From Polyporus tsugae (Eukaryota; Basidiomycota; Agaricomycetes; Polyporales; Polyporaceae), in the NCBI GenBank assembly GCA_024305745.1, contig JAHRBS010000005.1, positions 248,001-312,000 on the forward strand: a stretch of DNA of 64,000 nucleotides, read 5' to 3'. Of this stretch, positions 1-64,000 are shown piece by piece. Below the pieces are notes generated by a model. The model saw nothing but the letters and a program-made list of their open reading frames with translations, did no database searches and had not been told where the DNA came from. Each line of letters opens with the position of its first letter. The stretch's first letter is position 1. Made by a program: the position numbers and the translations under genes.

Positions 1-1223
1 GACTTCGGAGCTCTTCGGAGCATGAACGGCCAGGAGCCCAGCGGCGACGGTCGAAGGAAGAGAGGGAAGAGAATAAGGAGGCGCAGCTGCTGAACGTGCT
101 CGCTTGATTCCTCAGGCCTCAGCTCTTTGCCGTCTCCGAACTGTTTCGATGGTTCGTCCTCTCTCAGCGCGGCATCTTGTGTGATTAGTGTTGATCGCTT
201 GTGTGCTCGCAGGTCTTGTCATCCGCACTGATGACTCGGACCTGATGCGAGCGATTAGGAACGCTGACATCCGCTGGATGCCAATCTCCGCCTCCTGATT
301 TTCGCGGCGGTACGTTAACGTGGTACTTTCTGCTGTGTAACTTTTGATGACCGTCTTGTGCAGGGGGGGGACAGAACTTCAAGCTGTTATGGAGCATAGC
401 CAGGGTGTGGTAGTAGTAGGAGCCCTCGTGGGATCCAGTGCGCAATGTTTGTTCCGAGAGTGAGCGCATGGAGTGAGAACATGAGGACTCACGGTACCGG
501 GTGCTGGCTTATGGCAGATGGCGATAAGACGCACGCCGTGTCAGTAAACGTCATTGAAATGGCGGCGGCGCTCTTTTGATTGAGGAATACATTGGCCATG
601 AGCCTGAGCTTCAGGAGAACAGTCTCTGAAGCCGCTGTACAAGGCTACGGGTGTGTCTGAGGGGGAAGTTGGCTAACTTTGACTGAATGGGCGGCGTCCG
701 AGTCGAATCGGTGGCAAGGCGGAGGAGAGCATCGCCACGGGTATCTGAGATCAACGGTGCGCACCAGAGCCTGCGAGAGAGAGTCACTTCCACGCGGGTT
801 GCTTCCTCCCACCTCGCTCCCTCCTGGACCCCAACGATAGCCTGTGAGAAACGGCAGGAGTCTGTCCTGATATGATGTGTCCCACTCCAGCCTGTCCGGG
901 CCACGCTCGACCCCTTCCCATACTCTTCCCGGATGTCCAGAAAATGTATTCGCATCCACCTCGGATTCTCCCCGCAGTTAAAAGGACTTCGGGCTTTCCC
1001 TGGAGTCATGACTGCGCCCTTCATAGAGATAATCTCAATTCGTCCCGCGCCAGCCAGTAGGCTCGTGGGCCACTCTATTTACTTCCCTGAGCCTCTCCCT
1101 GATTCTCTTATCATCCGATTCCCCCTGCCCCTTCCTCTCCCCTCCCCCCGCATCGTGCGTCGACGTCTGCCACCTCCCCGCACGCTACGTTAACGGCCCG
1201 GCCACAGCTCACGCGATACGATC
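1..1223. other. no recognisable gene
   Basis: About 1.2 kb without a gene I can support. Short open frames exist on both strands (for example 645-959 and 611-1024 on the minus strand), but none shows a family motif and none joins through convincing splice sites. The right part, about 1040-1223, is pyrimidine-rich and runs up to the ATG at 1224, so it probably holds the promoter and 5' UTR of the TmpA-like gene. Confidence 0.4.
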
Positions 1224-3502
1224 ATGCCTCAGTCTGAGTTCTTGGACGACCCCGAGAAAGCTCTTTTGGACACCCTCACACCCCTCCCAGTCCTCCCTGT
1301 GTCGTCCAAGGCCGTCATCCAGGATGCTGCCGTCGGCCTCGCTGCCCAATCCGGGAACGATGCAAGACCGGATCTCGCCCTCGCAATGGCAAAGAAGGAC
1401 CCGGCCTCCTCGAACAAGCCAAAACGACGAATAAGCAGATGGATCCGCCTCCAGCTTTGGTTCAACACCTACCGGTAAGTCGCCAATCAAAGATCGCACG
1501 GACAATACTCACCTATTTCAAGCAAATTCTTCACGCTCGTGATGTCGTTCAACGGAGTTGGGCTGCTACTTGCCGCTCTCAACATCTGGACGTATCCCCG
1601 ACGATACACCGGTGCTTTTATCCTCGGCAATCTGCTCTTTGCCATCCTCATGCGCAATGAGCTCTTCGGACGGCTGCTCTATTTGTTTGTCAACAAGGCG
1701 TTCGCCAAGGTGAGTCCATAATTCGTACGAGAGATCCCTCGCTCATATTATGAACATGAATATTTCCAGTGGACACCTCTGTGGTGGAGGCTCAGCTGCA
1801 CGTCCATCCTTCAGCACCTAGGTGGCATTCACTCAGGCTGCGCAACGTCCGGCTTCCTATGGCTCATATTCCGCGTCACCCTTATCTTCATCGACCACAA
1901 GGACAACCACGACGCGGTCCTGATCATGGGCGTCGTCACCAACCTCGCCGTCTCGATCAGCATCCTGAGCGCGTTCCCTTGGGTCCGGAATACGCACCAC
2001 AAGTACGTGCTCACAATCTCCGCCACTTCCCTCGACGGGTTCTCACACACCCCCCACCAGCGTTTTTGAGAGGCACCATCGTTTCATCGGCTGGTGAGTA
2101 CCGTCTTCCCGATCCGGCGAGTAAGCGCCCCACGTACTCACACTCGTCGACCGAAGGCTTGGTCTTCTCTCAAGTAGGTATTCGTTTCTTGCCGTGCCAT
2201 ATCCGGTGGGGTGGTTCGCTCGCACACTTCGTCCGGGAACCTTCTCTCAGCGGGCCCGTACCAACCCAGCCCGCTCCCCAATCCCCATCCAATCTGCTGT
2301 TTGGACGCTGCGATGCTGACGTCCGTGTGCTCCTTTTCATAGCGTGGGTTTTTGTCGTCCTCGGGGACAGTTACGACCTCGATACGCACTCTTGGAACCC
2401 GGACGGCATGCGTGTCATTCGCCAGCAGGACTTTTGGTATACGTTCGGCATGACGGTGTTGTATGTGTTTTTCCAGCAACCTCTGCGGACTCACATAACG
2501 GGCATTACACTCACATCTCACACTAATTGTAGCATCCTGATCCCGTGGTTTACGGTGCGAGAAGTCAAGGTCGACATTGAAGTGGTGAGTGTTCCCTTAC
2601 AAACTCGGCATAGCGCCTCAGAGCTGACCTTCTTCTCTCCGCCTTCTGCAGCCGTCGCCGAAGGTGGCGATCTTGCGTTTTGAGCGGGGTATGCAGCAGG
2701 GCCTCCTCTCCCGTGTATCGCGCTCCTCGATCATGGAGTACCACGCCTTTGGGATCATCTCGTGAGTAGTCATCCTGCCGAATCCCGAGTGGAGAGGTGC
2801 GCCGAGCTCAGACGGCGGTCGATGCGCTCGCGTTTTTCAGAGAGGGAACACATGCCAAGTACCACTACCTCATCTGCGGCGTGCAAGGCGACTTCACGAG
2901 GTCGCTGGTGAACGATCCTCCTACGCACGTTTGGACGCGGCAGCTCAAGGTGAGTGGGTCGAGGTCTCGTACGGACGATCGTTGCTGATCCGTCCCTGCC
3001 CTCGCAGTTTTCGGGAGTATCGCACACGTCCACCTTGTACAAGAGAGGTATTCGCGTCTGCACCGGCACCGGCATCGGAGTCGCGCTTTCTACATGTCTC
3101 CAGGTACGAACTACTAGGCGTACCTTTCTTTTAGTGGGAAAAAAGCTTACCTCTCCCGCCAGAATCCCGACTGGTGAGTAACGCCGTCTTGTCGAGTATC
3201 GAGCAAGCTAGAGAGGCACGCCGCTGCATTCGCTTCCCCGTTCGCTCTCTCTTCCGGCGATTGCGTGATCTATGTCGAGTCTGACGCTGACTGCGGTGGT
3301 GCTTCTCGTAGGTATCTGATCTGGATCGGGTCGGAGCAAGACAAGACCTTCGGTCCCACCATTTCCGGCCTCATCCACAAGCACATCCAGCCGGAGCGGA
3401 TGCTCATCTGGGACTCGAAAGCGCGAGGTGCGTGTCGCTCCCTTCCCGTATCTCCACCTCGTCTCTTCTCACTCCAGCTGCGAACTCACCACCGCTCCCG
3501 CA

Positions 3503-3541
<39 letters not shown>

Positions 3542-3773
3542 CCAGGCGGCCGGCCGGACGTGATGCAGCTCATCAAGGACAAGTACCGATCCTGGGGCGC
3601 GGAGGTCGTGTTCATCACCTCCAACTGGGCCGGGAACAAGGAGATCGTGGAGGGCTGCAAGGCGGCGGGGATCCCAGCATTCGTACGTGCCTCTCTCTCA
3701 ATCTCATGCCGCGGGCCGTCGCAACCCGCTTCTCACCGTCCCTACACCACAGGGCACGCTATGGGATTTCTGA
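1224..3773 (+). CDS. TmpA-like integral membrane flavoprotein/oxidoreductase
   Basis: Fourteen exons join to 496 aa: 1224-1474, 1523-1709, 1770-2002, 2061-2093, 2157-2173, 2343-2460, 2533-2584, 2652-2761, 2841-2949, 3008-3103, 3163-3173, 3312-3427, 3546-3682, 3753-3773. All introns are GT...AG and the frame closes exactly. About six hydrophobic segments fill residues 85-290. The motifs GGIHSG and FERHHRFIGW resemble the paired histidines of ferric-reductase-type haem membrane domains. The C-terminal half has a nucleotide-binding GTGIG and ends in GTLWDF. This layout matches the TmpA family; Aspergillus nidulans TmpA is a putative membrane flavoprotein controlling asexual development. The role here is inferred from family only. 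Two exons are tiny (17 and 11 nt), but both are needed to restore the conserved GWLGLLSTW and NPDWYLIW stretches. The product is unlikely to be a complete NADPH oxidase. Confidence 0.87.
3505..3538 (+). repeat. (CT)17 microsatellite in intron
   Basis: Seventeen CT units lie directly before the 3' splice site of the intron 3428-3545 of the TmpA-like gene. They extend its polypyrimidine tract. Length variation here is likely between strains. Confidence 0.95.
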
Positions 3774-4534
3774 ACGTCTCCACGACCGGGCAGCGTTTTC
3801 CCGCCTCCCAGCCAGCGCAGCGGGAGGGCTCCCACTGGCAGTAGTAGCCTGAACGCAGTGTGCAGTATAATTAGAACATGGTGTGTGCGACGCAGAGACC
3901 GCCATGCCCGCCCGCAGGTTTCTCCCCCACCCACACACACATCCGTTGCTCAGCCTACCTCTGCTGCTAGTCGCATCATCACCTAATGGCAGCACATTCT
4001 AGCGTGCCCGGGCTGCGCCTTGTTTTCTTGCCACTCCCACTACGCCCAGCGCCGCTACACGTACTACCATCCGCGCACACGTATTTTATTGTCTCGGCCC
4101 CACGCAATTCCCGGTATCCATACTTTAGATATTTCTCCATGATCAACCGTACCCTCCCATGATCACGATTCCCTCCTCCCGCCTGACACGGACTGTGGTG
4201 CACGCGAGCACCAGTCAATGTGTCGGGCAGTATGTATTGTAGCGCCAGCCCAGGATCCTTAGTACCACTTCATTATCAACTACGCTCGACTTCAAGCTAC
4301 CAGTACTTCTGGGCACACGCTCGGAGCAGGATCCGGTTTTTGTGTCTGCGCGCAAGTACTTAGTGTGGCCGTCGCGCATCATGGTGAATGCAGGGTAGTA
4401 TCAACCATGTCGCACGGAGGTTACCGACCCAACCGCGTTGGGCCGAGGTCCCGAGGATGAGTGGGGAACAATTCTCATTAAAAGGCTTGAGCAACGGCTC
4501 TATCATCTAGAAACCTGGCCAACGATGAGCTATG
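3774..4534. other. intergenic, no gene seen
   Basis: This stretch separates the 3' end of the TmpA-like gene from the 3' end of the broken minus-strand gene (convergent). I see no coding motif, RNA gene or clear repeat in it. Confidence 0.5.
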
Positions 4535-6604
4535 TCAAGTCGCCGTATTTACTAGGGGAACCATGTGCGGGACTAGTATCGGTGCTCGTCCCGCCATATC
4601 GAAGAATTTCCGTACATAGAACGAAGCCAGCAGAAACTCCATCGCCTCTATCTCAGCGGCGGAATGCGATGCCTGCAAAAGTCCCGAGTCCTTGATAGCC
4701 TTTGGACACAGTGGCCAACGCATGACGACCCCGCGGAGCACATTCAACGATTGGACTCTGCGATGGAGTGTAGAAGAGAAGAAGCCAGTAGAATCGGGAC
4801 CACTGGGTAGGCTCGGAACGGCGAACAGGCTCTGCGAAGGAAACGCTTGCCCTAAGAACGCCTCCCTAGCTGCTTCCTCCAGGTGTGAGGTTGGAATGGG
4901 GCGGAGGAAGCGATCGAGCGCCAGGAGCTCGTACCGGAAGCCGAGCTCGAACATCTCCCATACGACGAGCGGGCCAACGTCCAGCGCGTCCACGGCCGAA
5001 AGACTGCGCCGGTGCCAGCGCACCTCGCCGTCCGCAGAACCGGCAGCATTAATATTGAACTCCTCGGCGGGAAAAACGCGCCCGAAGACTTGCGTGATGT
5101 CGAAGCGACGCTTTGACTCGGACTCGGGCCCCTCCCCCGGCACGCCGCCGTCCAGGAAATCCTCCAGCACCGCGTCGGCACCTTGACCGCGTCGCCGCTC
5201 GGCATTTGCAGCATGTAGAGCCACACCGGTTGCGCGCGTAGCCAGTTGAGGACGGAGCGCTGCACGCGTTCCGGGTCCTGGTGTTCGAGGAGGAGCGCGC
5301 GGGGTTCGGGAATCCAGTAACCCCAGATCTGCTCCGCCCCGGGCCGTCCTTTCGACTTCCTGACTCTCTTCGCGAAAGTTTGCATCGCACGTTCCCAGCT
5401 CGGCAACTTTGGAGGCATCCAGGGATGGTCGATGTCGATGAACGGGTCACGATCGAGGGGATGAGAAGGATGCGCTGCTCCACCGATGTGAGAAACACAA
5501 CCTGGACAGTTACTAAATAGTAGATAACTACTCACATGGGGGTGCTCGATATTTCTCCTTGGTTTTCCTACGAGACCGGCCTGAGGAAGGGGGCAGAATG
5601 TAAGACGCCATGTGTGGCGTGGGGGATCTGGAACGGTCAGAATCGAAAGCAGGGTACACTTCGTGGTAGGGCATAGGAAGGTAGTCATGCTCTTCGTACA
5701 GGAACAACGTTGGGGCCGGAGCGATATCTCTGTATGTATGACAACCTCGGAACATGACTTCCATGTGAGATTCCCCGGCCAAACCCTGGTAGACCGGTTC
5801 AAGTTGCTCGCCCAAGAAGTACTCGCGGCAGAGACTTTCTGGCATCTGTCGAGAAACGAAGGTCGCCACGCGATTACGAGGAGTCATCATGTAGGAAGCG
5901 CGGACGAGCCAAATCGGAATGCCCAGTTCAAAAAGCCTTTGTACGACAATGGGATTCGCCGTCCATGCACCCATTAGGTCTTCTCGGGCAGGAGGGGAGT
6001 TGTGGGGAGGCGCGCGTCCGACGATGTCGTCGTAGTCCATAAAAGCGAGACACAAGAGCCAGTAACGCTGGAGCTCCGCGACCCACAATACCTGATCGCG
6101 ATAGGTCGCCGAGATGAGCTGGAGACGCTGCCAAGTCTGTCGCATGAATACCTCATATGACAGGAGAGTGGACGGATCTGCAGCCGAGTGAGGGGCGAAG
6201 CAACCTAGAGGAGGAACGTATCCCTGCGCTCAGGCAGACATCTCTGCGACGAGAGGTTCCATAGGACAGAGGGAGTCTTCTGTCAGATGTCCGAAGCCAT
6301 GGATCGGCGTGTTAGGGAGTGAATGGAAGTTGTGTTTGGTAGGGAAAGCCCACATAGGAGCATGTGGGTGAGAAGGAGGCACGCGCTTGGGAATGGCCGC
6401 GAGGTATGGATATCGTTCGGTATAAACTTGTGGCCATCGGATTGGGTCAAGCACACCGTATCCTCCGTCGGCACGTAGGTGGACGGATACAATGCCCTGA
6501 ATGATATCTGGAATGTATGTCACGTTAGGACTCATGACAATAAAACCCCCCTGCGGGTCACTGATGGCTGCCCGCGACCAGCCCGTCAAAAGGGCCAACC
6601 GTCT
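4535..6604 (-). pseudogene. broken member of a large uncharacterised Agaricomycete protein family
   Basis: Read leftwards, a single coding trace runs from about 6604 to 4535, with one intron (5535-5502). Recognisable family signatures are the LLSYEVFMRQTWQRLQ region (about 6120-6170), LQRYWLLCLAFMDYDD, NWLRAQPVWLYMLQ (about 5210-5250) and WEMFELGFRYELLALDRFL (about 4900-4960). Such proteins are common in polypores and their function is unknown. Two lesions break it. An in-frame TGA at 6230-6232 is followed immediately, in the same frame, by conserved coding sequence. Near 5188-5191 the frame shifts by one base inside a G run: the upstream frame ends ...PSGDAVK and the downstream one resumes ADAVLEDFL. 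The start was not found; an upstream exon probably ends before 6604. Either lesion alone could be a sequencing error; both together suggest a recent pseudogene. Confidence 0.65.
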
Positions 6605-7300
6605 TAATATCTAGATATTCGTTGAGTCAGCGATACTCTGCGCCACTATTCAATGGTAATGAGAACATACCAGTCAGGCGAGACAAATTTTCGGCGATGG
6701 ATGAGTGAAAAGTCATGAAAAATGACGGGAAGGGGAGCAGGGACGCCAAGTCAACTGCCGGGCCGTTCCACAACGAATGCCCCTGGAGGCTAATATAGGT
6801 ACGAGGAGGAGAGAAGGAGCTCTCAGCGTCCTTTCGAACACACTTCCCACATCCAAGTTACTTGTTGTGAGAGTTGCTTCGAGTCTGAGGAGCTGGTGGT
6901 GGACAAACCTCAGTCGACTGGGATTCAGTTCCTCTACCTCACTGTCAGTGTGACGTGGCTGTACCGCCATCCGCCAGCGTCTACATTTCAACCAATCAGG
7001 CGCTCAAGCGCTCAAGCTTGTAATCCTCCCTCGCCTGAGTCCTCGTCGCCTCACGAGTACTACGTCGAGTAGGCAAAGTTCATGTGGGACTTAGTGAGAA
7101 CTTATACCCAAGTGGAAGAATACAGGTAGGCAGCAGAGGACGACCCCGACCGAGGTCGTATACAGGTCGCACTCGCCCTAAGATAGTATCCGCCGTGACG
7201 TTGAACAAATCGATTATCCCAGTCGTTGCTGATAGCCTGATAGTCATACACGTTTCTAACGATACAATGCCTCGGATCTCGGGTCTCAGGTCATGCCCCA
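6605..7300. other. intergenic, no gene seen
   Basis: This probably holds the promoter and first exon of the broken gene at 4.5-6.6 kb and the 3' flank of the MYND gene. No motif or repeat was recognised. Confidence 0.4.
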
Positions 7301-9942
7301 TCAAGTCGGATTTTTGCCCTGTAAAGAAGATGCGTCCTTACACGAACGCTTGTGCTCGCGCCAGTGGAGGGTCTGGCACTGCGGATCGCAATACCTGTCG
7401 CGAGGGATCAGCATCTCTGTAGTAGTTCGAAGCGAAGCGGGATCTGTCCGCACCGCGCTTTGCCACAGCCGCTGCACTTCCGCAAGATCGCGCTCGGATT
7501 CGTGCACCACGAGCACCGGTACAACTGCGTGTTCTCGTTGAGAATCGAGTCTAGCTTCCGCCAGTGCTCCCGTTCCTCTGCGGACGGCCCCGGCGAGTCC
7601 TTGTTCCCTCCCTTGAGTCCGGTTATACGATCGAGGAAGGCAGCCCAGTCCTTGTATGCGCCGCTCGTCCAGTGCTCGAGTATCCGTTGACGGGTGAGGT
7701 AAATGTCTGTCTTCAACAAGCGGAACCCAAGGAAGTCCATGAAGCGATAAGAGTTGCGCAACTTGTCGAGCAGGGGCTACAAATAGCGGCGACGAAAGAT
7801 CAGCTCCCCAGTGAATCCGACAGGTGAACAGACGTACTGCAAATTCCTCGAGGCTGTCGTCGAGCTCTGGCCCCCGCAGGACGATCGTGACGACCATGTA
7901 CCAGTCGATAACGTACGTCATCTGTCGCGCATCCGGAGCCGACGTCTCGATGAAAGTCTTCGCGTCCTCCGCCGCCGATTCCAAGTACGCCAGTGCCTGC
8001 GCCTTCCTGTCCTCCTTGGGCTCCAGCTCTCTCGTACACAGCAGCCTCATTCCCTCCTCGCCAGCATGCTCCACGGCGCACCAGAGCATCCGGCGTCGTA
8101 AATAAGGCGTCAGATCCTTGCACTTCAGACCCTTCTTCGCCGCCTGAAGCCCGTAGAGCAGCTTGTTCGTCTGCAGGGTGATCGCATAGTGCGCAAACGC
8201 GACGTCCGGGTTGCGCGCGACAGCGCGTTCCGCCAGCGCCAGCGTCTCCTTGCGCCGCAGCGTGAGGAGGTACTTGAGCTCGAGTACGTCCGCCAGGTCC
8301 AAGTTCGCCGCGCCCCCTTGTTCCCGGAACACCGTCGCACAGTAGTGCATGGCGTCGATCCACTGCTTGAACGGCACGTCCTCGCTCTTGATGAACGCCT
8401 CGGGGTCGCAGACGAGCTCGCTCTCCTGCGCTAGACCGGCGAGCCGGACACCGAGAGCACGGAGGTCGCGGTCCTTCTCGAAAGTGCGCATCGCGCTCAT
8501 GATGTCCGTCCCGCACCGTACCTTCACGAGGGTCTCACAGTTCTCGATGCCGTGGTCACGCATGATGCCCAGCAGGTCCGGCGGGAGCTCAGTGAGGGCC
8601 ACCTCGAGGTTGTCGGCGCGAGGAAGGCGGGCGTGGACCATCGGATTGGCGTCGTCGCCCTCCGATTCCGATTCAAGGCGCGCTATGCGCAGGAGCATAG
8701 CTGCGCCTATGGACCGCGCGCTGAGGTTCGTGCTACGCGTGAGGGAGGTGAAGAACGGCAGCACGTCAGGGAGATATCTGCATTGCTCCCGGCACGTTGA
8801 CACGCAACTGCGGAGAAGGGGGATGAGGGCGATCTGGAGTATGTCGTCTGCGAGGTGCGCCGGGTGCTTGAACATATCCAGTACTGCGGACACAACTTCC
8901 GTCACCGCAACGTCGCTGCCCAGGTTGGGGCGAGCGGCCCAGAGTTCCTCAGATGTGAGGACCATAGGCGTAGTGTGTGCCAGGACCCTGAGAGCGTAGC
9001 CAGCAATCTTGCCGTTCCGTCGGTGCTTCTGGAGGACGGAGACGATCTGCGAGTTGTACCGGGCGATCTCGAAGTCTAGGGGAATGCCTTTCGCGGCTTT
9101 TGCCTCCTCCGGTTTGAACCAATCGAGGAAAATCACCACGAGATTGCCGGCGTTTTCGTCTCCCAAGAGCTTGACCAACTTGAGGAATAACCCTATCACG
9201 ATGTGACACGCAGTAAGTGGGACCGCGCATGCGACGGGATCCAGATGTTACCTGAGCGAAATAGCCTGTCCCTCAGTAGTTTATCGGCGCACATCTTGGA
9301 CCAGATAAAACAGATAGTGAGGGGCGGGCGAGGGTCGTCGATGGCAAGTGCGGTGGTGAAGTGGGCGTTCAGGCGGTGGTTGATGTCGTCGAAGCGGGCG
9401 TGCACTTTCTTCAGACCACTTCGTGTGTTGAGATCTGATATGGTGAAGTAAGTTTGAGTCAAGTCTTCAGTTGAATACATACCCGGAATGTCGAGATAGT
9501 TGGACAGGCGTTGAACCAGAATTTCGACCGGGTCAGGTGTGTTCCGATCGATGGTGAATCCGGAAAAGACAGAATCCGGGACGATTCGGAATTCGTCTAT
9601 GGGAATATCTATAAAGCGTATAAATGGAGGTAGGTCCATTCTCGCGTCGAGGTGTACGATTCTTCGGGCGGTGGTTGGGTATTGGCCGGGCTGTAATGGA
9701 AATACAGAGAGATCAACAAATCGACGAAGGGAAGTATACCGTAACCCGGAAGTATTAGTTTGAGAAGGTGCTGTCTGTGGCGATTGCCTGGGGGCGAGGG
9801 GAAGGTGGGCGAGAACAATAGGCAGGAGGGGGTGGTTCAAGTTTGAGAGCGCCTGGGAGTGAGGCACATCGGGGTTTGAATAGTCTGGTGGCGGAGTTGG
9901 CAACCCCTTGTCCCTTTCAAAGCGGCGCTTGCAAAATAGCAA
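7301..9942 (-). CDS. MYND-type zinc finger protein with a helical repeat-like body
   Basis: Five exons (9942-9483, 9434-9252, 9192-7838, 7776-7454, 7394-7301) give 804 aa with all phases consistent. The last two exons join to form a complete MYND finger at the very C terminus: CSWC, then CSGC, then YCDPQC, then H and C with the expected C-x2-C, C-x2-C, C-x3-C, x7-H-x3-C spacing. The intron 7453-7395 is required to bring YC next to CSGCGKAR. MYND fingers bind proline-rich partner peptides. The long middle exon is leucine- and alanine-rich and looks alpha-helical (armadillo or TPR-like), without a family I can name. C-terminal MYND proteins with unknown bodies are abundant in Agaricomycetes. 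The start is uncertain: the ATG at 9942 is the first in the open frame and lies only 115 bp from the divergent start at 10058. Confidence 0.75.
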
Positions 9943-10057
9943 CCACCAGCTGCAAATTCTGTCGCTGACCAGCAGCTACTTACCGCAAAGTGGGATCGTT
10001 CGCGCTGCATATTTGATCTCGTCTGGAGCCGCCGCGCACGTTCGGGAGCTGCCTTGA

Positions 10058-10590
10058 ATGGCCCCCAGCGAGCAAAGCGATCCCGGATCAGCCAGCAACG
10101 CAGATGTCGGGCCACTCCCTCCCTGGTTGTAAGTCTCGCACCGCTCTCCATACATCATTAACGTCCGTCCTAACCGTACACCAACAGTAGACGAAAGTTG
10201 ACGGTGCTCAGCGGGATTGGTGCGGGCACTGCCGACACCCTGCGCGTCGTCGTCCCCGAGGCGTCACCAGCTGACGACGCATCCAGTCCCACAAAAGCCG
10301 AAACGACGGCCAAGTTCACAGCAAATAGTGGCACTCGTACGCCTGAGAGGATCCCGCCATGGCGCGACCTGCAGCGCAAGGGCGCTTTCATTACCCCTGA
10401 CGACCCCGAGACGAAGAGAAAGACCCGTGACAAAATGCGGTTCAAGGTGCGCCGTGCGCAGAAACGGTGGAGAGAGAAGCAGGAAGCCATGACCAAGGAC
10501 ACGCGGCTCGAGTCACACGATGAAGACGATTCCGAAGCGGATGTCGAAGCGGTGGCGTCAATGCTCGTCGGCCCTTCTAACGACATTTAA
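10058..10590 (+). CDS. small charged hypothetical protein
   Basis: Two exons (10058-10128 and 10188-10590, intron GTAAGT...CAACAG) give 157 aa. The second exon alone has no ATG at its head, which is why the short first exon matters. The product is hydrophilic: an N-terminal serine/proline-rich part, a lysine/arginine-rich helix around residues 105-135 (RFKVRRAQKRWREKQ) and an acidic tail. It has no signal peptide or membrane segment. The basic helix could be a nuclear-localisation or nucleic-acid/ribosome-binding element. I do not recognise the family. It is divergent from the MYND gene with a very short shared 5' region. Confidence 0.6.
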
Positions 10591-11489
10591 CACTTCCTCG
10601 TCTTTGGGTACGGACGTTCTACCCCCTCGTGTGCTTACCACCCGCACTCAGTGTGGTATACATACAGATCGCGGACTAGGATTGCGAGGATCGGTTCCTG
10701 AAACCAGAAAAACCAGACGCGGGCGGATCGTGTGATGGATCCCCGTCGACGATGGATATGAACCGTAGCTAGCGGTTTAACGTTCAACGTATATAAATGA
10801 CGAAGCGTATCTGGATCCCAGGCAGGCAATGGGGCATTGTATGTGTTTGATACCAGATTGGATAGGTTCTTTAGTGGTCAGAAAGCCGCGGCATCCCATG
10901 GTTTAGGAACGTACACCTTCACTGAGCACTTCTCCGTGAAAGCATATGTATTGCTTCCTACGTATACGTTTTCGCAAATGTGAAGCACCGCGCTCAGGAT
11001 CTATATTGTCGTTTCCAACTTGGACGATCCGGAGAAAACGACGGCGCGGCGGCTGGCAATACCAACGCTACTGGCATCGATCGCCCAGCCTGCCTCCTCC
11101 AAACCAGTACTACACATACAGATGCCTCAAAACTGGGCCATGCATGAAATTTGCTACGAAAGTGACAGAGTACATTTCATGATGACGAAATGAACAGGAC
11201 GTTTGTGAGTTGCAGCTGGACATACGTGACTAGGTATGGTTGAGGTCCAATACTAAGGTATAAGATCACCCTGTTTTGGTTCAACATAATCTGAGCAGCG
11301 AATATATTGTACGTGAAAAACACACAAAACGTTCGGGGTCGAATCGGAGCATCAGGGGACTACGACCGAAATGTGAAGCTGCACGACGCCACGGAGAAGC
11401 GTCACGCCAACGTACAGCAACTGCCTACCGCGAGATCGCCCCAAACATCGCCAGCCCCCGTATGCGATGCGAGAGCACGCACGCTGAGC
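10591..11489. other. intergenic, no gene seen
   Basis: This lies between the 3' ends of the small charged protein gene and the first FunK1 gene. It is AT-richer than its neighbours. No coding motif or RNA gene was recognised. The outer limit of inverted-repeat homology appears to lie at or just inside its right end. Confidence 0.4.
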
Positions 11490-14189
11490 TTAAGCAAAGT
11501 TCCGCACCCGCTTCGACATCGGCTCCTCGCCATCGTCGAAGCGCCGCTTCGACCCAGTGTGGACCGCCATTGAACCTACAGCCGTGTTCTCCTTCGCGGG
11601 GACGTATCCCTCGCGCGGCTTCTTGTCCTTGCCCTTGTCGCCCTTGGGCCAGGTCGCGTAGGCGATGTACCTGAGGATAAGCTTCTTCATCGGCGCATGC
11701 GTCTTGACCTTGTCGGCGAGTGTGGAATCGATCGCCGCACCGCCTTGCCCGGAAGTTTCCCGGGCAGCCCGGGACGTGGAGGGGTTCTGGGACTCCTCCG
11801 CCTCCATCTCCGCTAAGAGGGCCATAGCGTCCGGGGGAAGGTCCAGGCTCGGCGTCGCGTTCCAGTGATGCTCCTTCACACTCTGCACCAGATACTGTGC
11901 GTAGAGCGCCTGAAACGCCCTGAGGAGCTCGGTGACTAGGGCGTTGATGGGGTGCTCGTTGGCATCGTGACTATCACCGTTGGCCTCAGCCGTCTCGTGG
12001 TTGTCGGAGGGAGTATCGGGATAGGGCGTGAAAAACTCCAGAGGTTTTATCTTCTTACCCTGGCCATCATGGGCGCTGTCGGTGATGAGGGTGAGGTCGA
12101 TGACGCCAGTCTTCATAGCGTAGTACTTGGCGGGGCCGCAGGTGAAGCCGGAGACGCCGTCTGTGTAGTCGTCGAAGTAGTTGTAGAGGAACCGCCCGAC
12201 GGCATTATCGGCGAGGTTGTGGGGGAGGTAGCGGATGGCGTAGTAAATAAGTACGTGGAAAAATGACTCGAGGTCGTCCGCAACCTCGATCAGCTTGGAT
12301 GTGTCGAGTAACGTGAGCGCGGACATGAATTGCCAGGTACCCTGAGCCTTGGGTGTCAGTACAAGGACATGCGGACAGGTAACAGGGAACGTACCGTGCG
12401 ATCGAGCTGTCGTCCGCCGCCTTCAGTAGCGCCGTTGACGAACTTCTTCGACAGCTCCCAATCGTTGAGAAGGCCGACCCATTTATTGTTCTCATCCTTG
12501 TACAGGAGGATGTTTCCCGCACTAATGTCTCGATGAATGTACCCCGCCGCACAAGCCTTCTCATGGGCTGTCAATGGGTATGAGCATGCGACACGATAGA
12601 ACGGTACTTGGCAGCACGTACCCGAGATGCAGCAGAACAAAGCCCAAACGAGTTGGGAGCCAGTCTCGAACTCCGAGAGCGGTTTGCCGACTTCAGCCAC
12701 GACGAGGCGATAGTGTTGATGCGACTTCAGCGGGCATTCTTCTTCGGGCTTGTCCTTGTGTTTGTCAAACCATTCCTCGTACGACCGCGTGCGCTGGTCC
12801 AAGTCGCCGTGATAGAGGACAGTAGGCACGTAGGGAACCTTGGCGTCGTTGAGAGCCTTCAGGATGGTCCCCTCCTTCTCCATCCCTTCGTGGTCGACGC
12901 GCCAGGCGTCTTTGAGGTAGACGAACTTGGCCTTCGGATCCAGCTCGCTGTCATCGTTGAGTGGCGCAGCGACGTAACCACGGGTCCCACGACACGCGAC
13001 GCCACCGGCGTAGAAGTGAGGCTTGCCGACCGCAAACCAACGCTTAACGCCAGACTCCTCGTCGGATACCGACAGCTTCCACCACGGCCACTGCTCGTCG
13101 AGGGTCTCGTTGAAGAGCTTCTGCACGTGGTCCTCGGGGTCCTTCTTGGCGGCGTCAGCCCCGTGCGTCTTCAGCTGCTCCCAAAGAGGATCCGTAGGAG
13201 GGATACGGGAGGCAGTGGGGTCGTGTCCGCGGTTCGTGGGTCCCAGGCGAGCGTAGCGAACAAGGAAAGTCGTGAGTTCGGCACCGCGTTCCGTGTAGTC
13301 GATCTTCTCGGATGCGACGATGCCGGAGCGATCGAAGCGCACAACGCGGGCATAGCGGCCAAGGAAGAGGACCATGAAGACGAACTCGCGTTGCTGGTAC
13401 TTGAACACGAGCTCGACGTACGATAGGATCTGGCCGAACACCTCCCTACGCTTCTCGGCCACCGCTTCGTTGTTCTGGAACCGTTCGTCGAAGGGGTCCT
13501 GGTTGACAGGGTCGAGCTTGCACTCGATGAGGAGCTCGATCAGTGCCCAGACTACGCGCCTCGACTCCTCCTGAGCGTCGGTGTATTCGAATTCCGGCAC
13601 GTTGCCAGAGTCGTACATTCCGCAGTCGATGGTCTGTTTGCTCGGGTCGCTCCGGTCGGACTTGTAGGCAGTGGTGACGAACTCCACTTTGTTGAACTGC
13701 TTAGAATTGTTGAGCACCTTGGTCTGCGTTACGAAGCCTGTCAGGATCTGAAGCAGATAATGAGAGATGGGAATGGTGGCTTACAATGTAGTCGTACATC
13801 TCCCTCTCCAAACCGAACTTGGGGACCGCGGTGAATATGTTGGGGATCGACTTGGAATTCTCGGAGGGGGCAGGCAAGAAGACGTCCACCATTTCATGGA
13901 GCGAGACGATGTACGTCTTGTCACGCATGGTGGATGGCAGTTCGGCGCGGGCGTCCTGTCTGCAGTGGTATACTGAAGCGTTGGGCCCCGACGAGTCGGA
14001 ATTGACGCAAGAGTTCAATGGACGGCCGATAGAACAGCCCCGTGTTGTGCAAGAAGATGTCAGAACCAACGCCAAAGAAGTGCTTAGCTTGGCATAATTC
14101 CGCAGTTGAATCCCAGACGAGAGGACAATGGCGGCCGAGGGGATCTGCTGTCGGATGCGAGTCGAGTTCAACCGTGACCATGGCCGCAA
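11490..14189 (-). CDS. FunK1-type protein kinase (arm 1, outer copy)
   Basis: FunK1 kinases are a fungal-specific, mostly basidiomycete protein-kinase expansion of unknown substrates. Exons: 14189-13785, 13723-12622, 12567-12395, 12341-11490; up to 843 aa. Visible kinase landmarks are the VGKPHFYAGG region before the nucleotide loop, the ATP-lysine region FVYLKDAWR, the catalytic loop YIHRDISAGNIL, and LLNDWELSK, which replaces DFG. All key acidic and lysine residues are present. The loop reads ACRGTRG here, against VGRGTCG in the neighbouring paralogue. The C-terminal tail is lysine-rich (SKRR...SKRVR) and suggests nuclear localisation. The start is uncertain: similarity to the neighbour begins upstream of the ATG at 13928 (shared ARAEL), so translation should begin further right, but the first about 60 codons from 14189 do not look family-like. 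It is head to head with the next FunK1 gene. Confidence 0.8.
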
Positions 14190-14602
14190 CTTGCACGAGG
14201 CTCAACGTGCACTTCAGAACGCGTGACATGCTGCACAGCCACACAGCGAACGTTGACCTCGGTCCTCAGGCAGCATCGACTAGAACTGGTACTGTCGGTG
14301 AAATATTTACCCCATGCATGAACAACCAGTATGAGATAGTGGTAGGTAGAGGTACGAGGGTGAGTGGATGGCTGTGGTAGACGAATTTTGGTGGCAGTGT
14401 GACCGTTCAACCTGTCACAGGGGGCCAGTCACAAGGCGCGTGTAGCGAGCGCTAGCGAAATCCAACTTGCTTTCTCCCAACCACCACCACGAGCTCTGGC
14501 CGCCATTGTTCTCCCATCTGAATTTCAATTCGACTTGGCCGTCATTTAATATATGTTCTCTAGACAGTCTCCTACCTAAACAGGCCACCAAAGCATCAAG
14601 CA

Positions 14603-14609
14603 TATATAA
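14603..14609 (+). promoter_or_regulatory. TATA box in the shared FunK1 promoter
   Basis: TATATAA lies 93 bp before the FunK1 ATG at 14702, within the 0.5-kb gap between the two head-to-head FunK1 genes. The same element is kept at 46292-46298 on the minus strand in arm 2. Confidence 0.5.
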
Positions 14610-14701
14610 CCTGGGTATGTTCGTCTTCGCCTTCTGCACTTCTTCCCCCACATCCCTCCTCTATCCCTCTCGCCACTTCATCCACCTCCACCACCGTCAC
14701 C

Positions 14702-17299
14702 ATGTCTTACATCTCATCTAACGCACCCAGCTCTCCACCCAAATTCCGCCGAGTCAACGATCCTAACGCGATCCTAGCTCGCACGAAGCAGAGCGCACGA
14801 GCGGAACTGCGATCTATGGCACACAGAAAGGTGTACATTTCCGACATAGACTCCTTCTTCGAGAACTTCTTCCCCCCCAACAAGTCATCTTCGAAGAAGG
14901 CCGTTCCCAACATCTTCGATGGCGCCCCAACCACCTTCCCCTCGGAGAGCAAGATGTACGAGTGGCTCGTAAGTCAGATCTCATTCACTCTCCCACGACT
15001 TCGGCTTCATATTGACTCTCATTTTCAGTGCGATCGGCTGAACAACTCGGGTCAATTCAAAGGGAAGTCTGAGTTCGTCGTGACCGCATACAAACCCGAC
15101 CCCAGCGATCCCACAAAGCAAGCCATCGACTGCGGGATGTACGTCTCTACGTCCACACCACCCGAAGGCTGGACCTCTTTGGGCGAAGAGTCCAGGCGCA
15201 TCATCTGGTCGCTCCTCGAGCTTGGCATCGAATGCAAGCTCCAGACCTCCCTCGACCCATTGGACGAGCGAAGGGACGACGATGAGCCCACTGGTCAAAC
15301 CCGCAAGGACGTGTGGGCCCAGCTGCTATCCTACGCGGACCTCGTCTTCCAGTTCCAGAAACGCCTCTTCCATTACATCGTCATCTTCTTCGGCCGCTAC
15401 GCACGCATCATCCGCTTCGACCGCTCCGGCATCGTCGCCACCGAGAAGATCGACTACACCACCGACGGCGACCGTCTCACCGAGTTCTTCGTCCGCTATG
15501 GTCGGTTTCAGCCAAAGAACCGCGGCCACGACCCCACCGCCACTCGCGTTGATCCCAAGGGCGACTTCGGGGCGGAGATGCGCAAGTATGGACAGGAAGT
15601 TGCGGAGAAGCGTCCGAAGGACCACGTCCCTCCGCTGTTCAACAAGACACTCGACGAGCAGTGGCCGTGGTGGAAGCTCAAGGTGTATGACGAGGTCACG
15701 GACTCACATCATTCCTTCGCCGTCGGGAAGCCCCACTTCTACGCTGGCGGGGTCGTTGGTCGCGGGACATGTGGTTACATCGCTGTCCCGTTAGACGAGA
15801 ATGGCAAGCCCACCCCGCTCCGCATCCCCAAAGACGGCAAGCCCTCCCCACTTAGCGAGGACGACAAGCCCGCGGACGGCGACCAGTCGACGGAGTCAAA
15901 GGACGTGTACTTTGTGTACCTCAAGGACGCTTGGCGTGTGGACCACCCTGGCATCGAGAAGGAGGGCGCCGTTCTGCATGTGCTCAACAAGCACCAGGTG
16001 CACTACGTTCCCACTCTCCTCCACCACGGTGATCTGGGGCAAGACACGCTGTCCTACGCGAAGTGGGTCGCGTACCACGACGACGAGGATCCCAGCGATT
16101 GTCCCTTGAAGGCCCACCAGCATTATCGCCTCGTCGTAGCTGAGGTTGGGAAACCACTCTCGGAATTTAGCAACGGCCGAGAACTCGTCATCGCCATCCT
16201 TTGTTGTATCATCGGTGAGCCTTCGCGTACTACCGTGCTCGCCCCTCTTTCGTACTGACACGCCTGCACAGCTCACAAGGAGGCATGCCAAGCTGGATAC
16301 ATCCACAGGGATATCAGCGCAGGCAACATCCTTCTCTACCCGAACGCTGCTGGTGCGTGGACTGGCTTGCTCAACGACTGGGAGCTCTCCAAGGCGTTCG
16401 AGGATGGGAAGACAAAGGAGGGAAATCGTCAGTTCGACCGGACTGTAAGTGGTGTCCGTATTCTTCCGGTCGTAGGTGTTCTAACAGGCCTCCAGGGAAC
16501 GTGGCAATTCACATCAGTGCATGCCCTCATCGACTATTCGAAACTCATCGCGATACCTGACGATCTCGAGTCCTTCTTCCACGTCTTGCTCTACTTCGCC
16601 ATTCGTTTCCTCCCTCACAACGCTTCCGACGTCGCCCCCGAGCTATTGGCCAGCTACTTCGACGATTACACTAACGGACTGCGGGGTCAAACCTCTGGAT
16701 CTACCAAGTATGCGGCGATGCGCTATGGCGAGATCGATATCACCTGCTTCACCGGAGGCACGACCGACGCTAGTAGCGGCAAACCCCTCGCAGAATACCT
16801 CACATTCCTGTGGCCATCAGCCACAAAAACCGATAGGCAGCACCCGATACAGTTCCTGATCTGCGAACTTCTCAAATGGTTGAAGGCGTTGTACGCGCAG
16901 GACCGCCGAGAGGAGGACGACCACGCAGTCTCCGAGAACGACGCAGTCGGCGACGATGAAGTCCTCGGCGACCCGGAGTTGCTCGAGGCGTTGGAGGGCG
17001 ACGGCAACGCGGCCCTCTTGTCCGCGCCCCAGACGAATCCCGAGGCCGAGAAGCAGACTCTGCGCGAGCTGGCCCGGAACCTCGAGAGCCACGACGCTCT
17101 GGAGACGCTCCTCCGGCAGCTCATCAAGCGCCCTGGATGGCCTGTGCGGGACAAGGGCGTCGACAAGAAGCCTAAGAAGGGGTACAGCCCGCCGAAGGAC
17201 AACATCCCAGCCACTTCGACTAAGATTGGGTCGAAGCGGGTTTTGGAAGACGGAGGAGAGCCTAGCTCGAAGCGTATACGGAGCAAGGCTAGGGCTTGA
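14702..17299 (+). CDS. FunK1-type protein kinase (arm 1, inner copy)
   Basis: Four exons (14702-14968, 15029-16214, 16272-16444, 16496-17299) give 809 aa. The intron positions match the other three FunK1 genes here. Landmarks: glycine loop GVVGRGTCGYIAV near residue 330, ATP-site lysine in YLKDAWR near 384, catalytic loop YIHRDISAGNIL near 496, LNDWELSK (DFG equivalent) near 520 and GTWQF near 542. An insert of about 25 residues rich in P, K and D lies between the glycine loop and the lysine. The C-terminal 100 residues are charged and end SKRIRSKARA. The ATG at 14702 follows a CACC context and a TATA box. Nothing breaks the frame, so this copy should encode an active kinase. Substrate and role are unknown. 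Confidence 0.9.
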
Positions 17300-17794
17300 G
17301 TTCCGCTTTTGTGCGTGGCGTTATACTCTCTTCTGCATCGGTGCCATCGCCTCGGAGAGTCGACCACATCGTCTTGTATCTTGCTTCCAACTGCCACCGC
17401 GTACTGTACATCGTAGCTTTCATAGTAAACTATCCATTCAGATATTCCAGGTATTGCTTGAATGCTCCACTTGCAATTCCGCTAGACGAACCCATATCAG
17501 ACTCCACTAGAATCCATCAACACCTTGCGCCGCCCTCCGAACACTGCATTGCATTGGCACTCCGTACCCATTGCATACGTACACGTTCTTCAAAGATCGT
17601 TCGGTTATATCCAATGACGCGCCTGTACATACACATGTCCACTATCTTCAGGTATACTATTGCAGTGTACGCTTCTATCCAGAGGGGACGGTGAAGTTCA
17701 AGTTCATTGGGGTACGGAAACAGATCGCTATGTAATCGACGATCGTGCATCCTCACTCAGGAGAACTTCTCCACGACAGCGCACGCAGTAGCTT
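17300..17794. other. convergent intergenic region, conserved in both arms
   Basis: About 0.5 kb lies between the 3' ends of FunK1 and DUF4419. No coding content was recognised. It is nearly identical to 43101-43595 in arm 2, which shows that the arm similarity is not limited to exons. Confidence 0.6.
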
Positions 17795-19497
17795 TCACTT
17801 CTTTTCGAATATAAACCACTGCGCCGAGGGGCTGACCGTGTCGATCTCGTCGCTTCCAACCGCAGACGATCCGGAGAAGGCGACGTGCCCCGCGACCATC
17901 ATGCAGTCAAGCCTGTGGCCGTTGTCGTCCACGATCACGTCGACCTCGCAGTATCCGGGCGGGATACCTCCCACGGGAATCACGAAGAACGGGACGCCGT
18001 CGAGCGTGTACGTCGGACTGGCGTAGCCATGCGGACCTGTGCAGGGTATGTCAGCCGATGCGTTAGAAATTCGGCATGAACACAAGCGCGAAACACCAAC
18101 TTTTCACCATAACGCTTCCTTCGGAGGGCTCCGAGTCGCTTGTGCTGCTCGCGCTCTCGATGGCCGCCGCAGCACCGGCGGAGGGGTCCTCCCGCGGCTT
18201 TCGCATCAGCGACTCAGTGGCCGGCACAGCACCGACGGAGGGGTCCTCCCGTGGCTTTCGCATCAGCGATTTCGAATGCCTTCGCAACCACTTCGGTATG
18301 ACCTTGTCCAAGCGTTTCGTCGTAGGTGCGGCCCCAGTACCCGATGCACTTGATGGCGCGCCGGTAGAGAGCGGCGCCGAGACCGGCACGTATTCAGGCT
18401 TGAGCGGGATGGTCTCCGGGAGGCTGTCGCCTTTCCACGCGCCCTTGCTCGACCAAGCGCAGAAGGCCGTGATCCACCCGCTGAGGTCGTCTTGCCCGCA
18501 CATTTCGTCGTATCGGTACATGATGTGGCTCCAGAACGGAACATCGGGCTCCCCGTCGAACGCGGTGATGAACCGGCGGATGATGGGGCGGAGCATCTCC
18601 GCCCAGATCGTGGGCTCCTGGCCCAGGTCGTACAGACGCCAGAGCCGTCGGTAGATCTCCTCCCAGTCGGACCGCTCGCCTTCGAGGGTGACGGACGGGA
18701 TGCCGCAGGTGATGCCGATGAAGTACTCGAAATACCTGCGTTGACAAGTTCAGTGCGCGACAACCGGGATCGTTTGGGAACGGGCGCACTCCTTCAGGGT
18801 TGCCATCATGACGACCGCGCAGACGGTGGTATCCTTCGTGGTAGTCGTGGTGAAGTTGGGAAGGATCCACTCGACCAGCGTATCGTCCACGACCTGTATT
18901 GACCATTGTAAGTAGCAACCTTAATGACGCGACGATGACCGCTGACGCACGTTCTCGTGGATGAGCTTGGTGAAGGTTTTGGCAAGTTTCCCATAGTTGA
19001 CCGTATAACGATCACCGACGGTCTTCACTTTCAATCTCTTCTTCCCTTCGTGCGCAACAAAGAGGGAGCGTAGTTCTTCGGCGTGTGCGTTGATGCTAGC
19101 CCCATGTGAGTGAGTGCATCCATACTTGGGAGAACCTGAGCATCGACGTACTAGAAGTTAAGCTGGATTAGGATCGCCAGCCAGACGTCATCAGGCCTGT
19201 GGGAACACACATTCCGAGTCACTCAGAAATAGCTATGATCGACAAGGAAAAGACGAACCGAATGCGGAGATGGCGGTGAGATCCGTAAGCTTCCAGGACG
19301 GCGTACACGAAACCGTTGCTGTTGGGTACGATTGTGGCGAGGTCGTGTTTCTCGACAGAGCTCTGCAACATCTCCTTGCATTGTCGCGCCTGGACCTCAC
19401 ACCCATGCTTGAGGACGGTCTCTGCGTTCGGAAGGCCGCCCTTCGCAAGGTGTAAAGGGTTTGCTGAGTGAGAGGCGACTTTGAATGTCACTGGCAT
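17795..19497 (-). CDS. DUF4419 domain protein (intact copy)
   Basis: Six exons (19497-19259, 19196-19152, 19095-18951, 18893-18790, 18735-18101, 18036-17795) give 469 aa with exact phase agreement. DUF4419 signatures appear in order: NGFVYAVLEAY, RPDDVWLAILIQLNFY, NAHAEELRSLFVAHEGKK, WILPNFTTTT, VVMMATLKEYFEY, CGIPSVTLEGERSDWE, LSGWITAFCAW and, near the end, IPPGYCEVDV with DDNGHRLDCMMVAG. The 45-nt second exon is required for the RPDDVW block. DUF4419 proteins occur across fungi and some bacteria with no established function; they are predicted soluble proteins. A 19-residue repeat (SLMRKPREDPS...) is duplicated in the variable linker between the two conserved halves. It is convergent with the inner FunK1 gene. 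Confidence 0.88.
18172..18285 (-). repeat. 57-bp tandem duplication inside the DUF4419 linker
   Basis: Two 57-bp units (18172-18228 and 18229-18285) encode two near-identical 19-residue blocks around MRKPREDPS. The arm 2 gene has one unit, and the length difference between the corresponding exons (635 and 578 nt) is exactly 57. The reading frame is preserved. Confidence 0.9.
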
Positions 19498-19859
19498 GAC
19501 GGATACTTGGCGCGTTGGCAGGGGTGGTGGATTTGATGGTCAAGGACAAAGGAGGAGAAGAGGTAGGGAGAGGCCGGGTACGTGACGGACCAGTGTTTGC
19601 TTAAATTTGAGGCCTGAGGAGTCACTGTCAGGATGCAGTAGGACTTTACACTCGTGAGATGCCAGTGATCATCATCATGCCACAATACTATTACAAGTAC
19701 CTTCTAAAGTTCCATATGTCGCACGAACACAGCATTTGAGGTACCACGAGAGGCCTAGCCCAAGCGAGGCAGACTGCGATCCCAGGACTCGGAGATGTGT
19801 CTGGTATTTGAGCTCGGATAGATATTGACCGCAGAACAGTCGAACAGAACTTACGGTAT

Positions 19860-22740
19860 GTATGTCGACGTCCGCGGGTACCTCACCACAGGTACTAGGC
19901 TGTGGGCGGCGCTGGCGGTGGTAGTATAGGTCCTGGTCCGGGGAATCCATGCCGCACACTATGCAAGCTGCGAAGCAGCGCGGGCCTTGGCTTATGAAGG
20001 TTCGCAGCTCCCGCTCGAGCTCATCGACTTCAAGGCTGTCCGGCCTCCCCCATCCTGGCCACTGCCCCCTGCCGCTCACGTTCCCCAGTTCGCAAAGGTC
20101 CACAAGGTACATACACCCCTACACCCAGTCGGGCGCGCTTCGGAGCGTGCAGTACGCATGGGCGTGGTAGACCTTCCCCCACTCACTGACCTGCAGTGGG
20201 ACTGCCCCTTCCCTCTATCGCGCTTGGTGCTCGAGCTCAAACAGCGGAACCTGAGCCAGGTGCTCGCTATTCCCGCGCGGGGAAACCTCTGGCCTGTGCT
20301 CCGCTCATTCCTCGGCCCAAAGCCTCGACCAGCCTATGTTGATGCTGCCGCCCTTCAAGAAACCTTCGAGGTACGGATGAACCCGCCGCGCACCCTCCCC
20401 GCAGAATTCAACCCCCTGCGTCATGCCCTCAACCGCATCACGGCACAGTCGCTGCCCCGGCGGACACTAGACACGACCGAAGGGCAGTACTTCTCGAAGC
20501 CCTTCACGGTCGCTGAAGTGGACGCGGTCAAAGCCCATATCCGTGCGCACTGCAAAGGCTCGGCCACTGGACTTGACGGCCTCGACTACTCCGCTGTGCT
20601 TGATATCCCGTCGGACTGCCTCCGCGACCTCTTTCAGCACTGCATCGACGACTCCACTGTCCCACAGGCTTGGCTCACGGCGATTATCGCCGCGGTCAAG
20701 AAGCCCAAGAAAGACCCGAAGGTCCCGGCTAGCTACCGTACCATTGGCCTCGAGAGCTGTCTACTCAAGACCCTCACGCTCCTCATCGACCGCCGGCTAC
20801 GAGAGTGGGCGGAAGTGACGGGCCGCATACCGGATAGCCAAAGTGGATTTCGGTCAGGACACCGGACAATAAACAACGCGTTTGTCCTGCGCTCCCTCGT
20901 CGACAAGGCACAGTCTCTCAAACGCCCCTTGTATGTCGTCTTCCTGGACCTCACCAACGCCTTTCCCTCCGTGGACCAGCCGACGCTATGGCTCAAGCTG
21001 TTGCAGTGGGGTGCGTCTGGCCCTCTTGTCGACTGGCTCCGAATGCTGTACTCCAGCCTTCGCTATGTCGTCCGTCACAACAATGAACATTCCGATGTGT
21101 TCACGGCGGCTGCCGGGATCCTGACGGGGGACCCCGCATCTCCTGTCCTCTGGCTGTTGTTCATCTCCGACTTCCGGCTGGAGCCTCACCCCGACGACAT
21201 CGACCTAGCGGGCACGCCTGTCTCCAACATGGAGCTAGCAGATGACATGACACTAGTCAGCTTGTCGCCGGCGGGGGCCCAAGACAAGCTGAACCAGTTC
21301 TCGGAGTACACAGCTAACACGTTTGTGCTCACGAACATTCCCAAAACGCTGGCCCTTGTCTTTGGCCTCCTCCCCGACCCCCTCCCTGTGCTTCTCCTGC
21401 GTGGCGGTCCCGTCGCACTCATCGACTCTGCAAGATATACCGGAGTCCATTTCTCGACAACGCATGGTGACATATTCGCTCCCCACTACGTGCACAAAGA
21501 GCAGGCAGCCCGCAACGCTGCGAATGCGGCCTTGTCTATCGAATCCCACATCGGTTCGATACCGGCGGCGACAGCTCGCGCCTTATACTTTGCCCACGTG
21601 GAGCCACACCTGACGTTTGGGTGCGAGGTCGCTATTGATGTCCGCAACAACTGCCTCAAACCCTTCGAGGACCTACAGCGCACGTACCTCCGCCGCCTCC
21701 TTGGTGCCAGCCCCCACTCGCAGATTGTCCCTCTCTACACGGAGACTGGTGTCTGGCCCGTACGATACCGCCGCATGGAGCTCATCCTCCGCTACACAAA
21801 GTACATCATCCGCAATGGTCCTCTCTTCCCCAGGCTGGCTCTACAAGAGGCTGTGAACAGCGCCCGCGAACAGCGCGCGTCTTGGTGGGGTGACGTCCTG
21901 CATGCTTTGGCTGCGCTCCCCGTGCCTGTACAGATGCAGGACTGGCAAGCGGGCCCAACTGCTGCGTCACTCGACAGGGCTACTCGGGACCTAACAAGCT
22001 CCCTCGCTCAACACCTGCGACATGGTGTCATGGCGTCTTCCCGCCTGCCCCTGCTTCAGGCCCGCTTTGGCCCCCTGGCGAATGGCGTGCGACTGAACCG
22101 GCTAGCCGCTTGGCGGCCCTACCTAGACGTACAGCGCGCCCCACACCGCAGTGCTCTCACGCGCCTCTTGATCTCCGAACACCCGCTCGCCGTAGAAGTC
22201 CTGCGACACTCACCCCACACGGTCCCTCGCCACTGGAGGATCTGCCGCCTGTGCGAGCACCGGGAGTGCATCGAGGACGAATGCCATGCTCTGTTCCTCT
22301 GCGAGCATGCAGCCCTGGTCCGGATACGCGAAGATTTTTTCTCGGCCTTGCGTGCACAGTTCGGAATAGGCCTCGCCTATTTGCTGGCCTTCTCTCCGCT
22401 GACCCCAGACAATATACTCGTGGTCCTGTTAGAGAGGGGCGATGTACTGCCGCTACTAGCGGAATACGTAGATGCTGTGTTCCACACTGTACAACTGCTG
22501 CCATTGCGGATAGTACGCTCTGAGGACGAATGGGGGGCGCTGGCGTCGCAGTAAATGATATATTGATTATTGACCGTGATATGAGTTCCCTCTTGGGGAA
22601 GCTGCAGGATTTCCGGAACGTGTTCGCGGACATCTGGCCGAGTGCGCGAACTGGTTTTTTAAGCGGTACCCCGGGCAGGCGCCTGCGGCTTGCCGAATAT
22701 TATCTCTCTCTCTCTCTAAGGCCCCAGGGTCACGGTACGG
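19860..22740 (+). mobile_element. LINE (non-LTR) retrotransposon, 5'-truncated
   Basis: The element is defined by the RT frame plus an untranslated tail to about 22740, where sequence shared with the coproporphyrinogen oxidase gene begins soon after. No LTRs flank it. I could not identify a poly-A tail or a target-site duplication by eye; a short CT run lies at about 22705-22718. The limits are approximate. Confidence 0.55.
19930..22554 (+). CDS. LINE-type reverse transcriptase (non-LTR retrotransposon ORF)
   Basis: One uninterrupted frame of about 870 codons. The reverse-transcriptase blocks run in order: KPKKDPKVPASYRTI with SCLLKTLTLLIDRRL, SQSGFRSGHRT, motif A FLDLTNAFPSVDQ with its aspartate, motif B GILTGDPASP, and motif C LADD where most LINEs have YADD or FADD. 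The C terminus has a zinc-knuckle-like CRLCEHRECIEDECHALFLC. No endonuclease or RNase H domain is visible. There is no ATG before 20158; the frame is open from the TAG at 19927-19929, so the element is probably 5' truncated, as LINE copies usually are. The RT body itself is intact, with all catalytic aspartates. It sits right at the inner edge of inverted-repeat arm 1. Confidence 0.85.
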   Translation, partial: VLVRGIHAAHYASCEAARALAYEGSQLPLELIDFKAVRPPPSWPLPPAAHVPQFAKVHKVHTPLHPVGRASERAVRMGVVDLPPLTDLQWDCPFPLSRLVLELKQRNLSQVLAIPARGNLWPVLRSFLGPKPRPAYVDAAALQETFEVRMNPPRTLPAEFNPLRHALNRITAQSLPRRTLDTTEGQYFSKPFTVAEVDAVKAHIRAHCKGSATGLDGLDYSAVLDIPSDCLRDLFQHCIDDSTVPQAWLTAIIAAVKKPKKDPKVPASYRTIGLESCLLKTLTLLIDRRLREWAEVTGRIPDSQSGFRSGHRTINNAFVLRSLVDKAQSLKRPLYVVFLDLTNAFPSVDQPTLWLKLLQWGASGPLVDWLRMLYSSLRYVVRHNNEHSDVFTAAAGILTGDPASPVLWLLFISDFRLEPHPDDIDLAGTPVSNMELADDMTLVSLSPAGAQDKLNQFSEYTANTFVLTNIPKTLALVFGLLPDPLPVLLLRGGPVALIDSARYTGVHFSTTHGDIFAPHYVHKEQAARNAANAALSIESHIGSIPAATARALYFAHVEPHLTFGCEVAIDVRNNCLKPFEDLQRTYLRRLLGASPHSQIVPLYTETGVWPVRYRRMELILRYTKYIIRNGPLFPRLALQEAVNSAREQRASWWGDVLHALAALPVPVQMQDWQAGPTAASLDRATRDLTSSLAQHLRHGVMASSRLPLLQARFGPLANGVRLNRLAAWRPYLDVQRAPHRSALTRLLISEHPLAVEVLRHSPHTVPRHWRICRLCEHRECIEDECHALFLCEHAALVRIREDFFSALRAQFGIGLAYLLAFSPLTPDNILVVLLERGDVLPLLAEYVDAVFHTVQLLPLRIVRSEDEWGALASQ

Positions 22741-22772
22741 TCGAGCGTCTAGCCACTGTGGGTCTGTCCACA

Positions 22773-23078
22773 GAGTCCAGTTCTACACCGCATTCACCTT
22801 CCCCAACATCCACCCCATGGCCGCCGCCTCGGACGTACCTATGCGTCAGCGTGTCGAGGGGTACGTCTCCAAGCTCCAGGAAGACATCGTCCGCGCCTTC
22901 GAGAAGCTCGACCCCAACGCCCCGTCCTTCAAGCGCGACTCCTGCCAGTGGCTCCGCGCCCAAGGCCGTGAAGTCCCATGCGTGTTCGCGGTGCCCGCAC
23001 CCGCGCCTGGAGTGGAGGCCGCACCCCAGGAGACAGTGCTGGAGAAGGCTGGGGTGAATATCTCCATCGTCCACGGTA
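22773..23078 (+). pseudogene. truncated 5' copy of the coproporphyrinogen III oxidase gene
   Basis: From the leader (agagtccagtt) through the ATG at 22817 to about 23078 the sequence copies the start of the HEM13 gene at 25331: about 85 codons, ending at the conserved AGVNISIVHG. Beyond that point it turns into unrelated sequence. The open frame runs on to 23284 but has no further similarity. The copy lacks the whole substrate-binding and catalytic core, so it cannot be an active enzyme. Small differences from the complete gene (DSCQWLRAQGRE against DSWLRAQGGRG) show that it has drifted. Confidence 0.85.
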
Positions 23079-23341
23079 CTTATGCGGGGGACGATACCGT
23101 CCTGGCGCGAGGCTGCTCGCGGCGTTCGAATCCGCTTCGCACTGCTCGGCGAGAATCTCCCGCTCACGTTGGCTCGTTGTCTACACACCTCAACACTTTC
23201 TGCAGGCAATGGCTGCCAGTTTCATCATGTCTCGAAATCAGCTGTAACTCATATGTGAAAATGACCCTTCATAATACTATGTAGTGCGTGGGGAAGTGAA
23301 GAAGACGCCTGGAAAGCTCCGATGAGTGTCGTTGCGCCGAG

Positions 23342-24228
23342 TCAGACCACCGACTTTTCCGTCTTCCTCTTCTCAACGGCGACAGTCGTCTTCATCCTCC
23401 CCATCTGTTCTCCACCCTCAACCCGTCCTTGACCCTCAGGCTGCCCCATGATCTCCATGAACCGTCTCGGGTACCCTGCCACCTTCTCTTCGATTTCGAG
23501 ATCAACCACCACATACTGCCGCCGCCGGTTGCCAACCATGAATGCCTCGAGTTCACAGATTAACATCTTGAGGTTGTGCACGTGCGGCGACAACAACATC
23601 AGGTCGGGCCCGCATACGAAAACGCTGAGGGAAACTGAGATGAAGGTTGAGAGCACGCCAACGATAGATGTCGCGATGAGGACTCCCTGTGGAGATGGTA
23701 GACCAAGTAGAAAAGAAATCGGCGAATCAGACAAAGGCCGGAGGTGAGCATGGTCGACTCACGGCTGAGGGCGGCGAAGAGGGTGATCGAGTCACAATCA
23801 TGCCCAGGGAGAAAGCGCTGGCGAGCATGTTGAAGAAAATCAGGACATACATGGCGCCGATGGTCCACAGCGCGGTAATTTCGGCTGTGTGCACGCCAAC
23901 GAATCAGCGCGAGTCTCCAGCCCAACTTGACCCTCCCCTTGACGAAATACTCACCAACGCTCTCTGCACCGTCCAACGCCAGCTTGGCCTCCTTCAGTGT
24001 GGGCTGTAGCCGCTCCTCCAACCTCTCCCCGGCGGCCCCTGTCAGCGTCATGGCCATGTCTGGGCCAGAGTGGGGCGACTCAGTGGGCGCAGCGTCAGTC
24101 CGCGGCGACATGATGTGGGCAGGCGGGGACAGCAGGAGGCTATCAGAAGCACCAGCGGGCTGGTTCGGGTTCGTCGTTGTGGACATGGGGTACCGGTTGA
24201 TAGCGTGGGTCTGGTCGCCGTAGGTCAT
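23342..24228 (-). CDS. small membrane protein with two TM segments, unknown function
   Basis: Three exons (24228-23955, 23884-23763, 23686-23342) give 246 aa with consistent phases. The N-terminal 85 residues are hydrophilic and P/S/T-rich. Two hydrophobic helices follow, one around residues 95-120 (MYVLIFFNMLASAF) and one around 133-158 (GVLIATSIVGVLSTFISVSLSVFV), separated by a short S/P-rich loop that spans an intron junction. The C-terminal 90 residues are charged and likely cytosolic. I do not recognise the family; uncharacterised basidiomycete proteins of this shape exist. Its upstream region abuts the truncated DUF4419 fragment at 24.4 kb, which may have replaced part of its promoter. 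Confidence 0.65.
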
Positions 24229-24421
24229 GGGCGGGGAGTTTTGGGGGTTGCTGGTGTTATACCCGTTTGTAGTGGCGTAGCCCCTGGGATAGATTTTGGA
24301 TCAGCCAAGCGAGTGATAGGGGAGGAGTGCTCCCAGGGTGGCGTCACGGTCATGCAATCAACACGTAGGGGTAAATGTTCGCGCAGGGGTACAGGATACA
24401 GGTGTTGCGCACCTGAGGGGG

Positions 24422-24930
24422 CCTCACACCCATGCTTGAGGACGGTCTCTGCGTTTGGAAAGCCGGCGCCGCCCTTCCGACGGTGTAAAGTGTTTGCTGG
24501 GTGAGAGGCGACTTTGAATGTCACTGGCATGACAGCTGGTTGGCGCGTTGGCAGGGGTGGTTGACGGTCAAGGACTTGAAAGGACAAGGAGAGGGAGGGA
24601 GAGGCCGAGTATGCGACAAACCAGTGTTTATTTGAGGAGTTACTGTCAGGATGCAGTATGTACGCGTGAGAGATGCAGTCACTGACGGTGCAAGTACTAT
24701 GTCGCACGAACACAGCATTTCTCGCGTACAGCACGAGCCTTGCCCCAAATGCAACTGTGCTTCGCATGAAAGCGAGGCAGACTGCGATCCCAGGACTCGG
24801 GGATGTGTCTGGTATTTGAGGATACGAGTGCCCCTTCGTGACCGCAGAACAGTCGAACAGAACTTACGGTATGTATATCAACGTCCGCGGGCATGTGGGT
24901 GACACTGGCGGTGGTAGTAAGCTAGTAGTA
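24422..24930 (-). pseudogene. third, truncated copy of the DUF4419 promoter and 5' end
   Basis: Read leftwards, 24930-24531 repeats the DUF4419 upstream region seen in both arms. The ATG at 24530-24528 then starts MPVTFKVASHPANTL... and keeps homology only through LKHGCE (about 24422). After that the frame continues without similarity. The fragment is closer to the arm 2 copy in its promoter. It shares about 70 bp beyond the arm 2 breakpoint with arm 1 (around the gaacagaacttacggtatgt sequence), so the three copies have different ends. Confidence 0.75.
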
Positions 24931-25330
24931 CCTCCTCATGGTGACGGTGGCTCGGGAATGCGGCAAGTCAATGATGTTCAACTTCAACTTTGCCACCGAT
25001 TTAGAGTGGAGGCCTAAGAAGTACTTAGACGAGGGAGAGACCAAGACGGTTGGCACGATCGAGCGTCTGGGGACAGTCCCGGACGGCTGCCCTTTCGTCC
25101 CCAGCATGCCCGCCGCTTTCCTCTCATCCTTCCACATCCTTGCCCGCTACACTCGAGAATAATTCTCATATCTGTACTTCGGTCCGTTTATCTCCTCGAG
25201 TCAACCGCCTGAGACAATCCACTCTCAGGGCGCACCGGTCGAGATGGGGCCGGATTGGGGCCGGATGGCGGCAAAAAGTCCGTAAAGAGTCCAGTTCCAC
25301 ACCGCATTCACCTTCCCCAACATCCACCCC

Positions 25331-26392
25331 ATGGCCGCCGCCTCGGACGTACCTATGCGTCAGCGTGTCGAGGACTACGTCTCCAAGCTCCAGGAACACA
25401 TCGTCCGCGCCTTCGAGAAACTCGACCCCAACGCCCCGTCCTTCAAGCGCGACTCCTGGCTCCGCGCCCAAGGCGGGCGCGGAGTCTCATGCGTGTTCGC
25501 GGTGCCCGCACCCGCGCCCGGAGTGGAGGCTGCGCCCCAGGAGACAGTGCTGGAGAAGGCTGGGGTGAACATCTCCATCGTCCACGGTATGCTTCCCCCA
25601 CCCGCGATCAAGCAGATGCGCGCGGACCACTCCACCATCCCCGACATCCAAACCGCCGTCCCCTTCTTCGCTGCCGGCATCTCCCTCGTCATCCACCCGC
25701 GCAACCCGCACGCTCCGACCGTCCACGCTAACTACCGCTACTTCGAGATCACCGAGCAGCCCACGGAAGAAGAGGCGGCGCAGGGCAAGCTCGGGAAGCT
25801 CATCGCGTGGTGGTTCGGCGGCGGAGCCGACCTCACCCCGTCGTACCTCTACGAGGACGACGCGGCGCACTTCCACAAGACCCTCAAGGCCGCGTGCGAC
25901 CCCCATGGCGCGGACGTCTACCCCGCCTTCAAGAAGTGGTGCGACGAGTACTTCCACATTTCCCACCGCGGCGAGTCGCGCGGCATCGGCGGGATCTTCT
26001 TCGACGATCTCTGCAACGAGCCGCACAAGCGGTTCGGCGAAGGCGCGGCGCGTCCGAAGACCCCGGACGAGATATTTGCGTTCATCAAGGCCGCGGGCGA
26101 CGCGTTCGTGCCATCGTACCTCCCCATCCTGGAGCGTCGCTACAAGACGCCTAGCACGGAGCACGAGAGGCGGTGGCAGCTCATCCGCCGAGGGCGGTAT
26201 GTGGAGTTCAACCTCGTGTACGACCGCGGGACGAAGTTCGGGCTCATGACACCCGGAGCCCGGATCGAGAGTATCTTGATGAGCCTGCCGGAGACGGCGC
26301 GCTGGGAGTATATGAGCGAACTGGGGACCGAGGCGGAGAGCAGAGAGGGCAAGTTGTTGGAGGTGTTGAAAACCCCTCGCAAGTGGGTGTAA
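25331..26392 (+). CDS. HEM13: coproporphyrinogen III oxidase (oxygen-dependent)
   Basis: Intronless, 353 aa, the usual length for the fungal enzyme. It oxidatively decarboxylates coproporphyrinogen III to protoporphyrinogen IX in haem synthesis, using O2; fungal enzymes are mainly cytosolic. Family signatures are all present: AGVNISIVHG near residue 80, VHANYRYFE at about 131-139, WWFGGGADLTP from 160, EYFHISHRGESRGIGGIFFDD, RRGRYVEFNLVYDRGTKFGL and the RIESILMSLP block near the end. The start ATG follows a CACCCC context, and no earlier in-frame ATG fits. A truncated 5' copy lies 2.5 kb upstream in the same orientation. This complete copy appears to be the functional gene of the window. Confidence 0.96.
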   Translation: MAAASDVPMRQRVEDYVSKLQEHIVRAFEKLDPNAPSFKRDSWLRAQGGRGVSCVFAVPAPAPGVEAAPQETVLEKAGVNISIVHGMLPPPAIKQMRADHSTIPDIQTAVPFFAAGISLVIHPRNPHAPTVHANYRYFEITEQPTEEEAAQGKLGKLIAWWFGGGADLTPSYLYEDDAAHFHKTLKAACDPHGADVYPAFKKWCDEYFHISHRGESRGIGGIFFDDLCNEPHKRFGEGAARPKTPDEIFAFIKAAGDAFVPSYLPILERRYKTPSTEHERRWQLIRRGRYVEFNLVYDRGTKFGLMTPGARIESILMSLPETARWEYMSELGTEAESREGKLLEVLKTPRKWV

Positions 26393-27460
26393 CGTGCCCA
26401 TGTTGTCGATAGAAGTATTTTTGTGAGTAATTCTCCGTGTCACCCTATCAAGTACTGCGATGCTGACATGTGTATCTGTAGCATATGTACGTATAGTCAG
26501 TGTTGACAAAAGCTGTCTCCCCAAGGACTGTCTGTGACACGCGTCGCGACCGCCCCGCTCACTTGAGCACGGGAGTGTGTGAGGATGATGGTGCGTGCGC
26601 GCTATACCCGGATTGCTAGGCTGCCATTAGACAGGACCAGGACCAGGATGATGATATGTTCCTGCCTTCATTCATCGCTGACTTCGGACGATCGCCAAGC
26701 TTCCGTGACAGCATGAGCGGAAGGAGGCGTGAATCGAATCGTCCAAGCTTGTGTCGCGTTCCTTGTCTCGCTTGATTGTGTACCGATGTATCATCCTTGA
26801 CGCTGGATGACGGATATGTAGCCTTATTTCTTCTAACATTTCGTGCGCGTTTAGCATGGGACCAGGATGGGTTGAGGTCACGCTCAGTCGCTCGGTGAGC
26901 GGCTTTGGACAGGCTGCATACTTATAGGCTATGGCATAAGTACCGAGGAACATGTTTGCCTTTCGACATGTCGCACATTGACAACCGTCGCTCTAAAGGC
27001 AAATGGGCAACTTTATTAGCATCGTTCCATGTTATGGCCCGATCAATATTAAGCGGCGAGGACAGACTCAGACTGCGCGAGCATGCCGTGCTAGTGCCGC
27101 GCTAGCAATGTTGCGACCTGCTTGGTCTGACCTATATCCTCATCATGGATCACAAGCAAGCTTGAACATGCACACACCCAGCCAATCGCACAAGGTCACC
27201 GGAGTAAGTGAAGCGTAAAGCTAGTTTATCGCGGTGATTTTGAATGAAGCTGATGCCTGGAAGCAGGAGTCAATGAAGGCAAACTACTGCCTGGAATGGA
27301 TGTTTGAATATGTGTTCTTAATGTCGCCACCGAGAGGCGTCAGGGAGGCATGCACTTTGAAGCCTCGGCTGAACACGTTACGCGACGGTGGGCCACATGT
27401 GCACACCCCGCCGTCGGTTCGTTGACCACGAGAAGGTGTACAAGCCCCCTCGGATTCAGG
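26393..27460. other. intergenic, no gene seen
   Basis: About 1.1 kb between HEM13 and the secreted-protein gene. Only short open frames are present. I found no RNA gene or cassette fragment in it. The last 100 bases serve as the promoter of the next gene. Confidence 0.45.
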
Positions 27461-27466
27461 TATAAA
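27461..27466 (+). promoter_or_regulatory. TATA box of the secreted-protein gene
   Basis: TATAAA lies 73 bp before the ATG at 27534, a usual spacing for a strongly regulated fungal gene. Confidence 0.55.
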
Positions 27467-27533
27467 TGCACAGCATGCAGCTGGAGGAAAATCAGCGACC
27501 AGTTGCAGTCCAACCTATTACACTCACAGCATC

Positions 27534-28215
27534 ATGAAGTCCTTCTTCGCCCTCGCGACCACCGTCGCTCTCGCCCTCGCACCCTGCGCCATGGCAAACC
27601 CCGTCCCACCTGGTGCACCTGTGCACTTCTTTACCACCCTCCGTCAGTCATCGTTCCTGTTCCCCGACTGCCGAGAACGTTGCTCACCGCTAACGTACGC
27701 ATCGCCCTCGTATACAATAGGCGGTGGCCTCGTCTTCGGAGCCACCAGGGGTCGCCCCGCCCCCGGCGCACAACTGGTTATCGCCCCCGCCGGCGACGGC
27801 TCCCCAGCGGACCCGACCACGTTCGCGCTCGCCGCGGGGACCGACCGCGCCCCCGCTCACATCCGCCTCCTCGGAGGGCACCCGGACCAGCCGCTCTGCG
27901 TGACGGGGCGCGGCGCGGGCGGACCCGCCGCTCCCAACCGTCCCGCCACCGTGGACAGGTGCGACGGCGAGGATCGCGAGCAGTACTGGTTGGTCCGTGG
28001 AAGGGGGCCCACCACCGTCTCCAACACCCGTGGGGAGTGCATCACCATCCCGAGCGGTGGGCCGTCCGTGGGCCAGCAGGTGCGTCTTAAAGTTCGCGAT
28101 GAGACCAAGGGTTGAAGCCAAGTTGAGGGGTCGGTCGCTGACGGTGGATCAATAGGTGATTATCGCACCATGCGAGGATACTCCAGAACAGTTCTGGAAC
28201 CCGGTTCAAGCGTAG
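27534..28215 (+). CDS. small secreted ricin-B/beta-trefoil-like protein
   Basis: Three exons (27534-27642, 27721-28079, 28156-28215) give 175 aa. The first about 21 residues form a clear signal peptide (MKSFFALATTVALALAPCAMA). The mature part has beta-trefoil hallmarks: a CVTG strand, a paired EDREQYW (Q-x-W) turn, a GECITI strand, and a closing EQFWNP reached only through the last exon. Four to five cysteines could pair. Ricin-B-like domains often bind sugars, but small fungal ones may have other roles, so lectin activity is inferred, not shown. The first intron starts GTCAGT, a slightly weak donor, with a good branch site (ctaac). A TATA box precedes the gene. Confidence 0.7.
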
Positions 28216-28552
28216 GGCACCGTCGACATTGGTCTTATCGTGATAAGGAGATGATATGTACTACCTACTTGCATCGTTAGCGCATTCAATTCAATTCTGC
28301 GAAACTCACGAGGGCTACTAAGAATGTTGCTCACCTATATCACTGGTTAAAAAGCGAGTGCCTCGATATCTGGAGTGGTGGAACGAATTCTGCGGGATAC
28401 TATAGTGCTTACTGTGAGAACATGTGACAAGCGAACCTGGGAAAAATATTCAGCTACAACGGTCAACAGAACGCATAACGTACGGGGCGGCCCGCCGAGA
28501 CTTTGAGTGAGGCTGGTGGGACTACCGCGATGATCCCGGATCGCAGTAGTAA

Positions 28553-28718
28553 CCGGAGGCTGTCTGTGCATTCATCAAAGTAGTTATAGAGGGATCGCCC
28601 GACGGCGTTATCGGTGAGGTTGTGAGGGAGGTACCGGACGGCGGAGGACGTGGCAGAATGTCTTGAAGAGTTTTGCGTCGCTGAGCAGCGTGTGCACGGA
28701 GACGAACTGCCATGTACA
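28553..28718 (-). pseudogene. FunK1 kinase relic
   Basis: Read leftwards, this short stretch matches the start of the last FunK1 exon: a WQFVSVHTLL-like piece, then a piece matching LPHNLADNAVGR and the following FDDYTD region, with the frame broken and an internal deletion between them. No other part of a kinase gene surrounds it. It resembles the outer FunK1 genes at about 12.1-12.3 kb and 48.6-48.8 kb more than the inner ones. Confidence 0.75.
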
Positions 28719-29090
28719 GCAGTCGGGGAAATAGATTATCTCCGTGCAGAGACTCTTCCGCCGCGTATATGCACCCGAAGGTACTCGAGAAGCTGTCTTC
28801 ACAACGCCTTGCGTGACCTTGTACAGAATCGCAAGCAGGGAATAACAGGTGGTCTCAAGTCTGGTACGGTGTGCCAAACAAAGATTTACGCATGGATTCG
28901 TGTTCCTGTGACAACTCGGACACTTAGATAGAAATGTCCAGTGATATGAAAGATTAGACAACATCGAACGTAGTACAGCGCAGTACGAGCACGACATGGG
29001 TACAATATAGCTGCAACAAGAGTAGGGGTATGTGAGCAAGGGTATCCGTATAGCAAAAGGGAGATGAGAAACAAACGCAATGCAGGTTTG

Positions 29091-30379
29091 TCAGTTGAGA
29101 TTCTGGAGCTTCGACCACTCCTTGTCGTTGGTGTTGAAGTCGATCCCCTTCTTCCTCCACCACTCACGCGCCTTCTCCCCTCCACCGATCGCGTCCTCCA
29201 ATGCCTCCTCGATGTCGCACATGCGATACTGGATGGGCAACCCGCTTTTGTCCCACCATTCAAGCACCTCCGGGCGATTATGTCGTGATGCTCCAGTCAG
29301 AGCCTCCTGGTCGAAAATCATCTGCAGCCCACTCCCCAGCCACCACTGCAACACCTCGACCTTCCCGTGGCATGAGGCATGGTAGAGCGCTTGTCGATCG
29401 TACTTCGGCTCGAGCTGAGAGCTCGCCCACCACTCGAGGGCCTCGACATGTCCGGCGGTGCTCGCCATGTCCATGACGCGTCCGATCTTCAGCGACAGCT
29501 TCCACGCAGGGTCGGCCGATTTGTCTTTCCACCACTCGAGGACCGCGATGCGGTTTTTGGAGGAGGCGCTCTCGAGCGCGGCTTCAGTGTACTCGAGCGA
29601 GATGCCCGAATGGAGCCACCAGTCTAATGACGGCACCATTCCATTGCGGGACGCGCCGTCTATAGCCTCTTCGACGGAGTTCCGTGTCGGGAGGGGAAGG
29701 ACGTTGGGATGCAGGTCGTGTGCGTGCTTCCACCAGGACAACACGGCGGTTCGACCATGGAGCGACGCGGTGATGGGGAGGAGGTCGTCCTTGTACATGG
29801 AGAGGAAGAGAGACCGGTGATAGGCGAAGAAGTATTCTAGGACATTGACGTAGCCGAAGCGCACCGCAAGCACCGCGCTGACACGGGTCGGTTCGTTGCT
29901 GGCGGGGTCGGAGGCGCGGATGAGGGGGATGTAGCCGGAGATGATCGCGTGGTCGCATGCGTTTGCATGCGCCCACGGCGGGGGCTGGGGGAGAGAGGTG
30001 GGCACTCCTACCGCTTTGGCGAGCTCCCAGTCGCCGACATGGTCCATGATCTCGGCGAGAACCTCGACTGGGAGATCGGGTGCGAGCACCTGCCGGACTC
30101 GGGGTCGCTGGGAGTCCTGCTGGTCTGCAGAGCCGCTAGGTTGTCCAGCACCATCCTTGACAGGGAAATGGTAGTTGTGGACGTCAAACTGCGCAAGGCG
30201 CGATGCTAGCTCTGCATCGGTGCCGGTCGTTGGCAGCTGACGGACTTTGAGGAACAGAAGGAGTTGTTCATGAGTGAGGCGACAGTATGCGTCTTGCACT
30301 TGATCTAAAGCGTTATCATACGTCTGCTACGTCGTCAGTATTCCTATGGGAGTGCTGACCCAAGTGTACTCACAGCCAT
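29091..30379 (-). CDS. SAP-like and ankyrin-like repeat protein
   Basis: A 6-nt first coding exon (30379-30374, ATG GCT) joins across a 50-nt intron to 30323-29091, giving 412 aa; if this junction is wrong, translation starts at the ATG at 30299. Residues about 15-55 (LTHEQLLLFLKVRQL...ELASRLAQFD) resemble a SAP helix-extended-helix, a DNA/RNA-binding motif. Next is a short PVEVLAEIMDHVGDW segment resembling an F-box-like helix. The rest is seven or so degenerate ankyrin-like repeats, each carrying a VLEWW or similar tryptophan pair (VLSWWK, SLDWWL, VLEWWK, ALEWWA, VLQWWL, VLEWWD). Such SAP-WW-repeat proteins are repeated in polypore genomes; their function is unknown. Repeats suggest protein binding. 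Confidence 0.75.
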
Positions 30380-30850
30380 GCGCCGAAGATGCTCTCGAGT
30401 GCGGCTCCTTCTTCAGACCTGGATGGTTCAGGCCAGGGCTCTGTGGACGTCCGTAGTTGTCAGTTTCCAAGCAGTCGCGAAGTTGAAGTGACCAGCAGTT
30501 ACCGAAAATCACCAACGGGTGTGAGGGAGAAGAGGATGGGGAGGTCGAGGTCAAGAATCAAGGCCTAGCTAGCACTAGCCTGCAATGTGGATCTTTACCT
30601 GATCTTATGGCCCGCTTGTGGCCCGCATTGATCTGCTCACCTTGACGTAATAGCTTTGTAAGTCCGCGGTCACTAACCTGGGATTAAGTACTTTAAGTAA
30701 TACTGATAATCAGCCAGAACCCCATAATAGGGTTAGGGTCCCTCCTCAGGTATGGGGTTAGCCGACGTGGCCCAACGTGTCCAACCGACGACTCACCGTC
30801 TTCGACATCCTCCTCGACCTCCATCCACATCATCCCCACCATCCCCGACG

Positions 30851-33800
30851 ATGAGGTCAACAAAGAGGAAGTCGCGTAAGGCGAGCTTGGCAACATTCTG
30901 TGTCGTTGCACTCGCTGCCATTGCCAACGCGAACCCAAACGTGAGCATATAACCAGTATTCCAGTGTGCACTAACCTGACCTCCTCACAGGATGCATCAA
31001 ACAAACGCGGAGACGCGGTCGAGGCCATTGACCCTGCCGCCGAAGGTATGTTGTTATCTTACTCACACACGATATGGCCCTAATTCTAATGGTGCAGCAT
31101 CTAGGGCTTACAAGCAGGCCATGTCCACACTCGCCACTCTGACGGCCCTTCCTCCCATGCAGTCGGAAGAGCCTACGCACCATTCCACCCACATTCCCCT
31201 CTCATCTTTCTTGCCGAGCATCCAAGGCCAGGGCCCCATTGCTAGTGCGCTTCGAATATTGGTCAAGCTCCGCAATCAGTCCTGGCTACCGGGTTTCATG
31301 ACGGACTACCTCGGACGCGAGCGTTCGAATGGGAAGAAGAAGGACGAGGAGTTGAAGGGGAGGGCAGTGAAGGTTATTGACCTCTTGCAGCATGCGGCGG
31401 AGCTCGGGCATACAGATGCACTCTACACGCTTGGTCAAGTATCTTTAGTGAGTGCAATTCCGTCTCGCACGTTCATCTGCGTCCTAACACCCGGAACCTA
31501 GTTCCCACCCAATTCATACTTTCCCACAAACCCCTCAACAGCATACGAGTCCTTCCACACGCACGCACAGATTACCGGTAACGCTTCATCGCAAGCTGTT
31601 GTCGGTTTCTTCCACAGCACAGGATACCACAGCGTCGTACCCGTCGACCAAGCCAAGGCGCAGCTCTACCTCACATTCGCGGCACATGGAAGCCACAAAG
31701 GCTCACAGATGGGACTGGGTTACAGGCACTGGTCGGGAATCGGAGTGGCGGAGAACTGTATGGTAGCACTAGATTGGTATGAGGATGCGGCAGAACAAGG
31801 TGCGTTGGTGTCTCGTTAGACACCCTATGTCCATTCATGTCCCTCCAGCCATGGCGAAGTTCCTTTCCGGGCCTCCCGGAGGAAGGACTCTTCCGCTTCA
31901 GCCACCACGTCTATCCGATCTCGACGGGGGCATATACGGTCCCGGCGCGAGCGTGGCTTCGACCGGTCTCAACGCGGGCCGCGCCGTGATCAAGACTGCA
32001 AATGCTCGTGCGGCGGGGGAAACCTGGGAGGATCTTTTGGAATACTACCTTGTGCGTCCCTTCCACTTTTTTTTTTTTTTTCGTCTTGGGTCTGTGTTGA
32101 CGTGCTGCAGTTCAATGCGGATCGCGGAGAGGTCGACTTCGCGTATCGTCTTGGCAAGATCTTCTACCAAGGGAGCATCTACGGTGCGCCTGGCGGGATA
32201 GCATCAGGCGGCGACGGCGCGTCCGCCATCCCGCGGGACTTCCACCGCGCCCGCTACTACTTTCTCCGCATCGCCCAGCAAATCTGGCCTCGGGACCCCG
32301 CGAATCCACGACAACACGACCGGCCGCCTAAAGGCGAGGCCCCTGCTCAAGCCGGGTATGCCGCGCTCGCGGCTGGCTACCTCGGGCGGATGTACCTGCG
32401 CGGTGAGGGTGTGAAGCAGGACCCAGTGCTCGCGAAGATGTGGTTCGAGCGTGGTGCGGACTATGGGGAGAAGGAGTCGCACAACGGGCTAGGTATTATC
32501 TGGCGCGACGGGCTCGTAGACGGCAAGCAAGACATGAAGAAGGCGCTCGCGCATTTCAGTGCCGCCGCGACGCAGGAGCTTGCGGAGGCTCAGGTTCATA
32601 TCGGCAAAGCACACTATGGTGAGCGTTAGTATAAAGTTTTATGAACAATCTAATTTGACAACGCGTGTAGATGCCGGTGACCTGAAGCTCGCGACCGCGT
32701 ACTTCGAGACCGCCCTCCGCCAAGGTTCTCCGTTCGAGGCGTACTACTATCTCGCGGACATTCAGGCCAGACAAGCGCGCAACGCACTCATCCCCGCCGA
32801 CATTGCGGGCAGCTCATGTGCTGTTGCCGTGTCGTTCTACAAGCTCGTGGCGGAGCGTGGCACCTGGGAGGAAGATCTGCTCAGAGATGCCGACTATGCG
32901 TGGAGCCTCGGGACCGGGAGGGGCAGTGAGATGGCCATGCTCAGATGGTGGATGGCCGCGGAGCGTGGCCTCGAAACTGCGCAGAACAACTTGGCTTATG
33001 TCCTGGATCAAGGTATATTGTCTGTGCTTGTTACAGATCGCGTAGAGCTAATCGGATGCCATGTAGACAAGAGCATTCTACGCTTCACGCGATTTGCCCC
33101 TCAGTCCCCCTCCAATGACACTGCCCGCCTGGCGCTGACGCAGTGGATCCGATCTGCTGCCCAGCGGAACGTCGACGCTTTGGTGAAAGTGGGCGATTAC
33201 TACTACCACGGCTTAGGCGTGCCGGAAGAGCCAGAGTCTATCCGATGGGAGAAGGCTGCTGGATACTACCAGTCTGCGGCCGACACCCAGATGAGCGCGC
33301 TCGCGATGTGGAATTTGGGTTGGATGTACGAGAACGGCATTGGCGTACCCCAGGTACGTGTAGTCTGCCTTGGACGATGGCGGACAACTGCTGACACTAA
33401 GAGGAACGATAGGACTTCCACCTCGCCAAACGGCATTACGACCTCGCGTACGAAACCAACTCCGAGGCGTACCTCCCCGTCCTCCTGTCCCTCCTCAAGC
33501 TCCATGCGCGCAGCATCTGGCACACCCTCATGGGCGGCAAGGGCGGCCTCACGATCTGGGACGGTGAGGAGGAGGAGACCACCCGCTCGTACTACGACCA
33601 ACCCGAGATCGAAGGCGGCAACGCCCAGGACGCAAGCCAGCGCTCGCTCGACGAAGGCGAAGAATTCGCTGATGACGGGCCGTGGTACATGGGCAGAGCG
33701 CGGGAGGAGTTCAACCGCCGCAAGCGCGGGCAGCCCGACGCCGGCGAACGCGAACGCGAGCGGCGCACGCAAGAGGAAGACCCGGTGCAATGGGCGCGCG

Positions 33801-34141
33801 AGCGGCGCCAGGCGGACGCTGATAGGGAGAGCGCGGACTTTGGGCCTGAGGACTACTTCGACGGCGCGATGCGTGGGCAGCGGTACCGAGAGGAAGAGGA
33901 GGTGGACGAATTCGCGGAGACGATGCTGCTGGTCGTGCTGTGCTTGATGGTGTCCGTGCTGCTGTATGTGCGCGGGCGGTGGGTGGACCGAATCAGGCGC
34001 GAGGAGGAGCGGAGGCGGCAGGGTGCGGGGGGTCAGCAGGGTCAGCAGCAGCAGCAGCAGCAGAATCAGGGTCAGGGGGCAAATGGCGTGTTCCCTCCGC
34101 CTGGGGACCCAGCGAGAGACGGTTGGGCTATTCTGCGGTAG
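30851..34141 (+). CDS. HRD3: HRD3/SEL1L-type ERAD adaptor with Sel1 repeats
   Basis: Nine exons (30851-30940, 30991-31045, 31098-31447, 31502-31799, 31849-32051, 32111-32618, 32671-33012, 33067-33353, 33413-34141) give 953 aa with exact phases. HRD3 partners the HRD1 ubiquitin ligase in the ER membrane and recruits misfolded luminal proteins. The N terminus has a signal peptide (SLATFCVVALAAIANA). Many Sel1 repeats follow (ALYTLGQ, GLGYRHWSGIGV, GYLGRMYLRGEGVKQD, NGLGIIWRDG, NLGWMYENGIGV). A single TM helix lies near residue 880 (MLLVVLCLMVSVLLYV), then a basic stretch and a glutamine-rich cytosolic tail encoded partly by a CAG run. The order signal peptide, Sel1 repeats, C-terminal TM is diagnostic. 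An acidic/arginine-rich insert of about 90 residues precedes the TM helix. Confidence 0.92.
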
Positions 34142-34320
34142 CGATGTCTGGTACTACTTATGTATGACGACGATTGGATATCTGTAAAACGATCCTGCAG
34201 GTTCAACACGTGGTTGTGGTTAGTCCCATCCAGGTCTGTACTGCCGAATCCGGAGCTGGAAGTTGAGGTCGTGAAATGCTGTGCACCCGAAGGCGATGCC
34301 CTTCAAGTCGAACGCTGACC

Positions 34321-35746
34321 ATGAACAAGAACGTCGAGCTGAGCTCAAAGCTTGGTGATCTACTCAACGTTCCCCCGTAAGTACGTAATCACTGTTTTCT
34401 GGCTCCAGAATGTGCTGAGAATCCTCTTGCTCATGTAAATACATTCTAATCCATCAGGATCTCTATCGAACTCCTACCAGGGGACCCCTCAGAATGGCTC
34501 GCGTCCGCTCCGCCTGAGCACGCGCCCTTCCTCTTCGTCGACAACCACCTCGGCGTGCCGCACAAGCTCGCATACAAAGCTTACCTCGAGGCCGTCCCGC
34601 GCTTTCGTGCCGTCCGCCCCCACCACAGAGCCACAGATTGCCCTGACAGCGCCGAGGTGTTGACGTCCTCCGCCGTGCTCCTCCTCGTCAACCCCGCACA
34701 CCAGACCGCGCTCAACGCGCGCAAGCGGCTCGTCCTTCTGGGGGTGCACCCTGCATCCCACGAGCTGCGCTTCACAGATGCGCTCCTGACGCTCCGCGAG
34801 GGCGCGAAGCAATCAATCCTCTGGCACCACAGACGTTGGCTCCTCCGGCACGTACACCCACCCCTCCCCGCCTCCGCCTCCGTCTCCGATTCCCCAGCTC
34901 CGCGGTCTCCCGGATGGGGTGATGGGGTCGACACCCTGAACGACGTCGCACTCTCCCCCGACGCGGTCCGGGCGGAGATCGCGGCCATCGAGCGCGCGTG
35001 CGAGGCGTACCCGCGCAACTACCACGCGTGGGCGCACCGCTACCTCTGCGCGGAGGCCCTCCTCCTCTCCTCTCCTTGTCCCTCCCCTGGGGCGGCGCTC
35101 GCGCTCGAAGAGGAACGGGCGCGGATCCGGACGTGGGTCGAGCGGCACGTCGCGGACTACTCCGCGATGCAGTACGCGTGCCGGCTCGAGGTGCTCCTCC
35201 GGTCCAGGGACTCGGACCAGCCTCGCCCTGGCGTTCACGTCGACGTCGGCGGGAGTGGGTCGGGAGCGCACGCGCTGGAGCTCGTCCGGGCGTACCCTGC
35301 GCACGAGGCGCTCTGGCTGTACCTCCGCGGCGCGGTCGCGCTGGGCCTCTTCCCTCCGGAGGCACGGGAGAACGCGCGCGCGGCTGTCGATGAGTTGGCG
35401 GAGCAACACCTCGTGCTCATGCGCACGTTCGAAGGTAAGGGCGGGGAGGGCGCGACGGCGGGGTCTCAGGCTGTGAACGAGGCCCGCGCACATGCCGTCA
35501 GGTTCGCCGCTTGGAAGGCGTGGTTGGTGAGTCCAGGGCCGTGAATACGTAGTTGCAGGGGCTAATGCGAACCCGATTCTTGGTGTTCGGGCACAGCGAG
35601 AAGGAAGAGGCGTCGACGGGACACTGATGCGCACCATAGCTGCCGCGGCAGAAGGCGAGGTTGCAGTCACCTCCGAGGGTGCCCTACTCTCCTATCTAAG
35701 CGCAGGAGACGCGGGGGCTGTCGAGGAACGAACAAGGAGCGTGTAG
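34321..35746 (+). CDS. protein prenyltransferase alpha-subunit repeat protein (PTAR1-like)
   Basis: Three exons (34321-34376, 34458-35526, 35597-35746) give 424 aa. PPTA repeat signatures occur at SILWHHRRWLLRHV and YPRNYHAWAHRYLC, with further W-containing helices at ALWLYLRGAV and AAWKAWL. Farnesyl- and geranylgeranyltransferase alpha subunits have five tightly spaced repeats; here spacing is looser and the N terminus (FLFVDNHLGVPHKLAYKAY) fits the PTAR1 group, which in animals joins an alternative Rab geranylgeranyltransferase. Partner and role here are inferred. The last exon, reached by splicing at 35527, adds 49 residues. It is convergent with the SWIB gene. Confidence 0.8.
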
Positions 35747-36112
35747 CAGTGTATCGTGATTCCGGATATGATATCAAGGGTGTAGTATATACAGTTAGGA
35801 GGCATTGTAGAGTACATGTGCACGCGTTGTGCAAAGGTTTATATGGACAGTATGGACCGCAGACACCCCGCCCAATCGCCCCGTCCCCGTGTCTGCATTG
35901 GTAACAACCCCTTGATCCTGTCCCCATAGTATGCATCGTTGAGACGCCAGTGTGATGCCAGTGCGATGAATGACGAATGATAGTACGTGGAATATGAGCC
36001 GGGGTGAGGCTTGATGAAGACACTGCAAGAACAAAGTTTGGAACCGGAGACATAGCAGGAGGACAGTTGTTTGGCCCCTCCTACGTCTTCGGCTGTCTCG
36101 GAACAAGACGCG
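35747..36112. other. convergent intergenic region
   Basis: This holds the 3' ends of the PTAR1-like and SWIB genes. An open frame continues leftwards from the SWIB gene to 35839, but it depends on not splicing the last intron and shows no family similarity. Confidence 0.6.
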
Positions 36113-37062
36113 TTACGATGCCACCGGTGGCTCATATAAATGTCTGCCAAGCGTGTCAAACGGAGACGGGCCATGGTGTACAAAAGGTGACACACGTACT
36201 GGCCGAGCTCCTTGTTCATCTTGAACATGTCGATGCGGTCGACCTTGAATATCGCACGGAACTGGTCGTCGCAGATGATCTCCTTCTTGTTTTCAGGATT
36301 CTGCATGTTGTTTGCCTTGATGTGGTCCCAGAGCTGTTTGACGATCTGTGGGCGCGACAGCTTTTCGACCCCAAGAAGCGTGGCGAGCGGTTCACTGGGG
36401 GAGAGGGCAGTGAGTATATGCTGGCCCGATATGGTACACTGACTGCCCTCGAGGATGGAGCGGAATCGCAAACCAGCGTAGACAGGAGAGAGGACGTACC
36501 TGAGCATGTACTCCTTCTTGAAACCACCACCACCACGCTTCTTCTTGCCCTCGCCTTCGCTCTCGGCCTCCTCGCCGCCCGACCCAGCGGTGGTAGAGCT
36601 CTTGGCTTTCTTGCCGCGTTTTGCGCCGTTAGGCTTCTTGGAGGACGAGCCGGCACGCGAACTACGCGCACGGCCGTTGATCTCGTTCTGGAGCTGGCGG
36701 GCGATCTCCTCGTCCGTCTTCTCCTGCTTCGTCTTGCCCTTCTTCGTTTTCTTGGTGGGCGCAGCGGTGGGCTCGTCGTCGGACGCGTCGTCGCGTTTGC
36801 GCTTCGAGCCGGCGTCGTCGTCGTCGTCGTCGTCGCCCGTGCCACCGGCGTCGTTGTGGGCCGCGCTTACCTGCTCGTAGACCTTCGCGATGACGTCGTC
36901 GATCTCGTCCTTCTTCTCCTTGACGAAGTCGGGCGAGAGGGACGGGTCGAGCTCGAGCAGCTGTTTGCGAACACGTTTTGCGCTGATGGTGGAGAGGTCT
37001 GTGCCGGGGGCGGAGAGGATCTGACGGATTTTTGGTTCGAGGGCCTGGATTTGCGAGGTCAT
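36113..37062 (-). CDS. DEK_C and SWIB/MDM2 domain protein (UAF30/TRI1-like)
   Basis: Three exons (37062-36500, 36394-36200, 36143-36113) give 262 aa. Residues about 5-65 form a DEK C-terminal-like helical domain (ISAKRVRKQLLELDPSLSPDF). A long low-complexity middle follows: a poly-D run from a GTC/GAC repeat and lysine-rich nuclear-localisation stretches (TKKTKKGKTK). Residues about 180-258 form a SWIB domain (SEPLATLLG, RPQIVKQLWDHIKANNMQNPENKKEI, FKMNKELG). Splicing the last intron (36199-36144) gives the ending GQHLYEPPVAS, which matches the HLxEP end of the family; the unspliced reading does not. Yeast relatives are UAF30, part of the RNA polymerase I upstream activation factor, and TRI1. 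A nuclear role in chromatin or rDNA transcription is likely. Confidence 0.88.
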
Positions 37063-38594
37063 TATGTACAGTACGCGTTACAGACGGCGAGACACGACGA
37101 CGAGGGAACGGAAGACGGTGTCGCGGACGAGAGGGATGCTCGGGCTGGGAGCAGAGTTGCCTCCTCCGCGCCAGTCGTTGGTGTTCCCGGCAGACGCCCA
37201 CACGTGACCCTCCCACCGCGCCTCACGTGCTCCCGCCACCTTCCCAAAATGGAGTGCATCGGACGCTTCAGCCCCTGCCGTGAATTCGCCTGGCCTGGCC
37301 TGGCCCGCTCTCCCCTCGCATGTCTCCTCCTCACCGTTGCATGCAGACCCTCGGCGTTCTCTCGGTGAGTGCTCTCGTGTTCTGTTCGACCGACTCGGTC
37401 TCCCGGATTTGCGAGCTGGGTGGCGGTGTGATTGTAGATCCAAGCGGTGCAATCACAATCACACCCACATCCTCTACTGAGACAAATCCCACCCTTTTTT
37501 GTCCCAGTCCTTGCGTCTTCCCGCGCCCTTCCCCTCGCTCTCCTCTGCTTCGCACTGGGCACAACAATGCCGGCGCGCGTCGGAGGTGCGTTGTGAGTGA
37601 GCGTTCTCGAGCCCCTCTTCTTCGTAGAACATCATTTGGCGGTTCTCCCGCCTTCTGAGAACGTGGGCCACGTTCTGCGTCGTACCTTGGCCATAACCTC
37701 CCCCTGCTTCTGGCCTTATTATCCTCTGCCTCGAAACCTGCCGCGCAACCTTCCTGTCAACTGATATTACGACTCTCTTGGGCAGCGGTGAACCCATAAT
37801 GCAATTCCGAGACACCTTGGACGGGAGCGCATCCTGTTTGCTTGTAATTCTCGAACCGCGCTCGTCGCAGAACACCCACTCCGGCACCACATCCGAAGAC
37901 ACCTTGCTGCAAACGTATTTTTTGGTTTTCATGGCTGTGCGCCGATCCCAGTTTATCCAGTGGCCAGTACGACTCAGCTGCTATGTTGTGATTGTTGTCA
38001 GTCCTCCGCGACTCCGGTGCACGTCATCTCCCCATCCTTTCATCCCCACAAGCAACATACGTTTGTCGCATGTAGGCACACGAGTGAGCCACACGGCGCA
38101 GCTCTGCCGCATTCCCGCACGATGGATGCCCGTCATCGCTGAGACGGTTCGAACACGTTCCAGTCCATATGATACCCATAGGCGCAGTGCTTACCATCGT
38201 AGGCCAACGGCTAAGGCTTCCTTTTGCATCGCGCTGATTGGATGGTGCAGGGGGATGTCTTCTTGACTTCCTTTGATGCCCACCGCATTACGTCCACTTC
38301 ATATCCCTGTCCTTCTGAGGCTAGGTCTGAGCTGTCCCAGTAGTTCTAGCCTGCCCCCCGTGCTCTCACTGACGTTAGACGTTTTATCTCACTCCCAACT
38401 AGAAATGCCGGAGTCTGGGTCGTTGGCAGGTGAAAACCCAGCTATGAAATAAGCGGGACATTCTGTTACGTGACCCACGGCGCAGCCAATATAGTGAATC
38501 ATCACAGCGATTTTTTATTTTTTGCCCCCGCCCTCCACCATCGTCTGTCCGAGCGTACTGACACTTCCGACCCGCAGAGCGTGCACTGCGCACC
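37063..38594. other. divergent intergenic region, no gene seen
   Basis: About 1.5 kb between the divergent SWIB and F-box genes. It has several open frames under 170 codons (37474-37932, 37778-38266), none with a family motif or convincing splicing. It is presumably a promoter for both sides; a small unrecognised gene cannot be excluded. Confidence 0.4.
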
Positions 38595-41040
38595 ATGCCC
38601 ACACTAGAAACCCTCCCCGCAGAGCTCGTCCTGCGCATCGTCGCCTACCTCCCGCTCCAAGCGCTCCGCAACCTCCGGCTCGTTTCGCGAAGCTGGCACG
38701 CCTTCTTCTGCGAGCATGAATCCACCATCTACCATCATGCGGCGCTTCTCCACAACTTTATCGACTCGATCCACACCCTCCTTCCAGAAGCCAAGGCGGC
38801 GCACCCGCTCAAGTTCCTCCAGGGTGTGCCGGACTGGCGTGAATATTGTGCGCTGTCTTCTCGCTGCTGTTACGTACGCTACCTCGCGGATATTGACGCC
38901 CGCCTGCCCGACGCAGGCCGCATGTACTTCCAGCTCCAGCGAAATTGGTTTGGTGCAGGGTCCGCGACGGCAAAATTCTACGGTAGCCATCCTTACGATG
39001 TGCACCGGCTCAAGGTAGACGAGGAACACGGAATACTAATCACGACGCACGAGTTTGGCGGCCTGACGGTCTTCGACCTCGACACTGCAGAAATCCTATG
39101 GAGACTGGACTCGGTGCGCTCGTTTTCCTTCCCCGCGCTCGCGCCCGTGTCGCAGATCATCCCTCTAACGCCGGGTCGTGGACAGACGTACGTGCGCCGG
39201 TACGCGCACTGCGAATACGAACACGGCTTCCTCGTCTTCGACCGCGTCGGCGCCTCCAAAGAAGTATGGCGCCTCTCCACGCTCTTCGATGAGTTCGAAA
39301 CCCCGCGCTTCTTCCGCCCCAATGGCGCGCAGCTCGACGCCTCGACGGCCGCGTCGAGCGAGTACGCCGCCACGAGCCCGCGGGGCCACTTCCGCCCCTG
39401 GGCACTGATCGAGACCGCCGAGTTCGGGCGCGCGTTCCGGTTCGTCTACCCGACGCTCCTCGTGTCGGGTCTGCGCAAGGCGTACCTGTGGAACGTCGTC
39501 AGCGCGACGCTCGAGCTCGAGCTCGATAACGTGCAGGGTAACGCGGGGGGCGGCGACATCAATTACGTCGAGCTGAGCCAGGCCCATGTGTTCGTGTGCT
39601 CGACCTCGGCGTTGCGCATCTTCTCGAGGGCGGAGGGCGGGCGGATGATCTATGAGATCCGGTCCTACCAGCTTGTGTACTCGGACATCAGGATGGCGGT
39701 GCAGCTCGACCCGGCGCTCGCCCGGCAGAAGGTAGCGGGCCCGAGTGAGGGGATTGTGCTCCCTGCGGAGCCGACGATGTCGACGGCGCTGTACACGGCG
39801 TCGTACGCGGAGTTCTCAGCAGGTGCGCGCGTCTCATTGCGGGATACTTGACTTGAGCATACCTATTCTCCGTAGTGCACGTGTCGCGCGACGGGAAGGA
39901 CCTCGCCGCCCAGCTGAGCGATAGCCGACAGGTCGTCATCCGCGACTTCATGCGCGTCGTGCGCGGCGAGATCTCGCTCAGGACGGCGGCGCTGGAGAAC
40001 GGGAAGACGATCCCCCGGCTTGGCGGCACTGACGAGCACTTCTCGATCTACCTCGCTTTTGAGTTCGCTCGCCTCGGTATCGTCACTGTAAGTCATACAC
40101 ATCTCCTTCCCTTGTCTCCCGCTCTGCGCACACCCTCACACACGCGTGCGCACTTCCTCTTACCCGCAGACGTCCGGCATCTACATCGCGACGCTCGACC
40201 CGACGCACCACGGCCTGGTCGACGAGGACCTGATCCTGACGGGCCGCAAGCGCATGCACGGCATCCCCCAGTCCGCGATCGACGCGGGGCTCTCGTTCCC
40301 GTACCTGACCTTCGTGTCCATGCCGTTCTACCACGACCGTCGGCAGCTCGCGAAGGTGACGTGCCTCCAGATGACGGAGTCGAAGCTCTTCTTCGTGTGG
40401 GACGCGATGTACAAGCCTGAGCACATCGACTTCTTCCGCCGGCTCGGCATGATCCCCGGGAACACCCCGCCGCCGCACGGCCCGGACGACGACGGCGACG
40501 GCGACGGCGACGATGGCGGCGGGGCTGACGACGGTGGGGCTGGGGCTGGAGCTGGGGCCGGGGAGCAAGAGACGCAGGTGGTCCTTGCGTCGGGGAGCGG
40601 GGTGCAGATCGAGGATCTGTTGGATGAGACGGAGACTCTCGGGGCTGGCCCGTCGGCCGAGACTGTACATGGGGAAATCCCCATCGACATCATCGACCTC
40701 CTCGAACAAGGCGAGGGCGAGGGTGCGGAAGAGCCTGAGACGGGAGTAGAAGGGGAGGCAGAGGCTGGCGAGGAGAACGCAGGGGAAGAGGACTCGGACG
40801 ACAATAGCACTGATGACAGCAACGGCTCTAGCGACGACAACAACGACAACGACAACGACAACGACTGGAACGTTCCCCCGCATGGCGGGAACCACCCTCT
40901 GGACGATATTGGACGAGATCGTGAGTTGCCGTCCCCGTTGTTCCTGTGTCGTTTCTCGCCGGTGCTGAAGCTTGTGTGCAGATGACCTTGTTCCGACGGG
41001 CCCTATTGTTTTCTGCATCGACTTCAGCCCGCAGGTTTAG
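38595..41040 (+). CDS. F-box protein with a long uncharacterised C-terminal region
   Basis: Four exons (38595-39822, 39876-40087, 40170-40920, 40982-41040) give 749 aa. Residues 3-45 are an F-box (LETLPAELVLRIVAYLPLQ, LRLVSRSWHAFF), which binds SKP1 and places the protein in an SCF ubiquitin ligase. The following about 450 residues contain beta-strand-rich blocks (GILITTHEFGGLTVFDLDT, RKAYLWNVVSATLELEL, ALRIFSRAEGG) that look like a propeller, though no WD motif is clean. The last about 200 residues are acidic, with long D/G, E and N/D runs from simple repeats. A final 19-codon exon adds a short conserved-looking tail (VPTGPIVFCIDF). The stop lies only about 80 bp from the edge of inverted-repeat arm 2. 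Confidence 0.8.
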
Positions 41041-41446
41041 TTTCGACTCTGCGGTTCTGAAATGTTTATCACGAATAGGTGTATACATCCATAGCATTCA
41101 TGTTTCCCTTTCACCCGCTTCATGGGTTCTGCAGTCACGAAGGGGCACTCGTATCCTCAAATACCAGACACATCCCCGAGTCCTGGGATCGCACTGGTCT
41201 GCCTCACCTTCATGCGAAGCACAGTTGCATTTGGGGCAAGGCTCGTGCTGTACGAGAAATGCTGCCAGTGTTTGTGCGACATAGTAGTACTTGCACTGCA
41301 TGAGTCTCTCACGCGTACTACCAGTGCATCCTGACAGTAACTCCTCAAGTAAACACTGGTTTGTCGCATACTCGGCCTCTCCCTCCCTCTCCTTGTCCTT
41401 TGTCCTTGACCGTCAACCACCCCTGCCAACGCGCCAACTATCTGTC

Positions 41447-43100
41447 ATGCCAGTGACATTCAAATTTCAAAGTCGCCTCTCACCCAGCAAACACTTTATA
41501 CCTTCCGAAGGGCGGCCTTCCGAACGCAGAGACTGTCCTTAAGCATGGGTGTGAGGTCCAGGCACGGCAATGCAAGGAGATATTGCAGAGCTCTGTCGAG
41601 AAACACGACCTCGCCACAATCGTACCCAACAGCAACGGGTTCGTGTACGCCGTCCTGGAAGCTTACGGATCTCACCGCCATCTCCGCATTCGGTTCGTCT
41701 TTTCCTTGTCGATCATAGCCATTTCTGAGTGACTCGGAATGTGTGTTCCCACAGGCCTGATGACGTCTGGCTGGCGATCCTAATCCAGCTTAACTTCTAG
41801 TGCGTCGATGCTGGTTCTCCCAAGCATGGATGCACTCACTCACATGGGGCTAGCATCAACGCACACGCCGAAGAACTACGCTCCCTGTTTGTTGCGCACG
41901 AAGGGAAGAAGAGATTGAAAGTGAAGACCGTCGGTGATCGTTATACGGTCAACTATGGGAAACTTGCTAAAACCTTCACCAAGCTCATCCACGAGAACGT
42001 GCGTCAGCGGTCATCGTCGCGTCATTAAGGTTGCTACTTACAATGGTCAATAATACAGGTCGTGGACGATACGCTGGTCGAGTGGATCCTTCCCAACTTC
42101 ACCACGACTACCACGAAGGATACCACCGTCTGCGCGGTCGTCATGATGGCAACCCTGAAGGAGTGCGCCCGTTCCCAAACGATCCCCTTTGTCGCACACT
42201 GAACTTGTCAATGCAGGTATTTCGAGTACTTCATCGGCATCACCTGCGGCATCCCGTCCGTCACCCTCGAAGGCGAGCGGTCCGACTGGGAGGAGATCTA
42301 CCGACGGCTCTGGCGTCTGTACGACCTGGGCCAGGAGCCCACGATCTGGGCGGAGATGCTCCGCCCCATCATCCGCCGGTTCATCACCGCGTTCGACGGG
42401 GAGCCCGATGTTCCGTTCTGGAGCCACATCATGTACCGATACGACGAAATGTGCGGGCAAGACGACCTCAGCGGGTGGATCACGGCCTTTTGCGCTTGGT
42501 CGAGCAAGGGCGCGTGGAAAGGCGACAGCCTCCCGGAGACCATCCCGCTCAAGCCTGAATACGTGCCCGTCTCGGCGCCGCTCTCTACCGGCGCGCCATC
42601 AAGTGCATCGGGTACTGGGGCCGCACCCGCGACGAAACGCTTGGACAAGGTCATACCGAAGTGGTTGCGAAGGCATTCGAAATCGCTGATGCGAAAGCCA
42701 CGGGAGGACCCCTCCGCCGGTGCTGCGCCGGCCACCGAGAACGCTAGCAGCACAAGCGACTCGGAGCCCTCCGAAGGAAGCGTTATGGTGAAAAGTTGGT
42801 GTTTCGCGCTTGTGTTCATGCCGAATTTCTAACGCATCGGCTGACATACCCTGCACAGGTCCGCATGGCTACGCCAGTCCGACGTACACGCTCGACGGCG
42901 TCCCGTTCTTCGTGATTCCCGTGGGAGGTATCCCGCCCGGATACTGCGAGGTCGACGTGATCGTGGACGACAACGGCCACAGGCTTGACTGCATGATGGT
43001 CGCGGGGCACGTCGCCTTCTCCGGATCGTCTGCGGTTGGAAGCGACGAGATCGACACGGTCAGCCCCTCGGCGCAGTGGTTTATATTCGAAAAGAAGTGA
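41447..43100 (+). pseudogene. DUF4419 gene copy with a frameshift at the start
   Basis: The exon pattern matches the intact copy at 17795-19497: 41447-41692, 41755-41799, 41854-41998, 42059-42162, 42217-42794, 42859-43100. After ATG CCA GTG ACA TTC AAA an extra TTTCAAA (7 bp, apparently a local duplication, about 41465-41471) throws the frame out, and the resulting peptide stops after about 30 codons. In the coding frame there is a TGA at 41454-41456 just upstream and no ATG until the MMATLKEY block, about one third into the protein. The rest is intact and nearly identical to the arm 1 gene, with one 19-residue linker unit instead of two. Full-length DUF4419 protein cannot be made unless an upstream exon is used. 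Confidence 0.75.
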
Positions 43101-43595
43101 AAGCTACTGCGTGCGCTGTCGTGGAGAAGTTCTCCTGAGTGAGGATGCACGATCGTCGATCACATAGCGATCTGTTTCCGTATCCCAATGAACTTGAACT
43201 TCGCCGTCCCCTCTGGGTAGAAGCATACACTGCAATAGTATACCTGAAGATAGTGGACATGCGTATGTACAGGCGCGTCATTGGATATAACCGAACGATC
43301 TTTGAAGAACGTGTACGTATGCAATGGGTACGGAGTGCCAATGCAATGCAGTGTTCGGAGGGTGGCGCAAGGTGTTGATGGATTCTAGTGGAGTCTGATA
43401 TGGGTTCGTCTAGCGGAATTGCAAGTGGAGCATTCAAGCAATACCTGGAATATCTGAATGGATAGTTTACTATGAAAGCTACGATGTACAGTACGCGGTG
43501 GCAGTTGGAAGCAAGATACAAGACGATGTAGTCGACTCTCCGAGGCGATGGCACCGATGCAGAAGAGAGTATAACGCCACGCACAAAAGCGGAAC
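43101..43595. other. convergent intergenic region of arm 2
   Basis: Counterpart of 17300-17794, almost base-identical in reverse. No coding content seen. Confidence 0.6.
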
Positions 43596-46199
43596 TTAAG
43601 CCCTAGCCTTGCTCCGTATACGCTTCGAGCTGGGCTCTCCTCCGTCTTCCAAAACCCGCTTCGACCCAATCTTAGTCGAAGTGGCTGGGATGTTGTCCTT
43701 CGGCGGGCTGTACCCCTTCTTAGGCTTCTTGTCGACGCCCTTGTCCCGCACAGGCCATCCCGGGCGCTTGATGAGCTGCCGCAGGAGCGTCTCCATAGCA
43801 TCGTGGCTCTCGAATTTCCGAGCCAACTCGCGCAGGCTCTGCTTCTCTGCCTCGGGATTCGTCTGGGGCGCGGCAAAGAGGGCGGCGTCGTCTTCGTCGC
43901 CGTCGCCCTCCAACCCCTCGAGCAACTCCTGATCGCCGAGGACCTCATCGTCGCCGACTGCGTCGTTCTCGGAGACTGCGTGGTCGTCCTCCTCTCGGCG
44001 GTCCTGCGCGTATAACGCCTTGAACCATTTGAGAAGTTCGCAGATCAAGAACTGTACCGGGTGTTGCCTATCGGTTTCTGTCGCTGATGGCCACAGAAAT
44101 TTGAGGTATTCTGCGAGGGGTTTGCCGTTGGCGTCGGTCGTGCCGCCGGTGAAGCAGGTGATATCGATCTCGCCATAGCGCATCGCCGCGTACTTGGTGG
44201 ATCCAGAGGTTTGACCCCGCAATCCGTTGGTATAGTCGTCGAAGTAGCTGGCCAATAGCTCGGGGGCGACGTCGGTACCGTTGTGAGGGAGGAAACGAAT
44301 AGCAAAGTAGAGCAAGACGTGGAAGAAGGACTCGAGATCGTCAGGTATCGCGATGAGTTTCGAATAGTCGATGAGGGCATGCACTGATGTGAATTGCCAC
44401 GTTCCCTGGAGGCCTGTTAGAACACCTACGACCGGAAGAATACGGACACCACTTACAGTCGGGTCGAACTGACGATTTCCCTCCTTTGTCTTCCCATCCT
44501 CGAACGCCTTGGAGAGCTCCCAGTCGTTGAGTAAGCCGCCCCATGAACCAGCAGCGTTCGGGTAAAGAAGGATATTGCCTGCGCTGATATCCCTGTGGAT
44601 GTAACCCGCTTGGCAGGCCTCCTTGTGAGCTGCGTATGTAAGTCAGTATGAATGACGGATGAGGTCAATAGGACGTGGAAGCTGACCGACGACGCAACAG
44701 AGGATAGCGGTGACGAGCTCTCGGCCATTGGTAAATTCCGAGAGCGGTTTCCCAACCTCAGCTACGACGAGGCGGTAGTGTTGGTGCGCCTTCAAGGGGC
44801 AGTCGCGAGGGTCTTCGTCGCCGTGGTACACAGCCCAGTTGGCGTAGGACTGCGTGTCTTGTCCTAGATCGCCGTGGTACAGGAGAGTGGGAACAAAGTG
44901 CACTTTGTGCTTGTTGAGCACATGGAGAACGGCGCCCTCCTTCTCGATACCAGGGTGGTCCACGCGCCAAGCGTCCTTGAGGTACACGAAGTACACGTCC
45001 TTTGACTCCGTCGACTGATCGCCGTCCGCAGGCTTGTCGTCCTCGCCGAGTGGGGAGGGCTTGCCGTCTTTGGGGATGCGGAGCGGGGTGGGCTTGCCGT
45101 TCTCGTCTAGCGGGACAGCGATGTAACCACATGTCCCGCGACCAACGACCCCGCCAGCGTAGAAGTGGGGCTTCCCGACGGCGAAGGAATGATGCGAGTC
45201 CGTGACCTCGTCATACACCTTGAGCTTCCACCACGGCCACTGCTCGTCGAGCGTCTTGTTGAACAGCGGAGGGACGTGGTCCTTGGGACGCTTCTCCGCA
45301 ACCTCCTGTCCATACTTGCGCATCTCCGCCCCGAAGTCGCCCTTGGGATCGACGCGAGTGGCGGTGGGGTCGTGGCCGCGGTTCTTTGGCTGAAACCGAC
45401 CATAGCGGACGAAGAACTCGGTGAGACGGTCGCCGTCGGTGGTGTAGTCGATCTTCTCGGTGGCGACGATGCCGGAGCGGTCGAAGCGGATGATGCGTGC
45501 GTAGCGGCCGAAGAAGATGACGATGTAATGGAAGAGGCGTTTCTGGAACTGGAAGACGAGGTCCGCGTAGGATAGCAGCTGCGCCCACACGTCCTTGCGG
45601 GTTTGACCAGTGGGCTCATCGTCGTCCTTTCGCTCGTCCAATGGGTCGAGGGAGGCCTGGAGCTTGCATTCGATGCCAAGCTCGAGGAGCGACCAGATGA
45701 TGCGCCTGGACTCTTCGCCCAAGGAGGTCCAGCCTTCGGGTGGTGTGGACGTAGAGACGTACATCCCGCAGTCGATGGCTTGCTTTGTCGGATCGCTGGG
45801 GTCGGGTTTGTATGCGGTCACGACGAACTCAGACTTCCCTTTGAATTGACCCGAGTTGTTCAGCCGATCGCACTGAAAATGAGAGTCAATATGAAGCCGA
45901 AGTCGCGGGAGAGTGAATGAGATATGACTTACGAGCCACTCGTACATCTTGCTCTCCGAGGGGAAGGTGGTTGGGGCGCCATCGAAGATGTTGGGAACGG
46001 CCTTCTTCGAAGTTGACTTGTTGGGGGGGAAGAAGTTCTCGAAGAAGGAGTCTATGTCGGAAATGTACACCTTTCTGTGTGCCATGGATCGCAGTTCCGC
46101 TCGTGCGCCCTGCTTCGTGCGAGCTAGGATCGCGTTAGGATCGTTGACTCGGCGGAATTTGGGTGGAGAGCTGGGTGCGTTAGATGAGATGTAAGACAT
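43596..46199 (-). CDS. FunK1-type protein kinase (arm 2, inner copy)
   Basis: Four exons (46199-45933, 45872-44687, 44629-44457, 44405-43596) give 811 aa. It is nearly identical to the arm 1 inner copy through the first two exons, with the same glycine loop GVVGRGTCGYIAV, YLKDAWR, YIHRDISAGNIL and LLNDWELSK. The sequence differs mildly around the third intron and in the acidic linker of the last exon, where this copy has a few extra residues (GDGDEDDAALFAAPQ), which explains the two-residue length difference. All catalytic residues are kept and no lesion is visible, so both inner FunK1 copies should be functional. The promoter region and its TATA box are shared in sequence with arm 1. Confidence 0.9.
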
Positions 46200-46291
46200 G
46201 GTGACGGTGGTGGAGGTGGATGAAGTGGCGAGAGGGATAGAGGAGGGATGTGGGGGAAGAAGTGCAGAAGGCGAAGACGAACATACCCAGG

Positions 46292-46298
46292 TTATATA
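46292..46298 (-). promoter_or_regulatory. TATA box of the arm 2 inner FunK1 gene
   Basis: TATATAA on the minus strand, 93 bp before the ATG at 46199; it is the counterpart of 14603-14609. Confidence 0.5.
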
Positions 46299-46732
46299 TG
46301 CTTGATGCTTTGGTGGCCTGTTTAGGTAGGAGACTGTCTAGAGAACATATATTAAATGACGGCAAAGTCGAATTGAAATTCAGATGGGAGAACAATGGCG
46401 GCCAGAGCTCGTGGTGGTGGTTGGGAGAAAGCAAGTTGGATTTCGCTAGCGCTCGCTACACGCGCCTTGTGACTGGCCCCCTGTGACAGGTTGAACGGTC
46501 ACACTGCCACCAAAATTCGTCTACCACAGCCATCCACTCACCCTCGTACCTCTACCTACCGCTATCTCGTACTGAATGAAGGATGCCTTTTCCATGCATG
46601 GGGTGAATATTTCACCGACAGTACTAGTTCTAGTCGATCCTGCCTGAGGACCGAGGTCAACGTTCGCTGTGTGGCTATGCAGCATGTCACGCGTTCTGAA
46701 GCGCACGAAGCTGAGCCTCGTGCAAGTCACGG

Positions 46733-49408
46733 TTGCGGCCATGGTTGAACTCGACTCGCATCCGACAGCAGATCCCCTCGGCCGCCATTGTCCTCTCGTC
46801 TGGGATTCAACTGCGGAATTATGCCAAGCTAAGCAGTTCTTCGGCGTTGGTTCTGACATCTTCTTGCACAACACGGGGCTGTTCTATCCGTCCATTGAAC
46901 TCTTGCGTCAATTCCGACTCGTCGGGGCCCAACGCTTCAGTATACCACTGCAGACAGGACGCCCGCGCCGAACTGCCATCCACCATGCGCGACAAGACGT
47001 ACATCGTCCCGCTCCAGGAAATGGTGGACGTCTTCTTGCCTGCCCCTTCCGAGAATTCCAAGACGATCCCCAACATATTCACCGCGGTCCCCAAGTTCGG
47101 TTTGGAGAGGGACATGTACGACTACATTGTAAGCCACCATTCCCATCTCTCATTATCTGCTTCAGAATCTGACATGCTTCGTAACGCAGACCAAGGTGCT
47201 CAACAATTCTAAGCAGTTCAACAAAGTGGAGTTCGTCACCACTGCCTACAAGTCCGACCGGAGCGACCCGAGCAAACAGACCATCGACTGCGGAATGTAC
47301 GACTCTGGCAACGTGCCGGAATCCGAATACACCGACGCTCAGGAGGAGTCGAGGCGCATGGTCTGGGCACTGATCGAGCTCCTCATCGAGTGCAAGCTCG
47401 ACCCTGTCAACCAGGACCCCTTCGACGAACGGTTCCAGAACAACGAAGCGGTGGCCGAGAAGCGTAGGGAGGTGCTTGGCTAGATCCTATCGTACGTCGA
47501 GCTCGCGTTCAAGTACCAGCAACGCGAGTTCGTCTTCATGGTCCTCTTCCTTGGCCGCTATGCCCGCGTTGTGCGCTTCGATCGCTCCGGCATCGTCGCA
47601 TCCGAGAAGATCGACTACACGGAACGCGGTGCCGAACTCACGACTTTCCTTGTTCGCTACGCTCGTCTCGGACCCACGAACCGCGGACACGACCCCACTG
47701 CTTCCCGTATCCCTCCTACGGACCCTCTCTGGGAGCAGCTGAAGACGCACGGGGCTGACGCCGCCAAGAAGGACTCCGAGGACCACGTGCAGAAGCTCTT
47801 CAACGAGACCCTCGACGAGCAGTGGCCGTGGTGGAAGCTCTCGGTGCCCGACGAGGAGTCTGGCGTTAAGCGTTGGTTTGCGGTCGGCAAGCCTCACTTC
47901 TACGCCGGTGGCATCGCGTGTCGTGGGACCCGTGGTTACGTCGCTGCGCCACTCAACGATGACGGCGAGCTGGATCCGAAGGCCAAGTTCGTCTACCTCA
48001 AAGACGCCTGGCGCGTCGACCACGAAGGGATGGAAAAGGAGGGGACCATCCTGAAGGCTCTCAACGACGCCAAGGTTCCCTACGTGCCTACTCTGCTTTA
48101 TCACGGCGACTTGGACCAGCGCACGCGGTCGTACGAGGAGTGGTTTGACAAGCATGAGGGCAAGCTGCCAGAAGGATGCCCGCTGAAGTCGCACCAACAC
48201 TATCGCCTCGTCGTGGCTGAAGTCGGCAAATCACTTTCGGAGTTCGAGAATGGGGCCCAGCTCGTCTGGGCATTGTGCAGCTGTATCATCGGTATGCCCT
48301 GTCGTGTGTCACTCCATTGTTTCGCTTACTCATACACGTCGATAGCTCACGAAAAGGCTTGCGTTGCAGGCTACATTCATGGAGATATTAGTGCTGGAAA
48401 CATCCTCCTGTACAAAGATGAGAACAACGAGTGGGGCGGCCTTCTCAACGATTGGGAGCTGTCCAAGCAGTTCGCACAGGGGGAGACTCAAAGCGGTGGG
48501 CGACAACTCGAACGAACGGTGTGTTCTCCCCCAATCGCCCGCACTGGCATGACCTTGTGCTGATTTCCCATGTTCAGGGTACCTGGCAATTCATGTCCGT
48601 GCATACGCTGCTCAAGAGCACTGGAATGATCGAGATCTCGGACGACCTTGAGTCACTCTTCCACGTCCTCATCTACTACGCCGTTCGGTTCCTTCCCCAG
48701 AACCTCGCTGATAACGCCGTCGGGCGGTTCCTCTACAAGTACTTCGACGACTACACAGACGGTGCCCATGGCTTCAGCTGCGGTTTTGCGAAGTACAATG
48801 CTATCAAGCGGGGCGTCATTGACCTCACGCCCATCATTGGTATCGCTGATGGTGGCGAGGGTCAGAACTTGACGCGGTCCCTCGTGTTCTTCCTGCAGCA
48901 CTGTGACACCCCCTCCGACGAGAAGGGCGGGAGCCTCGCCCGGAGGGGCGGCCACCCCATCAACAACCTCGTCGCCGAACTCCTCAAAGCTTTCCAGGCG
49001 CTCTATGCCCAGGATGGGACGAAGATACTGGACACCCAAGTACCGAAGGAGGGCTGTACCCCCGCAAAGGCCATGATGGCTCTCCTAGCGGAGATGGAGG
49101 CCGAGGAGTCTCAAAATGCCTCCACGTCCGCTGCCTGGGCAACCTCGGCGCAAGGCGGTGCGGCGATCGATTCCACCCTCGCCGACAAGGTCAGGACCCA
49201 CGCGCCGATGAAGAAGCTTCTCCTCAGACACCTCGCCTACGCAACGTGGCCCAAGGACGACAAGGGCGAGGACAAGAAGCCGCACGAGGGACACGTCCCC
49301 GCGAAGGAGGACACCGCTGTAGGTTCAACGGCGATCCGAACTGGGTCCAAGCGGCCCCACGACGAGGACGAGGGCTCGGTATCCAAGCGGGTGCGGATCT
49401 ATGCTTGA
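46733..49408 (+). pseudogene. FunK1-type kinase (arm 2, outer copy) with an in-frame stop
   Basis: Exons correspond one-to-one with the arm 1 outer copy: about 46733-47128, 47190-48291, 48346-48518, 48578-49408, with equal second and third exon lengths. At 47481-47483 the codon is TAG (after REVLG) where the arm 1 copy reads CAG, cutting the protein before the kinase domain. Apart from this the frame is open to 49408. The catalytic loop reads YIHGDISAGN here, with glycine replacing the HRD arginine, and DWELSK is kept. The first 300 codons are nearly identical to arm 1, but from about 48150 onward similarity falls sharply (the last exon is only moderately similar). Restart at a later ATG (for example 47538) could give a shortened kinase-containing product. 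The start codon is uncertain, as in the sister gene. Confidence 0.7.
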
Positions 49409-50618
49409 GCTCATGTGTGCATCTACGATTCTGGGCACATGATAGTGAGGGGCAGCTATGCGCTATGCGTCTGCTCTGAGCTGTTGCGAGGCCCTTTCCT
49501 TGCGATGGCTTCGTACTTTCGGCCGCTAAGTAGTCTCATGGGAGTTCGAATCTTTTACGATTGCGAACGTTTTGCGTATCTTGCATGTACAGGACTACAT
49601 TCACAGACATTCACTTGCATTTTATTCCTTCGGAACTATATGTTCCTTTGTGCCCTACGGACTTACACGGTCATGTCCAGTCAACATTCCCAAAAGATGG
49701 CATTTCGTCGATCCTAGTTGCTGAGTCAATTATCAGAAGACGTGGTCGGTGCGCAGCTGGTCGACGTGGAAAGCAGACTCGGAGGAGCGACCGCTGTCTA
49801 GCTAACTGACCACGCTGTCGAGTCGGACCATGAAGTTACGTTGACATGACTGTCAGCCTGAGTGAATAAGTACGACGCTAGGCTTCGCCGCGACGCTCAT
49901 TAATTCGGGCCTCTCACCAATGTCGTCGACTCCATCCAGGTGCAACAAACTCACCCCAACTTGTCCTATGGCCTCTTCCGTCTACATAAGGTTACTAGTC
50001 CCGATAATTTATACTAGGCGCCCACTGGTTACTTTTGACTCGGACGTCGCCTCTCACAGTGCACATGTCTGACTCTCACCCACTTCTTCGCGTTCGCAAA
50101 AAGGCCCGCCTTTTCGAGACGCTCCAGCCAGCTCGTCTCTGCGTCTAGGCCCGTCAGTCTGGGCCTCGTACCAAACATATCAGTCATTGACGTTTGTACG
50201 CAAGGAAACCTCGGTCCGAGGGCTCAGAACATGGTCATCGGACATAAGCCGGCATTCGACAAGTTATCGATCGGACGATGATCATCGTGGCTGCATTTGA
50301 TACACCCTCGAGAACTGGATGATAACCTCGAGAGATAGAGGCTCGAGCTGATAACGAGCATCTCGGAATCGTACGCGTGTTTTTCACTAGTTTTCGTAAT
50401 ATTGTACGCACACTGAATTTGCTTTTAAAACAGAGCTCAGATCCTTCTCGAATTGCCCGGAAAGCGGAGAGTTGGGCACGACACACTGGTAAGGATCTTA
50501 GGGTAAGTTACACCACCAGACGGCCCCCGATAGTAGGAGCCGATACTGCGAGTACTTTGGTTTCAAGTTCATGTGACTCCGCTGTTCCTCACAAATTAGC
50601 AGGCATCCCTCTTTTTCA
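49409..50618. other. intergenic, no gene seen
   Basis: About 1.2 kb outside arm 2, before the amine oxidase gene. Small open frames only; no motif, RNA gene or cassette remnant recognised. Homology with arm 1 stops close to the FunK1 stop codon. Confidence 0.45.
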
Positions 50619-52329
50619 ATGACTTCCATCAACAACAACAGTCAGATCGTCATAATTGGTGCAGGATGCTTTGGACTCTCTACTGGATATCATCTCTTGA
50701 AACGGGGATACAAGAATGTCACTATCCTTGATCGCGCTTCCGACCTTCCAGCGCCAGATGCGGCGAGTACGGACATGAGCAAGAGTGCGTATTCTCAAAG
50801 TCCCACGTCGATTGGCATTCGTACTTACTGACAAACGCGTAGTTGTCAGGAGTTCATACGCGGATATCTTTTATACTCGTCTCGCCCGAGAAGCTATCGC
50901 CGAGTGGAAAGACATTCAGGAATGGGCAGACACTTACCACGAGTTCGTTGTTCCAGATGTGTTGAAGTAACCGAGCGTGAAGCTCATGTTTCATCTTTCT
51001 TCGCAACAGATCGGGCGTGTACTGCGCTATGGCACACACGGACAGCTACACCGACCGAGCCTACGAGAACGACATGGCGGTCGGAGCGGCAGTAGAGACA
51101 CTTCCCCAGCCAGAAGCCGTCCGCTCGGTGTTCCCCAGCACCGCCAAAGTGTCTCCCGCCGATGACGCCAGAGGATACATCAACCGCGATGGCGGATGGG
51201 TCTTCGCATCGCAAGGCATCCAGCGCATGATGGACAAGGTCGCGTCCCTTGGCGGGAAGGTAGTCCCCGGGAAGGCCGTGTCAGAGTTGGCTCGGTCCAA
51301 TGGGAGTGTGTCCGCCGTGCAATGCGCAGACGGGAGCGTGTACGACGCAGATCTGGTGGTGCTCGCGACAGGTTCTTGGTCGGCTTCTGCGTTCCCCGAC
51401 CTCAGTTTAGACGGCCAGTGCGTCGCTACGGGGTAGGTGACTTGATCACTCGAGTCTCATGCGAAGTGCGCCCTGATGTATTACATCCGCCTCCTAGACA
51501 AACTGTGGCCTTCGTCCAGCTGACCTCGGAAGAAGCAGAGCTGTACCGAGCATGTCCTGTGTATCTCGACTTCCACACAGGTTTTTACGTCTTCCCGGTA
51601 CATTGCAATACTTCTGATACACCTAGTTCATCTCCACTAACGCATCGCCGCTCAGCCAACTAGAGAGAATATAATCAAATGCGCAATCCACTCCGGTGGA
51701 TTCGTGCAGAAGGTCAAGCCTGTGAACTCCGACGTATACATATCGACACCCCGCACGGTGACCTCCGATGGTGACGATGGGCTGCGGATCCCAAAGTCCG
51801 CCTTGAAGGCTCTGAGAGCGAACCTTGTGCGCATCTACCCCGATATCGGCAACAGGCCTTTCTACGGAACGCGGCTCTGCTGGTAGGTCCCCCCACAATC
51901 GTTTCCTTGATGCTTAGCCCTACTGATACCTATACTCCCCATGTACTCCTAGGTACACGGACTCGCCCGATGACAACTGGGTCATCGGCGCGCACCCGGA
52001 CGTCCCGAACGTCGTGCTCGCCACGTCCGGCAGCGGGCACGCATTCAAAGTGCGTCCCTTCCCATCGCTTCAACCTTCCCCGTAGCAGTGCTTCTCACCG
52101 CTCAACTGCATTCAATTCTGGATCCTAGTTCCTGCCCGTCATCGGCCGCCTAGTGGCCGACGCCATCGAAGGAAAGCTCCCCCCCGAGCTCGTCAAGAAG
52201 TTCGCCGCGAACCGCGTGCACGAGCACGACGTGCCCGAGCCCGTGGTGCGCCTCACCCCGCCCGCAGACCTCGTTGTGGACGAACTTTGTACTCCTGAGG
52301 ACTTACTCCCAGGTCCAATTCCTAACTAA
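50619..52329 (+). CDS. FAD-dependent amine oxidase (fructosyl-amino acid/sarcosine oxidase type)
   Basis: Seven exons (50619-50784, 50843-50942, 51010-51432, 51498-51597, 51656-51882, 51953-52049, 52129-52329) give 437 aa, the usual length. The N terminus is a Rossmann fold (IVIIGAGCFGLSTGYHLL, with ILDR ending the second strand), diagnostic of the DAO family. The conserved DMSKIVRSSYAD segment is restored by splicing exon 1 to 2. In FYGTRLCWYTDSPDDNW, Cys338 occupies the position that binds FAD covalently in sarcosine and fructosyl-amine oxidases. GSGHAFKFLPVIG near the end is the other family hallmark. The enzyme would oxidise a secondary amine such as a glycated amino acid to release H2O2. 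No clear C-terminal peroxisomal SKL is present. Exact substrate cannot be read from sequence. Confidence 0.88.
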
Positions 52330-52784
52330 CGGGCGATGGGCAAGTGCCATGTGTAGCCCGGAAGCACTGTATGCATGGATGAAATGTCAACAAACACAGA
52401 TCCCAATACTAGCAATTTTGGCAGCCAGAGTACTTGCCGCACATGCATTGTACATACACAGTTCTGGACTAAAGGGAGGTCCCTGCAATCTATGATGCGA
52501 CAACCTCACCGAGGGGGAAGCGAGACAAGTCCCCAACACACATCCATATCGCCACTCCGCGGAGACGCTGCCAACGCTCCTCCGAGTAGGTGACCGAGCG
52601 AGACATGCAGTCCTCCTCGGATTCGCCGGCCCCGGACTCATTCCCGCACATTCGCGGGACGTAGCATGGTAGCGATACACGACGTGTGCTGCAGTCTATT
52701 GATTGCTCTAACATATACAATGAAGCACTCCAACCGACTATAATACTTTTACTTTTTGATCGGGACCCCGAGGGTCCAAAACGT
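52330..52784. other. convergent intergenic region
   Basis: 3' flanks of the amine oxidase and carbamoyl-phosphate synthase genes; nothing else recognised. Confidence 0.5.
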
Positions 52785-55700
52785 TCAAGGGCGCGAACCG
52801 ATCCAATCACCCCACGACTTGACCTCGGACGGTATCCGGCCCTCGGTGTATCCCCTCAGGCCGCCCTCCGGGATCTTTTTCGCAAGACTCTCCACAAACA
52901 GCTGCGCACACCGCGCGTTGTTGAGCAGGGGCAGCCCAAAGTCGACAGCGTTTCTAGGAACATATCAAGCAACATGTCAGATAGAACCGCCGAAATGGGA
53001 GCAAACACAACACGTACCGTCGCGCGACGTAATCCTCGTCCGTCATGTCCTTGCCGCGAGCCTTCGCGAGGTTGATCACGCACTCGATGTCGTACTCGTC
53101 GAACACCTCCCGGAGCTTCCGCTTGTCCTGCTTCGGGAAGAAGATGCGCTTCGCCGACACGTACGGAATGTCGTTCAGGAACTCCTCGACGGCCGGGGAC
53201 GAGCAATACAGTTTGAAGCCGAGGTCGACCAGCGTCTTCGCGACCGTCCGCATCTCCGGCTTCGTGATGTCCCCGCCAATGAGCACCCCAGTCCCAGGCC
53301 GGGGCTTCTTGAAACCGGTCGTGCTCAGAAGCGCCGCCCAGTACGCCTCCTGCACGTCCCGCCCAAAGGCCGCCACCTCGCCCGTAGACGCCATCTCTGC
53401 GAGCGCGAGCGCAAACGTACTCGCACGTCAGCGTCCGTCAGTCGAGCAGGGCATGGGGCTACTCACCGACGCCGAGGAAGGGGTCCGCACCAGCCAACCG
53501 TGTCCACGAAAATTGCGACACCTTGATCGCAGTGTAGTCGCGCTTCTGCGCCATGATGTCTATGGGCTCTGGAACGTCCTGGCCCACGATAGCCGCGGTC
53601 GCGGTGTCGATAAAGTTCCTACCGAGCACCTTGGAGACGAAGGGGAACGAGCGCGACGCGCGCAGGTTGCACTCGATAACCTTGAACTCGGCGGGCGCGC
53701 CGGGCTCCGCTGAAGGTTTGCGGATGACCTGCATGTTGTAAGGGCCAGAGATATCGAACGCAGCAGCGACCTTCTCGGCGATCTGCTTCAGGCGGAGCAT
53801 CTCGTCGTCCGTGAGCGAGAAGGGGGGAAGGACCAGGGTAGCATCCCCAGAATGGACGCCGGCGTTCTCGACATGCTCGGAAATGGCGTGCAGCAGAAGC
53901 TTGCCCTTGTGAGCGACAGCGTCGACATCGATTTCCTGAGCGTTGTCGATAAACTTAGTGATGACGACAGGGTGCAAGGGAGATACGGAGGCGGCGGCGG
54001 ACAGGTTGTACTCGAGCGCGGACTCCTCGTAGACGACGTTCATAGCAGCACCGGATAGGACGTACGAGGGACGAATCAGGACAGGGTAACCAACGCGCTG
54101 GGCGAACTTTTTGGCAGCGGCAACGGACGACACTTCCGCCCACTCAGGCTGGTCGACGCCGATGCTGTCCAAAATCGACGAGAACTTGTGACGGTCCTCA
54201 GCGCTGTCGATCTTCTCCGGGTCCGTTCCGAGGACGTTGACTCCAGTCTGCTTCAGACGCAGCGCGATGTTCTGGGGCAGTTGACCTAGAAATGACGGCA
54301 TCAGCCACTGGACGGGACGCAGGCTGTCAAGGCGCGTTTACCTCCGACGCTGACGATAACGCCCTGCGCCTGCTCGAGTTCGTAGATGTCCATCACACGC
54401 TCGAAGCCGAGCTCCTCGAAGTACAGGCGGTCGGCCTCGTCGAAGTCGGTCGAGACCGTCTCAGGGTTGTAGTTGATCATGATCGTGCGCTTGCCCATCT
54501 CGCGGAGCTTCCGGGCGCAAGTGACCGCGCACCAGTCAAACTCGACACTGCTGCCAATCCGGTAGACGCCGCTGCCGAGGACCATCGTGCCGTGCTCGTC
54601 AAACTCAACGTCGTGCTCAGACGCGTTGTACGTAGTGTAGAGGTAGTTCGTGTGGGCCGGGTATTCGGCGGCCAGCGTGTCAATTCGTTTGACGAAGGGC
54701 GTGATACCGAAGGACTTGCGGTGAGCACGGACAGTAAGCTCATCAGAGGCAACCAAGTCAGCGATGTGAGCATCCGAAAAGCCCATGCGCTTAGCACGCT
54801 GCATAAGCTCATGATCGACGGATTGAATGGAACCAGCAGCCTTTAGGGCGTAAACCGTGTTGACGATGTTCTCAATCTTGTACAGGAACCACTGCAGACG
54901 GCCACTCGAGTCAGCGGTCAAGCGGACCGAAAGGCACAGTTGCTCACCTTGTCGATTTTCGTCAAGTCGTGCAATTGGTCGATCGTGTAGTTCTTGTTGA
55001 AAATGGCGTACGCGATCGCGAAGAGACGCATGTCCGTAGGCTTGCTGAGTGCGCGATCGAGATCCTCTGGTTGGACATAAGCCTCGAAACCTTTCCAGCG
55101 CGGGTCGACTTGACGGATTGCCTTCTGCAGAGACTCCTCGAACGTGCGGCCGATCGCCATGACCTCTCCGACAGACTTCATCGCTGAGCCTACCTCACGG
55201 TTCACGTTAGTGAACTTAGCGAGGTCCCACTTCGGAATCTTCGTGACGATGTAGTCTAGGGAGGGCTCAAAGCATGCCGTTGTCGTCTTCGTAACGGCGT
55301 TAGGGAGCTCCGGAAGCGTGTGACCGAGCGCAATCTTAGCGGCGGTGTATGCAAGGGGGTAGCCAGTAGCCTTGGATGCCAGCGCACTACGGAATACATG
55401 AGATCATGGAATGCGGGGCAAATTGCGGGGCGTACCTGGAGCGACTAAGCCGGGCGTTCACCTCGATAACGCAGTACTCCCTGGAAGTCGGGTTGAGCGC
55501 ATACTGGATGTTGCATTCGCCGACGACGCCCAGGTGCCGAATAACTTTCAAAGCCGCCGACCGGAGCATATGGTACTCGTCGTCAGGGAGAGTTTGCGAG
55601 GGCGCCACAACAATCGAGTCACCGGTATGGGTGCCAAGGGGGTCAAAGTTTTCCATGTTGCAGCATATGATAGTGTTCTGTGGCTACATTAGCACCCTGA

Positions 55701-57287
55701 TCGGTCGTAGTGAGATGAATGCACATACGTCCGCAGCGTCTCGTACCACCTCGTACTCCAATTCTTTCCAACCTTTCATGCTCCGCTCGATAAGCACCTG
55801 CGGGCTCAAACTGAGACTTTTGGCCGACAGGTCGCGCAGCTCATCGGAGTTGTTTGCAAAGCCAGAACCAAGACCGCCGAGTGTGAATGCGGAACGCAAG
55901 ATGACCGGGTAACCTATTTTCTCCGCAGCGCCGAGCGCGTCATTGACGGAAGAGACTGCCGTTGATTGTGCGACGGGGATGTTGATTTCTGAGGCATTGG
56001 GTCGTTAGAGTTATGTCTAAGGAAGAAACGGAAAGGTGGGGAGCCGGATCCGCAGAGTTCAATCAGCGACCGCAAATGAGGAGCCATGTCATGACACTTC
56101 ACAAGCTGTCCAGGGCGGTCCGTTACGGAACACAGGACATGGCGAATGAGTGGGATGATAGCAAATACACGCGGCGGTGACAAATGGGGGCCCGACATGT
56201 AACAGATGTGCCGTTACAGTTTGACCAAGGGCGGCCGTGTAGGCGATTGCCAGACGCTGTCAATGAAACCTAATTTTTTAACATCCCACTGCATTTCCGT
56301 TCCGATGTGTGGGTGAGGGTTTTGCTCAGCAGTCCGATCCCCTTGTGTGTTGCGAGAGTTGTACGGCCCTCCCAAGGGGCACTAGGAAGCGATACCCTGT
56401 TATCAAATAGGAAAACTCCTTCAAATTTACACGTTCGCAACGCTCCCCGCTCATGTTTTTACGCGTCCGACTGTGCTATTCCAAACTTCACAACACGACG
56501 CTTTTGATCACGTGACCGCATTCAGGGGAAAGGCCTTCACGCGCGAACGCAAGAATGGGCGTGAAATGGGCTGAAAGCAGAAGAAAGACAAAGTTGAAAG
56601 AGGCAATGAGCACTCACCCTTGAGAGCCTTTACGAAAAGATCCCGATCCTCCGAAACCTCCAATGTGCGGATGGGAGTGCCGAGGACGCGAACGCCGAGA
56701 CGGTCGAGGACACCCATACGGTCAAGCTCAATACCAACGTTCAAGGCGCTCTGGCCACCGAAGGTGAGCAGGATACCGTCCGGGCGTTCCTTCTCCAAGA
56801 CATAGGCAACGTAATCTGCGGTGATGGGCAAGAAATAGACCTCCGACGCGAGTTGGTGCGACGTTTGCCACGTCGCGATGTTGGGGTTGATGAGTACAGC
56901 GTCCACGCCCTCCTCGCGGAGTGCCTTCAGTGCCTGGGAACCGGAGTAGTCGAACTCGCCGGCCTGGCCGATGCTGAGACCGCCGGAGCCCACGATGAGC
57001 ACCTTGCGGACGTCGGGGCGGGGAATCTTGGGGAGGACTTTGGCGGAGATCTTGCGCGCGAGTTCTGAAGGCGAGTTCAGGACGTGCTCCTCGCCATCCT
57101 TCCGGCTGTACGAGCCAACTGCAGCCCTCGCGATCGCCTTCACCGGCCGCGTCGGGGCGAGAGCCCGTCGAACATGCGAGAGGTGGAACTGGCGAGCGAA
57201 GCGCACCGAGCCTAGGACCCGATAGGGACTCCAGCTGGGCTGGAGCCGCAAGAGACTCGCGGTCATCGTCGAGGACGGTGGTGGCAA
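52785..57287 (-). CDS. CPA2: carbamoyl-phosphate synthase, arginine-specific large subunit
   Basis: Eight exons (57287-56618, 55988-55729, 55677-55436, 55386-54948, 54891-54342, 54285-53467, 53396-53018, 52953-52785) give 1175 aa with all phases consistent. The enzyme makes carbamoyl phosphate from bicarbonate, ATP and ammonia supplied by the glutaminase small subunit, which is not in this window. The first about 45 residues are basic and S/R-rich, fitting a mitochondrial presequence, which points to the arginine rather than pyrimidine pathway. Two ATP-grasp halves are clear: [21 protein letters not shown]...[54 protein letters not shown]; then [33 protein letters not shown] and [18 protein letters not shown]. 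The C-terminal MGS-like domain contains GVLIGGDI and FPKQD. There is no fused ATCase or DHOase. Confidence 0.96.
55989..56617 (-). other. unusually long intron (629 nt) in CPA2
   Basis: It joins LFVKALKG (exon 1) to the codons for INIPVAQS, as the protein family demands, so no coding exon is missing. All other introns of the gene are about 50-75 nt. I looked for a tRNA, snoRNA-like boxes and transposon motifs and recognised none. Confidence 0.7.
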
Positions 57288-58194
57288 TGAGCAAGGGGCG
57301 GCTTGGATGACTCGACGGTTTGGCCCACAATTTTGGCAGCGGGGGTTAACAGCCAGGATATGGGTGTTATCATACCAAATTAGGAGTAGCGTCCATCAAA
57401 TCTCCAACTTGGAATCCCCAAATCGAGCCGACCGTCGGCCGCCTTCCGCCCACACAACACTGAACGTTCTTCCGACCAAGAATATTGCGGGTGGAGGAAG
57501 TAGCGAGCATGGTGGTGGTCACAGACCAAGAGCAAAACGCCAGCTACGGCCGGACCTTGGATGTGATCGCTGCTTGTCAACGACCGCGTGGCCAGGCCAG
57601 TCTCACCTGCCAGGTCGCAGCCGTCATGTAACATTGGTGACTCAGTTCGTCATACCTCTAGGCTCTAGGCTCTTGACACTCTTTCAACATACATGCCTTC
57701 GACGCACCGAAGATCTGTATGCAGATGTCCCTCTATGGTCAGCGTAGGTTCCTTATTTTACAGCAATTGATGTGCTTCGTACTGCAGTACGTGTAGTGCT
57801 TGCAACTGGCTTGCAATTGATGTGGTGCGCCGCATCGTATTCGAGAGCTATGGCTAACGTACTAGACACGTGGATCGAGAGGTTAAAGGGAGTAGCTTGC
57901 GACTCTGTGAGTTTGTCTGGATATGTTATTCAAACAACATTTGCTGACAGGCCAATCGTGCTGCAAGACAGGCCAATCCGGGGAAGTGTGCATCGAGGCA
58001 CTGGCAGTGAACATACAGATCCCCTGAAATTGTGCGTCCTTGAGGGCATGTCATGGTTGTGGAGGCGTATAGCGTGTATTGACATCTATGTGTATCTATA
58101 GGTATAAGTACAACAAGTAAAAGCAATGGAGACATTACAAGAAAGACCAACTATGCAAGAAGACTAGTAATCCCCAATACCATACCCTCGTGAC
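57288..58194. other. intergenic, CPA2 promoter region
   Basis: Lies upstream of CPA2 and downstream of the phenylalanine ammonia-lyase gene (tandem, same strand). No upstream regulatory ORF like the fungal arginine attenuator peptide was recognised; that element belongs to the small-subunit gene in other fungi. Confidence 0.45.
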
Positions 58195-61179
58195 TCAAGC
58201 AAACAGCCCGACGACGACGTCCTGCATCTTCCCGTCCCGGATCGCCTCGTGGATGAACGAGATGTCCTGCCCGATCGTCGGGTCCTCGACGCCGGGGCCA
58301 TCCTTGAAGTCGTGCAGGTTCTCCACGCCGTGCATCCTGATCCCCAGCGTCATCCGCACGAACTCGTACACCGCGCGCGACCGGCCCAGGTACTTCGCCG
58401 CCGGCGCCGGGCCCTTCGCCCCGCGCAGGTACTCCTCCCGGAGACGCACGAGCGAACCCACCATGCGCTCCGCGAGCTGCGCACGGAACGCGACGATCTC
58501 GTCGAGGTCGAGTGCGCCTCCGCATTGCGAACAGAAGTCGACGATGGGGGTGGTGGTCGCGGCGGCGACAGCGCGCATGCGGTGCGCAGCGTCCATCGTG
58601 CTCGTCGTCTCGAGCGAGCGGCGGACGTGGCGCGCCAGCACGCTGAAGAGCGCGACGAGGTCGGCATCGGCGAGGTGGCGACCGAACGAGTGCGCTATCT
58701 GCTCGCGGAGGATGTCGTCCACCTCGAGCTCGAACTCGTGTTGCATCGCGCGGAGGTCGAGGGCCTGGCAGAGGACGTAGAGGAAGCTCGACGTGAGGAT
58801 CGAGAGCACCTCGAGCGAGTTGAGGGTGGCGCGCGCAGAGATGAGGGCCAGGGAGCTAGCCAACGCTGTCAGGATCATGGAGCATTGAGAATGGCGTAAG
58901 GTACGTACTTGACAGCTTGGTTGTGCATCTCCGCGGACTGCACGTGCGTCGAGACAGGGTTTGCGAGGTAGCCGAGCTCGCCGACGTACGCCGCCGCGTG
59001 GATATCGACGCCCTTGGCGAAGTAGTTGTGTGACGGGTCGGTCGCAGCCAGGTTCGGCGGCAGACCACGGTTCATCGACGGGTTGAGGAGCTCGGTGCAC
59101 TGCGCAAAGAGCAGCTTGCCGATGTGGTGCATCGCGAGCCGCGTCTTCTCCATCGCGTTCGTGACAGACATCGCCTGGAAGTTCCCGCCGTGGTGCACTT
59201 CGCCCGTCTCGCCGTCGATGAGCGGGTTGTCAGTGGCTAGAGACACAGGTAAGCACATCACAGCTCCCAGTTGAAAGGACGCTGGCACTGACTGGAGTTG
59301 CACTCGATCGTGATCGCAGCGAACGCAGACAGGACATCCTCCACCTGAGGGCCCAAGAACTGGGCCGACGTCCGCAGCGGGTACCGGTCCTGACGCAGCT
59401 CCCCAATGTCGGCGGAGATGTGCTTTTCCTCCTCGGCGGTCACAGCGAAGTGCGACCCCTCGAGCAAGTCGGTGATGGTCGCTGCGACCTCGACTTGGCC
59501 GGGGTGCGGGCGCGCGACGGAGTGGATGAACGGCGCGAAGGACCCACGCGCGCCGAGCATAGCCTCGGTGCACATCGCTGTGCACACCTGCCCGAGCAGC
59601 GACAGGTGGACGGCCTCATGGACGGCGAGCGCGCCGACCGACGCAGAGAACGCGGTGCCGTTGAGGATGCCGAGATGCTCCTTCGACGCGAGGGAGATGG
59701 GTTCGATGTGGTGCGCAGAGAGCGCTTCACGTGACGAGACGATGCGGCGCCCGCGGAAGGTGGACGGCCCGTCGAAAACGCGGATGGAGGGGTTGCCGAT
59801 GAGCAGACCGGCGATGTACGAGAGCGGGGACAGATCTGTGGGGCCGTGACAACGAACGTGAGCACGGTGCATTGAACGGAAGTTGTGGCACTAACCTCCA
59901 GATGCGGAGATGCTTCCGCGGAGGGGCACGAGTGGGACGATGTTTTCGCGGAGGAGGGCGCTCATGCGTTCAATCAGCTCCCATCGGACGCCAGAGTGGC
60001 CGCGGATGAGGGAGTTCATGCGGATGAGGATCGCGCCGCGGACCCAGGACTCCGGCATGCTCGTAGAGGTAAGGGGGTCCAAGAGCGGAAGCGCCACTGG
60101 CACCGAGTCGGTGTCGGACGGCAAGACTCCACAATGCTGGTGCTGGAAGAGCGCAAGGCCGAGCGTGAGAGGATCGCTCGTGCGCGTGTCCGCTATGTAC
60201 AGGAATGACAGTGGTGAGAAGGTTTCCATTGACGAGCTTGTACGGCACTCACCACTTCCACCGAAACCGGTGCTGACGCCGTACACGCTCTTCTGGCTGG
60301 AAACCTTGTCGACGATGACTTGGCGGCTCTTGAGGACGCGGGTCTGGATGTCGGACGAATCATCGAGGACGACGCCGGCGTTGTAGCGCGCGACGGCAGC
60401 TACGGCAGGAATGGAGAGCGTTTGGCCATCGACAACGATGGGTTGACCTTGCCTGTGCGTCATATGAAATGTTAGCGCAATGTTGCTGAAGCGCACGTAG
60501 CGTATGCAGAGTCGATGGATGCTTGGGAATCACACCCTTAGCGGACATGCTTTGAAAAGCCGTCAATCCGGGGAAAGACGCCTTTCCAAAGACCTTCCTC
60601 CTCCTCACCGCGGAAACGTTGATGTCTTCTCGGTGAAAACCGAGAATTCAACGATAATTCGATCATGAATCCATTCATCGCAGCATTATGCATCGAGTAC
60701 GATCATTCATGGCAAGATGAAATTGATCGTTGGCTCAAGAATCGGTATTCTGCATTAAAGTCAAGGCGTTCCGCAGATGATGCCGAACAACGAGTGGGGC
60801 TCATGGACGGCTACGGGTTATGGTCAAGAGTCCGAGTCGCCGACAGCAGTCAGGCGGGAACGTCCACACAGCTAGCGACGTGGGACTCAGCCAGTCGCAA
60901 ATTGGTGGAAATCCGGTATCCCGGATGAGCTCCACTTCCACCGATCTCGTATATATCATCGGACAGCCAAAACACTTCGCCACATTGAGATGCATGTACT
61001 CACTTGTAGTTGCTGAGGGCGCGATGCGCTTCCACGAACTTGTGGAGCAAGGTGGAGGCCGAGGAACCTTTCGGGAGTTCGGGCTCGGCGTGGAGGGGTA
61101 CAGATACCGCAGCCTTCTTGAGAGTAAGAGGGGAAGGCTCGAAGGTGCTGTGGGTCTTGGTGAAGGTGTAGGCGGGCAT
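58195..61179 (-). CDS. PAL: phenylalanine ammonia-lyase
   Basis: Six exons (61179-61004, 60452-60253, 60192-59896, 59835-59293, 59236-58909, 58855-58195) give 734 aa, a normal fungal length. The enzyme deaminates L-phenylalanine to trans-cinnamate and ammonia. The Ala222-Ser223-Gly224 triad in [16 protein letters not shown] cyclises to the MIO electrophile; the intron 59895-59836 interrupts this motif just after the glycine. Other signatures: [15 protein letters not shown] with the catalytic-tyrosine loop, [60 protein letters not shown] shortened here to its key NPLID and GGNFQ parts, and [10 protein letters not shown]. Many basidiomycete PALs also accept tyrosine; the sequence does not settle this. 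The first intron is long (551 nt). A TATA box lies 120 bp upstream. Confidence 0.95.
60453..61003 (-). other. unusually long first intron (551 nt) of PAL
   Basis: It separates the N-terminal exon (ending HRALSNYK) from the [10 protein letters not shown] exon. The joined protein matches the family with no gap, so the interval is non-coding. The other four PAL introns are about 50-60 nt. The content was not recognised. Confidence 0.7.
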
Positions 61180-61298
61180 GTTGTAGAGGAGGGGGTTATT
61201 TGCGGTGAGGGTGTGTGTGTTTCAGAGGGTGTTCGCGGGGAGGATGTTCGCGGTGAGGAGAGGGTGAGTGGGGACGGATCCTGGCTAACATACTGGGT

Positions 61299-61305
61299 CT
61301 TTATA
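61299..61305 (-). promoter_or_regulatory. TATA box of PAL
   Basis: TATAAAG on the minus strand, about 120 bp before the ATG at 61179. Confidence 0.5.
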
Positions 61306-61399
61306 CGCTTGGGGACGTAACAACTCTGCAGGAGATTGGATAACCTATCCTTCTCGGAAGACGGGAACAAGCACTCGGTAATCACTAGCGCCCTTACGC

Positions 61400-64000
61400 T
61401 GTATCTGTGATCTCGCGCTGTGACTTGCCCGGCCGGATCATCCGTGAGGCTCGTGGCTTAGCCGGATACCTCCCATTCCTTGTGCGCTCTCCAGTCCCAT
61501 GGGCCGAGCACCCTCGTCCTCTCTCGACGCCCCTGATAGAACGCATCATCATGTCGAATGTCCTAGAAATAGAAGCTATATTTTCGCCTAAGGAGCTATT
61601 TTCCTCCTCTCCCACCTCGGACCAAACGAGCGCTCCCGGCAGGTCGCCGGCCGGAGGTCGCACAGCAAAATTCGTGAAGGTAGTGACCGTTCGCCGAACC
61701 GCCGGAGCATTCAAAAATCCACAGCCTTGAACGGTATGTATCAAGTCACCAAATGTCTGTCATTTCTCCAGTCATCCTCAACCATTCATAAGCACAGCAC
61801 AGCTAAATGTCTCTGAATCTCACTGTGGCGGCTCGGCGTCCCTATCATACGTACGTTACGCCCGTTTCACCTCTCGATCCTTCAAGCAAGCCAGCAAGCC
61901 GCACACTTACACGCTGGCACAGGACTGGCAGCACCTTACCCCCGTCCGCGGTCGAAGCATCGACAGACGCGCCTGCAAATCCCGTCGAATCTGCTGTGGC
62001 GGTCGCGGCGTTCAAGCTACGGTCTTTTGTGGCGACACCAGTCTTCGTTTGGCAGAAGCCTCGCAAGTTATGGCGATGGTTCGTCCCGTCCTCTCACGTT
62101 GCCGTCCTTGCCCGCGCATCGGAGGCAACACGTACACGTACAGAGCGCGTTCGTTAGGAAAAAGAACGCGCGAAGGCAATATGAGCCCATCGCATGCCGC
62201 ACGGACACAATAAGCGTCCACGGGGTGCATATCAGGGCAATCTGCCCTGCGTTGCCGTAAAGACTGCTGTAGAAATAGTATGGATACATTTACCATCCGT
62301 TGCCACAGCTATTAACAAGCCCATCACAGGACTGTCTTAAAGTGTTGCACTTACTGCGAAGGGTATGCATTCTTCCTCCACAAAGAGACATTACAGTTGT
62401 TGCGGCAAAGGATGGTACAGGTATTCATTATTTACCGTATTCTCTCCAGTGCTCTGGGCGAAGCTTCCTGATTTACATCTAGTGGTCTTGGCACGAAAAA
62501 GAACTGATCCATTCGTCGGAAGAGCACCCCTGCGCGGCAACTTGCGCTTCAAGCTTAAGATCAGCCCCGATTGCGTTCTTCGCGTTCGGGTCCTGCGAGG
62601 GAGCGCGAGAAGTTTGCAGGGAAGCATCACAGGAAACAAGCGTCCGACCACACGAAGGTTCCGCAGGCCGCGCTCCGCCCTAAAGGCTGCGTACATCGGT
62701 GGCGGCGGAGAGTCGCGTTTAACGCAACCAGGCGCGTCGGGATGGGCCAACCAGCGACGCATGCGCCGACCGTCGAATGGTGGGTGGACCAATAGAGCTG
62801 TGCAGTGCAAGCGTAGCCGACGCCGCACTGCTCGGAGTCCGGAATGCGAGTAGAGCGGGAAACTCCCGATGCGCCCCAGCACAAGAAATGGAATTCGGCG
62901 TTCTAACTCCACGGCGCAGAGCGCTGGGCGAATGAGCCTAAAGTTTAGCTCATCGCCCCCCATTGGACAAGGACCACTCACGACAGGTGCGCTTCTGCTT
63001 TGTGGCGGGCGTGCCGTAAGTTCACCAATCCTGCGCCCATGTCGCCCCCCGTAACGTTATGACCAACGTCCACGGAGCGGCTGTTAAACCATCTCAGCTG
63101 TTGCGCTAGAGCGAGGCGACGAGGTGGGGCGGTCTGATAGGCCACTACTGACGTTCGCATTATCATCAGGGCGACCGTGGTGGGATAATGGGGCAAAAAT
63201 ATGCGCATCTACGTATTGGAACAATCCTCTAGAAGTGAAGAAGCTGATTGTCCGTCGGTACAACGCCGCGAATGTAGGTCCGGCTGATGTTTGGGACACG
63301 CTCGTTAGCACAAAAGATGGCCACCGCATGGACGATTTCATGTCAGTACTCAACGCAACCTTGAAGCCATTCATCGCCTGAGCAGAAGTGAGTTTCTCAT
63401 CGGAATGCGAAGCCCTATCGCGGACGACGTGGATGACTGCTGATTCACCGCCTTCCATGGATCGTCTCGCCATAGGGTGCCCTGCAGTGTGCCACTGGAA
63501 TCGATGGAGGGGGTTGTCTGACCACTTTCTCCAATATGATTCAGCCTCGCACAGCGGGCATTAGCAATCCTGTCCGGCAGCAGAGCAAGATACGCGCGGT
63601 GGAGGCTTGTGAACGGAGGTAGATCGTGTGGTATGCCGTGGGGGCGGCGCACTAAGCCAATTCGCAGTCAACTCTCGACGGACGTGAGAGAGAGAGAGAG
63701 GCACAAGCACACCGGCGTCCTTCATATCGCATCTTCTGCACAATTGGAGTTTCTGAGGAGGCTTCTCCGTCTTACGGGATGCTTACCGGCAGCCTGAATT
63801 CGGCCGCGGACTTCTCCCCATCCCTCTCGTAATGCGCACCCTGTTTGTTGGCGGGGGAAGGCAGCGACCGGATGGCGAAAAGGCAAAAGAGCGGTTGTTC
63901 TTGACTAGCCAGGAACCGACACGCACGATGCGCTCCCATCCTCGCGCCCGCCGCTCACTATGAACGGTGATGCATGCGATGTACAGGGACCCTGTCAAAG
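61400..64000. other. no gene that can be supported
   Basis: Only short open frames are present. The best are 61807-62157 (+, 116 codons, basic, with S/P-rich N-terminal part) and 63124-63381 (+, 85 codons, with a folded-looking YWNNPLEVKKLIVRRYNAANV stretch shortened here to LEVKKLIVRRY). Neither has a recognised family, start context or splice partner. A short GA run lies at about 63687-63700. The region may hold promoter sequence for a gene beyond the window. Confidence 0.35.
63124..63381 (+). CDS. possible C-terminal exon of an unknown protein
   Basis: An 85-codon open frame whose composition (balanced hydrophobic and charged residues, few low-complexity runs) looks more protein-like than neighbouring frames. 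It ends in a stop at 63379-63381. No upstream exon was found, and the opposite strand is also open (63084-63473), which weakens the case. Confidence 0.2.
   Translation: MGRSDRPLLTFALSSGRPWWDNGAKICASTYWNNPLEVKKLIVRRYNAANVGPADVWDTLVSTKDGHRMDDFMSVLNATLKPFIA

What the first reader, a model, noticed from the sequence alone, without database searches (positions are those of the whole stretch)
11490..49408. Inverted repeat with a near-identical core and diverged edges: signature of arm-to-arm gene conversion
Two arms (about 11.5-19.85 kb and 41.1-49.4 kb) carry FunK1, FunK1 and DUF4419 genes in mirror order around an about 21-kb spacer. The central about 6.7 kb is almost base-identical, introns and intergenic DNA included. 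On both sides homology continues but drops clearly: outer FunK1 genes after about 12750/48150, DUF4419 promoters outside about 19440/41510. A single recent duplication would give uniform identity. High identity inside older homology suggests conversion, as in palindromes of sex chromosomes, and the arms could also invert the spacer, which carries HEM13, HRD3 and other housekeeping genes.
Basis: partly seen in the sequence, partly recalled or inferred. Interest (0 to 1): 0.8.

Follow-up and report, generated by a model that had tools for sequence, protein, structure and literature searches.

The report
FunK1 inverted repeat homogenised by conversion
In a Ganoderma mushroom genome, two old mirror-image copies of a kinase gene block have partly copied over each other in more recent time, so that their middles are nearly the same while their ends and one small inner patch still show the old divergence.

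Summary
Confirmed and extended. The arms (about 11.5-19.9 and 41.1-49.4 kb) form an inverted repeat, FunK1-FunK1-DUF4419, around a 21-kb spacer. Identity is blockwise: 97.5% at 12771-15993, 82% in an inner island (15994-16373), 99.5%, 92%, then 98.7% at 17137-19355; outer edge 54-85%. Silent sites show two main ages: arm-to-arm dS is about 0.06 in most of the core and 0.57-0.75 in edge and island, with an intermediate stretch (0.16-0.24); introns are 95-100% or 64-65% identical. Phylogeny switches with the blocks: in the outer FunK1 edge the left copy is 94% identical to a G. leucocontextum protein but 70% to its right-arm partner; in the core the arms group together (AU p 0.0015 and 0.0004 against the wrong trees). 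This is interlocus gene conversion after the species split, probably in two or more tracts. "Almost base-identical" is too strong (96.7% over 12778-19440); spacer inversion was not testable. Four further inverted FunK1 pairs of this genome also show uneven identity, two of them clearly. The right arm carries a nonsense codon and a 7-nt insertion. The process is known; the case is new to the searches made.

The parts
11487..12770 (-). Left outer edge: unconverted 3' part of outer FunK1 (54-85% to right arm)
   Evidence: Segmentation; dS 0.60-0.75 for aa 361-760; groups with G. leucocontextum P0023
12771..15993 (.). Converted tract 1, left arm: 5' part of outer FunK1, intergenic DNA, most of inner FunK1 (97.5%)
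15994..16373 (.). Unconverted island in inner FunK1, left arm (82%; dS 0.57 for aa 351-445; intron 64.9%)
   Evidence: L=P0001 at 9 sites against L=R at 1
16374..19355 (.). Converted tract(s) 2, left arm: 99.5%, then 92.4% (16594-17136, intermediate), then 98.7%
19356..19890 (.). Left inner edge: DUF4419 5' end and promoter, identity falls to 90% and then about 54%
11493..13928 (-). Left outer FunK1 (exons 13785-13928, 12622-13723, 12395-12567, 11493-12341), open
   Evidence: spliced alignment to P0023; PF17667
14816..17296 (+). Left inner FunK1 (exons 14816-14968, 15029-16214, 16272-16444, 16496-17296), open; start taken from P0001, an in-frame ATG at 14702 would give a longer start
   Evidence: PF17667
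17798..19497 (-). Left DUF4419 gene
   Evidence: tblastn of P0166; PF14388
41447..43097 (+). Right DUF4419 gene; a 7-nt insertion shifts the frame after the first ATG, and no ATG was found in the homologous frame between a TGA at 41454 and 41700
43599..46085 (-). Right inner FunK1 (exons 45933-46085, 44687-45872, 44457-44629, 43599-44405), open
46985..49405 (+). Right outer FunK1 (exons 46985-47128, 47190-48291, 48346-48518, 48578-49405), one in-frame TAG at 47481-47483
44528..44907 (.). Right-arm partner of the unconverted island (approximate)
   Evidence: mapped alignment
48143..49411 (.). Right-arm partner of the outer edge (approximate)
   Evidence: mapped alignment
19890..41126 (.). Spacer with HEM13 (PF01218, 25331-26392), Sel1-repeat gene (32559-33947), PPTA, SWIB, F-box and ankyrin genes; 31000-36000 has one match in the assembly, itself

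Best explanation
An old inverted duplication of a FunK1-FunK1-DUF4419 block has been partly rewritten by interlocus (arm-to-arm) gene conversion in this Ganoderma lineage. Shown: blocks of different silent-site age and a matching switch in gene-tree topology. Inferred: two or more conversion tracts (about 3.2 kb and up to about 3 kb) flank a 380-bp unconverted island; the donor was the other arm (or that arm's allele in the partner nucleus); the exchange used ordinary homologous repair, without any special enzyme. Products are hybrid outer FunK1 genes with a shared 5' part and private 3' parts. The direction of copying is not determined.
For: dS jumps tenfold at the breakpoints (0.058 against 0.60-0.75 in outer FunK1; 0.062 against 0.567 in the inner island). 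Intron 1 of outer and introns 1 and 3 of inner FunK1 are 95-100% identical; introns 2 and 3 of outer and intron 2 of inner, in edge and island, 64-65%. Site patterns against P0023: aa 1-360 L=R 26, L=P 3; aa 361-756 L=R 6, L=P 93 (Fisher 3e-18). Inner FunK1 against P0001: aa 1-350 12 and 1; island 1 and 9 (Fisher 1e-4). Trees: the core rejects (L,P0023), AU 0.0015; the edge rejects (L,R), AU 0.0004. Only two close copies of the core in the assembly by three probes. Other inverted FunK1 pairs of the same genome have uneven identity too.
Against: No reads, strains or sister nuclei were available, so the assembly was not checked independently. The outgroup is protein only, so its silent sites could not be used. 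The 16594-17136 block (92%) and inner aa 446-705 (dS 0.16-0.24) fit neither age and need an older or patchy event; over inner aa 446-771 the site patterns are mixed (L=R 13, L=P 18). In the outer core the right copy is closer to G. leucocontextum than the left (R=P 9 sites, L=P 3), which a simple two-copy model does not explain by itself. The right edge has no clean orthologue in the proteins found (best 78.1%). The G. leucocontextum assembly is 60.34 Mb in 843 scaffolds (passages of PMC8955403), so some of its paralogues could be alleles.
Confidence: 0.9

Rival explanations
1. One recent inverted duplication, with edges that diverged fast by selection or local mutation.
For: Outer edge dN/dS (0.39 in aa 473-760) is higher than in the inner gene (0.13 overall).
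Against: Silent sites and introns diverge strongly in edge and island; the left edge is 93.7% identical to a protein of another species but 69.8% to the right edge, so the split is older than the species.
Confidence: 0.03
2. Both arms were overwritten by a third FunK1-DUF4419 donor (now lost, or in the partner nucleus), and not by each other.
For: FunK1 is a large family here (142 exon-level matches, 139, lower bounds), and paralogue pairs with an abrupt change of identity also occur in G. leucocontextum.
Against: No third close copy in the assembly by the probes run (nearest relative of the outer FunK1 genes among the stretches compared 76-77% in DNA); two independent overwritings are less simple.
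Confidence: 0.1
3. Assembly artefact: two haplotypes of one arm placed in mirror order.
For: Core divergence of 1-3% could be allelic (recalled range, not tested); reads were not seen.
Against: A 5-kb probe of the spacer has a single match, so this part is not assembled twice; an edge at 70% protein identity is no likely allele; G. adspersum locus tags give a mirror-like order of the same families; several such pairs exist in the genome.
Confidence: 0.03

Closest known systems
Ectopic gene conversion between nearby paralogue groups in Aspergillus flavus/oryzae (PMC12844118; abstract and passages seen)
   Same: Fungal paralogues of one chromosome region that group by species; sharp drop of identity beside converted parts; stop codons in converted genes
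   Different: Other gene families and phylum; the words inverted and opposite do not occur in its main text; here an inner island and the edges keep the old age
Human Y palindromes, e.g. P6 (PMC3723533; abstract and passages seen)
   Same: Inverted repeat with arm-to-arm conversion, tracts of several kb
   Different: Identity over 99.9% there; 92-99.5% in blocks here, with a spacer of housekeeping genes; linkage to mating type was not tested
Inverted paralogue pairs of Caenorhabditis (PMC1803023; abstract and discussion section read)
   Same: Paralogous genes in inverted order kept alike
   Different: There arms of 2.2 kb with a 126-bp spacer at the locus quoted, and selection on structure is proposed; here a 21-kb spacer, and a structural role was not looked for
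Mammalian gene pairs under long-lasting conversion, e.g. BMP8A/B, inverted, about 235 kb apart (PMC2720389; passages seen)
   Same: Blocks of over 97% identity inside older duplicates; one of the three pairs is inverted
   Different: The other two pairs are direct; no pattern over one gene family

Membership tests
Interlocus gene conversion / concerted evolution | Paralogues more alike than orthologues in the tract | tested here: met
   L-R 96.4% against L-P0023 90.0% in outer core aa 1-360
Interlocus gene conversion / concerted evolution | Outside the tract, orthologues group together (duplication older than species) | tested here: met
   L-P0023 93.7% against L-R 69.8%; AU 0.0004. Met for the left arm; the right edge has no clean orthologue (best 78.1%)
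Interlocus gene conversion / concerted evolution | Breakpoints visible at silent sites | tested here: met
   dS 0.06 against 0.57-0.75; introns 95-100% against 64-65%
Interlocus gene conversion / concerted evolution | Non-reciprocal transfer with known direction | not testable with these tools
   needs population or outgroup DNA
Sex-chromosome-type palindrome | Arms over 99.9% identical through continuing conversion | tested here: not met
   96.7% over 12778-19440
Sex-chromosome-type palindrome | Spacer inversion polymorphism | not testable with these tools
   no reads or strains
Sex-chromosome-type palindrome | Location on a sex or mating-type chromosome | not tested
   no search for mating-type genes was made
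FunK1 (PF17667) | Pkinase_fungal profile over its cut-off | tested here: met
   left inner 62.6 and left outer 100.2 bits against 24.1; right-arm genes not scanned
DUF4419 (PF14388) | Profile over its cut-off | tested here: met
   left arm 53.9 bits against 25; right-arm gene not scanned

The most novel reading that the evidence does not exclude
FunK1 kinases of Ganoderma evolve as a recombining pool: close copies persist mainly as inverted pairs 7-50 kb apart, because repeated exchange between direct copies would delete the housekeeping genes between them while exchange between inverted copies only converts or inverts; conversion then keeps making hybrid kinases with a shared front and private back part. 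All 6 FunK1 pairs of 90% or more DNA identity over 800 bp or more and within 50 kb that I found are inverted (5, 1). But the window pair prompted the study, two others were fetched because of their opposite strands, and one direct match (92% over 993 bp, 143 kb apart) exists: without the three, 3 of 4 are inverted, p = 0.31. My probability is lowered from 0.3 to 0.25 after this recount.
Probability: 0.25. Interest if true: 0.65.

Novelty: new member of a known kind. Interest (0 to 1): 0.45.

Why it matters
It gives a clean case, with inner and outer controls, of kilobase-scale conversion between inverted gene blocks in a mushroom, in a large kinase family of unknown role whose copies in Paracoccidioides have been read as lineage-specific duplications (PMC3203195, passages). 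If conversion is common in FunK1, counts and dates of FunK1 expansions from gene trees will be biased towards recent, species-specific duplication. The several inverted pairs make a testable system for why inverted duplicates survive.

Tried and rejected
Single recent duplication and fast edges: rejected by silent sites and the edge tree. GC-biased conversion: third-position GC is 80.6% in the outer core against 74.5-76.5% in the edge, and in the inner gene 80-82% in aa 1-350 against 71-74% in the island and aa 446-705, but the high-identity end of inner FunK1 has only 74-76%, so no claim. A fixed conversion boundary shared by species: not supported; single breakpoints of seven other paralogue pairs lie at aa 401-590 against 371 here, and constraint on the N-terminal part may add to the pattern in those protein-only pairs. 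An over-strict constraint tree was replaced by minimal constraints; both gave the same preference. Orientation bias: not significant; still counted the window pair (4 of 5, p 0.19). Literature: no paper holds FunK1 with gene conversion, Ganoderma with FunK1 or interlocus gene conversion with Basidiomycota. Ganoderma with gene conversion: 27 papers, 15 listed and judged by title and abstract start only. Inverted-repeat and concerted-evolution searches: 20 of 224, 15 of 40, 10 of 31 and 2 of 2 listed. These searches cover only the held library.
Full report
What it is. The window is G000:C5:248001-312000 of a 43.24-Mb genome in 18 contigs; C5 has 2,132,190 bases. The nearest named proteins are of Ganoderma leucocontextum (91% for inner FunK1), so the genome is most likely a Ganoderma; the species is not established.

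Observation. The arms align in inverted order. A maximum-likelihood segmentation of 8050 aligned columns gives nine blocks: outer edge 11487-12770 at 85, 54 and 78%; 12771-15993 at 97.5%; island 15994-16373 at 82.4%; 16374-16593 at 99.5%; 16594-17136 at 92.4%; 17137-19355 at 98.7%; 19356-19643 at 90.4%; beyond that about 54% (19644-19890).

Genes. Spliced alignment to G. leucocontextum proteins gives four-exon models for all four FunK1 genes. Left outer, left inner and right inner are open. The right outer gene has one in-frame TAG at 47481-47483. The right DUF4419 has a 7-nt insertion after the first ATG; the homologous frame meets a TGA upstream at 41454 and has no ATG up to 41700. These may be real decay of the right arm or assembly errors; no reads were available.

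Two ages at silent sites. Nei-Gojobori dS between arms: outer FunK1 aa 1-360 0.058, aa 361-416 0.603, 417-472 0.747, 473-760 0.597. Inner FunK1 aa 1-350 0.062, 351-445 0.567, 446-560 0.162, 561-705 0.236, 706-end 0.066. Introns follow: 95.1, 96.7 and 100% in the core, 64.2, 64.8 and 64.9% in edge and island. The island and the edge thus have about the same old age, most of the rest is about ten times younger, and one stretch (inner aa 446-705) lies between.

Phylogenetic test. Against P0023 (G. leucocontextum), sites where L=R differ from P number 26, and L=P differing from R 3, in aa 1-360; in aa 361-756 the numbers are 6 and 93 (Fisher 3e-18). Sites with R=P differing from L number 9 in aa 1-360 and 8 in the rest. 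For inner FunK1 against P0001 the numbers L=R and L=P are 12 and 1 in aa 1-350, 1 and 9 in the island, 13 and 18 in the remainder. With 11 sequences the core tree rejects (L,P0023), AU 0.0015, and the edge tree rejects (L,R), AU 0.0004. The right edge has no clean orthologue (best 78.1% to P0022 and P0025).

Elsewhere. Four more inverted FunK1 pairs of this genome have uneven identity in 200-column windows: C5:209/246 kb (core 89-98%, flanks 78-84%, an inner patch of 70%), C17:405/437 kb (97-100% beside 64-92%), C5:350/367 kb (89-98% beside 79-92%), C11:264/320 kb (92-100% beside 72-93%). The first two are clear, the last two weaker; silent sites were not separated in these four. In proteins, G. 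leucocontextum P0022-P0025 and G. sinense P0015/P0016 also have alike front parts and diverged back parts (93-96 against 66-77%; 96.4 against 66.6%), but constraint and alleles are not excluded there.

Orientation. Among FunK1 pairs of 90% or more identity over 800 bp or more within 50 kb, 6 of 6 are inverted. One direct match of 92% over 993 bp lies 143 kb away. Leaving out the window pair, which prompted the study, and the two pairs fetched because of opposite strands, 3 of 4 are inverted, p = 0.31. Only a part of the FunK1 loci was compared: 243,864 bases in 23 stretches, plus four probes of the whole assembly, of which two found no relative above 74% over more than 100 bases.

Mechanism. 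Nothing here needs a new enzyme. The known cases nearest to it are named in Closest known systems.

Verdict. A well-supported new case of a known process, of moderate interest, with a possible family-wide pattern worth a proper count.

Noticed in passing
24419-24891 and 22772-23078: Relic of a third DUF4419 5' end and promoter (minus strand) next to HEM13, and a 93% copy of the HEM13 5' end at 22772-23078: looks like a partial duplication of the DUF4419-HEM13 junction. The right-arm promoter (41126-41559) resembles the relic (88%) more than the left promoter does the right.
   Followed up: partly
20178-22717: Retroelement with a reverse transcriptase frame (RVT_1) and CT-rich 3' end, 99.76% identical to a copy on C15 at about 2.996 Mb: a recent insertion between the left arm and the HEM13 fragment.
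   Followed up: partly
28553-28721: Short FunK1 relic inside the spacer, 82-84% in DNA to the outer FunK1 edges.
   Followed up: no
47481-47483 and 41447-41463: The two probable lesions seen in the block are both in the right arm (nonsense codon in outer FunK1, 7-nt insertion in DUF4419).
   Followed up: partly
P0002 against P0001 (G. leucocontextum): By eye, P0002 differs from P0001 in about the first 260 residues, is almost the same in the middle and differs again later: perhaps another mosaic FunK1.
   Followed up: no
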